Assembly (NCBI GenBank): GCA_963678675.1
Contig: CAVMBM010000001.1
Span: 1 to 64,000, forward strand
Source: Xiphydria camelus
Taxonomy: Eukaryota; Arthropoda; Insecta; Hymenoptera; Xiphydriidae
DNA length: 64,000 nt
Reading direction: 5' to 3'
The notes below the pieces were generated by a model that saw nothing but the letters and a program-made list of their open reading frames with translations, did no database searches and had not been told where the DNA came from. Positions 1 to 64,000 of the stretch are shown here, one piece after another. Each line of letters starts with the position of its first letter. Position 1 is the first letter of the stretch. A program made the position numbers and the translations under genes.

Positions 1-334
1 TGCCCATCGCACTGGAGGACCTAAGTGTCAGGCTGAATAGCTGTCAAATACCCAGGACCTGCTGGACCTAAGAGAAAAAATGCTTAGGTAAACCTAAACA
101 GGAGCTTGGGCGCACAGGATCTGTGCGTCCAGCAGATAATAGAGTGGGTTACGGATATTGCGATAATATCCGAGCCTCACCATGTGCCCTCATCATCCCC
201 CTTGTGGATGAGTGACCGCACTGGTCTAGCGGCAATAACATAGCACGCCTTATCCCCTCTCCGTGTGTCCTCCAACACAGAGGATGGGGCTTTGTCGTTG
301 CCTCGTGTGGGAGAGTAGTCATATTTGCGTGCTA

Positions 335-715
335 TTTCTCGCCGAATCTACGTTTCGGAGAATACGAGATGGCGCTTGACGAGCTACGTTCTAAGGTCCT
401 TCGGCATCGAGGGTCTCCTCTCCTGATTGCCGGGGCTTCAATGGCAGGTCCCGGACTTGGAGATGTAGAGATACCAACACTCACGGGAAGAGAGTGTTGG
501 ATCTCATGATGGAACTTGAGATGCGTCTTGTCAACGTTGGGACGGTCCCCACATGCATTAGAGCAATGGGGTCTTCCATAGTCGATTTGATATGGTCGTC
601 GCTGGGGCTTTTCCGACGCGTCAGGGACTGGAAAGTTCTCGATGGAAAACACTTTGAGTCGCTCTCGGACCACCAGTACATCTCGTTTAACCCTCTCGGT
701 CACTGTGTGGTCAAT
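335..715 (+). pseudogene. R1-type apurinic-like endonuclease remnant
   Basis: From 494 the plus strand encodes a stretch with NVGTVPTC, GSSIVDLIW and SLSDHQYISF, which are typical of the C-terminal half of the EEP-type endonuclease of R1-clade LINEs. The SDH triplet is the conserved terminal catalytic motif. The upstream part (335-490) carries LDELRSK and LLIAGASMAG in another frame, so at least one frameshift separates them. The expected N of the GDFNA-like motif is not intact (GASMA). The N-terminal half of the domain is absent. This is a remnant outside the mirrored part of the window. Confidence 0.7.
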
Positions 716-919
716 TGACGACATAAGAATCTTAACTCCATTTATGCGGAATTGATTGCGTTTTGCCACATAAACACGATGTAGTCAACTGATGACATCC
801 CATTTGAAGTGCGTTAGTCACATTTAGCGAAAGATAAATTTTTCAAGCGAAGGGTTATAGCAGCTCCAGTGATCCAAAACCACTAATAAAATATTTTTTC
901 ACCCGATTAAAAAAAATTC

Positions 920-3138
920 GTGACTGAAAGGATTAAGCTAGTGCCAACGGGAGCTGCCGAGGCCAACGAGGAACCTCGCGTACCAAGGCAAAGCCTTGGC
1001 CCCAGGTGGTCTAAGCTGCATTTCGATGCCGACAAATTCAAGGCTGCCCTCTTGGTCGGTTTTTGGGCCGGTCTCCCATTTCAAGATACGACGCGGGCAC
1101 CGGTAGACGAATGGGCCAGAAAGATAATGTCATTAACCACAGAGGTATACGACTATGCGGCCTCTCGGGTCAAGGACACTCCGAGAAAGAGGCAAGTCTT
1201 CTGGTGGTCGCAGCAACTGGCGGTAATCAGAAGAATGTGCGTCTCGGCACGTTGCGCGCTGAAAAGGGCAAACCGGCGTCCACGGAGAGAACCCAACATG
1301 ATCGAGGCCTGCCGGCGCACCCTCCAGGAGAGCCGCAGAGCTCTGAGTAGTGGAATTCGGTGAGCCAGAGCGGTTGCCTGGACCCAACTCATCAAGGATG
1401 TGGAAGCCGACCCCTAGGGGAAGGGCAAAAAAAGTGGCCCTGGGACGGCTGAGATGCAGCACCCCCTCCACCACGGAGACACTACCTTTGGAGGAGGTCC
1501 ATAGAGTTCTGGACAATCTCTTCCCTAGGGTACCTTACAACGTGGCGGTGCGTCCGGTACGCAATAAGGTCCCTCCGGATGTAGGGGAAGAGGAGCCTTC
1601 TGTGACGTCAAGAGAGGCCATGAAGCCCTTAGGAAGAAGAGAGGGTGGGCTACTGCACCTGGTCCCAACGGCATCAGGGCCAACTGGTGGACCGTCACAG
1701 ATGAAACTCTGGACGAGCTCGCCTCTCTCTATGAGTGCTGTCTGCGTAGTGGTCGCTTTCCGAACCCTTGGAAAGTTGCCAACCTTGTGCTGATCCCCAG
1801 GGTTTTTGGAATAATGAGGAGAAGAAGTTCCGCCCAATTTGTCTTCTTGATGATCTGGGCAAAGGGCTGGAGCATCTCATTACAACCAAGATGCTTGAGG
1901 CCCTAGCCGACATGCCGGATAGTGGTCTCTCCGACCGCCAATATGGCTTCAGGGCGCAGCGCTCTACGATAAACGCGATGTTATACGTCAAGAGCTTTAC
2001 GGAAGCGACCCTCGGGGATGGTGATGTGGTGATTGCCGTTGCAATAGATGTGGCAAACGCCTTCAATATCTTACCGTGGGGTGGTATTATCGCGCAAATG
2101 CTGAACAAAGTCCTACCAAGGTACCTGGTAAATACGGTCAGAGATTACCTCCGGGAAAGATACGTACGCTTCCTGAGCGAGGATGACGCGGTCTACATGA
2201 GGGCGGTCAGGGCCGGAGTCCCGCAGGGATGGTCTTGGGGCCGCATCTGTGAAACCTCGCGTACGACTACGTATTGGAAGTTGACATCATGCCGAGTTGT
2301 TGTGTCGTCGCGTATACTGATGACACACTTGTGCTCGCTCGGGGTCGCACCCCCGACGAACAACAACCTTGGCATCCGTTCAGGTGGGGGCTGTCGTCTA
2401 TAGAATAAGAGAGCTTGGCCTCAAAATTTCGGCGGAAAAAATCACCGCCATGTTGTTTGATAGCTATGCTCATATGGAGGGAGGCCGAGTCCTTGTCGGT
2501 GGTGAACTTGCTGAGGTACACCACTCCATGAAATACCTCGGGGTGGTTTTTGATCGCACCCTGTCCTTTCGGCCCCACTTTGCGGCAGCTAAGGACAAGG
2601 CCGAAAAGGTGGTTAAAGCGCACTGGGGTTTACTTCCCAACCTTCGTGGCCCTAGCGAAGTGAAGCGACGTCTTTATGCAAATATCATAAACTTGGTCAT
2701 TCTTTATGGCGCCCCAGTGTGGAGCAATAGGCTCAGCACATATGTTAGTTACAGAAGACCGTTGCTAGCAGTTCAGCGTAGAATAGCCTTGCGTGTAATC
2801 TGTGCTTATCGCACACTGTCACTGGAGGCCGCCTTACTGATGGCCAGGATTACGCCAATCCATCTATTGGCCGAATGTCATAGGTGGACGTTCGAGAGGA
2901 CTAAAGACCTCCGTGAACGAGGCGAGACGAAAACGAATAATTTTAGGGCTGTTCGACGGGCTGCCAAAGCCGTCACAAGGATACAGTGGAGGATTCTCCT
3001 GCAAGACGACAGGCTTCCAGGCGAGAGAGTGAGAAATGCCATTCTGCCGGTCTTTGACCGGTGGATGGATAGGAGGCATGGTCATGTTAGCTTCCAACTC
3101 ACCCAGTTACTAGGTGGACATGGGTGCTTCGGAGAATA
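920..3138 (+). pseudogene. R1-type reverse transcriptase, frameshifted (left copy)
   Basis: Degenerate pol ORF. 920-1340 is the linker between endonuclease and RT (FWWSQQLAVIRR). From 1768 the RT blocks follow in order: RPICLLDDLGKGLEHL, QYGFRAQRSTINAM, AVAIDVANAFNILPW (motif A aspartate) and GVPQGW (motif B). The frame then breaks near 2230. The catalytic box near 2320 reads YTDD rather than the usual YADD. 2369-3138 is an open 257-codon stretch of thumb and C-terminal domain (KYLGVVFDRTLSF, LYGAPVWSN). The domain order and the later CHHC segment point to the R1 clade. It cannot be translated in one frame, so it is a pseudogene. Confidence 0.85.
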
Positions 3139-3373
3139 CTGCCCAATAATGGAGAAAGGCAGTAACTAGTAAAACAAATCGAAGTGCGTTTTTTGATACC
3201 ATTGAATATCTTGAATTATTTTGTACCCAAATTTTGTACCCTTTTTTAGTGTTAAAGCTAGGTTTTATTAGTAATCTGTCTTGGAAACCCTTCGGCTAAA
3301 GGCATCGAAATTAAAGTTGATTTTCCACAAATTTGTCGGTTAGCAGTTACTGCCTTTCTCCATAGTTGGGCAG
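3139..3373. mobile_element. 235-bp MITE inserted in the R1 element (left)
   Basis: Terminal inverted repeats start CTGCCCAATAATGGAGAAAG and end in its near-complement (CTTTCTCCATAGTTGGGCAG), with target duplication AATA at 3135-3138 and 3374-3377. It interrupts the R1 C-terminus between codons for GEY and the downstream RIGKEVS. It is also present in the right arm (62644-62878), so it predates the duplication. Confidence 0.85.
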
Positions 3374-3652
3374 AATACCTCTATCGCATTGGGAAAGAGG
3401 TATCTCCCCGCTGCCATCATTGTGAGGCAGACTTCGACTCCACGGAGTACACGCTTAGGGAGTGCATAGCGTGGGAGCCTGAAAGGGAAGCCTTATGCAG
3501 AATAGTCGATAATGATCTTGGATGAGACAGCATACTACCTCGTATGCTTGACGAAAGGGAGGCGTGGGCTGCTGCCGTCCATTTCGCCAAGACTGTCCTC
3601 ACCAGGAAGAAAGTGGTTGCGAGGGAAGAGAGGCGGTTGGTCGTGGTCGATA
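3374..3652 (+). pseudogene. R1 C-terminal zinc-knuckle segment
   Basis: Continuation of the R1 pol after the MITE. It encodes CHHCEADFDSTEYTLREC, the CCHC-like motif that closes R1-clade pol proteins, then WEPEREAL, with an in-frame stop soon after. The mirror copy is at about 62365-62643 on the minus strand. Confidence 0.75.
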
Positions 3653-3653
3653 G

Positions 3654-3669
3654 CCCCCCCCCCCCCCCC
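3654..3669 (+). repeat. Poly-C tract (16 bp)
   Basis: Uninterrupted run of 16 C. The mirror tract (62344-62363) is 20 G, which accounts for the 4-bp change in mirror sum from 66017 to 66013. Homopolymers of this length are also where sequencing error is likely. Confidence 0.9.
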
Positions 3670-4113
3670 GTATAACCAGGACGAAGAGTATACTTTATAC
3701 AATGATAGCCCTTTTCAGGACCGTGATAGTGATCTCCCCCCCTTAGGGCCGCCACGCACACGCATGCTAGTTGGTCGTTTTGCTTGTACAGTTTTAAGTC
3801 GTAATGCAAGACGGAGTGTGCGTGGTATTAAGTCGTCCGTCTTATTAGTTGCGTACCGTCAATTGCTTGGCATGAACGAAATCAACTGAGGTTTGATTTT
3901 TCGTGCGTGTTCCGTCTTCCTTGCGACGAAAACGGTGAGTCTGGGAGTGCGGTAGATTTGCATTAAGTCTTTTAGTTAGCCCAAAATGTCTGATTTACGA
4001 TTATTGTCGCGTGAATTTTCTTTTAATACGTGGTGTAGTGTTTAAGTTGGTAGCGCCTGAATGAGTGAGAAGACTAGAGAGAGAAGCGAGAGAGAGTGAG
4101 AGTGCGCGCGAAT

Positions 4114-4539
4114 CTAGGGAGTAGAAAGAAGGAGACATGGCGTTAGGAGAACGACCGAGTTCACAGGAAACTGGCACGTGCCCGACCGGTGTGAGATGTA
4201 AATGAATAAAGGAAGACCAGTCACTGTGTTGAAAGAGTTGTTTCCTCCACGAGCCCTCGATACAACACGTAGAGAGAGTGTTATAATTTTAAGTAATTCA
4301 TTGTAGGTTTCTTGATCCATGCGTAAATAATTAAACCAGTCTTGAGGTTCTAGCTTAAGTTCTTTTAACAAATTAATATGTGTGAACTCTCTCAATAGCA
4401 ACCATTTCTTTGACCATTTTTTTATCTGCTTTCTCTTCTTTTTATATTTAACATTAATAGAACAAATAAATAATGTTTCATTATGTATGTTACAAAAGGG
4501 GATTATTATTGCCAACTTATTCCGAATATAACTTTGCAA
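4114..4539 (-). pseudogene. Harbinger transposase N-terminal fragment (left)
   Basis: A 141-residue ORF inside Harbinger element 1. The central part (KKWLLLREFTHINLLKELKL, then FNYLRMDQETYNELL) matches the arrangement at the N-terminus of Harbinger-type nucleases: a basic W-rich start, then LR(M/L)(D/S)xETxxELL before the catalytic domain. The DDE catalytic region is missing, so the ORF could at most make a truncated protein. In the right arm one A fewer in a homopolymer breaks the frame, leaving only 61612-61899 open. That suggests no selection on it. Confidence 0.7.
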
Positions 4540-4928
4540 AAAAACATTTCAATTTTTTCAAAACTAATCTAAAATATTGAAAACGTCATGTCCTCTGGCT
4601 GTCACCATTGAAGCCAAATAAAATGTTATAATGATAAAAAGCCATATTTATGAAAATCAAGCCTAACTTTTATTTTCTTTATTTAGTATTGTCATTGTGT
4701 TTTGCATTTTTCATCAATAAAATTAAGAAAACGTCATTCGTCTGGATGCATTTTTTAAAGAAATCTCTTTAAAATGCAACAAAATTAAAAATTCAATGTC
4801 TTCCAAACGAAAGACTTATCTGTGGGCTGCTCTGTGTTCCGTCTTGCAGTACAAGTAAAACGACAAACTAGCATGTGTATCTGTGGCGGCCCCTAGTGTT
4901 CCGTCTTGCATTACAACTTAAAACTGTA

Positions 4929-5139
4929 CCACCCGTGCTCACGGATTCTGTCGCTGGTGACTTTTTTTAAATGTTATTTTTAGACGTACTAACCAATGAA
5001 CAATAAATTCTCATGCCCTCATTAGCTACGGTGGTGTCTACTCTCATTAATGAAAGCATGAGGATTATTAATCATTGGTTAGTACGTTTAAAAATGACAT
5101 TTAAAAAATGTCACCAGCGACAGAATCCGTGAACACGGG
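4929..5139. mobile_element. MITE family B copy, 211 bp
   Basis: Hairpin element with inverted ends containing CACGGATTCTGTCGCTGGTG and its complement, flanked by TA on both sides (4927-4928, 5140-5141). Other copies: 14133-14342, 29495-29707, 55869-56078 and 60884-61085. It inserted inside the terminal region of Harbinger element 1. Confidence 0.85.
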
Positions 5140-5187
5140 TATACAAGCAAAACGACCAGCTAGCATGCGTGTCTCTGGCGGCCCTTA

Positions 5188-6279
5188 GGGCCGGTTTATC
5201 AGTGCGCAGTTAAATCTGCCAGCTTAATAGCTGGCAGTTAACTCTAACTGTCAGTCAAAGGTTCTGTTACAGTAACAAGTGTTTATCCTGCCTTCAATTA
5301 GCTAGCAGTTAAACTGCCGCCAGCTACATAAAATGAAAGTTTGGCAACACAGTTCCTTCCGTAAAACGCACCAACGGAAATGAATGGGTGCGTTCAGCAG
5401 ATATCGCTCCTTGGGAGCACTCGACGGTCATTGGTTGAAATTGAACATTTAGCCAATGACCATAGAAAATCACTCAAGTCGTTGGTGAGCCGGCAATACT
5501 TGACATATCGAGTCATAACCTCAATTACAGCGTCTGCGAGCTGTCAGTTCGACTCGCGTGTGATTTTTTGGTTAAGAAGCCGTCAGCGTTTAACGTTAAC
5601 GCGTGTTATTAATTAAAACATTCGGGGCAAGATCTTTGATTGATGCTGAAGATTTACTGATATTCAATAAGTCACCAACAGTTATTAAAAAATTTCCCGT
5701 TGCATAATACCTTAGAGTTAGAAGCAACTGATTCATAGGGGTGATCGAATGGTTCCTAATAAAAGCATAAACATGTTACATAATTTCAAAAATTGTTATT
5801 TTGATAGCTATCTACTTACCAGTCAGTGGGAGATTCAATCAAATGTTCAATTTGCTCAAGAACTAGTAGCACTGTATTTTTCGATAGTCGAAATCTCCTA
5901 TGAAATTCGACATCATCCAGTTCTTCTAAAAGGTTATTTCTTTCCTTAATTATATAAGGTCTTCTCTCATATTCAAAAAAATCCAACAAGTCCTCGTCCT
6001 CATCACTAATGTCGATTTCTTCAAAATGCATTTTAATTCTTATTATTTCAAACACAACAACCTAACCTTAGTTTCTGTTGCTGTTTCTTTGCTACCATTT
6101 AGGTATATCCGCCAGTTATTTCCTTAACAGGCAAAGAAAGCGCCTGTTAAAATAGCCGAGATATTAGCTTACAGTTTATCTAACCCAGGACATTGATAAA
6201 CAGTTTGACGTTATTTTGACCTACAGCTATAACTTGACCAACAGTTAAAGTAGATAACGGTGCACTGATAAACCGGCCC
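5188..6279. mobile_element. PIF/Harbinger-type element 2 (left only)
   Basis: 1092 bp with ends GGGCCGGTTTATCAGTGC and its near-perfect complement GCACTGATAAACCGGCCC, TSD TTA (5185-5187 and 6280-6282). It sits directly in the TTA duplication of element 1, so two Harbinger elements abut with one shared TTA. Encodes a transposase N-terminal fragment. The right arm has no counterpart. Confidence 0.85.
5816..6055 (-). pseudogene. Harbinger transposase N-terminal fragment
   Basis: 79-residue ORF. The run RRPYIIKERNNLLEELDDVE, then FHRRFRLSKNTVLLVLEQIE, is the hallmark N-terminus of insect Harbinger nucleases (an acidic start, a basic block, then FxxRFRLSKxTV). The DDE domain is missing, so this is a non-autonomous remnant. 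The same organisation appears in the element at 43104-44006. Confidence 0.8.
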
Positions 6280-6282
6280 TTA

Positions 6283-6555
6283 GAGGCACAAGGCAGTGGG
6301 GCAATGTCCCAGTAGTGGTGGCCCTTGTAGGTTTTCTCCCCCCCCCCCATATTTTGTTCTTCCACCCCTCCCTTCCCTTCCTCCTCTCCCCCCCTTTTAT
6401 TCCACCCCTTCCTTTCTTTTCCTTCTTTCCCTGGCCCTTTGCTGTCAGATGACAGACTTCTTTTCTCTGGAGTGTCTTTGAAGTTTGGCTGCCATATCCC
6501 TCTGTATTGCCGCCTGTTTTTACGTGGAGTCCAGATATTTAACCTTCTTCAATGG
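6283..6555. other. Pyrimidine-rich intergenic DNA
   Basis: 6337-6440 is strongly C/T-rich with several C homopolymers. No gene is visible. It may be a decayed 3' part of the R1 element or simple sequence. Confidence 0.6.
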
Positions 6556-6866
6556 TTAACATCTGGCTTAGTGGTCGAGCACCATACCTCTTGTGTGGTG
6601 TCTCGCTCCTATGTAGTCGCGGGCGTAACTAGGAGAGCGACGAGCTCAAACCCTGGGGTCTCTTGCAGTGAAACCTTTATTGGTGGATACTAGGACCCCC
6701 ATTTAAAGGGTTGATGAGGCTGGAGGTAGGTTTAGTGGGTAGGGAGCCCCCGCATTGCACTATGGAATCATACCATAGCGAGGATCACTCGAGCCCCACA
6801 CTACCTCGGGTCTAGCCCACCCGAGGTGTGCGTAAAAAGCATTCCCCCTCCTTAAAAAAAAAAAAG
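6556..6866 (+). mobile_element. tRNA-derived SINE
   Basis: Contains an A-box-like TGGCTTAGTGGTCGAGC near 6571 and a B-box-like GAGCTCAAACCCTGGG near 6642, spaced as in a pol III promoter. A tRNA-unrelated body follows and ends in an A-run (6855-6866). It lies in the part of the left arm absent from the right. Confidence 0.65.
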
Positions 6867-7339
6867 TATAAATAATAATTTTGACGGAAATGCAGAAAAC
6901 CGTCCTTACTATGTAAGAACTACGACGTAATTGGAAGTTACTAATTTTGTTGTAATTGCAGTTCTCAAGTTTTTGTGTGTATAATGAAATAGATAGCATC
7001 AGTCAAATCTTCGAAAACACATACAAAATAAAGTTTGGACTAGAAGTTTCAAAACTGTTTATTAAGACTTAATTTGTCGAAAATAATGCAACAGATTTTT
7101 TTAATGCGATTTCTGAAGAATTATTATTTTCTCACTTACGTTATTGTTCTTCTGAAGAAGCGATGTAGATAAAAAAATTCTTGGTTTAAAAATAATTAAT
7201 TTAAGAAGTAATTAATTCTCTCGGTATATCACGGAGTTAAATTTTACTGAAAATTTCAACATTATGGACAGTTCTTATAGAATGAAGTAAACAAAGTGAA
7301 GGAGAAGAGTTAATAGTTGAAGTAGAAAAGAGTTATTTT

Positions 7340-7391
7340 CTAAATTGGAAAGTTGCGGGTTCAAGTCCCGCCGGGTTCTCTTTTTTTTTTC
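7340..7391 (+). pseudogene. Truncated tRNA-like 3' half
   Basis: GCGGGTTCAAGTCCCGC forms a perfect T-arm with a consensus B box, followed by CGGGTTCTC and a T-run. No matching 5' acceptor or D-arm is visible upstream, so it is a truncated tRNA or SINE piece rather than a gene. Confidence 0.4.
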
Positions 7392-8659
7392 TCAATATTG
7401 TTGTAATATTAAAAAACTAATGTTAACCCTTCTGGGGTCGCGTGATGAGGGCGGCCCCGCACTTTTTTCTTTAAATCGTTATAATTGGGTTGTATCACAT
7501 ATTTTTGTACATCATAAATGGATTGAGCACGTAAAAAAGTTGGGACGTGTTTTTTTATTTTTTTTTCCTGACGCGAAATTAAGCCGTGAAAGATTAATAA
7601 AGTTTGCGCTAAACTCCGCTCACTTGAAACAGCCGGTTGAGCCGCACGCCACACCGTGACGTCACTAGCCATATAACGGTTCGCCTGCGCGCCTTCTAGT
7701 ACAGTAGACGGGCCGAGAAAATCAACTTTGTTGTCCACTTTTCTTTACAAGTGTCCGAGTTTTTGTTTCTGATGTGATTTCAATATTTCATTACCTTTAA
7801 AACAAAACAAAAATCATCGAAAAATATCAATTTTTAGTGAAGTTAGAGGAGCGCGCGGGCGCTACGGCGCGTATTTATGTTCAAAATGCGATATCTCGAG
7901 AACCACACACACATTCATCGTAACAAAATGAGATAAAAACCAATCGTTTCGGCTTGAAATTCTCTACATTTTTTCTGGAGTATATCTCGACAACCTCAAT
8001 AGTTTTCGAGATATTTAACCCTAGATAGCTAACCTTCCTATAATATAAAGGAAGGTTAGCTACCCAGGTAGCAAGCTGACGTAAACTTGACGTCACTTTT
8101 AGGGCATATTTCGTCGGCGACGTCATTCTACCAAAAAATGACGTTTTAATGTCGTCATTCAAGAAACGTCTTTAAGACGCCTTAAATATGACGTTAAAAA
8201 GACGTTACTTTTACGTCGTAATAAAATTTTAAAATAACTACTTATTATACAATATACATTGAATATTTTTATATTTTTTTATAATGTATAATATAAAAAT
8301 ATTTGTATAGTGTGGTCTACTTTAATTCTCGATTCTTATATCTCTGTACCATTTTACCAGTACGTTTTTTTTTTTAATAAATAAAAGTAAGATTTTTTAT
8401 ATTGCGGTCGTTTCTATAAACATTCATATAATTATTTATTTATTAATATCAATTTGCGTCTATGCAAGAATATTTATCAAAAGATGCAATCATAAATTTA
8501 GAAAAATGTTGAGAAAAGAATAATACAATTATAAAATCTTATTTATTTAAGCTCTTTCTTATTGACTGGAAAAGCAACATACATTTATTCATCAAACTTC
8601 ATATGAACACCAATAGTAATACTTAACACCACAGGAGCGTGCAGCAGATGAGGACTCGA

Positions 8660-8745
8660 AAACACCGACCGATCGACGAAGTTAAGCAGCAAAAAGTGCG
8701 GACAGTAGTTGGATGGGTGACCGCTCACGATGAAAAGATTACGTC
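8660..8745 (+). pseudogene. 5S rRNA-like segment inside transposon
   Basis: The words GATCGACGAAGTTAAGCAGC and GTAGTTGGATGGGTGACCGC, in that order and spacing, match the conserved internal control region of 5S rRNA (A box, intermediate element, C box). The flanks diverge from 5S and there is no 3' terminator T-run at the right place. It is therefore a 5S-derived relic or promoter module carried by the transposon, not a functional 5S gene. Confidence 0.65.
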
Positions 8746-8845
8746 AGCCCTAACCTTTCAGAGCCGTCATTTTTTACACAATCACGTTATATTTTTCGTT
8801 ATCTGCCGTCAGAGCTGACCTTCAAAAACCGTCATTTTGACGTTA

Positions 8846-10851
8846 CCCTTGTCGAAAACTACTACAGCGGACTGAACACTACAGTGGTCAGTAGTGGTTT
8901 CTACAATAGTGGTCAGTAGTGGTATACAGTGGTGAATAGTGGTCAGTAGTGGTATACAGTGGCGAATAGTGGCACGCAGTGGTACGTAGTGGTAAGAAGT
9001 GGTAAGTAGTGCACATGTAATGGTTATACTATTTTTTTTATTGAATCATATAAAAAGGGTACAAAATTTAAATTATACGATGGATGTATCACTTCGGCTC
9101 CCGAAAACTCTGTAATCACGCGAATTGAAGAAAGGTATAATACCTACCTAGATAAATTTAAATGTTACTTATAGAAGACAATGCAATGGTAGATGACTTC
9201 TTCAGTTGATATTATTGGATACCGTTGAGATTCTCGCGATTGTAGACCCGCGTGCTTAAATTTTAAATTTAAACTTGCATTTTCTAGTAAAAGAGCGAAG
9301 GGAGAACAAAATTTTCCCGACGTTTCTATGAGCTTCTATCCTCCTATTAAAGGAACTATAATCTAAAATGTGTCGCGCGAAATTACCTAGCAGGGAAAGA
9401 CTCATTTATAAAAAAAGAAGAGAGATCTATAAATTTTGATTCTCTCCAGAGCTTTGACTCAGATAAAATTATAATCATGATTCAATCTCACGCATGGAGA
9501 AAGCAAGGCTACAATACCCGTTCCTCGGAGCACCGTCCGACGCGAATGCTGCGACACAGAGAAATTGAGCGTCATCGAGTTCTTAATCTAGAACGAATCA
9601 TCGAGCGTCAACGTCGCGGTGGAATTTCTTCTGTCCGGCGATTGCATTGCGATATATCGTTTCCGCGTAAGATCTCTTGAAGGTCGTTGCAAGGGCTATT
9701 TTCGAGTTTGGCTCGCAAAGGTCTCTCACCCGGCGATCTGAAAAACACGTTTAAAAGCCCACTGTGAACAAAATCAATCCTTCGCAGCCACGACATTCTG
9801 ACAATGCGAAACTCCTCTTTGTTCCTGGCGAATTCAAAGTTTACCGCGATAAAATTGTTTAATCATACCTTGCGACGAGTTTCAATTTGACTTTGTCGAT
9901 GTCTTTCAGTATATCGCCCATTAATTTCTGGGAGATCAGTGGCGGTTTATGCCGATCGACGAACTTGTAGTCTTGTAAACTAGCTCTCCTTGCGATGTGA
10001 GGAGTCGTCGGAGGTGGCAGAGGTGGCGGCATATAATAATAACTAATTAAAAGTTTTAACATTACGATCAAAACGATTACTTACAGTAATTAGCATTGAT
10101 CCCAAAGCAAGAAATCTTAAAGTTGGCAATAATTTCGTTGCTGGCTGAATTGCTGCATTTCTTTGCGACCTCGGTGCAATGCGATGTCGTATTTGTCCCA
10201 ATAATCTCTGGCCGATTTTGTTTTTCCAAACGAAATCGAGTGAAGAATTCTACATCATTGTAAGTATTCTTCGAAAAAGTCAACTCTGGAATAGTTTTGT
10301 ATTAGATATTGATTATAAATTAATAGGTATAGGTATCTTTTATTTACTTACCGGGCACGTATTTTCTTCGGATTTCTCATTCTTGGTAATACGTCAATAT
10401 CTTCATCAAATGATGATTCAAAAACTGGTTTATCAAATAACTCCATTTCAAAATTAATAACAATTTACCACAACGGTCAGGTTATGACTATGTCACGAAG
10501 AATATAGACACAAACAAAAAGTTAGGTTATACAGAGGATAGATAGCTTATCCCACGATGAAACTGCCGGATAAGTTATGTCTGCATTTATTCCAAAGTTT
10601 ATGCTATTCCAGACTTATACCATACTTGTAAAACGCTTGCGTACTGGTTATATTCTCAGTATAGCGCTATACCGCGTTTATACCGTGTTGGTAAAACCGG
10701 CCCTAAATATCACTTTTGGATCACTGCTCACCACCATTGAACCACTACTGACCATCATTGAACCACTGCTCACCACTATTGTGCCACTACTCAGGTTTTC
10801 AGTAGTGGTTGAAAATATTCCGTAGTGTTCTGTAGTGGTTTTCGACACGGG
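8846..10851. mobile_element. 2-kb element with AGTGGT subterminal repeats
   Basis: Ends CCCTTGTCGAAAACTACTAC and, inverted, GTAGTGGTTTTCGACACGGG, flanked by TA (8844-8845, 10852-10853). Immediately inside the left end lie about ten copies of AGTGG(T/C)-type units (8880-9010). The complement ACCACT/GAACCACTAC units sit inside the right end (10730-10830). The interior holds Harbinger-derived pieces. 9060-9850 has no recognised gene. Confidence 0.75.
10077..10283 (-). pseudogene. Harbinger transposase N-terminal fragment
   Basis: 68-residue ORF with NDVEFFTRFRLEKQ, which matches the FxxRFRLxK block of Harbinger nucleases, and later NEIIANFKISCFGINANY, which resembles the following helical segment. 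The catalytic domain is missing. A Harbinger-like end (GGGCCGGTTTTACCAACACG, inverted, 10684-10706, followed by TAA) lies nearby. No matching left end was found, so the element is truncated. Confidence 0.6.
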
Positions 10852-11204
10852 TAGTGTGCTACCTGGAAAATCGCTAAAATTAAACGTCATATTTCACGTC
10901 ATAAAGAACGTTAGAAAGACGTCATTAAATGACGTCAGTGGGATGTGACTTTCGAACGTACTTTTAACGTCATTTATACGTTTTTTACTGACGTCGTCTA
11001 TGACCAGATCTGACCAAAAAATGACGTTAATTTCACGTTAGTTTGTTACCTGGGTATCTAGGGTTAAATATCTCGAAAACTATTGAGAAGTTATCGAGAC
11101 ACACTGCGGACAAAATTTAGAGACTTTCAAGACGAAACGATTGGTTTTTATCTCATTTTGTTACGATTAATGTGTGTGTGGTTCTCGAGATATCGCATGT
11201 TGTA

Positions 11205-11761
11205 CCGTGAATGCACCGGTATCCGTCCATGTAAGATGTTTTTTTAGCGGGAAATGTAATATTTAATTACCATGGCCAAATATAGAAAGAAGAGTAAATA
11301 TAATACAACGGTGGACTCTTTTTCATCGATATAAAAATTAAAAAGTTTGAAAAGGGATTCATAATAATTAAATAATAAAATTTTAAAGTGAATGGTCAAA
11401 AGGATCAGTATCCGACCGTCTGTTTTCGCTCTGTGCTGGTACCGAATGACGTAATTTTACAATAATAAAATGTTTTTTTAGCACTTCTAATAATTTTAAT
11501 TTATATTACAATATATTATTCATCGATTTAAACATATTTTAATACGTTTATACATTTATTACTTACATTTTTTCGTATCCATCTGAATACTAATTTCCAA
11601 TCCTAACCGACTCTTCTAACGAAATACATTCAAAGCATGATGTTAGCGCCACGCATCGAAACAAATTAATTAATTTAAACATTTAAAAATGTTAAATATT
11701 TCCATAATCGACCTTCGGTAGACGGATACTCATACACGGTCGGATACCGGTGCACTCACGG
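11205..11761. mobile_element. MITE family C, 557 bp
   Basis: Ends CCGTGAATGCACCGGTATCC and, inverted, GGATACCGGTGCACTCACGG, flanked by TA (11203-11204, 11762-11763). AT-rich interior without coding potential. The right arm has its outer part from 60113, but the copy is cut at about 60464 by a rearrangement. Confidence 0.85.
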
Positions 11762-12059
11762 TATATAAATACGCGCCGTAGCAGCGCCCGCACGCTCTTG
11801 TAATCAAATGCCTCTAACTTCACTAAAAATTGATATTTTTCGATGATTTTTGTTTCGTTTTAAAGGTAATGAAATATTGAAATCATCAGAAACAAAAACT
11901 CGGACACTTTTGTAAAGAAAAGTGGACAACAAAGTTGATTTTCTCGGCCCGTCTACTGTACTAGAAGGCGCGCAGGCGAACCGTTATATGGCTAGTGACG
12001 TCACAATGACCTGTGGCGGCGTTTCACTGGGGAGGCGTGGCCATGCTACTTTTAAAGTA

Positions 12060-12361
12060 CCATATGTCCGCGATCAAAGAGCCCATAGCAAAATTGCGAG
12101 TTTTGCATGAGCACCTCTGTGGGTCTCCTCGTCCAATAGAATCACCGGAGAAGCGTGAATGCGCATGCGTAGTCATCCGCGAGTGCAGTTCGACTTCAAT
12201 TTCGATTCTCGCATCTCGAAATCGAAATCGAACTGCACTCGCGGATGACTACGCATGCGCATTCACGCTTCTCCGGTGATTCTATTGGACGAGGAGACCC
12301 ACAGAGGTGCTCATACAAAACTCGCAATTTTGCTATGGGCTCTTTGATCGCGGACATATGG
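12060..12361. mobile_element. MITE family A copy 1
   Basis: Near-perfect hairpin of about 300 bp with ends CCATATGTCCGCGATCAAAG and complement, TA on both sides. Carries the centre variant based on CAGTTCGATTTCGA. In the right arm its outer half survives as part of a hybrid MITE (56081-56379 plus 59812-59814). Confidence 0.95.
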
Positions 12362-12647
12362 TAATGTTTTTGAGGTAGAATTTTTTTTATCAAGTTTTTA
12401 CTATTGGTACTGTGTTTGGAATAACTTTAACTATTACGTTTGCAGTGTTTCATGCATAATAAAATTTTAGGATACAACCCAATTGCTCAACTACCTCGAT
12501 TTGAACGATCACCAGCTACGTATTCCTTCATTGAAGTGTCGTGAATACGATGATTATAATATGATAGCTCTGCATTCATTAGAAAAATTGAAAAACATAT
12601 ATTAATGAAGCGTGACGCAGAAAATGCGGGGCCGTCCTCACTATGTA

Positions 12648-12963
12648 CCGTATGTCCGCGATCATTTGAACCATAGAAAAATTGCGAGTTTTGCATGAGC
12701 ACCCCTTTGGGTCTCCTCGTCCAATAGAATCACCGGAGAAGCGTGAATGCGCATGCGTAGTCATCCGCGAGTGTGGCGTCGTCAGCAAGTTCAGATCGGT
12801 TATCGAAATAATCGATCTGAACTTGCTGACGTCGCCACACTCGCGGATGACTACGCATGCGCATTCACGCTTCTCCGGTGATTCTATTGGACGAGGAGAC
12901 CCAAAGGGGTGCTCATGCAAAACTCGCAATTTTCCTATGGTTCAAATGATCGCGGACATACGG
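12648..12963. mobile_element. MITE family A copy 2 (left only)
   Basis: 316-bp hairpin, ends CCGTATGTCCGCGATCATTT and complement, TA duplications at 12646-12647 and 12964-12965. Centre variant TTCAGATCGGTTATCGAAAT. It lies in the 1.77 kb deleted from the right arm. 12364-12645 beside it has no recognised gene. Confidence 0.95.
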
Positions 12964-12965
12964 TA

Positions 12966-13812
12966 ATTAGATTTGCAGTAGAAATTTGGTCTGTGACGTT
13001 GCCAGCGACAACGCAATTGGGTGTGTGCACTAGTTACGAATGTTGCGTAATTGCAGTATAGAGTGAAGTAAAGAATTTATGTTGCACGTATCATTGTTTA
13101 AAAACATCTAAAAACAGACAAATTTGCGATAAATTAAAGTAAAAACTTCTGCGGCGAAACTTGGCAACTGAGCAAAATAAAAACGCGCTCTGATTGGCCG
13201 TGACGTCACGATCTGTACAAACAACCAGCTGTCAAACGGAGTTGCCTATAGGTTTGTTCCTGCAGGAGTCAGAGACTGTCAGCGGACGTCAGGCGCATGC
13301 GCATTAAGATTCTCGCGTTCCAGCAAGAAGTACGTGACAGTCACTGATTCCAAATCCGCTGTTCCAGCAGGAGTCAGACGAGTTTGCTGACAGTCAGAAA
13401 AGTTTGCGGATTGTCAGGAAACTTTCAGTCCGACGCATGCGTACTAGCTGCTCGTATGAATGAGGGCGGGTTCTACAAACACAGTATAAACGCGGTATAG
13501 CGCTATACTGAGAATAACCAGCACGCAAGCGTTTTACAAGTATGGTATAAGGCTGGAGAAATAGATTAATTCAAAATAACTGTCCCAATTTGTTGTAGGA
13601 TATTGTGTACACCCTGGTCGAAGTAAAACTGCCCCACCCCCCTCTCTTAATTTATTAATTGTTATTTGTACTGTTGAAAAACCGAATCCATTATTTCTGC
13701 TATAGATGTTGATGCTAATGTTAAAAATTTGAATGAGTAATTAATATGTAGAGTACCTATAATAGAAACATTTTGCAAAAGTAACCAGAAGAAGAATCCG
13801 TGGCCCTGGGTG
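12966..13812. other. Transposon-derived DNA without genes
   Basis: 13190-13260 resembles the end region of the THAP hairpin element (GTGACGTCACGATCTGTACA, AAACGGAGTTGC). 13261-13450 contains repeated GTTCC(A/T)GCAGGAGTCAG words. 13466-13555 resembles the Harbinger end at 10600-10700 in inverse. The stretch just before 13813 is the end of a family-B-like MITE. No ORF is recognised. The right arm lacks this stretch. Confidence 0.55.
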
Positions 13813-13814
13813 TA

Positions 13815-14130
13815 CCGTATGTCCGCGATCATTTGAACCATAGGAAAATTGCGAGTTTTGCATGAGCACCCCTTTGGGTCTCCTCGTCCAATAGAATCAC
13901 CGGAGAAGCGTGAATGCGCATGCGTAGTCATCCGCGAGTGTGGCGTCGTCAGCAAGTTCAGATCGGTTATCGAAATAATCGATCTGAACTTGCTGACGAC
14001 GCCACACTCGCGGATGACTACGCATGCGCATTCACGCTTCTCCGGTGATTCTATTGGACGAGGAGACCCAAAGGGGTGCTCATGCAAAACTCGCAATTTT
14101 CCTATGGTTCAAATGATCGCGGACATACGG
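13815..14130. mobile_element. MITE family A copy 3
   Basis: 316-bp hairpin of the CCGTATGTCCGCGATCATTT type, TA at 13813-13814 and 14131-14132. It is flanked on both sides by family-B-like MITE termini (CCCTGGGTG before, CACCCAGGG after), so it sits in a TA between two B ends. It is one parent of the hybrid MITE in the right arm. Confidence 0.95.
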
Positions 14131-14132
14131 TA

Positions 14133-14342
14133 CACCCAGGGCCACGGATTCTGAACATAATGACTTTTGAAAATGTAATTTTAAAACGTAACAGCCAATT
14201 AGCAATTAAATGTCAAACTTTCATTAGCTAATGCGGCTTTTGCCCTGGCTAATGAAAGCATGATATTAATTATTCATTGGTTAGTATATTGAAATATGAC
14301 ATTTTGAAAAGTCACTATGTTCAAAATCCGTGAACCCGGGTG
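14133..14342. mobile_element. MITE family B copy
   Basis: 210 bp with ends CACCCAGGGCCACGGATTCT and near-complement ATCCGTGAACCCGGGTG, TA at both borders. It abuts MITE A copy 3. The right counterpart is 55869-56078, with a different outer 15 bp (CCGTGAACCCGGGTG). Confidence 0.85.
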
Positions 14343-14519
14343 TACATGGTAAGCCAGGTATCAGATTTACACGGTTATCTATGGAATCCGTTATTTCTCC
14401 CCGTTACAATACATATTCCATGTATAGCGGTATTTATTAAGCTGGCCACTGCGGGGATGGCTTACTCCGATCCGTCCGGAATTAGCGTTCTGTGAAGGAC
14501 GTGAGATTGTAAGTATAGT

Positions 14520-15060
14520 CTGTTAAGTAAGAGTGTGTGCGGCGTTATTCATGAAGACATTATTAAACAATGTTTCTTTCGACATATACATACGTTTGAT
14601 ATGGTCGAAGGCAATGCACAATTTGGTTAATAATGAGTTCAATTACCACCATCGATTATTGCTTGGCATCCCCGAGGCATACTATCCATCAAATTTTCAG
14701 CGTATTTATGGGGAAGTGCCTTCCAAATGTGTCGAATTTATCGGGATAGCTGCTTCACAGTGAAGACACGTTTTCGTCCAAGCTTCTGCTTGTTTATGAA
14801 AACGTGTTCACTGTGAAGTAGCTATCCTGAGAAATTCGACGCGTTTGGAAGGCACTTCCCCGCGAATACGTCGAAAAATGGGTGGATACTATGCCTCGGG
14901 GATGCCAAGTGATTGTCGATGGTGGTGATTGGACTCATTATTAACATAATTGCGCATTGCCTTGGAACATATCAAACGTATGTACGTGGAGAAAAATATT
15001 GTTGAATAATTTCTTTATGAATAATGCCATACACGCTCTTACTTAACTGACTGTACGTTT
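14520..15060. mobile_element. Tc1/mariner C-terminal remnant in inverted repeat (left)
   Basis: 14520-14780 and 14790-15060 are inverted near-copies. Read on the minus strand, the first arm encodes a Tc1-like transposase C-terminus (AENLMDSMPRRCQAII, preceded by an IWK-ALP-type motif), where SMPRR is the family hallmark near the end. Stops interrupt it, and the catalytic D and D/E motifs are outside. Mirror: 55151-55691. Confidence 0.75.
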
Positions 15061-15237
15061 GCAACCCTTGTTCGCCAAACCGTATTACCTTTCTATTGTT
15101 TGTACCTGAGTTTTCATCCATATTTTTGTTACACTACTAGTAGTGTATAAAACAAAATAACAATAACCTTAGTCGAAAATTAAAAAGGTTAGGTTTGCTC
15201 TCTTCTAAAATTAATTACTGCCATCACCACTACAGTA

Positions 15238-15532
15238 CCATATGTCCGCGATCAAAGAGCCCATAGCAAAATTGCGAGTTTTGCATGAGCACCTCTGTGG
15301 GTCTCCTCGTCCAATAGAATCACCGGAGAAGCGTGAATGCGCATGCGTAGTCATCCGCGAGTGCAGTTCGATTTCGATTCTCGCATCTCGAAATCGAAGA
15401 ACTGCACTCGCGGATGACTACGCATGCGTATTCACGCTTCTCCGGTGATTCTATTGGACGAGGAGACCCACAGAGGTGCTCATGCAAAAAACTCGCAATT
15501 TTGCTATGGGCTCTTTGATCGCGGACATATGG
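15238..15532. mobile_element. MITE family A copy 4
   Basis: 295-bp hairpin, CCATATGTCCGCGATCAAAG ends, TA at 15236-15237 and 15533-15534. It shares the latter TA with copy 5, so the two MITEs are tandem. Mirror: 54679-54973. Confidence 0.95.
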
Positions 15533-15534
15533 TA

Positions 15535-15850
15535 CCGTATGTCCGCGATCATTTGAACCATAGGAAAATTGCGAGTTTTGCATGAGCACCCCTTTGGGTC
15601 TCCTCGTCCAATAGAATCACAGGAGAAGCGTGAATGCGCATGCGTAGTCATCCGCGAGTGTGGCGTCGTCAGCAAGTTCAGATCGATTATTTCGATAACC
15701 GATCTGAACTTGCTGACGACGCCACACTCGCGGATGACTACGCATGCGCATTCACGCTTCTCCGGTGATTCTATTGGACAAGGATACCCAAAGGGGTGCT
15801 TATGCAAAACTCGCAATTTTCCTATGGTTCAAATGATCGCGGACATACGG
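15535..15850. mobile_element. MITE family A copy 5
   Basis: 316-bp hairpin of the CCGTATGTCCGCGATCATTT type immediately after copy 4 with one TA between. Mirror 54361-54676, with a few substitutions. Confidence 0.95.
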
Positions 15851-15912
15851 TACAGTGCGTTCGGTGTTCCAACAGAAATCCCTGACTAGTCAAAGTCCGC
15901 ACATGCGCACTA

Positions 15913-16231
15913 CCATATGTCCGCGATCAATTTTACCATAGGAAAATTGCGATTATTGCATGAGCACCGCTTGGGTCTCCTCGTCCAATAGAATCATCGG
16001 AAAAGCGTGAATGCGCATGCGTAGTCACCGCGAGTGTCGGCGTGACGTTTGCGAGTGCAGTTCGATTTCGATTTCGATTTCGATTCTCGCGTCGAAGTCG
16101 AACTGCACTCGCGGATGACTACGCATGCGCAGTCACGCTTCTCCGGTGATTCTATTGGACGAGGAGACCCGCAGAGGTGCTCATGCAATAATCGCAATTT
16201 TCCTATGGTAAAATTGATCGCGGACATATGG
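15913..16231. mobile_element. MITE family A copy 6 (left only, empty site on right)
   Basis: 319 bp, ends CCATATGTCCGCGATCAATT and complement, TA at 15911-15912 and 16232-16233. The right arm has the uninterrupted site with a single TA (54299-54300). Removing 321 bp changes the mirror sum from 70532 to exactly 70211. This proves TA as the target duplication. Confidence 0.98.
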
Positions 16232-16383
16232 TACGTACAAATCACCAACTGTCAGGGATTAGTCACGGATTCTCTGCAGGAACAAACCTTATGTTTTCGA
16301 AGCGTTTTTCTGAGATTCTAAAAGTTTCTTGTTTCTACGTCATTTTGGTGTAGTGTGTAGTGAAAGTGGCTGAAAATGTAAGC

Positions 16384-17363
16384 ACCCCAGAAGCAACACA
16401 GTAAATCGTGTTTTGTGCCAAAATGCAAGAATACTTCTGTGCAAACTCCAGACAAAGTGTTTGTGAATGTGCCGAGAGACTGTGACATGAGACGAAAATG
16501 GTTTAAAGCGGCCAGAAGAGACATGCCTAATTCAAAATCGATATTCCATTGCTGCGAAGATCATTTCAATGTAAGTTTTCTTATACTATAGGTTCATAGG
16601 TTATGTTCAGTGAATGCTTTTGGTTGACAGCTTGAAGAGGACATGGAAAATTATTTGCGGTACAAGACTATGGCAGGAAATATTTTAATGAAACAAGGAG
16701 TTATGCCTCCCATCTTTGACTGCCAAAAAGACAGCAAGAGAGCTGCCAGTAAGCCACCGAGACCACTTCACGAGAAACGCAAGAGGGAATGGTTGATCGA
16801 GGAAGTCATGTCTGCCACCGAGGTTCAACAACAGGCACTATTTCTTCAAGATGATCCAGTCCACTGGCACCAGTACTATTGTCTGGTTTATCTTGAAGAG
16901 ATAATGCCTGTTGTTGAACCTCGGTCGCAGACATGACTTCCTCGATCAACTATTTCCTCTTCCGTTTCTCGTAAAGTGGTCTCGGTGGATTACTGGCAGC
17001 TCTCTTGCTGTCTTTTTGGCAGTCGAAGATGTGAGGCATAACTCCTTGTTTCATTAAATTATTTCCTGCCATAGTCTTGTACCGCAAATAATTTTCCATG
17101 TCCTCTTCAAGCTGTCAACCAAAAAGATTCACTGAACATAACCTATGAACCTATAGTATAAGGAAACTTACATTGAAATGATCTTCGCAGCAATGGAATA
17201 TCGATTTTGACTTAGGCATGTCTCTTCTGGCCGCTTTAAACCATTTTCGTCTCATGTCACAGTCTCTCGGCACATTCACAAACACTTTGTCTGGAGTTCG
17301 CACAGAAGTATTCGTGCATTTTGGTACAAAACACGATTTCCTGTGGACTTGTGGTGCATGCAT
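16384..17363. mobile_element. THAP-domain gene fragment in inverted duplication (left)
   Basis: Two head-to-head near-copies of a two-exon fragment. On the minus strand exon 1 (17172-17363) encodes a THAP zinc-finger: KSCFVPKC, a conserved W (RRKWFKAARR) and CCEDHF, ending at a GTAAG donor. Exon 2 (minus, from 17111; plus-strand copy 16631-16937) encodes LEEDMENYLRYKTMAGN and an MPPIFDCQ segment, as in THAP proteins related to P-element transposases. The plus-strand copy has a stop right after its ATG, and the minus exon 2 has an early stop. No transposase catalytic region is present. Probable source: a P-like transposon. Mirror: 53169-54148. Confidence 0.75.
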
Positions 17364-17784
17364 TTTCAGCCACTTTCACAAAAAAACGATGTAGAAACAA
17401 CAAACTTTCCGAGTCACAGAAAAACACTGCAAAAACTAAGCAACTCCGTTTGACAGCTATTTGTTTGTACAGATCGTGACGTCACAACCGCCATTACAGG
17501 CAAATCGCGTTTTTCGCGGGACATTTCCACATTTGATTTTTAGACTCAATTTTCTCATAAAAACTTGACAGCAAATTTTTTAAATTTATTAATATCATAT
17601 ATATACACGATAATCTTCATTTTAAGCCAGTTTTTGAAAAATGTGAAAAACCCAATGCAAGTCGTGTCTCGTTACTGATCGCCGTATGACGTGGCAACAT
17701 CGCGCTCCGTAATACACGGGCGGGGCGGCCCTCATCACGAGACTAGAAACGTTGGATGAAAAGGCGCGACCTCAGAAGGGTTAA

Positions 17785-18440
17785 TGCCAAATATTATGTA
17801 GTGCTCTAAAATAAATTTTCAACAGCAGTTCTACAATATAAAATATGAATATTGCAAATAAATTAAAATTGGCAGACATTTCAAGATTGCTGCAAGATTC
17901 TGCAACGTTGTAGCAATGATATGCGGTGCTATATGGGATACTCATTGAAAAATAAAATTACATTTGGGAAATTTTTTATTTTCTTACCGTTACAAAATTT
18001 ATTTCACTCCGGATTTCTATTTGATCGAAGGTGAATTCAGAATGTACAACCAGAGCTTGACGAAGGTTTTACCAGGATGTTAGTTGGATGTTTTTATCAG
18101 GCTGTTGATTGGAGCAAAATCGGTTTTCACTGTTCACTATTCAGCAACCAATTGTTGTATACACCTAAAAAGGCGCAAAATGATTCGCTTATAAACTATG
18201 AAAAGTGAAAATCGTGTTCATTTGATCGATGCTGTCATTATGAGAAATTGAAAGAATAGAAATTACTTTATACCTACATAAATATGTATTAGCCTTTAAT
18301 GCGTACAAATACACGAAGAATGCCATTATAATTTCGGAATGTATATTCCTGTATCAGATTGCACTAAAATGAAGGATTGAACTTTGCTACCTAGGTTAGT
18401 ACCCAAAGTATCTTAGCTCAACTTTTGAGTAAAAATACCA
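17785..18440. other. AT-rich intergenic DNA
   Basis: No ORF, RNA gene or terminal repeat recognised. Also present in the right arm (52092-52747). Confidence 0.6.
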
Positions 18441-18639
18441 ACCACTCACAAGGAGAGGCCGCGAGCTTCGGAACAGGCATTTTTACGATATTTTCTCTGT
18501 GAGTGTAGGGATTGATGCCCTTAAAAAAACCCCAAAGTATTTTCTCCGAATACGCCTTAGAAATAAAAAAAATCACATCAAAATATTCTATGATTGATAT
18601 GTACAAGTTCCGAAAATTCGGTCTCAGGAACTCTCGCGT

Positions 18640-18705
18640 GGCTCATCGGGTAGCGTGCCTGACTCGCACACGTCGGTCGTAGTATGTCGTAGCTCGAGTC
18701 TCGGT
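18640..18705 (+). pseudogene. tRNA-like sequence in foldback arm
   Basis: GTGGCTCATCGGGTAGCG is A-box/D-arm-like, GTGCCTGACTCGCAC folds as an anticodon-like stem-loop, and GCTCGAGTCTCGG is B-box-like. Acceptor pairing is poor. A related, better paired copy lies inverted at 19260-19335. This suggests a tRNA-derived SINE duplicated head-to-head. Confidence 0.5.
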
Positions 18706-19259
18706 GTATTCTTTCCCCCCCCCCCCCTCCCCCTAATTCTTATCAGAAATGAAATAAGTAGATACGATATCTTTTGAAATAATACAAAAATTTATTTATT
18801 ATCAATAATCTTTTTAAAAACGAATGCATCGAGATACAAAATTAAATACAATATATTTTTTTAAACGTTACTTCAAGAGACAGTACTGTTATCTTTTATT
18901 TGTATTTAAAAAATTCCTCACAATATTGCGGATGATACTTGTCATAGAAACATGTGAAACAACAATGATTTTTGCACCAAGCACATACAATAAAAGCTGC
19001 CTCGTTACAATTACATTTTTGTTTTAATAAACTGACGGAGAAACAAACATTATTAACATTGAGAAATATTGGCCTTTCATCGAATAATTTAACAGCAATA
19101 GGGAAATAACAAGCAATGATTGAAAAATGAATATTTGTTTAAATGTACAATTGCATTGCTTTTCATTTCGTTTTTAATTCAATCCATTTAATTATGAAAA
19201 TTTATTGCATACTGTCAAAGGACATTGCATCAAAAATAATTTTGTTAAAAAAAAAAGAA

Positions 19260-19335
19260 TACCGAGACTCGAACGCGTGCCCGCCGCGTGCGAGTGAGGC
19301 ACGCTACCCGATGAGCCATGCGGAGAGTTCCTGAG
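19260..19335 (-). pseudogene. tRNA-like sequence, inverted partner
   Basis: Minus strand reads GCATGGCTCATCGGGTAGCG, GTGCCTCACTCGCAC and CGCGTTCGAGTCTCGG, that is D-arm, anticodon-like arm and T-arm. The acceptor stem is not convincing, so it is a tRNA-derived repeat rather than a gene. Mirror at 51197-51272. Confidence 0.5.
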
Positions 19336-19664
19336 ACCGGATTTTCGGAACTTGTACATATCAATCATGGAATTCTTTGATGTGATTTTTTTTATTTTTA
19401 AAGCGCGATTTATAAACTCTTCCGCTGCCGCTCCCGTTCGCCGTTCCCGTTCCCGTTATCGCTGCCGTCTGAAAGGGTCATTTATAAACTTTTCCGCTGC
19501 CGCTCCCGTTCCCGTTTCCGCTGCCATGATTCGTATGCTCTGAGGTTATATTGATTTCTGACATTTGTGAGGTTAGCGTTTTATAAACATATGCCAGTGA
19601 TCACGTACCGTTTGTGTGATGTGATTAGAAAGCTGCCGTGAAGAAGCTCCTGAATCAAAAAATG

Positions 19665-19818
19665 GCATCGAAATCGATCTGAACGACGCCAACACCCGCG
19701 GATGACTACGCATGCGCATTCGCGCTTGTCCGGTGATTCTATTGGAGGAGGAGACCCGCGGGTGTGCTCATGCAAAATTCGCAATTTTACTATGGTGCAT
19801 TTGATCGCGGACATACGG
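19665..19818. mobile_element. Half of a MITE family A element
   Basis: Only one arm of the hairpin is present (CATGCGCATTCGCGCTTGTC to GATCGCGGACATACGG, then TA at 19819-19820). The 5' part is replaced by unrelated sequence. It diverges from the other copies. Mirror: 50714-50867. Confidence 0.8.
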
Positions 19819-19901
19819 TAGTGTCGTTTATTTGCTGTAGATAAGTTTATTTAGCTACAGAATATTATAAATGTAATATAAATGTAATAAGAAAGCATTT
19901 T

Positions 19902-19947
19902 AACCCTCCGTTAGTCGGGTGGGTTGAACCCGACTAACGGAGGGTTA
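19902..19947. repeat. 45-bp perfect hairpin
   Basis: TAACCCTCCGTTAGTCGGGT and its complement separated by a few bases. Present in both arms (mirror 50585-50630). A foldback structure of unknown role. Confidence 0.8.
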
Positions 19948-20890
19948 AGGGTCACGTGACGCAGTTGTGATTGCTGCAGTTTGGGAACGCGAACGGGAAC
20001 GGCGAGAAGTTGAAACTTGGCCAAGTCTGAACGGGAGCGGTGAACGGCAACGGCGAACGGGAGCGGTAGCGGAAGTTTATAAATGCGACTTAGGAGATTC
20101 CCTATGTCTTAACTTTGAACGGGAACGGGAACGGCGGACGGGAGCGGCAGTGGAAAAGTTTATAAATCACGCTTATAAGGCGTATTCGGAAATAGTTATT
20201 TTTTCGATACGAGTGCGTGAAGCGCATGTTTTTAACGAGTGTGAAGTTTGCCGCACGAGCGAAGCGAGAAAAAAAAGATCATAAAACATATGTTTTAAAG
20301 AAAAGAAAGAAAAAGATCAACATATTGAAAGTTAGAGTAAAATTATAAACTTTTATCAATATCAAAAAAAAATTAAATATGCATTTTTTGGACAACAAAA
20401 AAAATCAACAAATTCATAGTTGGACACTGATAAGCAATAACGTGTCAACCAACACTGGTTCCATTGTTGAATAAAATCGGGATCCATTGTCACGAGTTTT
20501 TATTTATTTCACACTATAAAACTACAATTCACCGTTTTGTGGTTATGTGTACCGGCTTTCTGTCAACTGTGTAGTCTCTCGGCGCATGCGCAGTGTTGGA
20601 CATTCGGTTGGATTCACTGACTGCTAACTTCACAACTATTTCTCCAGTGCAGAAAAGTGTTCACGCACTGCGCAGGTACTTTCACGCACTGCGCAGGTTG
20701 TTCACACACTGAGCAGCTTCAGTGCGTGAAACACGATTTCACAAGCGTCGAGGACGAATGAAAAACCGAGGTTTTTGACACTGGGTGACAAAAATAACTA
20801 TTGGGGTTTTGTTATGGGCGTCAATCCCTACTCACAGAGAAGAAATCGTAAAAATGCCTGTTCCGAAGCTCGCGGCTTTTCCTTGCCAGT

Positions 20891-21159
20891 ATAAAGTCCC
20901 ATAGAGTATCTCAAATGTTAGAATCATGGCGTGTCCTACTCGTCATTTTTACTTTATGGAAGTACAGCCGTTTAAAATAGAGTCTCCTCATTTATAGAGA
21001 TCTTCACAGAAGGAAAGGGTTCAGAAGCGAACATACCATATTTGTACATCACAGTCGCAATCACAGAACAGTGCATCATAGCGTGGTAACGATTATATAA
21101 ACGCATAGGGTCATAGATTAAATTGCCAGAAAAACGAATTGGTTCAGTTTTTCGTTCAC
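20891..21159. other. RpLP0 3' flank
   Basis: No gene recognised between the foldback element and the RpLP0 polyadenylation signal. Mirror: 49213-49481. Confidence 0.6.
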
Positions 21160-21205
21160 TTTATTCGGACGCCAGTATAAAACATCAGCAACGTATCCGA
21201 AGTTC

Positions 21206-22718
21206 TTAGTCGAAGAGTCCAAATCCCATGTCATCGTCCTCAGATTCAGACTCCTCTTTCTTTTCCTCCTTCTTTTCCGCCGGTGGAACAGTGTTTGATG
21301 CTACAGGAGCAACGGCTACAGTGACAAATTTGCTCGGGTCCTGCCGAAATTTAATACGATATTAGCATTTACGCCAGATACGCCAGATTACTCTATTGAT
21401 TTCATTTAGCGCCAGAAAAAATATAACACACCTTGATGTACTCTTTAATAGTAGTGGCCTGGGCAAATTCTACCTCCGTTATGGCAGCGATAGCCAACAA
21501 GTTCTTGAAGCCATTGGCTATGCTGTGAGGGGCACTAGCGACTGTAGGATAGCCAATAGCCAAGCACACCGATGCCAAATTGGCTACACCGGCCAAAAAT
21601 TTATCGCGAAGATCTTCCGGCTTGATGTCCAAAATTTCCGGAGCGAATATGGTGCCGGAATCGTAGACTTGCTCCACCAGCAGACCGTATGAGAACGGAG
21701 AGATGTTTAACATATTCAGAAGCGTTGCTTCAGAGGGACCTACTTTGTCGCCAGGTTTTAGAATGTGAACATCGTTCTGTAACATAATTTTATAATTAAG
21801 ATGTATCCAAATCCGGAGAATTTCACTCTTGTAAATCGAAATGACGTACGCAAAAGTGGAATCCTTTTGAGGGAATATTTAAACTATGAACGTTTAAAAC
21901 CGTGCAAATTGTACATCTCTCCTTTTGTAATTTATTAATCACATAAATTTTGAAGTTTTCATTCAACTCCTCTCGGATCGTTTCGAGAACAATTTTCTTC
22001 GATTTTCGGTAACATTATTGATGGAAATATATAGCGAAATGACTCTAATTTAACAGACTAGTAAAGCCAAAAAGAATAATCGATTCTACAAACGATTCGA
22101 TGGTCAAATGAGAGGTTTTACCGTGTCCGATTTGGCACGAACGTATACTCACAATGATTTCTATGGTACCCTTGGAAATTTTAGTTGGAATACTGAGAGC
22201 CTGGAAGAACGACGTCTTTTCCGGACCCAATCCAGTGTTTTGCGCGGGAATTATTACGCTCAGGGGAGCAATAGCTCCCGCTCTGGCCGGCGCACGGACT
22301 TTGTTCTCCAGCAATTTATCCCTGACTTCAACAAGGTCTCCGCGAGTGAAGACGAAGCCGACATTTCCTCGGATATGAGGAAGCAGTTTCTCCAGAGCTA
22401 CGTTCCGTTCCACATGGCCACGGATTGCTTTGCGCATCATGGTATTCTTTCCCATGAGCACAACGGCATTTCCGCGGAGGGACATACGAATTTGCTGCAT
22501 TTGTTTTGAGCCGACATTGTCCGCACCCACGATAAAACATTTCGGATATTCATCTAACAGTTGCTGTATCAAAAAGAAATAGAAGAAAATGCTATTGACT
22601 CTTGTAAAGATATTGATCTCTGTTACGATTCAATTAATTTTTTCTAGATGTAAGCCCTACTTACGATCAGTTTGGTGAAATAATTGGACTTCCACGATGC
22701 CTTGTCCTCCCTACCCAT
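21206..22718 (-). CDS. RpLP0: 60S acidic ribosomal protein P0 (left copy)
   Basis: Stalk protein uL10 of the large ribosomal subunit. It anchors P1/P2 dimers at the GTPase-associated centre and acts in cytoplasmic translation. Four coding exons on the minus strand: 22665-22718, 22153-22563, 21432-21776 and 21206-21340. All introns have GT-AG borders and total coding length is 945 bp (314 residues, close to the usual 315-318). The start is [17 protein letters not shown]. Hallmarks are [33 protein letters not shown] and the acidic tail ending in [10 protein letters not shown], the P-protein C-terminus that contacts elongation factors. AATAAA lies downstream (21160-21165 on the reverse strand). 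An acceptor 41 bp upstream of the ATG suggests a 5' UTR intron. The coding exons appear identical in protein to the right copy, so both look functional. A solo LTR lies 1.05 kb upstream on this arm. Confidence 0.97.
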
Positions 22719-22758
22719 CTTAAGTGCGCGTAGGGATACCTTTATGGAGATTTAAGGA

Positions 22759-23587
22759 CTGAAACAAAACCAAATGACTTTACATCCTATTCGACGTTCG
22801 AGCTTACATGGGTGCTAGCATCGATTTGTACTCAGATGGCGTATCAACGCAATTTTCAACTGCGATTCCAGCACGCAGGTGGGTTCAGCTATTTCTAGCT
22901 CCCGCATGAGATTTAGGAACCTTCGGACACGTGAAGCTTTTCATCATTAAATATTTCTTCGCTGAAGGAAATCAAATAGGAAAATAACAATGATCATCAA
23001 TAATAATTCCTTTTGACGGACTTGATCATTGTTCTTCAGTTAAAAATCAATACTAAAGAGGGATTAATCATTTTTTTATAAGATTCTTGGCGAATAATTG
23101 GACTCATATAGAAAAAATTTAGAAAATTTATTTTTCACTGTACTTTTCATAAAATTGACTTTTGAAGAATCATTACAAACAAACGAAAAACTGCATGAGG
23201 ATAAGAATATTACATTCTACATTACGGTCTCTTATACATTACCATATTGCTGTAAATTTATAACGATAAAATAGAATTTGATAATTTCACACCGTTACCG
23301 AACGAAGCATAGCACGATCGATCGTTCGTTAGTCGACTAAAGAACTTTGCAGATTGAATCTGTGTGGCCAATTTACAGGTGTTAAATTCGCAACTACTTA
23401 ACCTCGTGCGATACCTATGTTGAGTAAAAATGAAATTTACGATGAACATTATACGTAATTTTCATGGTCTATTTAGAAGCAGAAATTATAATCTCAAAGA
23501 TATTAGTGATACCATCGTTAACATCATTTCGTTTATTAAATGGTTGAAGAAAAAAGAAAACAATACCTCGACGAGTACACCTCAAGT
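22759..23587. other. RpLP0 upstream region
   Basis: Contains the presumed 5' UTR intron and promoter of RpLP0 (minus strand). Small ORFs here look random. AT-rich with no repeats recognised. Present in both arms (mirror 46785-47613). Confidence 0.55.
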
Positions 23588-23764
23588 ATGGAAAATATTG
23601 GGAAAAAAACCAAAAATGAAAATGAAAGAGAAACAAGGCTTTGAACCGGAAGATTCTTTTGCGCATGCGTCGATTAAGCACCAACAGCACCAACAGAATT
23701 GACTTCGGGTTAACGACTTGGCCGCTAGAGGCGTGGTGGTCGCTGCGTCGCCGCCACTGTCCAG

Positions 23765-24700
23765 TGTTGCGTGCCGGGCTGGTCTTCTTGGTCCGTTTGT
23801 AGGGGGCAGGTCCGTGCCCGTGGAGTGCTGAACCACTCTGCTCGGAAAGAGCGGGATCGGGAGTTGAAGAGTTTTATTGCAGGTGGAGAAATGAAAACTC
23901 TTAATCCAAGAATTAGGTGATCACCAATGAATTATATTTTAACACATAGTTGGAATATAATTTGTCGTTATAAATCGGTATCTGAGTGCACCTCGAGCGG
24001 CAAAGTGCATCCTTTTAAATCAAAAGTCCCCGCCTCTCGGTAACAACGGAGAACCAATCAAATACTCAACGCTAATGTGGGGAACCAATCTGATACTCGA
24101 CGCTAGTCGTAGTCAAGGACTCTACTCCCACTTTCTTCGTCTACGCACAATGATCTAATCCACGCCCCACGCGTCCACGTGTGAAGAAAGTACGCATCAA
24201 CCCTGACTCTGGCGCGCACAATTCCACGTACTCGAAAGAAAACATGCCCTCATTAACCGTGGGTCTACCGCGCACGAACTCCCGCAATCCGAAGCGCGTA
24301 TCGATAACAAATCTTATGCGCGCACGCCTACGTGACTCAAAGAAAGGAGAACTGTTCTTGCTAGGTAAATTAACTACGACCTATCGGTCCGCGAAAGGGG
24401 ATACCATATTTACAAACGGAGCTCGCAGCGGCCCGCGACTCAGATCCCCTGTCCATCACACAATAAAGGTGTTTATAATCTCGCGAATAGAAACCACGGT
24501 GGCCTGCGACTTATTTAACTTATCACGCAGTCTTCGACGTTCTCGTTCTTTCTCTCTATTAGAATCCATCTATACCTTACTTGCTTAATAAAATGACAAT
24601 AATTAGAGGTTAATACAAAGAGTTTGAATGCGCCGCCAAAAATCTAGTAACTTCCAAAAGTTATAGGGATTTTAGGTCAAGTCTGGATGCAGACGCGACA
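23765..24700 (-). mobile_element. Solo LTR, gypsy-type family 1 (left only)
   Basis: 936 bp, TGTCGCGTC...CACGCAACA in the minus orientation, flanked by the 4-bp duplication CCAG (23761-23764, 24701-24704). It is the same length and family as the 5' LTR of the full element at 38672-39607. The right arm has the empty site with a single copy of the target (around 38500-38506). Removing 940 bp accounts exactly for the mirror-sum change 63199 to 62259. A solo LTR arises by recombination between two LTRs of a former full element. Confidence 0.97.
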
Positions 24701-24704
24701 CCAG

Positions 24705-25502
24705 AGACTACGCCTCGCGTGGCGTCGCTGATGTCGGGTGCTTTCATGCGAACGCGCCTTGTGATATAGTCCGCTACAAAGTCTGCCTGTGATTTCAGGG
24801 ATCTAGCGGCATGGCCGCTGAAACCACTTCTCCGGCATTCGCCCGTCGCTCCTGGGAAAACCGTGCGAAAACCCAGGAAGAAGAATTGGCACACCCCAAG
24901 AGGATGTCTTTTCGTATCGCTTGTAACGTTGCAAATTGGGCACGTTACAATGTGACGCAATTCCTACGCCGCGCCGTTGATCCCGCCATCCCCAGAGCAT
25001 TTCGTATAAATAGAAGCATAAATAGAGCACCAGTAATTAGTTTGTTATATTAGAGTCGACTACCGTATCTAGAACCGCTAGACTAGGAATAGAGCTACAA
25101 GGACGCCGGAGCTGGAGGACAAGGGGCTGCAACGAGCGCCAGATGCCGTGCGGCGAGATGCCGGCGACTTCCCTGCCAGGCGCAGGACTGGGACTTGCAA
25201 ACGAGCAGCGTACCCGGCGAGGAACGCAACCTGTGGAGACAGGCACCCCGTTTCTTCGGCACGGATGGACCACTTGGGAGTTGGCTTCGCATCGAGATTC
25301 TCCGCGTGATCCCACAAGGGAATGTTCCGGAGGAATCTTCAGAAGCTAACTCCGTATCGGGATCCTCCGCGTGATCCCGCAGGGGAGTGTTCCGGAAGGA
25401 TCCATCAAGTCGTCATCCGGGAGGGGATAGTTCCGGAGCCACGAGGGAATCCAGCGAGCTGTACGCACACCCGAACCAACAAGGAAGGCGATAGTGTCTT
25501 CA
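24705..25502. other. Unassigned DNA with short tandem duplication
   Basis: No gene recognised. 25005-25050 has a TATA-like GTATAAATAGAAGCATAAAT. About 25285-25410 contains two near-copies of a 75-bp unit (CTCCGCGTGATCCC...GTTCCGGA). It may be LTR-derived, but I cannot define ends. Mirror: 37697-38494. Confidence 0.4.
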
Positions 25503-26132
25503 GCGGCCCTCACACGATCAGTATTACTGACAGTATTAATTACTGACAGTATTTCATAAGTATTTCATAAATCACCGCACACGATCAGTATTTATGTCAG
25601 TATAGATTTGTGTTCGTAGAACGTTGTTGTTTTTCTGTACTATAATTTTAAAGAATGGACGAGAAACAAAAGGCTTACATTGCAATTACATTATATTGTA
25701 CAAGTTTAAAGGATCACAAAAAGAAAAAAAATTGATGTAGTTTCATATCCTCTTTTTTTTGTCCCAATCTGAATATTCTTTCGTTGTTATGTTCACAACT
25801 CGGGCATTGACCTATATACATCGATAAATCTTTTTAGTACGGATTTTTTGGTTTCTTCTTGTTCATTCCCGAAATCGGAGCCGGGTGAGACTATGTACGA
25901 CGGCACCGGCACGTTGCTTCCATGGCTGCGCTTGAAATACTGTTCAATTACTGATGCTCTTGCACTCAGACTATCAGTATTTTCATCAGTATTTTGGCTC
26001 CGCCCAAATACTTTCAGGATCCCGAAAGTATCATCAGTATACTGATACTCCATCAGTATTTGCCCTCACACGGTCAGTAATATTGTCAGTATTTCGAAAT
26101 ACTGTCAGTAATACTGATCGTGTGAGGGCCGC
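25503..26132. mobile_element. Non-autonomous element with MADF fragment (left)
   Basis: Ends GCGGCCCTCACACGATCAGT and its exact complement, with further inverted GTATTACTGACAGTATT words inside. The interior ORF on the minus strand encodes a MADF-like start, so a PIF/Harbinger origin is plausible: these elements carry a second MADF/Myb-type gene. The target duplication is not clear. Mirror: 37067-37696. Confidence 0.6.
25793..26053 (-). pseudogene. Truncated MADF-domain ORF (left)
   Basis: 86 residues ending KRFIDVYRSMPEL. The final 13 residues match the first helix of MADF domains (FIxxYRxxPxLW), where the protein stops. The upstream part has repeated YxxDxFG and NTDEN words that translate the terminal repeats of the element. 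Truncation before the second and third helices removes DNA-binding ability. It is identical in the right arm (37146-37406). Confidence 0.55.
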
Positions 26133-26427
26133 TTTAGATTGGCGATCTACGGAGCGGGCGCGCAGCGGCAATCAGAGCGTCGCGCATGCAAATCAACGGG
26201 GGAAAATCGATCACCAATTAGATCGCGGAAAAGGACTCTTAGAGTGGGGACTGGCCCTCTCTCCCTAGCGAGCCGAAGCGATCCCCGAAATCGTCCTCTT
26301 TTCGTGCGGACCAACGGCGCGGCCAGACGATCTTGACAGCAGCGCAACTGATTTTTCCGGTAAGCCGGCTCTTCAATTTGGTAACACGTGGCCGGGACAG
26401 ATTATTAGAGACCTCCCGAATTTCGTG
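26133..26427. other. Unassigned GC-richer DNA
   Basis: No gene recognised. ATTTGGTAACACGTGGCCGG near 26377 resembles the type of sequence that follows an LTR (primer binding site), but no LTR boundary could be shown. Mirror: 36772-37066. Confidence 0.35.
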
Positions 26428-26573
26428 CCTGCGAAAGGCTTATCGTTCCCTTATCGCGTATCGTTTGTAAAGGTTGCCTTCGAAAGGCTTATCGTTCCCT
26501 TATCGCGTATCATTTGAAAGGGTTGCCTTCGAAAGGCTTATCGTCCCTTATCGCGTATCGTAGGAAAGTGTGA
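26428..26573 (+). repeat. About 51-bp tandem repeat, three units
   Basis: Three successive units of GCGAAAGGCTTATCGTTCCC then TTATCGCGTATCGTTTG, with small differences. Mirror: 36626-36771. Confidence 0.85.
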
Positions 26574-26911
26574 CGGACCCGTGGTGATTATCGTAATTTC
26601 GTTATTGATTTTGTTTCGCGTGTTAATTGTCGATCGCGTGATCGTGTAGTAATTCCGTTGTAATTATCTGGGGATGCTTGGGAAATTCGGCAGCACGAGG
26701 CGACCGAATTTCCTAAGACGAATTGAGCTCGTTATCGATTAAGAGAGATTTATCGCCGGTAGTGCGGTTACCGATTATAGAAACAGTGCGTACCCGTAGT
26801 GCGGTATTACCGTAGTGAACGTTTCGCATTCTCGACTCTCGACTCTCTACTCTCGGCTGTATAGTACCGATCCGTGATTATCGTTAGTTTTAGTGACTCC
26901 TTTTCTTTCGA

Positions 26912-27409
26912 GTGCGCCCGGTCAGACCCTGCGACCTGGGCGACCTTCCGTTGTATGCTCGACGTAAGGATAAGCGGTGCGTCGTGACTCTCTCGAATAA
27001 CGACTATCGGGTTTATACTCGATTCGGCGTTATCTTATTGCGTATTTTCGGTGATTTCTTCGCGCGTATTTCCGGTGTTTTCTTCGCGTGTGATTTCGTT
27101 ATTCTCGTCGCGCGTGATCTCGGTGTTATCTCCGCGCGTATTCTCGGTGTTTTCTTCGCGCGCGATCTCGGTGTTATCTTCGCGCGTATTCTCGGTGTTT
27201 TCTTCGCGCGCGATCTCGGTGTTATCTCCGCGCGTATTCTCGGTGTTTTCTTCGCACGTATTTTCGGTGTTCTCTCCGCGCGTATTGTCGGTGTTCTCTT
27301 CGCGCGTATTTTCGGTATTACTTCCGTGCGTTATTTAGGATCTCTATCGTCCCTTGTACGGGCTCTCGTCGATTATGTCGCGCTGATAGTCTCGGTATAT
27401 TATTGCTAG
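26912..27409 (+). other. 165-codon ORF over a 24-bp minisatellite (left)
   Basis: From about 27040 to 27335 the DNA consists of 24-bp units (GCGCGTATTCTCGGTGTTTT then CTTC), about twelve copies with substitutions but no length changes. Because 24 is divisible by three, two plus-strand frames stay open and the ORF encodes an 8-residue repeat (ARILGVFF / ARDLGVIS). The product would be a hydrophobic/arginine repeat with no known family. The first about 40 codons are non-repetitive. It is identical in the right arm. I cannot say whether it is expressed. An LTR-element leader is an alternative. Confidence 0.4.
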
Positions 27410-27770
27410 TAACTGTTATCGAAAGCCGATCCTGCCGTAGCCGCAGCGTTCTTTATACCCTATTATATCGCGTGAGTCAGTCTCTCAATAAATCTAAGTG
27501 TTATTTCTTTGTTATCAGCCGCCTCAAATTCATTTCTTTGTCTCACGACCCCGCCCCTCTCCTTTGCCGATACGGGGCTGAGCTAGCGGAGTTCCGTTTC
27601 CGGTTCACGTGATCTGACTGCTATCGATTTCGACTTTCTTTGGTGTTTGACATTTATTTTCAAAAAGAAAAAGATCAAATTATTTTTAAAAATTTAATGA
27701 GAACCTTCGAGAGCAGTCACTTTCATGTCCGGTTTCTATATTATGACCGGAGTGGAGCAATATCGCGCTT
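27410..27770. other. No gene seen
   Basis: Moderately AT-rich flank between the minisatellite and a tRNA-like sequence. Present in both arms. Confidence 0.5.
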
Positions 27771-27773
27771 GAA

Positions 27774-27868
27774 GAGTCGGTGGCTCAATTGGTAGAATGC
27801 GAAGCATTCCCAGTTTCGAAGCATCTCGTATTCTAAAGATCGCAGGTTCAAATCCCGGTAGGGCGTGA
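27774..27868 (+). pseudogene. tRNA-like sequence (left)
   Basis: GTGGCTCAATTGGTAGAAT is a good A box/D-arm and CGCAGGTTCAAATCCCGG a good B box/T-arm, with a longer than normal middle (insert CAGTTTCGAAGCATCTCGTA). The T-stem and acceptor stem do not pair well, so it is likely a tRNA-derived repeat. Followed by an A-run. Mirror: 35331-35425 minus. Confidence 0.5.
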
Positions 27869-27889
27869 AAAAAAAGCGACACTACTAGA

Positions 27890-28560
27890 CTGGTGGCAGG
27901 CGGCGGCACTGCAGTGAAAAACCTCGGTAAAGTCACTGCGTGTGGTTCCCCTTTTGCAAAATCCTACTTTATCCACTTTATCCACCGTGTGCACTGCGTG
28001 ATGCCACAGTGGTACCCCAGTGGGCACGCACCAAGACATCACTGTAATGTTTCTCAAAGTCACCGCGTGGTCCCACAGTGCCACCACTGTGGAGCCACCT
28101 GGCCATCGGGGCTGCTTAAGGAAGTCATAAATTCCCTTGAATTATTTCCTTTCATTGCAACGAACTAGACTCGAGGGACTCGTAGACGTAAACGATTTCC
28201 TATAAACAAACCCTTGGTAGCGTTACCCTCTCGAGAACAACGAAGCCTTGCATCAGGTCACGTAGCTCGAGATGGGGGTGCGAGTGTGGACTGAGTGGGA
28301 GTAAGATCTTTGTCCACGACTAGCGTTAGATGTGTGATTGGTGCCCTACTCCTGCCGAGGGGCTGGGTCTAGCGTGATAATAGCGAAATACTCTGCGGCG
28401 CCGAAGGCAGAGCGCATTTGAAAACTTGAGAGTTGGTGCTGTTTTGAAAATATACTTATTGGTGATCACCTAGTTCTTGCCTTGTGTTTCTTTCATCGAG
28501 ACTGAAATCAAATCCTTTGTCTCCTGAATCCGCACATTCTAGCAGAGCGGATTTGCTTTT
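27890..28560. mobile_element. Degenerate repeat and LTR fragment
   Basis: 27890-28110 holds repeated CACTGCGTGATGCCACAGTG-like words in both orientations. 28170-28540 resembles the 3' part of gypsy family 1 LTRs: CGACTAGCGTTAGATGTGTG, then TTGGTGATCACCTAGTTCTT, compared with TTGGTGATCACCTAATTCTT at 39445. It is probably an old related LTR cut by the half MITE that follows. Mirror: 34639-35309. Confidence 0.5.
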
Positions 28561-28565
28561 GCGTT

Positions 28566-28720
28566 TCTCGCATCTCGAAATCGAAGTCGAACTGCACTCG
28601 CGGATGACTACGCATGCGCATTCAGGCTTCTCCGGTGATTCTATCGGACGAGGAGACCCACAGAGGTGCTCATGCAAAATTCGCAATTTTGCTGTGGGCT
28701 CTTTGATCGCGGACATATGG
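28566..28720. mobile_element. Half of a MITE family A element (left)
   Basis: Single hairpin arm from the GCATCTCGAAATCGAAGTCG centre to GATCGCGGACATATGG, then TA. The other arm is missing. Mirror: 34479-34633. Confidence 0.85.
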
Positions 28721-28790
28721 TACAAATCACCAACTGTCAGGGATTAGTCACGGATTCTCTGCAGGAACAAACCTATGCCAATCTCGCTGG

Positions 28791-29929
28791 TGTGACGTTC
28801 CGTCACGTTTCTAGTAAAACGACAATCCTATGAACAAGTCCACATGAAACGATAACCAATATATTTTCCATTGAAAGCTGTCACCATGGGTAACACCTTT
28901 TGTTAAGGGGCAAGGTGTGACGTTCCGTCACGCTTTCATGGAACGACAGTTCTTTGGACAAGTCTACATGAAGCGACAACCATCATAGTTTCCGCTAAGG
29001 AACGCGGGCTGTTCAAAGGTTCGGACAAAGACGCGTACCAGAAATCCTCGCTATTAGCATATTTCTTTGCGTATACTCTAGTAGAACGAAGGTCACTCGA
29101 GGGATAAGATGGGATATGATAAGGCCAAGCAGGGGGCTGGAATGTGCTCGCAGTCCCGTACCTCTTGCGGAAGGCTAATTGCCGGACGATTCCTAGTATG
29201 TCATGCGTCACCGAAATCATTCTGCTAATCACCGCCAACCGTCGGCTACTTAATCCGCTTTACGGAGAAATAGCGACGAACTCCGATCCCTGCGTACGCT
29301 ACGAGCAACCACCGCTTGGTCCCGTTAGGTGCGTGACTCAGGGGAGCGTCATCCCTCGCGTCCACGCCACTTTTCAGCCAATTAGAGCGTACCGCATTGC
29401 CCACGCTATCCCCACTATCTAGCTGTTGTAAGAGATATAAACCGCAACCGAATACAAGAGAGCGGAAGTATGGTTTTGTTCTGTGTTCAGTGTACACCCG
29501 TGCTCACGAAATCTGTCGCTGGTGACTTTTTTTAAACCTTATTTTTAAACGTACTAACCAGTGAACAATTAATTCTCATGCCCTCATTAGCTACGGTGAC
29601 GTCTACTCTCATTAATGAAAGCACGAGGATTGATTAATCATTGGTTAGTACGTTTAAAAATAACATTTAAAAAAAGTCACCAGCGACAGATTCCGTGAGC
29701 CCGGGTGTAGTATAGTGATCAGTGCCTCTTCGTTCATCAGTGTGTTTCTACAGTCAATAAAACTTTGAATCCTTTCGGCAACCTCTGCATTAACTTCTAT
29801 CTTGTGTCCTTGAATTTTACCGGAATTCACGCTACTCGCACGTTTGAATGTAACCCATTCACGCGGTAAAACGATCCTAGCGCCTCGCGTTTCAAAGCGA
29901 CCAGGACTAGATTAGACCAGGTCGTAACA
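28791..29929 (+). mobile_element. Solo LTR, family 2, carrying a MITE (left)
   Basis: Starts TGTGACGTTCCGTCACG, ends CCAGGTCGTAACA, flanked by CTGG (28787-28790, 29930-29933). Contains TATAAACC near 29437 and AATAAA near 29756, as expected for an LTR promoter and polyadenylation signal. A 125-bp 5' duplication is seen (TGTGACGTTCCGTCACG repeats at 28916). Without the family-B MITE (29495-29707) it is 924 bp, the same as the right copy (33485-34408). No internal region is present. Confidence 0.9.
29495..29707. mobile_element. MITE family B copy (left only, empty site on right)
   Basis: 213 bp, ends CACCCGTGCTCACG and CCGTGAGCCCGGGTG, TA at 29493-29494 and 29708-29709. The right arm has a single TA at the site (33705-33706). 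It is almost identical to the right-arm copy at 60884-61085. Confidence 0.97.
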
Positions 29930-30070
29930 CTGGAGCAGCGGAAATCGTTGGTCAGTTGGCACCGTTGGCACCATACCCTATATGGTTGGCACTACCTACA
30001 ATCGGCGTCGACACCGTTGAGACCGTCGAGACACAGCTATATACAGGTAATAATAATGATAATAACCTAT

Positions 30071-30355
30071 GTTAGGAAAGTAAGTTTGGCGCACTTTGTT
30101 CCGTTAGTAATCTTGGTAAAACGAAGACGACCGAAGATACACGAAGATCCTCTCGATCGACTTCGCAACCTAGGCATGTAGCAACAGTCCACTTCCGCGT
30201 CAGTCTTTTCCTGTACGTCCACGAGTCAAGTGTATCAAGACTAAGAAAGAACGTTTTCATTTATAAATAAAAAAAAAAGGATTTTATTTTGTTCATTCAA
30301 GCCTTCCCATCCAGCTCCTATTTCTATCTCACGTTAACTGGCACTTATTCTTAAC
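30071..30355. mobile_element. 285-bp insertion with 7-bp duplication (left only)
   Basis: Ends GTTAGGAAAGTAAG and, inverted, GTTAAGAATAAGTG (imperfect inverted ends), flanked by AACCTAT (30064-30070 and 30356-30362). The right arm has the site without insert (around 33345-33351). Removing 292 bp explains the mirror-sum step 63706 to 63414. Superfamily not recognised. It lies about 100 bp upstream of the left CWC15 start. Confidence 0.9.
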
Positions 30356-30455
30356 AACCTATCTTCTTTAGTAACGTGTAGTAAGTGATAAACAATTCCA
30401 AGCATCGGAATATCTTTTTTCGCATATCCTTCTAAATGTTGTAGTCCTGCGAAAA

Positions 30456-31059
30456 ATGACTACAGCCGCAAGATCTACATTCGAGTCGGCGAGAGGCGGA
30501 CAAGGTCGCGGAGAAAAAGATCTTAGCGCGATCTCGAAACAATATTCCAGCAGAGATTTGCCTTCACACACGAAGCTGAAGTACAGGTATACTTAACGAA
30601 AGTAATGTCAGAAAATGTATTGCTCTTGCTAATTGCTACAGATATTTGTGTAATTACGATACGTTTTTGCGTTAGTCTAATCGTATAAACACCCATACGT
30701 AACGCAATGTAAGAACTCAAAACCTTTGAACATTTGGACGATTAATTGACCTTTGTATCACGTTGGACAGGGAATACGGTCAGGGAACGCAGGATGAGTT
30801 GCGCAGCCGTGACTTTCGTAAGGAGCTAGAGGAGCGGGAAGCCGAGAAGGAGAAGACGCTGGAGCGCCGTGCCATCGAAGCCGCACCACCATCTTTCAAG
30901 AGGCAAAAGATTGATCAGGCCCCAGTGGCGAATTTGGACGCAGATGACCCCATTGATGAGGAGGAATCTGATTCGGACAGTGATGAGGATGATACCGCTG
31001 CTTTGGTGGCAGAACTACAACGTATCAGGAAGGAACGGGCTGTGGAACAAGCTAAGAAG
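30456..31059 (+). pseudogene. CWC15: CWC15, truncated copy (exons 1-2 only)
   Basis: Left-arm copy of the spliceosome-associated factor. Exon 1 (30456-30586) starts [15 protein letters not shown] and ends KLKY plus AG. Exon 2 (30771-31059) encodes [20 protein letters not shown], the basic/acidic central region and [10 protein letters not shown]. Both keep GT-AG borders, but the palindrome boundary at 31078 lies 19 bp into intron 2. The terminal exon with NPLLN and [11 protein letters not shown] is absent on this strand. Read-through from exon 2 meets a stop at 31084. The copy would lack the conserved C-terminal third that docks into the spliceosome, so it is probably non-functional. One residue in exon 1 differs from the right copy (DLSAIS against DLSTIS). 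Confidence 0.92.
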
Positions 31060-31078
31060 GTTTGGCGATTTGTCAGTA

Positions 31079-32627
31079 ATTATTAAATGGCCATAAATTT
31101 TAAGTATAGCACTTCATCGATAACTTGCCCCAAGTCATTTCGGATTGTAGGGATAGAAACCAAAAATTATTTAACGCCAGCAACATAACACTGGATTGGC
31201 TAAGCTCCACCTCTTTTTTTTTATGCGCGTATGCCTATTCAAGTTCCTTGCAGTACACACATATTGATGTTATTCTTCCTTATAAATACGTTTGTAAGTT
31301 TTGGCGGAAAACTGTCAAGAGCGTAGACAACGTAAGGATTGTGTCATCAACCGAGGCACTAAATGTATAAGGCCCGTATTCATAGTTGAACCTCAAGGAA
31401 TAAGGGCTCCTTGACCCTTATTCACAATCGGTTAAGGTATGAGGGCTCCTTGGGTGGCTAATTCGTATTTCATAGCTCCATGACTATTACTCATTACTTT
31501 TCCCATTTGGTCGGTTTTCCGTTTCTTTAGGCTCGTATTCATATTCAAAACTCAAGTTGAGGGTGAGGGAAGCCTCCAGGAACCCACCAACCTCCCTTGA
31601 GGTAAATAGACCTCTGAGGGTTCTCACGTTCTCTCAAGTATGGAAAAGCCAGCTGGCTAGAGGAAGGTTAGCTATCTAGAGCCAACCGGCTTTTCCATAC
31701 TTCAGAAGACGTGAGAAATCTCAGAGGTCTCCTTACCGCAAGGGAGGTTGGTGGGTTCATGGAGGCTTCCCTCACCCTCAACTTGAGAGTTTTGAGTATG
31801 AATACGAGCCTAAAGAAACGGAAAACCGACCAAACGGGAAAAGTAATGGATAATAGTCATGAAACACATACTCCATTTTTAATATAACTCTAAATGATAG
31901 TATAGTATTTTGAAAAACTCCGTTTCATTTGTTTTTGGAAGATATATAATCGCCACAAAGATACGATGAAAGAAACCCAAAAAATATATATGTACAAATA
32001 TAAGAACACTGGAGACTGCAGTCTGTGAAATTTTCTACTTAACACATTTTTCCATAAACTTGCGATGAAATTCGCTCCTTAAAGAGTCGTTGATGAACAT
32101 ATCGCGTTTTTTTTCTGGCTCGGAGCGCGCGCAATTCTTGAAAACGACATCGTCATCCCATCGTCTTCTCACTTTCATGTCGGTGCGAGGAGCTTGTGAC
32201 GTATAATTAAGCAATGGATTTCCGGAAAGGATGTTCTCCATTCTTATTCTTTCCTCTTCCTGCTTCTTTTCCATTTCCTAGAAAAGAGAAGGAAAAAGGT
32301 GGTAAAATCTAAAAAACAGAGATCTATAACAATATTGCGAGACGTGCGTTTCATTTCTCCATGGAAATATAATTAAAATGGCGTATTTTGCAAGAATTCT
32401 ATTGGTGCGACAAAACAATACATCGCACATACATCACAAAATTATTTAAAAATTCAACGTCGTGATGACTAGTGTAAATATTATGAGCATTACTACATTT
32501 AGCTTCCAGATCATAGCTACATTCATTAATTTGATATTTCACAAATATCGCAACGCACTTCACTGAAGCTAAGCATAACGATTATGGCTATCATTAAGAA
32601 TGTCAATCCTCGAGACAACCACAAATC
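31079..32627. other. Unique spacer at palindrome centre
   Basis: These 1549 bp have no mirror partner. Read on the minus strand from the right they are CWC15 intron 2, exon 3 (32035-32277) and about 950 bp of 3' flank, so the spacer appears to be native sequence next to the right-hand gene. 31079-31368 is AT-rich sequence with no recognised feature. A small hairpin element follows at about 31483-31861, and the geometric mirror axis (31853) falls at its right edge. Confidence 0.85.
31483..31861. mobile_element. Hairpin element in palindrome spacer
   Basis: CATGACTATTACTCATTACT...GGTCGGTTTTCCGTTTCTTT recurs inverted at the other end (AAAGAAACGGAAAACCGACC...GGATAATAGTCATG), so about 190-bp arms fold back. 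An inner GGCTCGTATTCAT pair marks a second nested inverted repeat. A related partial end (AGGCCCGTATTCATAG) is at 31370. No coding sequence. Confidence 0.75.
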
Positions 32628-33250
32628 TACTGACAAATCGCCAAACCTTCTTAGCTTGTTCCACAGCTCGTTCCTTCCTGATACGTTGTAGTTCTGCCAC
32701 CAAAGCAGCGGTATCATCCTCATCACTGTCCGAATCAGATTCCTCCTCATCAATGGGGTCATCTGCGTCCAAATTCGCCACTGGGGCCTGATCAATCTTT
32801 TGCCTCTTGAAAGATGGTGGTGCGGCTTCGATGGCGCGGCGCTCCAGCGTCTTCTCCTTCTCGGCTTCCCGCTCCTCTAGCTCCTTACGAAAGTCACGGC
32901 TGCGCAACTCATCTTGCGTTCCCTGACCGTACTCCCTGTCCAACGTGATACAAAGGTCAATTAATCGTCCAAATGTTCAAAGGTTTTGAGTTCTTACATT
33001 GCGTTACGTATGGGTGTTTATACGATTAGACTAACGCAAAAACGTATCGTAATTACACAAATATCTGTAGCAATTAGCAAGAGCAATACATTTTCTGACA
33101 TTACTTTCGTTAAGTATACCTGTACTTCAGCTTCGTGTGTGAAGGCAAATCTCTGCTGGAATATTGTTTCGAGATCGTGCTAAGGTCTTTTTCTCCGCGA
33201 CCTTGTCCGCCTCTCGCCGACTCGAATGTAGATCTTGCGGCTGTAGTCAT
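32035..33250 (-). CDS. CWC15: Spliceosome-associated protein CWC15 (complete)
   Basis: Nuclear component of the Prp19-associated complex, needed for pre-mRNA splicing. Three exons on the minus strand: 33120-33250, 32647-32935 and 32035-32277, joined at GT-AG introns. They total 663 bp, 220 residues (the human protein is 229). The N-terminus [20 protein letters not shown] and [18 protein letters not shown] match the family start. The centre has LDADDP and a long acidic run ([14 protein letters not shown]). The C-terminus has [28 protein letters not shown] and [13 protein letters not shown]. These are the conserved family blocks in the right order, so the call is firm. Exon 3 lies in the unique spacer, so this is the only complete copy in the window. 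A solo LTR (33485-34408) sits 235 bp upstream. Confidence 0.96.
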
Positions 33251-33484
33251 TTTTCGCAGGACTACAACTTTTAGAAGGATATGCGAAAAAAGATATTCCG
33301 ATGCTTGGAATTGTTTATCACTTACTACACGTTACTAAAGAAGATAGGTTATTATCATTATTATTACCTGTATATAGCTGTGTCTCGACGGTCTCAACGG
33401 TGTCGACGCCGATTGTAGGTAGTGCCAACCATATAGGGTATGGTGCCAACGGTGCCAACTGACCAACGATTTACGCTGCTCCAG

Positions 33485-34408
33485 TGTTACGACCTGGTCT
33501 AATCTAGTCCTGGTCGCTTTGAAACGCGAGGCGCTAGGATCGTTTTACCGCGTGAATGGGTTACATTCAAACGTGCGAGTAGCGTGAATTCCGGTAAAAT
33601 TCAAGGACACAAGATAGAAGTTAATGCAGAGGTTGCCGAAAGGATTCAAAGTTTTATTGACTGTAGAAACACACTGATGAACGAAGAGGCACTGATCACT
33701 ATACTACACTGAACACAGAACAAAACCATACTTCCGCTCTCTTGTATTCGGTTGCGGTTTATATCTCTTACAACAGCTAGATAGTGGGGATAGCGTGGGC
33801 AATGCGGTACGCTCTAATTGGCTGAAAAGTGGCGTGGACGCGAGGGATGACGCTCCCCTGAGTCACGCACCTAACGGGACCAAGCGGTGGTTGCTCGTAG
33901 CGTACGCAGGGATCGGAGTTCGTCGCTATTTCTCCGTAAAGCGGATTAAGTAGCCGACGGTTGGCGGTGATTAGCAGAATGATTTCGGTGACGCGTGACA
34001 TACTAGGAATCGTCCGGCAATTAGCCTTCCGCAAGAGGTACGGGACTGCGAGCACATTCCAGCCCCCTGCTTGGCCTTATCATATCCCATCTTATCCCTC
34101 GAGTGACCTTCGTTCTACTAGAGTATACGCAAAGAAATATGCTAATAGCGAGGATTTCTGGTACGCGTCTTTGTCCGAACCTTTGAACAGCCCGCGTTCC
34201 TTAGCGGAAACTATGATGGTTGTCGCTTCATGTAGACTTGTCCAAAGAACTGTCGTTCCATGAAAGCGTGACGGAACGTCACACCTTGCCCCTTAACAAA
34301 AGGTGTTACCCATGGTGACAGCTTTCAATGGAAAATATATTGGTTATCGTTTCATGTGGACTTGTTCATAGGATTGTCGTTTTACTAGAAACGTGACGGA
34401 ACGTCACA
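33485..34408 (-). mobile_element. Solo LTR, family 2 (right)
   Basis: 924 bp with CCAG on both sides (33481-33484, 34409-34412). Mirror of 28791-29929 without the MITE. It was therefore present before the two arms separated. Confidence 0.92.
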
Positions 34409-34478
34409 CCAGCGAGATTGGCATAGGTTTGTTCCTGCAGAGAATCCGTGACTAATCCCTGACAGTTGGTGATTTGTA

Positions 34479-34633
34479 CCATATGTCCGCGATCAAAGAG
34501 CCCACAGCAAAATTGCGAATTTTGCATGAGCACCTCTGTGGGTCTCCTCGTCCGATAGAATCACCGGAGAAGCCTGAATGCGCATGCGTAGTCATCCGCG
34601 AGTGCAGTTCGACTTCGATTTCGAGATGCGAGA
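34479..34633. mobile_element. Half MITE family A (right)
   Basis: Mirror of 28566-28720. One hairpin arm ending CCATATGTCCGCGATCAAAG next to TA. Confidence 0.85.
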
Positions 34634-34638
34634 AACGC

Positions 34639-35309
34639 AAAAGCAAATCCGCTCTGCTAGAATGTGCGGATTCAGGAGACAAAGGATTTGATTTCAGTCT
34701 CGATGAAAGAAACACAAGGCAAGAACTAGGTGATCACCAATAAGTATATTTTCAAAACAGCACCAACTCTCAAGTTTTCAAATGCGCTCTGCCTTCGGCG
34801 CCGCAGAGTATTTCGCTATTATCACGCTAGACCCAGCCCCTCGGCAGGAGTAGGGCACCAATCACACATCTAACGCTAGTCGTGGACAAAGATCTTACTC
34901 CCACTCAGTCCACACTCGCACCCCCATCTCGAGCTACGTGACCTGATGCAAGGCTTCGTTGTTCTCGAGAGGGTAACGCTACCAAGGGTTTGTTTATAGG
35001 AAATCGTTTACGTCTACGAGTCCCTCGAGTCTAGTTCGTTGCAATGAAAGGAAATAATTCAAGGGAATTTATGACTTCCTTAAGCAGCCCCGATGGCCAG
35101 GTGGCTCCACAGTGGTGGCACTGTGGGACCACGCGGTGACTTTGAGAAACATTACAGTGATGTCTTGGTGCGTGCCCACTGGGGTACCACTGTGGCATCA
35201 CGCAGTGCACACGGTGGATAAAGTGGATAAAGTAGGATTTTGCAAAAGGGGAACCACACGCAGTGACTTTACCGAGGTTTTTCACTGCAGTGCCGCCGCC
35301 TGCCACCAG
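34639..35309. mobile_element. Degenerate LTR fragment and repeats (right)
   Basis: Mirror of 27890-28560 with the same content. Confidence 0.5.
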
Positions 35310-35330
35310 TCTAGTAGTGTCGCTTTTTTT

Positions 35331-35425
35331 TCACGCCCTACCGGGATTTGAACCTGCGATCTTTAGAATACGAGATGCTTCGAAACTGGGAATGCTTCGC
35401 ATTCTACCAATTGAGCCACCGACTC
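35331..35425 (-). pseudogene. tRNA-like sequence (right)
   Basis: Mirror of 27774-27868, identical D-arm and T-arm words on the minus strand. Confidence 0.5.
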
Positions 35426-35789
35426 TTCAAGCGCGATATTGCTCCACTCCGGTCATAATATAGAAACCGGACATGAAAGTGACTGCTCTCGAAGGTTCTC
35501 ATTAAATTTTTAAAAATAATTTGATCTTTTTCTTTTTGAAAATAAATGTCAAACACCAAAGAAAGTCGAAATCGATAGCAGTCAGATCACGTGAACCGGA
35601 AACGGAACTCCGCTAGCTCAGCCCCGTATCGGCAAAGGAGAGGGGCGGGGTCGTGAGACAAAGAAATGAATTTGAGGCGGCTGATAACAAAGAAATAACA
35701 CTTAGATTTATTGAGAGACTGACTCACGCGATATAATAGGGTATAAAGAACGCTGCGGCTACGGCAGGATCGGCTTTCGATAACAGTTA

Positions 35790-36287
35790 CTAGCAATAAT
35801 ATACCGAGACTATCAGCGCGACATAATCGACGAGAGCCCGTACAAGGGACGATAGAGATCCTAAATAACGCACGGAAGTAATACCGAAAATACGCGCGAA
35901 GAGAACACCGACAATACGCGCGGAGAGAACACCGAAAATACGTGCGAAGAAAACACCGAGAATACGCGCGGAGATAACACCGAGATCGCGCGCGAAGAAA
36001 ACACCGAGAATACGCGCGAAGATAACACCGAGATCGCGCGCGAAGAAAACACCGAGAATACGCGCGGAGATAACACCGAGATCACGCGCGACGAGAATAA
36101 CGAAATCACACGCGAAGAAAACACCGGAAATACGCGCGAAGAAATCACCGAAAATACGCAATAAGATAACGCCGAATCGAGTATAAACCCGATAGTCGTT
36201 ATTCGAGAGAGTCACGACGCACCGCTTATCCTTACGTCGAGCATACAACGGAAGGTCGCCCAGGTCGCAGGGTCTGACCGGGCGCAC
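35790..36287 (-). other. 165-codon ORF over 24-bp minisatellite (right)
   Basis: Mirror of 26912-27409 with the same translation and no unit gain or loss between arms. That is unusual for a minisatellite and fits a young or homogenised duplication. Confidence 0.4.
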
Positions 36288-36625
36288 TCGAAAGAAAAGG
36301 AGTCACTAAAACTAACGATAATCACGGATCGGTACTATACAGCCGAGAGTAGAGAGTCGAGAGTCGAGAATGCGAAACGTTCACTACGGTAATACCGCAC
36401 TACGGGTACGCACTGTTTCTATAATCGGTAACCGCACTACCGGCGATAAATCTCTCTTAATCGATAACGAGCTCAATTCGTCTTAGGAAATTCGGTCGCC
36501 TCGTGCTGCCGAATTTCCCAAGCATCCCCAGATAATTACAACGGAATTACTACACGATCACGCGATCGACAATTAACACGCGAAACAAAATCAATAACGA
36601 AATTACGATAATCACCACGGGTCCG

Positions 36626-36771
36626 TCACACTTTCCTACGATACGCGATAAGGGACGATAAGCCTTTCGAAGGCAACCCTTTCAAATGATACGCGATAAG
36701 GGAACGATAAGCCTTTCGAAGGCAACCTTTACAAACGATACGCGATAAGGGAACGATAAGCCTTTCGCAGG
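36626..36771 (-). repeat. About 51-bp tandem repeat (right)
   Basis: Mirror of 26428-26573, also three units. 35426-35789 and 36288-36625 beside it show no gene. Confidence 0.85.
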
Positions 36772-37066
36772 CACGAAATTCGGGAGGTCTCTAATAATCT
36801 GTCCCGGCCACGTGTTACCAAATTGAAGAGCCGGCTTACCGGAAAAATCAGTTGCGCTGCTGTCAAGATCGTCTGGCCGCGCCGTTGGTCCGCACGAAAA
36901 GAGGACGATTTCGGGGATCGCTTCGGCTCGCTAGGGAGAGAGGGCCAGTCCCCACTCTAAGAGTCCTTTTCCGCGATCTAATTGGTGATCGATTTTCCCC
37001 CGTTGATTTGCATGCGCGACGCTCTGATTGCCGCTGCGCGCCCGCTCCGTAGATCGCCAATCTAAA

Positions 37067-37696
37067 GCGGCCCTCACACGATCAGTATTACTGACAGTAT
37101 TTCGAAATACTGACAATATTACTGACCGTGTGAGGGCAAATACTGATGGAGTATCAGTATACTGATGATACTTTCGGGATCCTGAAAGTATTTGGGCGGA
37201 GCCAAAATACTGATGAAAATACTGATAGTCTGAGTGCAAGAGCATCAGTAATTGAACAGTATTTCAAGCGCAGCCATGGAAGCAACGTGCCGGTGCCGTC
37301 GTACATAGTCTCACCCGGCTCCGATTTCGGGAATGAACAAGAAGAAACCAAAAAATCCGTACTAAAAAGATTTATCGATGTATATAGGTCAATGCCCGAG
37401 TTGTGAACATAACAACGAAAGAATATTCAGATTGGGACAAAAAAAAGAGGATATGAAACTACATCAATTTTTTTTCTTTTTGTGATCCTTTAAACTTGTA
37501 CAATATAATGTAATTGCAATGTAAGCCTTTTGTTTCTCGTCCATTCTTTAAAATTATAGTACAGAAAAACAACAACGTTCTACGAACACAAATCTATACT
37601 GACATAAATACTGATCGTGTGCGGTGATTTATGAAATACTTATGAAATACTGTCAGTAATTAATACTGTCAGTAATACTGATCGTGTGAGGGCCGC
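37067..37696. mobile_element. Non-autonomous element with MADF fragment (right)
   Basis: Mirror of 25503-26132. The 86-residue ORF (37146-37406, plus) is identical. 37697-38494 beyond it is unassigned, as on the left. Confidence 0.6.
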
Positions 37697-38671
37697 TGAA
37701 GACACTATCGCCTTCCTTGTTGGTTCGGGTGTGCGTACAGCTCGCTGGATTCCCTCGTGGCTCCGGAACTATCCCCTCCCGGATGACGACTTGATGGATC
37801 CTTCCGGAACACTCCCCTGCGGGATCACGCGGAGGATCCCGATACGGAGTTAGCTTCTGAAGATTCCTCCGGAACATTCCCTTGTGGGATCACGCGGAGA
37901 ATCTCGATGCGAAGCCAACTCCCAAGTGGTCCATCCGTGCCGAAGAAACGGGGTGCCTGTCTCCACAGGTTGCGTTCCTCGCCGGGTACGCTGCTCGTTT
38001 GCAAGTCCCAGTCCTGCGCCTGGCAGGGAAGTCGCCGGCATCTCGCCGCACGGCATCTGGCGCTCGTTGCAGCCCCTTGTCCTCCAGCTCCGGCGTCCTT
38101 GTAGCTCTATTCCTAGTCTAGCGGTTCTAGATACGGTAGTCGACTCTAATATAACAAACTAACTACTGGTGCTCTATTTATGCTTCTATTTATACGAAAT
38201 GCTCTGGGGATGGCGGGATCAACGGCGCGGCGTAGGAATTGCGTCACATTGTAACGTGCCCAATTTGCAACGTTACAAGCGATACGAAAAGACATCCTCT
38301 TGGGGTGTGCCAATTCTTCTTCCTGGGTTTTCGCACGGTTTTCCCAGGAGCGACGGGCGAATGCCGGAGAAGTGGTTTCAGCGGCCGTGCCGCTAGATCC
38401 CTGAAATCACAGGCAGACTTTGTAGCGGACTATATCACAAGGCGCGTTCGCATGAAAGCACCCGACATCAGCGACGCCACGCGAGGCGTAGTCTCTGGAC
38501 AGTGGCGGCGACGCAGCGACCACCACGCCTCTAGCGGCCAAGTCGTTAACCCCAAGTCAATTCTGTTGGTGCTGTTGGTGCTTAATCGACGCATGCGCAA
38601 AAGAATCTTCCGGTTCAAAGCCTTGTTTCTCTTTCATTTTCATTTTTGGTTTTTTTCCCAATATTTTCCAT

Positions 38672-39607
38672 TGTCGCGTCTGCATCCAGACTTGACCTAA
38701 AATCCCCATAACTTTTAGAAGTTACTAGATTTTTGGCGGCGCATTCAAACTCTTTGTATTAACCTCTAATTATTGTCATTTTATTAAGCAAGTAGGGTAT
38801 AGATGGATTGTAATAGAGAGAAAGAACGAGAACGTCGAAGACTGCGTGATAAGTTAAATAAGTCGCAGGCCACCGTGGTTTCTATTCGCGAGATTATAAA
38901 CACCTTTATTGCGTGATGGACAGGGGATCTGAGTCGCGGGCCGCTGCGAGCTCCGTTTGTAAATATGGTATCCCCTTTCGCGGACCGATAGGTCGTAGTT
39001 TATTTACCTAGCAAGAACAGTTCTCCTTTCTTTGAGTCACGTAGGCGTGCGCGCATAAGATTTGTTATCAATACGCGCTTCGGATTGCGGGAGTTCGTGC
39101 GCGGTAGACCCACGGTTAATGAGGGCATGTTTTCTTTCGAGTGCGTGGGATTGTGCGCGCCAGAGTCAGGGTCGATGCGTGCGTTCTTCGCACGTGGACG
39201 CGTGGAGCGTGGATTAGATCATTGTGCGTAGACGAAGAAAGTGGGAGTAGAGTCCTTGACTACGACTAGCGTCGAGTATCAGATTGGTTCCCCACATTAG
39301 CGCTGAGTATTTGATTGGTTCCCCGTTGTTACCGAGAGGCGGGGACTTTTGATTTAAAAGGATGCACTTTGCCGCTCGAGGTGCACTCAGATACCGATTT
39401 ATAACGACAAATTATATTCCAACTATGTGTTAAAATATAATTCATTGGTGATCACCTAATTCTTGGATTAAGAGTTTTCATTTCTCCACCTGTAATAAAA
39501 CTCTTCATCTCCCGGTCCCGCTCTTTCCGAGCAGAGTGGTTCAGCACTCCACGGGCACGGACCTGCCCCCTACAAACGGACCAAGAAGACCAGCCCGGCA
39601 CGCAACA
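38672..39607 (+). repeat. 5' LTR, gypsy family 1
   Basis: 936 bp, TGTCGCGTC...CACGCAACA. Contains GATTTAAAAGGATGCACTTT (TATA-like region, near 39350) and AATAAAAC near the end. Followed by AATTTTGGTGACAGCGG, the probable primer-binding site. It differs from the 3' LTR at few positions apart from the nested insertion. Confidence 0.93.
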
Positions 39608-39745
39608 AATTTTGGTGACAGCGGTGGGATGTTAAAATTTTTAAAAAAGGGACGATTAAAATTTTAAAAAGAGAAAACTAAAAAAATGCCGGCTGGGAAG
39701 TGCGGGAAAACTAAGTGAAGGACGCACCCCTCTTTCCCGGGTTAT

Positions 39746-40096
39746 TTGTGTGTGGTTTTTCCCGGGAACTGCGGGCGAATGCCAGAGGGGGTGGCTCAAG
39801 TGACCACACAAGCAAACTTCCACGGAAACCACACGCGTGAAAGTAAAAAAAAAACACTGAAACTGAAAAATCCGTTCACCGAGAGAAAAATTCGAGACGG
39901 CAACCTGGAGAATCAACGACGAGACGGCAACCCGGAGAATCAACGACGAGATGGCAACCTGGACAATCAACGACGAGACGGCAACCCGGAGAATCAACGA
40001 CGAGACGGCAACCCGGAGATCCGCAACCAGGTGGCAACCCAAGGATTCTCAGGGAGTCGTGAACAACGCCGTGATCCGGGAACACAACAAAGATAA
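39746..40096 (+). other. ORF with 9-residue repeats, gypsy leader
   Basis: 116-residue ORF. From 39893 to 40027 a 27-bp unit is repeated five times and encodes RDGN(P/L)ENQR. It lies directly after the LTR and before the gag remnant. The strongly hydrophilic repeat has no recognised family. It is not present in the left-arm solo LTR. Confidence 0.5.
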
Positions 40097-40314
40097 TTAT
40101 GCTGTCATATAGTAATTGGAAAAAACGTAAGTCGAACAATACTGCAAAAATGTTGCATCCGACATCTCGAATGAGTGGTCCATTCCTGATTATGAATGAG
40201 GGTACCTCTGAGCTCCAATAATCCGTTTCTTCGAATATTAATTTGACCGAAAGTAACCCTCCGATAGTTTCGCATTCGTCGAGCGAGGCATCATCGAGTG
40301 GCGTCACCTAGATC

Positions 40315-40815
40315 GAAACAATAATTGACACATCTTATTTGACTCTGAAATTGGCCGGTGAGCTTGTACCCTCCTTTGATGGGAAATCCCTGGAATTAAC
40401 TAAATTCACTCAATAGTGTAAAATCGCAGATGCTCATATGCAGCAAGATCAAAAGTTAGTGACCAACTTTTGTCAAATCGTCACTCACTAGATGATTTAA
40501 ATGATTTAATTACCCTGTTGAAAGCTGCTTTTTCTCGGTTTTTCGATGTTAATTTCTTGCATGACGAACTTCGTAGACTTTCCCAGTATGAAACCGAAAA
40601 TGTTGATTATTTCGGGGTGCGAATTCTTGAAGTCCTGAAGCGCGGATTAGAAGCAGCTAAAGAGAAGTACAATGAATCGCAAGCCGTCAGGGTTAAAATA
40701 TTATTAAATAACACAGCCGTCACTTGCTTTGCGCGTAGACTGCGCGACCCTTTAATGAGTACACTTTTATCAAAAGAAAAACCGATGTCCATAGAAGATG
40801 CTATTGATTGAGTGG
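40315..40815 (+). pseudogene. gypsy gag remnant
   Basis: Plus-strand pieces such as SFDGKSLEL near 40377 and the ORF 40470-40811, with FFDVNFLHDELRRLSQYE and later FARRLRDPLMSTLL, resemble capsid regions of insect gypsy elements. Frames break between the pieces, and no CCHC knuckle is seen. Confidence 0.6.
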
Positions 40816-41229
40816 AACAGGAAACAATAAAACGTTCGCATTATCTTTATGGAACACGGAAATCAAATCAAAATTAAAGTGGAGTTTTAATATGAATCAT
40901 TTGCTTAATTCTAACGCCAATTGATGTTCGTGACGGGATGATCCTAACCCCTCTGAATGAAATCGTGGTTGAAAGCGTGAACTCAATTTCTGACGCGGAT
41001 AGGGGCGTAATTATGATTTTAGTCGTGAGCGCGACCGAGATAAAAATTATTTAAACGCGAGGGACACTCCGTCTGCACAAATCTCGCGGAACGTGATTAT
41101 TATTGCATGAGCCGGATCCACCGAATATAGCGCTGAGAGCAGAGACCTCAGTAATCTGAAAAATATAAATTTCATAAAAGAGTTAATTCCGAAATCTAAA
41201 CATGTAGCTTCATTTCTACTACTTTTGGG

Positions 41230-42010
41230 TTTTTAATTTCAATAAAATACCCTTTGATTTGAAGAACGCCCCGGCTTCGTTTCAACGGACGATGGATGTG
41301 GTACTATCGGGTCTTCAGGGTATCAAGCTGGTTGTGTATATGGATGATCTCTCTTTCTCGAAGAACATTCTCAAAAGTTTAAGTCCTCCTTGCATGGTTG
41401 TGAGACGCTGGTTTAACACTCCAAACTAAAAAATGTCATTTTATACGGCATGACTTAATTTATCTTGGACACGAAATCATCGATAAAGGTTTGAAACCTG
41501 ATTCTAGCAAACTTAAGGTCATTCGAAATTTTTCGGTTTCCAGAACGAAGAAATATTAAACAGTTCCTTAGTCTCGTTAAGTATTATAGACACTTCATCA
41601 AGAATATGGCGAAAATAGCCAAGTCTCTTACTAGATTATTAAAGAGGGGAATCCCTTTATCTGGACCTAGTCTGCTCAGGATGCCTTCGAAGTCCTTTGT
41701 AAAACGCTGTTCCAAGCCGCTTCTTCAATTTCTTAAATTCTCCGAACCTATCGTTGGTACAACCAATTCTTCTAAGTATGCATTCTGCACAGTCCTGAGT
41801 CGGGATACCCCATCGGCATATTGAAGGATTCTGAAATCAATTACAATACAACCAAAAAGGAACTTTTGGCGATTCTTTTCATTATTAAACATTTTCGACT
41901 ATATCTGTGGGGTTATCAATTTACCCTTGTTACTGATCATCGCCCCTTGGTCTGATTGCATAATGCAAAAGACCCCATCTCGACGTTGGTTAGTTGACGA
42001 ATTCATCTTA
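41230..42010 (+). pseudogene. gypsy RT / RNase H remnant
   Basis: PFDLKNAPASFQRTMD near 41250 and VVYMDDLSFS near 41330 are the RT motifs before and at the YxDD box (here YMDD). From about 41480 the connection region follows, and from 41750 RNase-H-like pieces (TTKKELLAILFIIKHF, YQFTLVTDHRPL). Several frameshifts and stops make it inactive. The integrase core is not recognisable downstream. Confidence 0.8.
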
Positions 42011-42274
42011 ATGAGTACGATTATAATATCGTATAGGAACCTGGAAAAATGAATTCCACTGCTGATATCCAGTAAACTGACCGATCCTGATGCTTCCGAT
42101 TTACCTGAACATTTCACCTTTCTGACGGGAAATGTAAATGAAGATACCGCTTATCCCGGAAACTCTGAAGAGGTGTTCGACTACGTAGACGAATAACCGC
42201 TTCCTTGTTTCAATGAGGATCTGGTATCGGATGCAGACAGAAATTTCTATCAAAATGAAGAGTTAATAGGTGCC

Positions 42275-43100
42275 TTGTTCCTGGCGCGCGGGAGCTTGGT
42301 ACTCGACAAAGAAGAGGTCAATTATTTTCAAACAAGTAAAGTAGAATCTGACACGATTGACTCAGACTGTGATAGTGAGTATTTTACTGCTGATGAGGAC
42401 GACTCACCAATGGACTTAGGGTTAGGGTGCTCCTCCTGGTCCGTCAACCTGTTGGCTAACGATGGTTACTCCGGTCCATCGCTTCAGGTCCCGGTCAGGG
42501 GAGTGAAGAGTGGCACACCAGCAAAGCAAATCTCACTGGACATACGGTCTGACAGTTCCTATGTGCGAACTCCGGTTCAGATGGGTGCTTCAGCTGCCAC
42601 CGACGAGGGAATAGAATGTGGCACATCAGAGGGGCACCCTCCGGCTATGACTTCTTTACGTAAGAAACCTCTAGCCCTGTTGGGTGCTGCCGCCAACGAG
42701 GGAAATAGCTTAGGACTGACCTCTATAAAACGTAGTCAGATTGATTCCAATATCTTCACCACAAACAAAGTAAATTCAGACAAATCGTCAGACATCCCAA
42801 AACCTTTCCCTATTATTTTCCACTTCAACGGACCAACTATATTGCTTGAGGGAAAATTCTTGAAAGATTGAAAAGGATTCGCACTGAGCTGTGTGACGAT
42901 TTGATATTTCACTTAATTCTTCATGACATCTCTCAAACAGACACCTTTCTAAATTATCTTCGAATGTCCTGTAAATCTTTGAGATTATTAATGGACCACC
43001 AAGGTGTAAAAAGTTTCAGCATCGCTGTAAACAACTCCGAATTCGATTTATTTCAATGGGTTGAAGTAGGAAATCTTCTGAGAAATATCTCCAACTATTC
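42275..43100 (+). other. Unrecognised ORFs inside gypsy element
   Basis: A 198-codon ORF (42275-42871) and a following ORF from 42868 lie between the RNase H remnant and the integrase tail. The first is acidic and serine-rich (SDCDSEYFTADEDDSPMDLG). The second has no recognisable domain (RIRTELCDDLIFHLILHD, FDLFQWVEVGNLLRN) and is interrupted by the Harbinger insertion at 43104. They occupy the place of the integrase, and may be a diverged linker or captured sequence. No function is assigned. Confidence 0.45.
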
Positions 43101-43103
43101 TAA

Positions 43104-44006
43104 GGGCCGATTCCACCAACTCTGATTAAATGCTTGATTACCTAATCACGATTATATTTAATCGGCGTTCTAATCATGATTAACTGCACAATTCGTTCCA
43201 CCATGAATTTTTAACCCCCGATTATCTAATCATATACCCTCTTCGCAATAAGTTTTGGTTTTGTTGTAACGGTGATTCTGATTGGTTCATCAACGGAACT
43301 TGTAATGGAGTAGGAGGAAAACCTGACGTGATCAACTGACGCGCCGCAAGCCGAGCTCAGTGAGCTGCCGAAATCTCCAACAGAATTTAAAAAGGAACCA
43401 GTTGCATAATACCGGAGAGCAAGCAGGAGTTGTACTCTGGGTGCAATAGCGTGGTTTTTGAAATGTGCACTCCCTTTATTTAGTAAATACAGAAAATTCT
43501 ACGCGATTTTTAACATAATATGATAATGTTGCGATATTTTAAAATAGATTATATATTATTTTTAAGAAGTAATTTATCTTTCTGTAGCGTGTTGCAAATT
43601 ATGTACAATTTCCAGAAGCAAAGCTTCAACACTGTCTTTCGATAACCGAAAACGCGTAATGAAATCCAAATCATTCAAAGTTTGGAAATAATTAATTCGT
43701 TCCTTAATTAAATGTGGCCTTCTATCAATTTCGATACTATTTTCATCATCAGATGATGATAAAATATCGTCGTAAAATAAATTCATGTCCGATATAGTAT
43801 TGCATAGCAGTGAAACTTCGACTTTGAGGTTATGTTGATCCACGTTAATCACTGGTTAGGTTCCTAATCGGCCAAAAATGGCTGATTAAGTTCAACGGTG
43901 ATTATCTCACTTTAATCATGGTTTAAAAATTGGTGGAACGCAAGAGCATGATTAAATTAAGCTAATCGGGAATTAACAATTTAATCAGAGTTGGTGGTTT
44001 CGGCCC
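43104..44006. mobile_element. PIF/Harbinger element nested in gypsy
   Basis: 903 bp, ends GGGCCGATTCCACCAACTCT and, inverted, AGAGTTGGTGGTTTCGGCCC, with TSD TAA (43101-43103, 44007-44009). Subterminal TAATCATGATTAA-like palindromes. Contains a Harbinger N-terminal ORF. Confidence 0.92.
43574..43852 (-). pseudogene. Harbinger transposase N-terminal fragment
   Basis: 92 residues: an acidic start (DDILSSSDDENSIEID), RRPHLIKERINYFQTLNDLD and FITRFRLSKDSVEALLLEIV. It has the same layout as 5816-6055, and again stops before the DDE domain. Such N-terminal-only ORFs recur in this window. Confidence 0.8.
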
Positions 44007-44279
44007 TAAGTATTTCATAACAATCTTCTCCCGTGATATTCGAAAAGGGAAGTCGTTATCTTCTAACTAAGCGAAAAAGGAAATCGTTATCTTCTTATTA
44101 AAAGGGAAATCATTATCTTCTAATTATCCAGGATAACCTCAAAATATTCTGACGTTATCTCTCTTTCTTTATTAATTCAGTTACACTTTACTCACGTACT
44201 AGTTGAGCAATTTATTATTCGTTTTGATTACCCTCGTGGTATCATATCAATCAGGGAAGCATATTCTTCGTTATTCTAT

Positions 44280-44500
44280 TCTCAAAAATGTTTGCAAAAT
44301 TTTTAAACTTCAAGGATTTACTTCCACTGCATTTCATCAAACATAAACGTCACAGTTTGATTATAATTGGATTGGACCACGTGAGATTGTCGAGATTGCA
44401 CTAAATAGCACTAAGGAGAATTGTTCATGCGAATAAGTTAAAATTAGCCCTCATTAGATTAGATAACATCGGTGAAAATACACGGATTAACCAATGACCT
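44280..44500 (+). pseudogene. gypsy integrase C-terminal remnant
   Basis: Pieces reading YNWIGPREIVEI and then VHANKLKLALIRLDN (in different frames) match the end of gypsy integrases, where a GPxEI motif precedes an HxNxLK tail. 44010-44280 and 44500-44724 are AT-rich without genes. Confidence 0.55.
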
Positions 44501-44724
44501 TTATATTTTTGAAATTATATAAGATTTGACACTACATTAAGATTTGACATTATATTCCAGTTTTGAAATTATACTAAGGTTTGAAATTACATTAAAATTT
44601 GGAATTATATTAAGATTTGACACATTATATTAAGGTTTGACGTTATATTAAGGCCTTAAAATTATTCACGGGAATAATTTTAAGAAAAATGTTTTGTAAA
44701 ACATTTTTTTCATAAGGGGGAAGG

Positions 44725-46780
44725 TGTCGCGTCTGCATCCAGACTTGACCTAAAATCCCCATAACTTTTGGAAGTTACTAGATTTTTGGCGGCGCATTCA
44801 AACTCTTTGTATTAACCTCTAATTATTGTCACTTTATTAAGCAAGTAGGGTATAGATGGATTGTAATAGAGAGAAAGAACGAGAACGTCGAAGACTGCGT
44901 GATAAGTTAAATAAGTCGCAGGCCACCGTGGTTTCTATTCGCGAGATTATAAACACCTTTATTGCGTGATGGACAGGGGATCTGAGTCGCGGGCCGCTGC
45001 GAGCTCCGTTTGTAAATATGGTATCCCCTTTCGCGGACCGATAGGTCGTAGTTCATTTACCTAGCAAGAACAGTTCTCCTTTCTTTGAGTCACGTAGGCG
45101 TGCGCGCATAAGATTTGTTATCAATACGCGCTTCGGATTGTGGGAGTTCGTGCGCGGTAGACCCACGGTTAATGAGGGCATGTTTTCTTTCGAGTGCGTG
45201 GGATTGTGCGCGCCAGAGTCAGGGTCGATGCGTGCTTTCTTCGCACGTGGACGCGTGGAGCGTGGATTAGATCATTGTGCGTAGACGAAGAAAGTGGGAG
45301 TAGAGTCCTTGACTACGACTAGCGTCGAGTATCAGGCTGTGTTCCAATCCGACAAAAGTTGCATTTAGTATATACTTGGTCGGTACTGACTCCGCCCCTT
45401 AGTACGTAGCACGCATCCGTAAAAGGTGGTGGGGGGAAAGTCGCGACGAAGTAACTTTCTCGAGACTTTTTCGTCTGCTCGGCTCGAGCAGACGCTCTAT
45501 TCACCATAGAGGTATAAAGACTAGAGTTTTTCACCGGGTATAGGGACCGTGCATGACAATTGCTACGCCACCTGATGGCAATAATTACAATGTTTGGAAG
45601 AAAATTGTACAAGTGTTCATATGGGAGAAATTTTTTATTATTGAAATAGTAATTATTTGGAAAAGTAATTAATATCAGCAAGCATCGACGCTACAACTCC
45701 CTCTATACTTTTTGGTTTAGTTGGTTGAATCGTTGGTTTAGTGCTAATTCCTTCTACGGTAAAAAAATTTCCCCGTGAAAAATTAGAAAAATTGAGTTTT
45801 AGGTGTATTTGACATAAAGAATATTATTTTTAATTATCATTTAATTCTATTCAATAATTAAAAATAATATTTCTTTACGTCAAATACACCTAACTTAATT
45901 ATTCTAATTTTTCACGGGGAAATTTTTTACCGTAGAAGGAATTAGCACTAAACCAACGATTCAACAATTTCACCGTGTTATTCAAATGGAAATCAGAAAA
46001 AGCGATTGAGACACCCCTAAATATTGAGTGAAAATGTACACCCGGCGATATATTCAAAGTTACATTAAATACTAACCAAGCCCGCCAAGAGAATTAATTA
46101 AAAAAGCTTTTTTTTGAGTCAGTCTCATAAGTATATTCATAAAATTGCTATAAACGTGAATTGCTATAAATGTGACTTGACGGGTTTTGCATCTATACCC
46201 CTCCAGTCCTACATTAGTATAAAATATTCGAATTTACCGCTCTACTAGCCTAGCGAGCGTTCCATTACCCTGGTGGAGAGTCGACACCAATTGACACGAG
46301 TCGACACAAGAGTCGCTGGGAGTCGTGTCTGCTAGTGTGCTGACTGCACATGCGCGTAGTACGCTACTATAGGCTGGTCAAATCCGAAGTACTTAGTACG
46401 TAGTCTAGTATCTAGTATATCCTACGTACTAAGATGAATTGGAACACAGCCTTAGATTGGTTCCCCAGATTAGCGCTGAGTATTTGATTGGTTCCCCGTT
46501 GTTACCGAGAGGCGGGGACTTTTGATTTAAAAGGATGCACTTTGCCGCTCGAGGTGCACTCAGATACCGATTTATAACGACAAATTATATTCCAACTATG
46601 TGTTAAAATATAATTCATTGGTGATCACCTAATTCTTGGATTAAGAGTTTTCATTTCTCCACCTGTAATAAAACTCTTCATCTCCCGATCCCGCTCTTTC
46701 CGAGCAGAGTGGTTCAGCACTCCACGGGCACGGACCTGCCCCCTACAAACGGACCAAGAAGACCAGCCCGGCACGCAACA
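44725..46780 (+). repeat. 3' LTR with nested transposon
   Basis: Same 936-bp LTR as 38672-39607, split after CGTCGAGTATCA (near 45334) by about 1117 bp and resuming at GATTGGTTCCCC (46455). Confidence 0.93.
45335..46451. mobile_element. 1.1-kb non-autonomous DNA element in 3' LTR
   Basis: Ends GGCTGTGTTCCAAT and exact complement ATTGGAACACAGCC, flanked by TCA and TTA (3-bp duplication with one change), so PIF/Harbinger-like. Another palindromic MITE lies inside at 45724-45965 (about 110-bp arms starting GTTGAATCGTTGGTTTAGTG). No transposase recognised. Confidence 0.8.
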
Positions 46781-47653
46781 CCATACTTGAGGTGTACTCG
46801 TCGAGGTATTGTTTTCTTTTTTCTTCAACCATTTAATAAACGAAATGATGTTAACGATGGTATCACTAATATCTTTGAGATTATAATTTCTGCTTCTAAA
46901 TAGACCATGAAAATTACGTATAATGTTCATCGTAAATTTCATTTTTACTCAACATAGGTATCGCACGAGGTTAAGTAGTTGCGAATTTAACACCTGTAAA
47001 TTGGCCACACAGATTCAATCTGCAAAGTTCTTTAGTCGACTAACGAACGATCGATCGTGCTATGCTTCGTTCGGTAACGGTGTGAAATTATCAAATTCTA
47101 TTTTATCGTTATAAATTTACAGCAATATGGTAATGTATAAGAGACCGTAATGTAGAATGTAATATTCTTATCCTCATGCAGTTTTTCGTTTGTTTGTAAT
47201 GATTCTTCAAAAGTCAATTTTATGAAAAGTACAGTGAAAAATAAATTTTCTAAATTTTTTCTATATGAGTCAAATTATTCGCCAAGAATCTTATAAAAAA
47301 ATGATTAATCCCTCTTTAGTATTGATTTTTAACTGAAGAACAATGATCAAGTCCGTCAAAAGGAATTATTATTGATGATCATTGTTATTTTCCTATTTGA
47401 TTTCCTTCAGCGAAGAAATATTTAATGATGAAAAGCTTCACGTGTCCGAAGGTTCCTAAATCTCATGCGGGAGCTAGAAATAGCTGAACCCACCTGCGTG
47501 CTGGAATCGCAGTTGAAAATTGCGTTGATACGCCATCTGAGTACAAATCGATGCTAGCACCCATGTAAGCTCGAACGTCGAATAGGATGTAAAGTCATTT
47601 GGTTTTGTTTCAGTCCTTAAATCTCCATAAAGGTATCCCTACGCGCACTTAAG

Positions 47654-49166
47654 ATGGGTAGGGAGGACAAGGCATCGTGGAAGTCCAATTATTTCACCAA
47701 ACTGATCGTAAGTAGGGCTTACATCTAGAAAAAATTAATTGAATCGTAACAGAGATCAATATCTTTACAAGAGTCAATAGCATTTTCTTCTATTTCTTTT
47801 TGATACAGCAACTGTTAGATGAATATCCGAAATGTTTTATCGTGGGTGCGGACAATGTCGGCTCAAAACAAATGCAGCAAATTCGTATGTCCCTCCGCGG
47901 AAATGCCGTTGTGCTCATGGGAAAGAATACCATGATGCGCAAAGCAATCCGTGGCCATGTGGAACGGAACGTAGCTCTGGAGAAACTGCTTCCTCATATC
48001 CGAGGAAATGTCGGCTTCGTCTTCACTCGCGGAGACCTTGTTGAAGTCAGGGATAAATTGCTGGAGAACAAAGTCCGTGCGCCGGCCAGAGCGGGAGCTA
48101 TTGCTCCCCTGAGCGTAATAATTCCCGCGCAAAACACTGGATTGGGTCCGGAAAAGACGTCGTTCTTCCAGGCTCTCAGTATTCCAACTAAAATTTCCAA
48201 GGGTACCATAGAAATCATTGTGAGTATACGTTCGTGCCAAATCGGACACGGTAAAACCTCTCATTTGACCATCGAATCGTTTGTAGAATCGATTATTCTT
48301 TTTGGCTTTACTAGTCTGTTAAATTAGAGTCATTTCGCTATATATTTCCATCAATAATGTTACCGAAAATCGAAGAAAATTGTTCTCGAAACGATCCGAG
48401 AGGAGTTGAATGAAAACTTCAAAATTTATGTGATTAATAAATTACAAAAGGAGAGATGTACAATTTGCACGGTTTTAAACGTTCATAGTTTAAATATTCC
48501 CTCAAAAGGATTCCACTTTTGCGTACGTCATTTCGATTTACAAGAGTGAAATTCTCCGGATTTGGATACATCTTAATTATAAAATTATGTTACAGAACGA
48601 TGTTCACATTCTAAAACCTGGCGACAAAGTAGGTCCCTCTGAAGCAACGCTTCTGAATATGTTAAACATCTCTCCGTTCTCATACGGTCTGCTGGTGGAG
48701 CAAGTCTACGATTCCGGCACCATATTCGCTCCGGAAATTTTGGACATCAAGCCGGAAGATCTTCGCGATAAATTTTTGGCCGGTGTAGCCAATTTGGCAT
48801 CAGTGTGCTTGGCTATTGGCTATCCTACAGTCGCTAGTGCCCCTCACAGCATAGCCAATGGCTTCAAGAACTTGTTGGCTATCGCTGCCATAACGGAGGT
48901 AGAATTTGCCCAGGCCACTACTATTAAAGAGTACATCAAGGTGTGTTATATTTTTTCTGGCGCTAAATGAAATCAATAGAGTAATCTGGCGTATCTGGCG
49001 TAAATGCTAATATCGTATTAAATTTCGGCAGGACCCGAGCAAATTTGTCACTGTAGCCGTTGCTCCTGTAGCATCAAACACTGTTCCACCGGCGGAAAAG
49101 AAGGAGGAAAAGAAAGAGGAGTCTGAATCTGAGGACGATGACATGGGATTTGGACTCTTCGACTAA
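47654..49166 (+). CDS. RpLP0: 60S acidic ribosomal protein P0 (right copy)
   Basis: Second complete RpLP0. Exons 47654-47707, 47809-48219, 48596-48940 and 49032-49166, all GT-AG, encode 314 residues. It has the same hallmarks as the left copy: [20 protein letters not shown] (rRNA-binding region), [40 protein letters not shown], and the [10 protein letters not shown] tail that binds translation factors. AATAAA at 49207-49212. An acceptor ending at 47613 suggests a 5' UTR intron. The exon-derived translations I can compare with the left copy are identical, and introns are also nearly identical, so the duplication is young or kept uniform. Its upstream flank carries the full gypsy element, ending 870 bp before the ATG. 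Confidence 0.97.
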
Positions 49167-50294
49167 GAACTTCGGATACGTTGCTGATGTTTTATACTGG
49201 CGTCCGAATAAAGTGAACGAAAAACTGAACCAATTCGTTTTTCTGGCAATTTAATCTATGACCCTATGCGTTTATATAATCGTTACCACGCTATGATGCA
49301 CTGTTCTGTGATTGCGACTGTGATGTACAAATATGGTATGTTCGCTTCTGAACCCTTTCCTTCTGTGAAGATCTCTATAAATGAGGAGACTCTATTTTAA
49401 ACGGCTGTACTTCCATAAAGTAAAAATGACGAGTAGGACACGCCATGATTCTAACATTTGAGATACTCTATGGGACTTTATACTGGCAAGGAAAGGCCGC
49501 GAGCTTCGGAACAGGCATTTTTACGATTTCTTCTCTGTGAGTAGGGATTGACGCCCATAACAAAACCCCAATAGTTATTTTTGTCACCCAGTGTCAAAAA
49601 CCTCGGTTTTTCATTCGTCCTCGACGCTTGTGAAATCGTGTTTCACGCACTGAAGCTGCTCAGTGTGTGAACAACCTGCGCAGTGCGTGAAAGTACCTGC
49701 GCAGTGCGTGAACACTTTTCTGCACTGGAGAAATAGTTGTGAAGTTAGCAGTCAGTGAATCCAACCGAATGTCCAACACTGCGCATGCGCCGAGAGACTA
49801 CACAGTTGACAGAAAGCCGGTACACATAACCACAAAACGGTGAATTGTAGTTTTATAGTGTGAAATAAATAAAAACTCGTGACAATGGATCCCGATTTTA
49901 TTCAACAATGGAACCAGTGTTGGTTGACACGTTATTGCTTATCAGTGTCCAACTATGAATTTGTTGATTTTTTTGTTGTCCAAAAAATGCATATTTAATT
50001 TTTTTTTGATATTGATAAAAGTTTATAATTTTACTCTAACTTTCAATATGTTGATCTTTTTCTTTCTTTTCTTTAAAACATATGTTTTATGATCTTTTTT
50101 TTCTCGCTTCGCTCGTGCGGCAAACTTCACACTCGTTAAAAACATGCGCTTCACGCACTCGTATCGAAAAAATAACTATTTCCGAATACGCCTTATAAGC
50201 GTGATTTATAAACTTTTCCACTGCCGCTCCCGTCCGCCGTTCCCGTTCCCGTTCAAAGTTAAGACATAGGGAATCTCCTAAGTCGCATTTATAA

Positions 50295-50450
50295 GGTCTG
50301 TTCCAACCGAGCCGAAAACCGTACACGGAACGGTACACGTCATGCGCAGTAGGAAGATGGAACGAATTTTCACTACTGCGCATGACCGTTTCTCTACTGC
50401 GCATGACGTGTACCGTTCATGTACGGTTCTCAGCTCGGTTGGAACAAACC
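50295..50450. mobile_element. 156-bp MITE (right only)
   Basis: Ends GGTCTGTTCCAACCGAGC and, inverted, GCTCGGTTGGAACAAACC, with about 30-bp inverted ends continuing to CCGTAC. Flanked by TATAA (50290-50294, 50451-50455). The left arm is uninterrupted at the corresponding TTTATAAATGCG near 20088. Confidence 0.88.
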
Positions 50451-50713
50451 TATAAACTTCCGCTACCGCTCCCGTTCGCCGTTGCCGTTCGCCGCTCCCG
50501 TTCAGACTTGGCCAAGTTTCAACTTCTCGCCGTTCCCGTTCGCGTTCCCAAACTGCAGCAATCACAACTGCGTCACGTGACCCTTAACCCTCCGTTAGTC
50601 GGGTTCAACCCACCCGACTAACGGAGGGTTAAAATGCTTTCTTATTACATTTATATTACATTTATAATATTCTGTAGCTAAATAAACTTATCTACAGCAA
50701 ATAAACGACACTA

Positions 50714-50867
50714 CCGTATGTCCGCGATCAAATGCACCATAGTAAAATTGCGAATTTTGCATGAGCACACCCGCGGGTCTCCTCCTCCAATAGAATCACC
50801 GGACAAGCGCGAATGCGCATGCGTAGTCATCCGCGGGTGTTGGCGTCGTTCAGATCGATTTCGATGC
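50714..50867. mobile_element. Half MITE family A (right)
   Basis: Mirror of 19665-19818, starting CCGTATGTCCGCGATCAAAT. Confidence 0.8.
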
Positions 50868-53168
50868 CATTTTTTGATTCAGGAGCTTCTTCACGGCAGC
50901 TTTCTAATCACATCACACAAACGGTACGTGATCACTGGCATATGTTTATAAAACGCTAACCTCACAAATGTCAGAAATCAATATAACCTCAGAGCATACG
51001 AATCATGGCAGCGGAAACGGGAACGGGAGCGGCAGCGGAAAAGTTTATAAATGACCCTTTCAGACGGCAGCGATAACGGGAACGGGAACGGCGAACGGGA
51101 GCGGCAGCGGAAGAGTTTATAAATCGCGCTTTAAAAATAAAAAAAATCACATCAAAGAATTCCATGATTGATATGTACAAGTTCCGAAAATCCGGTCTCA
51201 GGAACTCTCCGCATGGCTCATCGGGTAGCGTGCCTCACTCGCACGCGGCGGGCACGCGTTCGAGTCTCGGTATTCTTTTTTTTTTAACAAAATTATTTTT
51301 GATGCAATGTCCTTTGACAGTATGCAATAAATTTTCATAATTAAATGGATTGAATTAAAAACGAAATGAAAAGCAATGCAATTGTACATTTAAACAAATA
51401 TTCATTTTTCAATCATTGCTTGTTATTTCCCTATTGCTGTTAAATTATTCGATGAAAGGCCAATATTTCTCAATGTTAATAATGTTTGTTTCTCCGTCAG
51501 TTTATTAAAACAAAAATGTAATTGTAACGAGGCAGCTTTTATTGTATGTGCTTGGTGCAAAAATCATTGTTGTTTCACATGTTTCTATGACAAGTATCAT
51601 CCGCAATATTGTGAGGAATTTTTTAAATACAAATAAAAGATAACAGTACTGTCTCTTGAAGTAACGTTTAAAAAAATATATTGTATTTAATTTTGTATCT
51701 CGATGCATTCGTTTTTAAAAAGATTATTGATAATAAATAAATTTTTGTATTATTTCAAAAGATATCGTATCTACTTATTTCATTTCTGATAAGAATTAGG
51801 GGGAGGGGGGGGGGGGGAAAGAATACACCGAGACTCGAGCTACGACATACTACGACCGACGTGTGCGAGTCAGGCACGCTACCCGATGAGCCACGCGAGA
51901 GTTCCTGAGACCGAATTTTCGGAACTTGTACATATCAATCATATAATATTTTGATGTGATTTTTTTTATTTCTAAGGCGTATTCGGAGAAAATACTTTGG
52001 GGTTTTTTTAAGGGCATCAATCCCTACACTCACAGAGAAAATATCGTAAAAATGCCTGTTCCGAAGCTCGCGGCCTCTCCTTGTGAGTGGTTGGTATTTT
52101 TACTCAAAAGTTGAGCTAAGATACTTTGGGTACTAACCTAGGTAGCAAAGTTCAATCCTTCATTTTAGTGCAATCTGATACAGGAATATACATTCCGAAA
52201 TTATAATGGCATTCTTCGTGTATTTGTACGCATTAAAGGCTAATACATATTTATGTAGGTATAAAGTAATTTCTATTCTTTCAATTTCTCATAATGACAG
52301 CATCGATCAAATGAACACGATTTTCACTTTTCATAGTTTATAAGCGAATCATTTTGCGCCTTTTTAGGTGTATACAACAATTGGTTGCTGAATAGTGAAC
52401 AGTGAAAACCGATTTTGCTCCAATCAACAGCCTGATAAAAACATCCAACTAACATCCTGGTAAAACCTTCGTCAAGCTCTGGTTGTACATTCTGAATTCA
52501 CCTTCGATCAAATAGAAATCCGGAGTGAAATAAATTTTGTAACGGTAAGAAAATAAAAAATTTCCCAAATGTAATTTTATTTTTCAATGAGTATCCCATA
52601 TAGCACCGCATATCATTGCTACAACGTTGCAGAATCTTGCAGCAATCTTGAAATGTCTGCCAATTTTAATTGATTTGCAATATTCATATTTTATATTGTA
52701 GAACTGCTGTTGAAAATTTATTTTAGAGCACTACATAATATTTGGCATTAACCCTTCTGAGGTCGCGCCTTTTCATCCAACGTTTCTAGTCTCGTGATGA
52801 GGGCCGCCCCGCCCGTGTATTACGGAGCGCGATGTTGCCACGTCATACGGCGATCAGTAACGAGACACGACTTGCATTGGGTTTTTCACATTTTTCAAAA
52901 ACTGGCTTAAAATGAAGATTATCGTGTATATATATGATATTAATAAATTTAAAAAATTTGCTGTCAAGTTTTTATGAGAAAATTGAGTCTAAAAATCAAA
53001 TGTGGAAATGTCCCGCGAAAAATGCGATTTGCCTGTAATGGCGGTTGTGACGTCACGATCTGTACAAACAAATAGCTGTCAAACGGAGTTGCTTAGTTTT
53101 TGCAGTGTTTTTCTGTGACTCGGAAAGTTTGTTGTTTCTACATCGTTTTTTTGTGAAAGTGGCTGAAA

Positions 53169-54148
53169 ATGCATGCACCACAAGTCCACAGGAAATCGTG
53201 TTTTGTACCAAAATGCACGAATACTTCTGTGCGAACTCCAGACAAAGTGTTTGTGAATGTGCTGAGAGACTGTGACATGAGACGAAAATGGTTTAAAGCG
53301 GCCAGAAGAGACATGCCTAAGTCAAAATCGATATTCCATTGCTGCGAAGATCATTTCAATGTAAGTTTCCTTATACTATAGGTTCATAGGTTATGTTCAG
53401 TGAATCTTTTTGGTTGACAGCTTGAAGAGGACATGGAAAATTATTTGCGGTACAAGACTATGGCAGGAAATAATTTAATGAAACAAGGAGTTATGCCTCA
53501 CATCTTCGACTGCCAAAAAGACAGCAAGAGAGCTGCCAGTAATCCACCGAGACCACTTTACGAGAAACGCAAGAGGAAATAGTTGATCGAGGAAGTCATG
53601 TCTGCGACCGAGGTTCAACAACAGGCATTATCTCTTCAAGATAAACCAGACAATAGTACTGGTGCCAGTGGACTGGATCATCTTGAAGAAATAGTGCCTG
53701 TTGTTGAACCTCGGTGGCAGACATGACTTCCTCGATCAACCATTCCCTCTTGCGTTTCTCGTGAAGTGGTCTCGGTGGCTTACTGGCAGCTCTCTTGCTG
53801 TCTTTTTGGCAGTCAAAGATGGGAGGCATAACTCCTTGTTTCATTAAAATATTTCCTGCCATAGTCTTGTACCGCAAATAATTTTCCATGTCCTCTTCAA
53901 GCTGTCAACCAAAAGCATTCACTGAACATAACCTATGAACCTATAGTATAAGAAAACTTACATTGAAATGATCTTCGCAGCAATGGAATATCGATTTTGA
54001 ATTAGGCATGTCTCTTCTGGCCGCTTTAAACCATTTTCGTCTCATGTCACAGTCTCTCGGCACATTCACAAACACTTTGTCTGGAGTTTGCACAGAAGTA
54101 TTCTTGCATTTTGGCACAAAACACGATTTACTGTGTTGCTTCTGGGGT
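53169..54148. mobile_element. THAP-domain fragment in inverted duplication (right)
   Basis: Mirror of 16384-17363. The plus-strand THAP exon (53169-53360) is open from ATG to the GTAAG donor. One residue differs from the left (NVLRDC for NVPRDC). The zinc-binding CFVPKC and CCEDHF motifs are kept. Confidence 0.75.
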
Positions 54149-54360
54149 GCTTACATTTTCAGCCACTTTCACTACACACTACACCAAAATGACGTAGAAA
54201 CAAGAAACTTTTAGAATCTCAGAAAAACGCTTCGAAAACATAAGGTTTGTTCCTGCAGAGAATCCGTGACTAATCCCTGACAGTTGGTGATTTGTACGTA
54301 GTGCGCATGGGCGGACTTTGACTAGTCAGGGATTTCTGTTGGAACACCGAACGCACTGTA

Positions 54361-54676
54361 CCGTATGTCCGCGATCATTTGAACCATAGGAAAATTGCGA
54401 GTTTTGCATGAGCACCCCTTTGGGTCTCCTCGTCCAATAGAATCACCGGAGAAGCGTGAAAGCGCATGCGTAGTCATCCGCGAGTGTGGCGTCGTCAGCA
54501 AGTTTAGATCGATTATTTCGATAACCGATCTGAACTTGCTGACGACGCCACACTCGCGGATGACTACGCATGCGCATTCACGCTTCTCCGGTGATTCTAT
54601 TGGACGAGGAGACCCAAAGGGGTGCTCATGCAAAACTCGCAATTTTCCTATGGTTCAAATGATCGCGGACATACGG
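54361..54676. mobile_element. MITE family A (right, mirror of copy 5)
   Basis: 316-bp hairpin with CCGTATGTCCGCGATCATTT ends, shares a TA with the next copy. Confidence 0.95.
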
Positions 54677-54678
54677 TA

Positions 54679-54973
54679 CCATATGTCCGCGATCAAAGAG
54701 CCCATAGCAAAATTGCGAGTTTTTTGCATGAGCACCTCTGTGGGTCTCCTCGTCCAATAGAATCACCGGAGAAGCGTGAATACGCATGCGTAGTCATCCG
54801 CGAGTGCAGTTCTTCGATTTCGAGATGCGAGAATCGAAATCGAACTGCACTCGCGGATGACTACGCATGCGCATTCACGCTTCTCCGGTGATTCTATTGG
54901 ACGAGGAGACCCACAGAGGTGCTCATGCAAAACTCGCAATTTTGCTATGGGCTCTTTGATCGCGGACATATGG
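54679..54973. mobile_element. MITE family A (right, mirror of copy 4)
   Basis: 295-bp hairpin with CCATATGTCCGCGATCAAAG ends, TA on both sides. Confidence 0.95.
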
Positions 54974-55150
54974 TACTCTAGTGGTGACGGCAGTAATTAA
55001 TTTTAGAAGAGAGCAAACCTAACCTTTTTAATTTTCGACTAAGGTTATTGTTATTTTGTTTTATACACTACTAGTAGTGTAACAAAAATATGGATGAAAA
55101 CTCAGGTACAAACAATAGAAAGGTAATACGGTTTGGCGAACAAGGGTTGC

Positions 55151-55691
55151 AAACGTACAGTCAGTTAAGTAAGAGCGTGTATGGCATTATTCATAAAGAA
55201 ATTATTCAACAATATTTTTTTCCACGTACATACGTTTGATATGTTCCAAGGCAATGCGCAATTATGTTAATAATGAGTCCAATCACCACCATCGACAATC
55301 ACTTGGCATCCCCGAGGCATAGTATCCACCCATTTTTCGACGTATTCGCGGGGAAGTGTCTTCCAAACGCGTCGAATTTCTCAGGATAGCTACTTCACAG
55401 TGAACACGTTTTCATAAACAAGCAGAAGCTTGGACGAAAACGTGTCTTCACTGTGAAGCAGCTATCCCGATAAATTCGACACATTTGGAAGGCACTTCCC
55501 CATAAATACGCTGAAAATTTGATGGATAGTATGCCTCGGAGATGCCAAGCAATAATCGATGGTGGTAATTGAACTCATTATTAACCAAATTGTGCATTGC
55601 CTTCGACCATATCAAACGTATGTATATGTCGAAAGAAACATTGTTTAATAATGTCTTCATGAATAACGCCGCACACACTCTTACTTAACAG
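55151..55691. mobile_element. Tc1/mariner remnant in inverted repeat (right)
   Basis: Mirror of 14520-15060 with the same SMPRR-containing C-terminal fragment and a few substitutions. Confidence 0.75.
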
Positions 55692-55868
55692 ACTATATTT
55701 ACAATCTCACGTCCTTCACAGAACGCTAATTCCGGACGGATCGGAGTAAGCCATCCCCGCAGTGGTCAGCTTAATAAATACCGCTATACATGGAATATGT
55801 ATTGTAACGGGGAGAAATAACGGATTCCATAGATAACCGTGTAAATCTGATACCTGGCTTACCATGTA

Positions 55869-56078
55869 CACCCGGGTTCACGGATTTTGAACATAGTGAC
55901 TTTTCAAAATGTCATATTTCAATATACTAACCAATGAATAATTAATATCATGCTTTCATTAGCCAGGGCAAAAGCCGCATTAGCTAATGAAAGTTTGACA
56001 TTTAATTGCTAATTGGCTGTTACGTTTTAAAATTACATTTTCAAAAGTCATTATGTTCAGAATCCGTGAACCCGGGTG
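55869..56078. mobile_element. MITE family B (right)
   Basis: Mirror of 14133-14342. The outer end next to the hybrid MITE reads CCGTGAACCCGGGTG, where the left copy has CCGTGGCCCTGGGTG in the same orientation. Confidence 0.85.
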
Positions 56079-57423
56079 TACCGTATGTCCGCGATCATTT
56101 GAACCATAGGAAAATTGCGAGTTTTGCATGAGCACCCCTTTGGGTCTCCTCGTCCAATAGAATCACCGGAGAAGCGTGAATGCGCATGCGTAGTCATCCG
56201 CGAGTGCAGTTCGATTTCGATTTCGAGATGCGAGAATCGAAATTGAAGTCGAACTGCACTCGCGGATGACTACGCATGCGCATTCACGCTTCTCCGGTGA
56301 TTCTATTGGACGAGGAGACCCACAGAGGTGCTCATGCAAAACTCGCAATTTTGCTATGGGCTCTTTGTTCGCGGACATACCGGGTGTTAGGCTATGTTGT
56401 GGCCATAGGACGATATGGTACGTAGCGATTTGTAGACTCTAGGTTGTACGCTATTGGTCGGAGACGCAAGCACGCCGAACGATTGGCTCTGCTATCGTCG
56501 ACAGACGGCAATCGTCGCAAGAGAAGTTCCCTAAGGCGTAGGCACCTAGCAGACGAGAAAGTATGGCGGTTGACAAATATGTACGTTTGTTTACAAAGTG
56601 GAATTTTTCGGAGCAATTGTACTTTTTGGAAATAAAACGTGATTTTCAAAGTTAATAAAATATTTCTATTCGCGAAACGATTTCCTTCGCATTTATTTCG
56701 ATCCTCGAACGCGCTTATTAGTAAAAAGTAAAAATACAGTTAAATTGAAGTAATGAAGGAGGGGTGATAAATCTTAGGTTAAATGTAAAATAATTAACGA
56801 GTTGTAGAGACAAGTGAACCAACGTGTAAGATTACAGTGACCAGGCAGTTCTCAAGATTTTTAAGTAGGGTAAGTGTAACGATAAATCAAGAGGAATAAC
56901 AAAAATGAATTGTTTTGAAGTCACATTCAATTTCTTTATACTTTACAAAGGCAATAATATTACAAAAATTATTCGTAGAATTAGAGAAAGTGATGAGTTC
57001 TTCATGGAAATGACTTCGACTATGGACGAAGCAAGACGACGCTAAACCAATGAATGACGGAAGAGTTCGACGATGTGCATCAGCCTCCACGGAGAAATGT
57101 GCCGAAGACGAAGGACGATTGGTGTGCCGCTCATGAGTTTGAAATAAATGAAACGTAAGGTATTATTCATACAGAAAAAGAATGTAGAGAGAGTGCAGGT
57201 ATTTAATTTACCAGTACGACACACATTACCATCCGCTAATCAACGATATGGAATTTTTCAGCAAGTATCGATAACCAGGACCATGGTGAAGGACTTTATG
57301 TTTTGCAAGTGTGCCTGCGATCAGCAACCTGATCGAGTGCTTTGTAAGAGCCTGGGTTGGTGCCTCCCGCAGTAATGTCAGATTGCTCCAAATTGAAATC
57401 CTCCCTCGTTTCACTCTGCCATT

Positions 57424-58040
57424 CAACAACGAGCATCAACTCCCCCGGAGGACACGAAAAGCTGTAACATCAGGAAGACCGTGAAAGGTTAATAAAATTA
57501 TGGAAAACGATACCACGAATGTAAGCAAATCCTTTTCATAACATTTTGTGGAAAACTCACCGTTGCTTCATCTTTACAGGAGACGTTCTAAATGATTTCC
57601 TTGCTCAGCCGAGCAATAATCCAAACGATCGTGGAATGCTGAGGTCGCAACAACGAGCATCAACTCCCCGGGAGGACACGGAAAGCTGTAACATCAGGAA
57701 GACCGTGAAAGGTTAATAAAATTATGGAAAACGATACCACGAATGTAAGCAAATCCTTTTCATAACATTTTGTGGAAAACTCACGGTTGCTTCATCTTTA
57801 CAGGAGATGTTCTAAATGATTTCCTTGCTCAGCCGAGCAATAATCCAAACGATCGTGGAATGCTGAGGTCGCAACAACGAGCAGCAACTCCCCGGAGGAC
57901 ACGAAAAGCTGTAACACCAGGAAGTCCGTGAAAGGTTAATAAAATTATGGAAAGTGATACCACGGATGTAAGCAAATCCTTTTCATAACATTTTGTGGAA
58001 AACTCACGGTTGCTTCATCTTTACAGGAGATGTTCTAAAT
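57424..58040 (+). repeat. 224-bp tandem repeat, about 2.7 units
   Basis: Units begin CAACAACGAGCATCAACTCC and each contains GTAAGCAAATCC and TTTACAGGAG, which look like a splice donor and acceptor about 60-70 bp apart. The transposase exon-intron segment may have been tandemly duplicated. Confidence 0.8.
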
Positions 58041-58074
58041 GAGAACAACTCTCGAACAAGTGTAGCTAGGGTAA

Positions 58075-58460
58075 TTGAGATATTTTTTGGGCAAGGGAAA
58101 ATCCCAGGATACCGTGGGATGTAAGGATCCAGTACCCCATGAAAGTAAACGTCTGGGTTGGAATAACCGGTAACCGAATTACAGGGCCGGCTTTCCTTCA
58201 CGAAAATTGGAACGGCCAGATGTATCTCGATATTCTGAGATATTTAGTAATACCGTCGCTTCGAAACATCGAAGAAGAAGTAAGTATTAGTAGAACGCAG
58301 TCACGTTATTACAGTCCCATGGTAAGCTATTGAAAATCGACAATTTAATTACTGTTACTTACAGATCGGAGCCCAGATGTATTTTCAACACTCCCGCGTA
58401 CTCGACGATACGAGTCCGGCGATTCCTGGATGAGGAATTCCCCAACCGTTGGTTAGGAAA
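58075..58460 (+). pseudogene. Tc3/mariner-like transposase remnant
   Basis: The ORF from 58139 encodes MKVNVWVGITGNRITGPAFL then NGQMYLDILRYLVIPSL, the segment before and around the second catalytic aspartate region of Tc1/mariner transposases. 58430-58480 encodes FPNRWLGK and a PRSP-NL-TPID-like stretch in another frame, as seen just before the last catalytic residue. Frameshifts make it inactive. Confidence 0.75.
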
Positions 58461-60112
58461 ATGGGTCCAATACCGTTGCCGCCGCGATCGCCCAACCTAA
58501 CGCCGATAGATGTAACAGTTTTTCGTCTCCTCCGGGGGAGTTGATGCTCGTTGTTGCGACCTCAGCATTCCACGATCATTTGGATTATTGCTCGGCTGAT
58601 CAAGGAAATCATTTAGAACGTCTCCTGTAAAGATGAAGCAACGGTGAGTTTTCCACAAAATGTTATGAAAAGGATTTGCTTACATTCGTGGTATCGTTTT
58701 CCATAATTTTATTAACCTTTCACGGTCTTCCTGATGTTACAGCTTTTCGTGTCCTCCAGGGGAGTTGTTGCTCGTTGTTGAATGGCAGAGTGAAACGAGG
58801 GAGGATTTCAATTTGGAGCAATCTGACATTACTGCGGGATGCACCAACCCAGGCTCTTACAAAGCACTCGATCAGGTTGCCGATCGCAGGCACACTTGCA
58901 AAACATAAAGTCCTTCACCATGGTCCTGGTTATCGATACCTGCTGAAAAATTCCATATCGTTGGTTAGCGGATGTTAATGTGTGTCGTACTGGTAAATAA
59001 ATACCTGCACTACATTCTTTTTCTGTATGAATAATACCTTACGTTTCATTTATTTCACACTCATGAGCGGCACACCAATCGTCCTTCGTCTTCGGCACAT
59101 TTCTCCATGGAGGCTGATGCACATCGTCAAACTCTTCCGTCATCCATTGGTTTAGCGTTGTCTTGCTTCGTCCATAGTCGAAGTCATTTCCATGAAGAAC
59201 TCATCACTTTCTCTAATTCTACGAATAATTTTTGTAATATTATTGCCTTTGTAAAGTATAAAGAAATTGAATGACTTCAAAACAATTCATTTTTGTTATT
59301 CCTCTTGATTTATCGTTACACTTACCCTACTCAAAAATCTTGAGAACTGCCTGGTCACTGTAATCTTCCACGTTGGTTCACTTGTCTCTACAACTCGTTA
59401 ATTATTTTACATTTAACCTAAGATTTATCACCCTTCCTTCATTACTTCGATTTAACTGTATTTTTACTTTTTATTAATAAGCGCGTTCGAGAATCGAAAC
59501 AAATGCGAAGGAAATCGTTTCGCGAATAGAAATATTTTATTAACTTTGAAAATCACGTTTTATTTCCAAAAAGTACAATTGCTCCGAAAAATTCAACTGT
59601 AAACAAACGTATCTTTCAACCGCCATACTTTCTCGTCTGCTAGGTGCCTACGCCTTAGGGAACTTCTCTTGCGACGATTGCCGTCTGTCGACGATAGCAG
59701 AGCCAATCGTTCGGCGTGCTTGCGTCTCCGACCAATAGCGTACAACCTAGAGTCTACAAATCGCTACGTACCATATCGTCCTATGGCCACAACATAGCCT
59801 AACACCCGGTATGGTACTTTAAAAGTAGCATGGCCACGCCTCCCCAGTGAAACGCCGCCACAGGTCATTGTGACGTCACTAGCCATATAACGGTTCGCCT
59901 GCGCGCCTTCTAGTACAGTAGACGGGCCGAGAAAATCAACTTTGTTGTCCACTTTTCTTTACAAAAGTGTCCGAGTTTTTGTTTCTGATGATTTCAATAT
60001 TTCATTACCTTTAAAACGAAACAAAAATCATCGAAAAATATCAATTTTTAGTGAAGTTAGAGGCATTTGATTACAAGAGCGTGCGGGCGCTGCTACGGCG
60101 CGTATTTATATA

Positions 60113-60460
60113 CCGTGAGTGCACCGGTATCCGACCGTGTATGAGTATCCGTCCACCGAAGGTCGATTATGGAAATATTTAACATTTTTAAATGTTTAAA
60201 TTAATTAATTTGTTTCGATGCGTGGCGCTAACATCATGCTTTGAATGTATTTCGTTAGAAGAGTCGGTTAGGATTGGAAATTAGTATTCAGATGGATACG
60301 AAAAAATGTAAGTAATAAATGTATAAACGTATTAAAATATGTTTAAATCGATGAATAATATATTGTAATATAAATTAAAATTATTAGAAGTGCTAAAAAA
60401 ACATTTTATTATTGTAAAATTACGTCATTCGGTACCAGCACAGAGCGAAAACAGACGGTG
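60113..60460. mobile_element. Truncated MITE family C (right)
   Basis: Mirror of 11410-11761. The element runs from CCGTGAGTGCACCGGTATCC to GCGAAAACAGACGG, where homology to the left arm stops. Confidence 0.8.
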
Positions 60461-60865
60461 AGTCTGGGAGTGCGGTAGATTTGCATTAAGTCTTTTAGTT
60501 AGCCCAAAATATCTGATTTACGATTATTGTCGCGTGAATTTTCTTTTAATACGTGGTGTAGTGTTTAAGTTGGTAGCGCCTGAATGAGTGAGAAGACTAG
60601 AGAGAGAAGCGAGAGAGAGTGAGAGTGCGCGCGAATCTAGGGAGTAGAAAGAAGGAGACATGGCGTTAGGAGAACGACCGAGTTCACAGGAAACTGGCAC
60701 GTGCCCGACCGGTGTGAGATGTAAATGAATAAAGGAAGACCAGTCACTGTGTTGAAAGAGTTGTTTCCTCCACGAGCCCTCGATACAACACGTAGAGAGA
60801 GTGTTATAATTTTAAGTAATTCATTGTAGGTTTCTTGATCCATGCGTAAATAATTAAACCAGTTA
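60461..60865 (+). repeat. Direct-orientation copy of 3938-4345 (right-arm rearrangement)
   Basis: About 405 bp of the Harbinger element 1 interior (TGAGTCTGGGAGTGCGGTAG to TAATTAAACCAGT). It is inserted in the opposite sense to the rest of the right arm and duplicates sequence also present in mirror at about 61668-62075. Confidence 0.88.
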
Positions 60866-60883
60866 ATTTAAATAATAATTTAA

Positions 60884-61085
60884 ACGAAATCTGTCGCTGG
60901 TGACTTTTTTTAAACCTTATTTTTAAACGTACTAACCAGTGAACAATTAATTCTCATGCCCTCATTAGCTACGGTGACGTCTACTCTCGTTAATGAAAGC
61001 ACGAGGATTGATTAATCATTGGTTAGTACGTTTAAAAATAACATTTAAAAAAAGTCACCAGCGACAGATTCCGTGAGCCCGGGTG
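60884..61085. mobile_element. MITE family B copy, 5'-truncated (right)
   Basis: Near-identical to 29495-29707 over about 200 bp, missing the outer terminal bases. Right TA at 61086-61087. It is more similar to that distant copy than to the B copy at the corresponding left site (4929-5139). Confidence 0.85.
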
Positions 61086-61087
61086 TA

Positions 61088-62266
61088 CAGTTTTAAGTTG
61101 TAATGCAAGACGGAACACTAGGGGCCGCCACAGATACACATGCTAGTTTGTTGTTTTAGTTGTACTGCAAGACGGAACACAGAGCAGCCCACAGATAAGT
61201 CTTTCGTTTGGAAGACATTGAATTTTTAATTTTGTTGCATTTTAAAGAGATTTCTTTAAAAAATGCATCCAGACGAATGACGTTTTCTTAATTTTATTGA
61301 TGAAAAATGCAAAACACAATGACAATACTAAATAAAGAAAATAAAAGTTAGGCTTGATTTTCATAAATATGGCTTTTTATCATTATAACATTTTATTTGG
61401 CTTCAATGGTGACAGCCAGAGGACATGACGTTTTCAATATTTTAGATTAGTTTTGAAAAAATTGAAATGTTTTTTTGCAAAGTTATATTCGGAATAAGTT
61501 GGCAATAATAATCCCCTTTTGTAACATACATAATGAAACATTATTTATTTGTTCTATTAATGTTAAATATAAAAAGAAGAGAAAGCAGATAAAAAATGGT
61601 CAAAGAAATGGTTGCTATTGAGAGAGTTCACACATATTAATTTGTTAAAAGAACTTAAGCTAGAACCTCAAGACTGGTTTAATTATTTACGCATGGATCA
61701 AGAAACCTACAATGAATTACTTAAAATTATAACACTCTCTCTACGTGTTGTATCGAGGGCTCGTGGAGGAAACAACTCTTTCAACACAGTGACTGGTCTT
61801 CCTTTATTCATTTACATCTCACACCGGTCGGGCACGTGCCAGTTTCCTGTGAACTCGGTCGTTCTCCTAACGCCATGTCTCCTTCTTTCTACTCCCTAGA
61901 TTCGCGCGCACTCTCACTCTCTCTCGCTTCTCTCTCTAGTCTTCTCACTCATTCAGGCGCTACCAACTTAAACACTACACCACGTATTAAAAGAAAATTC
62001 ACGCGACAATAATCGTAAATCAGACATTTTGGGCTAACTAAAAGACTTAATGCAAATCTACCGCACTCCCAGACTCACCGTTTTCGTCGCAAGGAAGACG
62101 GAACACGCACGAAAAATCAAACCTCAGTTGATTTCGTTCATGCCAAGCAATTGACGGTACGCAACTAATAAGACGGACGACTTAATACCACGCACACTCC
62201 GTCTTGCATTACGACTTAAAACTGTACAAGCAAAACGACCAACTAGCATGCGTGTGCGTGGCGGCC
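61088..62266. mobile_element. Harbinger element 1 (right, partial)
   Basis: Mirror of 3747-4926. The transposase ORF (61612-61899, plus) is shortened by a one-base homopolymer difference near 61595. The outer end GGCGGCCC is followed by TAA at 62266-62269. Confidence 0.8.
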
Positions 62267-64000
62267 CTAAGGGGGGGAGATCACTATCACGGTCCTGAAA
62301 AGGGCTATCATTGTATAAAGTATACTCTTCGTCCTGGTTATACGGGGGGGGGGGGGGGGGGGGCTATCGACCACGACCAACCGCCTCTCTTCCCTCGCAA
62401 CCACTTTCTTCCTGGTGAGGACAGTCTTGGCGAAATGGACGGCAGCAGCCCACGCCTCCCTTTCGTCAAGCATACGAGGTAGTATGCTGTCTCATCCAAG
62501 ATCATTATCGACTATTCTGCATAAGGCTTCCCTTTCAGGCTCCCACGCTATGCACTCCCTAAGCGTGTACTCCGTGGAGTCGAAGTCTGCCTCACAATGA
62601 TGGCAGCGGGGAGATACCTCTTTCCCAATGCGATAGAGGTATTCTACCCAACTATGGAGAAAGGCAGTAACTGCTAACCGACAAATTTGTGGAAAATCAA
62701 CTTTAATTTCGATGCCTTTAGCCGAAGGGTTTCCAAGACAGATTACTAATAAAACCTAGCTTTAACACTAAAAAAGGGTACAAAATTTGGGTACAAAATA
62801 ATTCAAGATATTCAATGGTATCAAAAAACGCACTTCGATTTGTTTTACTAGTTACTGCCTTTCTCCATTATTGGGCAGTATTCCCCGAAGCACCCATGTC
62901 CACCTAGTAACTGGGTGAGTTGGAAGCTAACATGACCATGCCTCCTATCCATCCACCGGTCAAAGACCGGCAGAATGGCATTTCTCACTCTCTCGCCTGG
63001 AAGCCTGTCGTCTTGCAGGAGAATCCTCCACTGTATCCTTGTGAGGGCTTTGGCAGCCCGTCGAACAGCCCTAAAATTATTCGTTTTCGTCTCGCCTCGT
63101 TCACGGAGGTCTTTAGTCCTCTCGAACGTCCACCTATGACATTCGGCCAATAGATGGATTGGCGTAATCCTGGCCATCAGTAAGGCGGCCTCCAGTGACA
63201 GTGTGCGATAAGCACAGATTACACGCAAGGCTATTCTACGCTGAACTGCTAGCAACGGTCTTCTGTAACTAACATATGTGCTGAGCCTATTGCTCCACAC
63301 TGGGGCGCCATAAAGAATGACCAAGTTTATGATATTTGCATAAAGACGTCGCTTCACTTCGCTAGGGCCACGAAGGTTGGGAAGTAAACCCCAGTGCGCT
63401 TTAACCACCTTTTCGGCCTTGTCCTTAGCTGCCGCAAAGTGGGGCCGAAAGGACAGGGTGCGATCAAAAACAACCCCGAGGTATTTCATGGAGTGGTGTA
63501 CCTCAGCAAGTTCACCACCGACAAGGACTCGGCCTCCCTCCATATGAGCATAGCTATCAAACAACATGGCGGTGATTTTTTCCGCCGAAATTTTGAGGCC
63601 AAGCTCTCTTATTCTATAGACGACAGCCCCCACCTGAACGGATGCCAAGGTTGTTGTTCGTCGGGGGTGCGACCCCGAGCGAGCACAAGTGTGTCATCAG
63701 TATACGCGACGACACAACAACTCGGCATGATGTCAACTTCCAATACGTAGTCGTACGCGAGGTTTCACAGATGCGGCCCCAAGACCATCCCTGCGGGACT
63801 CCGGCCCTGACCGCCCTCATGTAGACCGCGTCATCCTCGCTCAGGAAGCGTACGTATCTTTCCCGGAGGTAATCTCTGACCGTATTTACCAGGTACCTTG
63901 GTAGGCCTTTGTTCAGCATTTGCGCGATAATACCACCCCACGGTAAGATATTGAAGGCGTTTGCCACATCTATTGCAACGGCAATCACCACATCACCATC
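62267..64000 (-). pseudogene. R1-type retrotransposon (right, partial)
   Basis: Mirror of 2017-3746. It contains the C-terminal domain ORF (62848-63648), the RT piece with GVPQGW (63614-63991), the YTDD box and the 235-bp MITE (62644-62878). Few substitutions relative to the left (for example AKALTR for AKAVTR). Cut by the window end. Confidence 0.85.

Follow-up and report, generated by a model that had tools for sequence, protein, structure and literature searches.

A palindromic contig of Xiphydria camelus carrying two intact RpLP0 genes: a probable inverted duplication with gene conversion between its arms

Introduction

How did a contig in the genome assembly of Xiphydria camelus come to consist of a gene-bearing sequence and its own inverted copy? 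The window analysed here, 64,000 nucleotides in length, is positions 1-64000 of a contig of 66,011 bp (C2), which stands separately in an assembly whose 38 contigs total 357 Mb and include several of 32-41 Mb; judged from its small size, C2 is probably an unplaced contig. C1 denotes another contig of the same assembly, 41 Mb long. A preliminary description of the window proposed either a fold-back-type inverted duplication or a mis-join of two haplotypes. We consider it probable (about 0.65) that C2 represents a genuine chromosomal inverted duplication, the arms of which were later homogenised by gene conversion.

Results

Architecture of the palindrome

Comparison of the window with its own minus strand gave the following inverted mirror blocks, and the mirror sum is constant inside each of them.

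2017-5130 with 60884-64000, inverted
11415-12064 with 59810-60459, inverted
13817-15913 with 54298-56380, inverted
16232-20081 with 50451-54300, inverted
20077-23591 with 46781-50294, inverted
24701-29494 with 33705-38498, inverted
29705-30073 with 33341-33709, inverted
30352-31081 with 32624-33354, inverted

From the same comparison the parts of the palindrome are as follows.

22..31079, plus strand, left arm (mirrored blocks and private sequence)
~31080-32623, no strand, single-copy spacer of 1.54 kb with CWC15 exon 3 and a MITE-like repeat inside
31479-31861, no strand, palindromic MITE-like repeat of 383 bp in the spacer
32624..64000 and on to the contig end at 66011, minus strand, right arm

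Chance is excluded because three blocks of 3.5-4.8 kb, arranged in exact mirror order, are 99.84-99.94% identical. An inverted repeat with two arms and a short spacer, as first described, is present in the sequence. The preliminary description gave arms of about 29 and 31 kb; within the left arm, which is 31.1 kb long, mirrored sequence amounts to just 21.3 kb. The remainder is private to the arm and consists in part of clean insertions and in part of two complex, partly resolved intervals (5131-11414 against 60460-60883 and 12065-13816 against 56381-59809). Similarly, constancy of the mirror sums within blocks holds and most of the steps between them are clean insertions, but the two complex intervals do not follow this simple scheme. 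The palindrome does continue beyond the window, as had been supposed, by just 2,011 bp. Base 22 mirrors base 66011, and therefore the palindrome covers C2 from end to end. A local inverted duplication of 409 bp (99.8% identity; 60455-60863 and 61673-62081) is found in the right arm beside one complex interval.

RpLP0 in both arms

21206..22718, minus strand, RpLP0 of the left arm, four exons (22718-22665, 22563-22153, 21776-21432, 21340-21206), intact, 314 aa
47654..49166, plus strand, RpLP0 of the right arm, four exons, intact, protein same as in the left arm

Both genes have an open frame of 314 codons and encode identical proteins, and a single silent change separates their coding sequences; the splice sites were read on the left-arm copy and on a third copy located at C1:11558396-11560475. 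This third RpLP0 is 91-95% identical to the C2 genes across ~2.1 kb, beyond which the flanks compared have only short repeats in common with C2. Between the C2 and C1 genes dN is 0.013 and dS 0.113-0.118, and hence the genes look constrained. Further gene copies were sought by DNA search, from which strongly diverged copies could escape. In the protein search two fish records score top, yet at lower identity; next among the named relatives come Polistes and Diachasmimorpha, both wasps, and the other matches listed are mixed, mainly insects. With an intact RpLP0 in both arms and hymenopteran relatives, the earlier view of an insect palindrome holding a ribosomal protein gene gains support.

Pfam comparison of nine reading frames matched only RpLP0 (two frames, one just below the cut-off), CWC15 and one reverse transcriptase. 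The latter frame has 31 matches at 33-48% identity, the named ones all belonging to ants (Lasius niger and Ooceraea biroi). The tRNA and Rfam scans of the window gave no match.

CWC15 and the novel junction

30456..31059, plus strand, CWC15 exons 1-2 only, left arm, cut by the junction in intron 2
31075..31084, no strand, novel junction of CWC15 intron 2 with inverted sequence ~1.5 kb downstream
32035..33250, minus strand, complete CWC15 of three exons, 220 aa, right arm and spacer

The spacer supplies exon 3 and thereby completes the right-arm CWC15, the best named relatives of which include many hymenopterans (Neodiprion, Orussus, ants). At C1:11.058-11.109 Mb there are three related CWC15 copies, one partial (i) and two complete (ii and iii). 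Copies i and ii lie in direct orientation as a repeat pair (C1:11058123-11062180), identical across the 454 bases compared, and copies ii and iii are oppositely oriented. The C2 junction was compared with C1:11109250-11109450. Copy iii matches the spacer up to ~31082 and then runs on into other sequence; in this unrearranged copy the spacer is contiguous with right-arm sequence. Intron 2 is uninterrupted in the right-arm copy and in C1 copies ii and iii. As copy iii passes the junction point and three copies keep intron 2 intact, the C2 junction is a single novel join; read in this way, one inverted join of sequences that normally lie ~1.5 kb apart appears to have made the palindrome. The fold-back-type origin proposed earlier gains support from this one novel inverted junction, both parental sequences of which occur elsewhere in the genome. 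A turn-round at the palindromic repeat of the spacer was rejected: the spacer is not mirrored about the repeat centre and copy iii keeps the order.

Aligned by eye, the junction appears to have 0 bp of microhomology, although C1 and C2 differ by a small indel beside it, and comparison with C1 revealed no repeat or homology at 31079/31080 that could mislead an assembler. This bears on the possibility that the arms represent both haplotypes at a single RpLP0-CWC15 locus, joined head to head by the assembler in a short separate contig. The preliminary description had already offered a haplotype mis-join, and we regard it as disfavoured, since an assembler would have had no homology to follow at the junction. 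Nevertheless, C2 is a palindrome over its full length, and both of its ends halt at the same mirrored point. In addition, of the six coding differences that separate the CWC15 copies of the two arms, five are synonymous (P ~0.003 if neutral), as are all three of those private to the cut left copy (P ~0.011), both values coming from a simple model that ignores transition bias. Such a synonymous bias is odd for a truncated left copy. The pattern agrees with both copies having once been functional, and so with either a pair of haplotypes or the joining of different chromosomes. Given this synonymy and the shared end point of the contig, a mis-join of haplotypes is unlikely but retains appreciable weight.

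The right-arm and C1 copies of CWC15 differ from one another by 1.05-1.77%, apart from the identical pair i and ii; comparisons with the left copy were dropped, being inflated by unrelated flank. Other contigs of the assembly match CWC15 at 98-99% identity for the most part and transposon pieces at up to 98%, which contradicts contamination by another species.

Insertions private to one arm

Six insertions are private to one arm or the other; in every case target bases are duplicated and the opposite arm has the corresponding empty site.

15914..16231, no strand, hairpin MITE, left arm only, target duplication TAC, right arm empty
23765..24700, no strand, solo LTR, left arm only, target duplication CCAG, empty site in the right arm
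29495..29704, no strand, MITE, left arm only, duplicated target bases, right arm empty
30074..30351, no strand, insertion, left arm only, target bases ACCTAT duplicated, empty site in the right arm
38672..46780, no strand, LTR element, right arm only, target duplication ATGG, empty site in the left arm
50295..50450, no strand, MITE, right arm only, target duplication TTATA, left arm empty

The right-only LTR element carries a nested insertion at ~45346-46453, and its site lies 177 bp from that of the left solo LTR on the ancestral sequence. The last stretch of the insertion at 30074-30351 (30300 to ~30357) has 100% matches at six other places in the genome. Block 24701-29494 matches the rest of the genome in pieces only, as transposons would.

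Private insertions with target duplications and empty partners contradict the idea that the arms are copies of one molecule. Palindromic reads can arise during whole-genome amplification (PMC6218980), so a fold-back chimera of that kind, or an unsplit hairpin read, deserves consideration. Such an artefact predicts identical arms near the junction, whereas 10/1099 differences are found within 1.4 kb of it and two left-arm private insertions (29495-29704 and 30074-30351) lie close by. This explanation is contradicted by the differing inner arms and the private insertions, and we find it hardly credible. For two haplotypes, on the other hand, transposon insertions present in one of them are ordinary.

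Several other repeats were seen. Near-perfect hairpin MITE families of ~306 and 322 bp have several members in C2 and occur also at C1:11593568-11598592. Self-comparison placed them in the window at these positions.

12057-12363, no strand, hairpin MITE
12644-12965, no strand, hairpin MITE
13811-14134, no strand, hairpin MITE
15235-16234, no strand, hairpin MITE

They recur in some, not all, of the C1 stretches compared. This hints weakly that C2 may belong near hairpin-MITE-bearing stretches of C1; such repeats may be common genome-wide. A fold-back element at 56376-59813, in which the inverted arms measure 1.3 kb and the tandem repeats 224 bp, sits inside a hairpin MITE in the right arm only. 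At one mirrored place (~4926-5145 and 60870-61094) both arms have a MITE that aligns better in flipped orientation (188/240 against 164/257 columns). Both arms also contain a tandem repeat of 24/48 bp (27023-27316 and 35883-36159) that contains an open frame unmatched in Pfam.

Uneven divergence between the arms

Divergence was counted as substitutions only, with indels left uncounted. In the core the arms differ at 21/15892 positions (0.13%); block 13817-15913, which is rich in repeats (32/2065), is not counted in it, nor is the MITE at ~4926-5130. Compared to the core, divergence is higher at the inner edge (29705-31081; 10/1099, 0.9%, Fisher P 2e-5) and at the outer edge (22-2016; 27/1991, 1.4%, Fisher P 3e-14). 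It is higher also between the two LTRs of the right-only element, which differ at 9-10/949 positions (~1.0%, Fisher P 3e-5 to 5e-6), the count depending on one site that borders the nested insertion. The blocks flanking this element contain 7/8485 differences between the arms. Variant counts of 20/15708 and 6/8308, obtained without the 177-bp block 23588-23764 and with the length of the outermost piece rounded, give the same picture. Thus divergence in the core lies below that of the LTR pair and of either edge, although the divergence of the LTRs may have other causes.

An insertion missing from the other arm should not predate its flanks, except where later homogenisation has acted on them. 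Gene conversion from arm to arm after the duplication, patchwise between insertions, is therefore the simplest reading of the substitution counts. Exchange between the LTRs and other genomic copies could mimic part of this signal, and so could polishing that flattens arm differences. For the haplotype mis-join these counts are unfavourable: LTRs 1.0% apart in a one-arm insertion with 7/8485 differences in its flanks are unexpected for alleles differing by ~0.1%, an argument that fails if recombination hugged the insertion on both sides.

The edges could also be older than the join, if a real palindrome arose by joining two copies (paralogues or homologous chromosomes) that had diverged beforehand, with little or no later conversion. 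Edge divergence of 0.9-1.4% resembles the 1.05-1.77% seen among the right-arm and C1 copies of CWC15, and the synonymous pattern in CWC15 would fit as well. Alone, however, such a join leaves unaccounted for both the 0.13% core and the fact that a one-arm element has an LTR pair more diverged than its flanks, and we consider it quite improbable.

Discussion

Our results are best explained by a genuine inverted duplication followed by conversion. According to this explanation, a break would have occurred in or near the RpLP0 and CWC15 locus and would have been repaired by fold-back or by joining to the sister or homologous chromosome. CWC15 intron 2 would thereby have been linked in reverse to sequence ~1.5 kb downstream, leaving that stretch as single-copy spacer. 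Each arm would then have acquired transposon insertions of its own, and gene conversion from one arm to the other may meanwhile have kept the shared core near-identical, apparently halting at the large insertions. The outcome would be two intact RpLP0 genes, presumably linked on one chromosome and with a possible effect on dosage, beside the third, diverged RpLP0 on C1. Several observations count against a genuine duplication: C2 is short and separate, both its ends stop at one mirrored point, differences in CWC15 are mostly synonymous, and the junction is without clear inverted microhomology.

C2 is similar to human fold-back inverted duplications with a disomic spacer in having inverted arms, one novel junction and, between the arms, a short unduplicated spacer that runs on directly into one of them (PMC3907307). 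Among the 21 sequenced human junctions, spacers are 766-70,466 bp long, a range that includes the 1.54-kb spacer of C2, and 13 of the 21 have short microhomology, three have repeats and five have insertions (PMC3907307). Unlike them, C2 shows no clear inverted microhomology and measures tens of kb, compared to up to megabases in human (PMC3907307). The oppositely oriented CWC15 copies at C1:11.058-11.109 Mb contain the same gene, inverted, at mostly 98-99% identity to C2 (96.5% between the C1 region and C2 31082-31716); in contrast to C2, their arms face each other and have different breakpoints. In the 60 kb compared around them there is no RpLP0 match.

Gene-converting palindromes are described mainly from sex chromosomes, where conversion may replace ordinary recombination, at least in the parts of the sources considered (PMC3723533, PMC7023750, PMC8981503). 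C2 shares with those of the mammalian X and Y and of the bird and willow W gene-bearing inverted arms, a core more than 99% alike and a spacer (PMC3723533, PMC7023750, PMC8981503). For the human Y palindrome P6 the inferred conversion tracts are given a mean minimum of 2,068 bp (PMC3723533). In willow W palindromes, retrotransposon dating gives an age above that of the most alike stretches and the authors invoke gene conversion (PMC7023750). C2 resembles them in that its retrotransposon, too, suggests a greater age for the arms than the most alike stretches inside them would. In contrast to sex-chromosome palindromes, the arms of C2 have many private insertions and housekeeping genes. Hymenoptera are not known to have such sex chromosomes. 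A hymenopteran palindrome of this kind did not appear among the papers listed in the literature searches, which is no claim that none is in print.

If C2 is instead an assembly error, a false extra RpLP0 gene has entered a large-contig reference. We tentatively propose, at somewhat below an even chance, that patchwise conversion between transposon insertions keeps two essential ribosomal stalk genes identical on a non-sex-chromosome palindrome of a haplodiploid insect, beside a third RpLP0 that is diverged but constrained. The arm-private transposons would then mark the ends of conversion tracts, and a palindrome with housekeeping genes in a haplodiploid insect would mean that palindrome upkeep needs no sex-limited chromosome.
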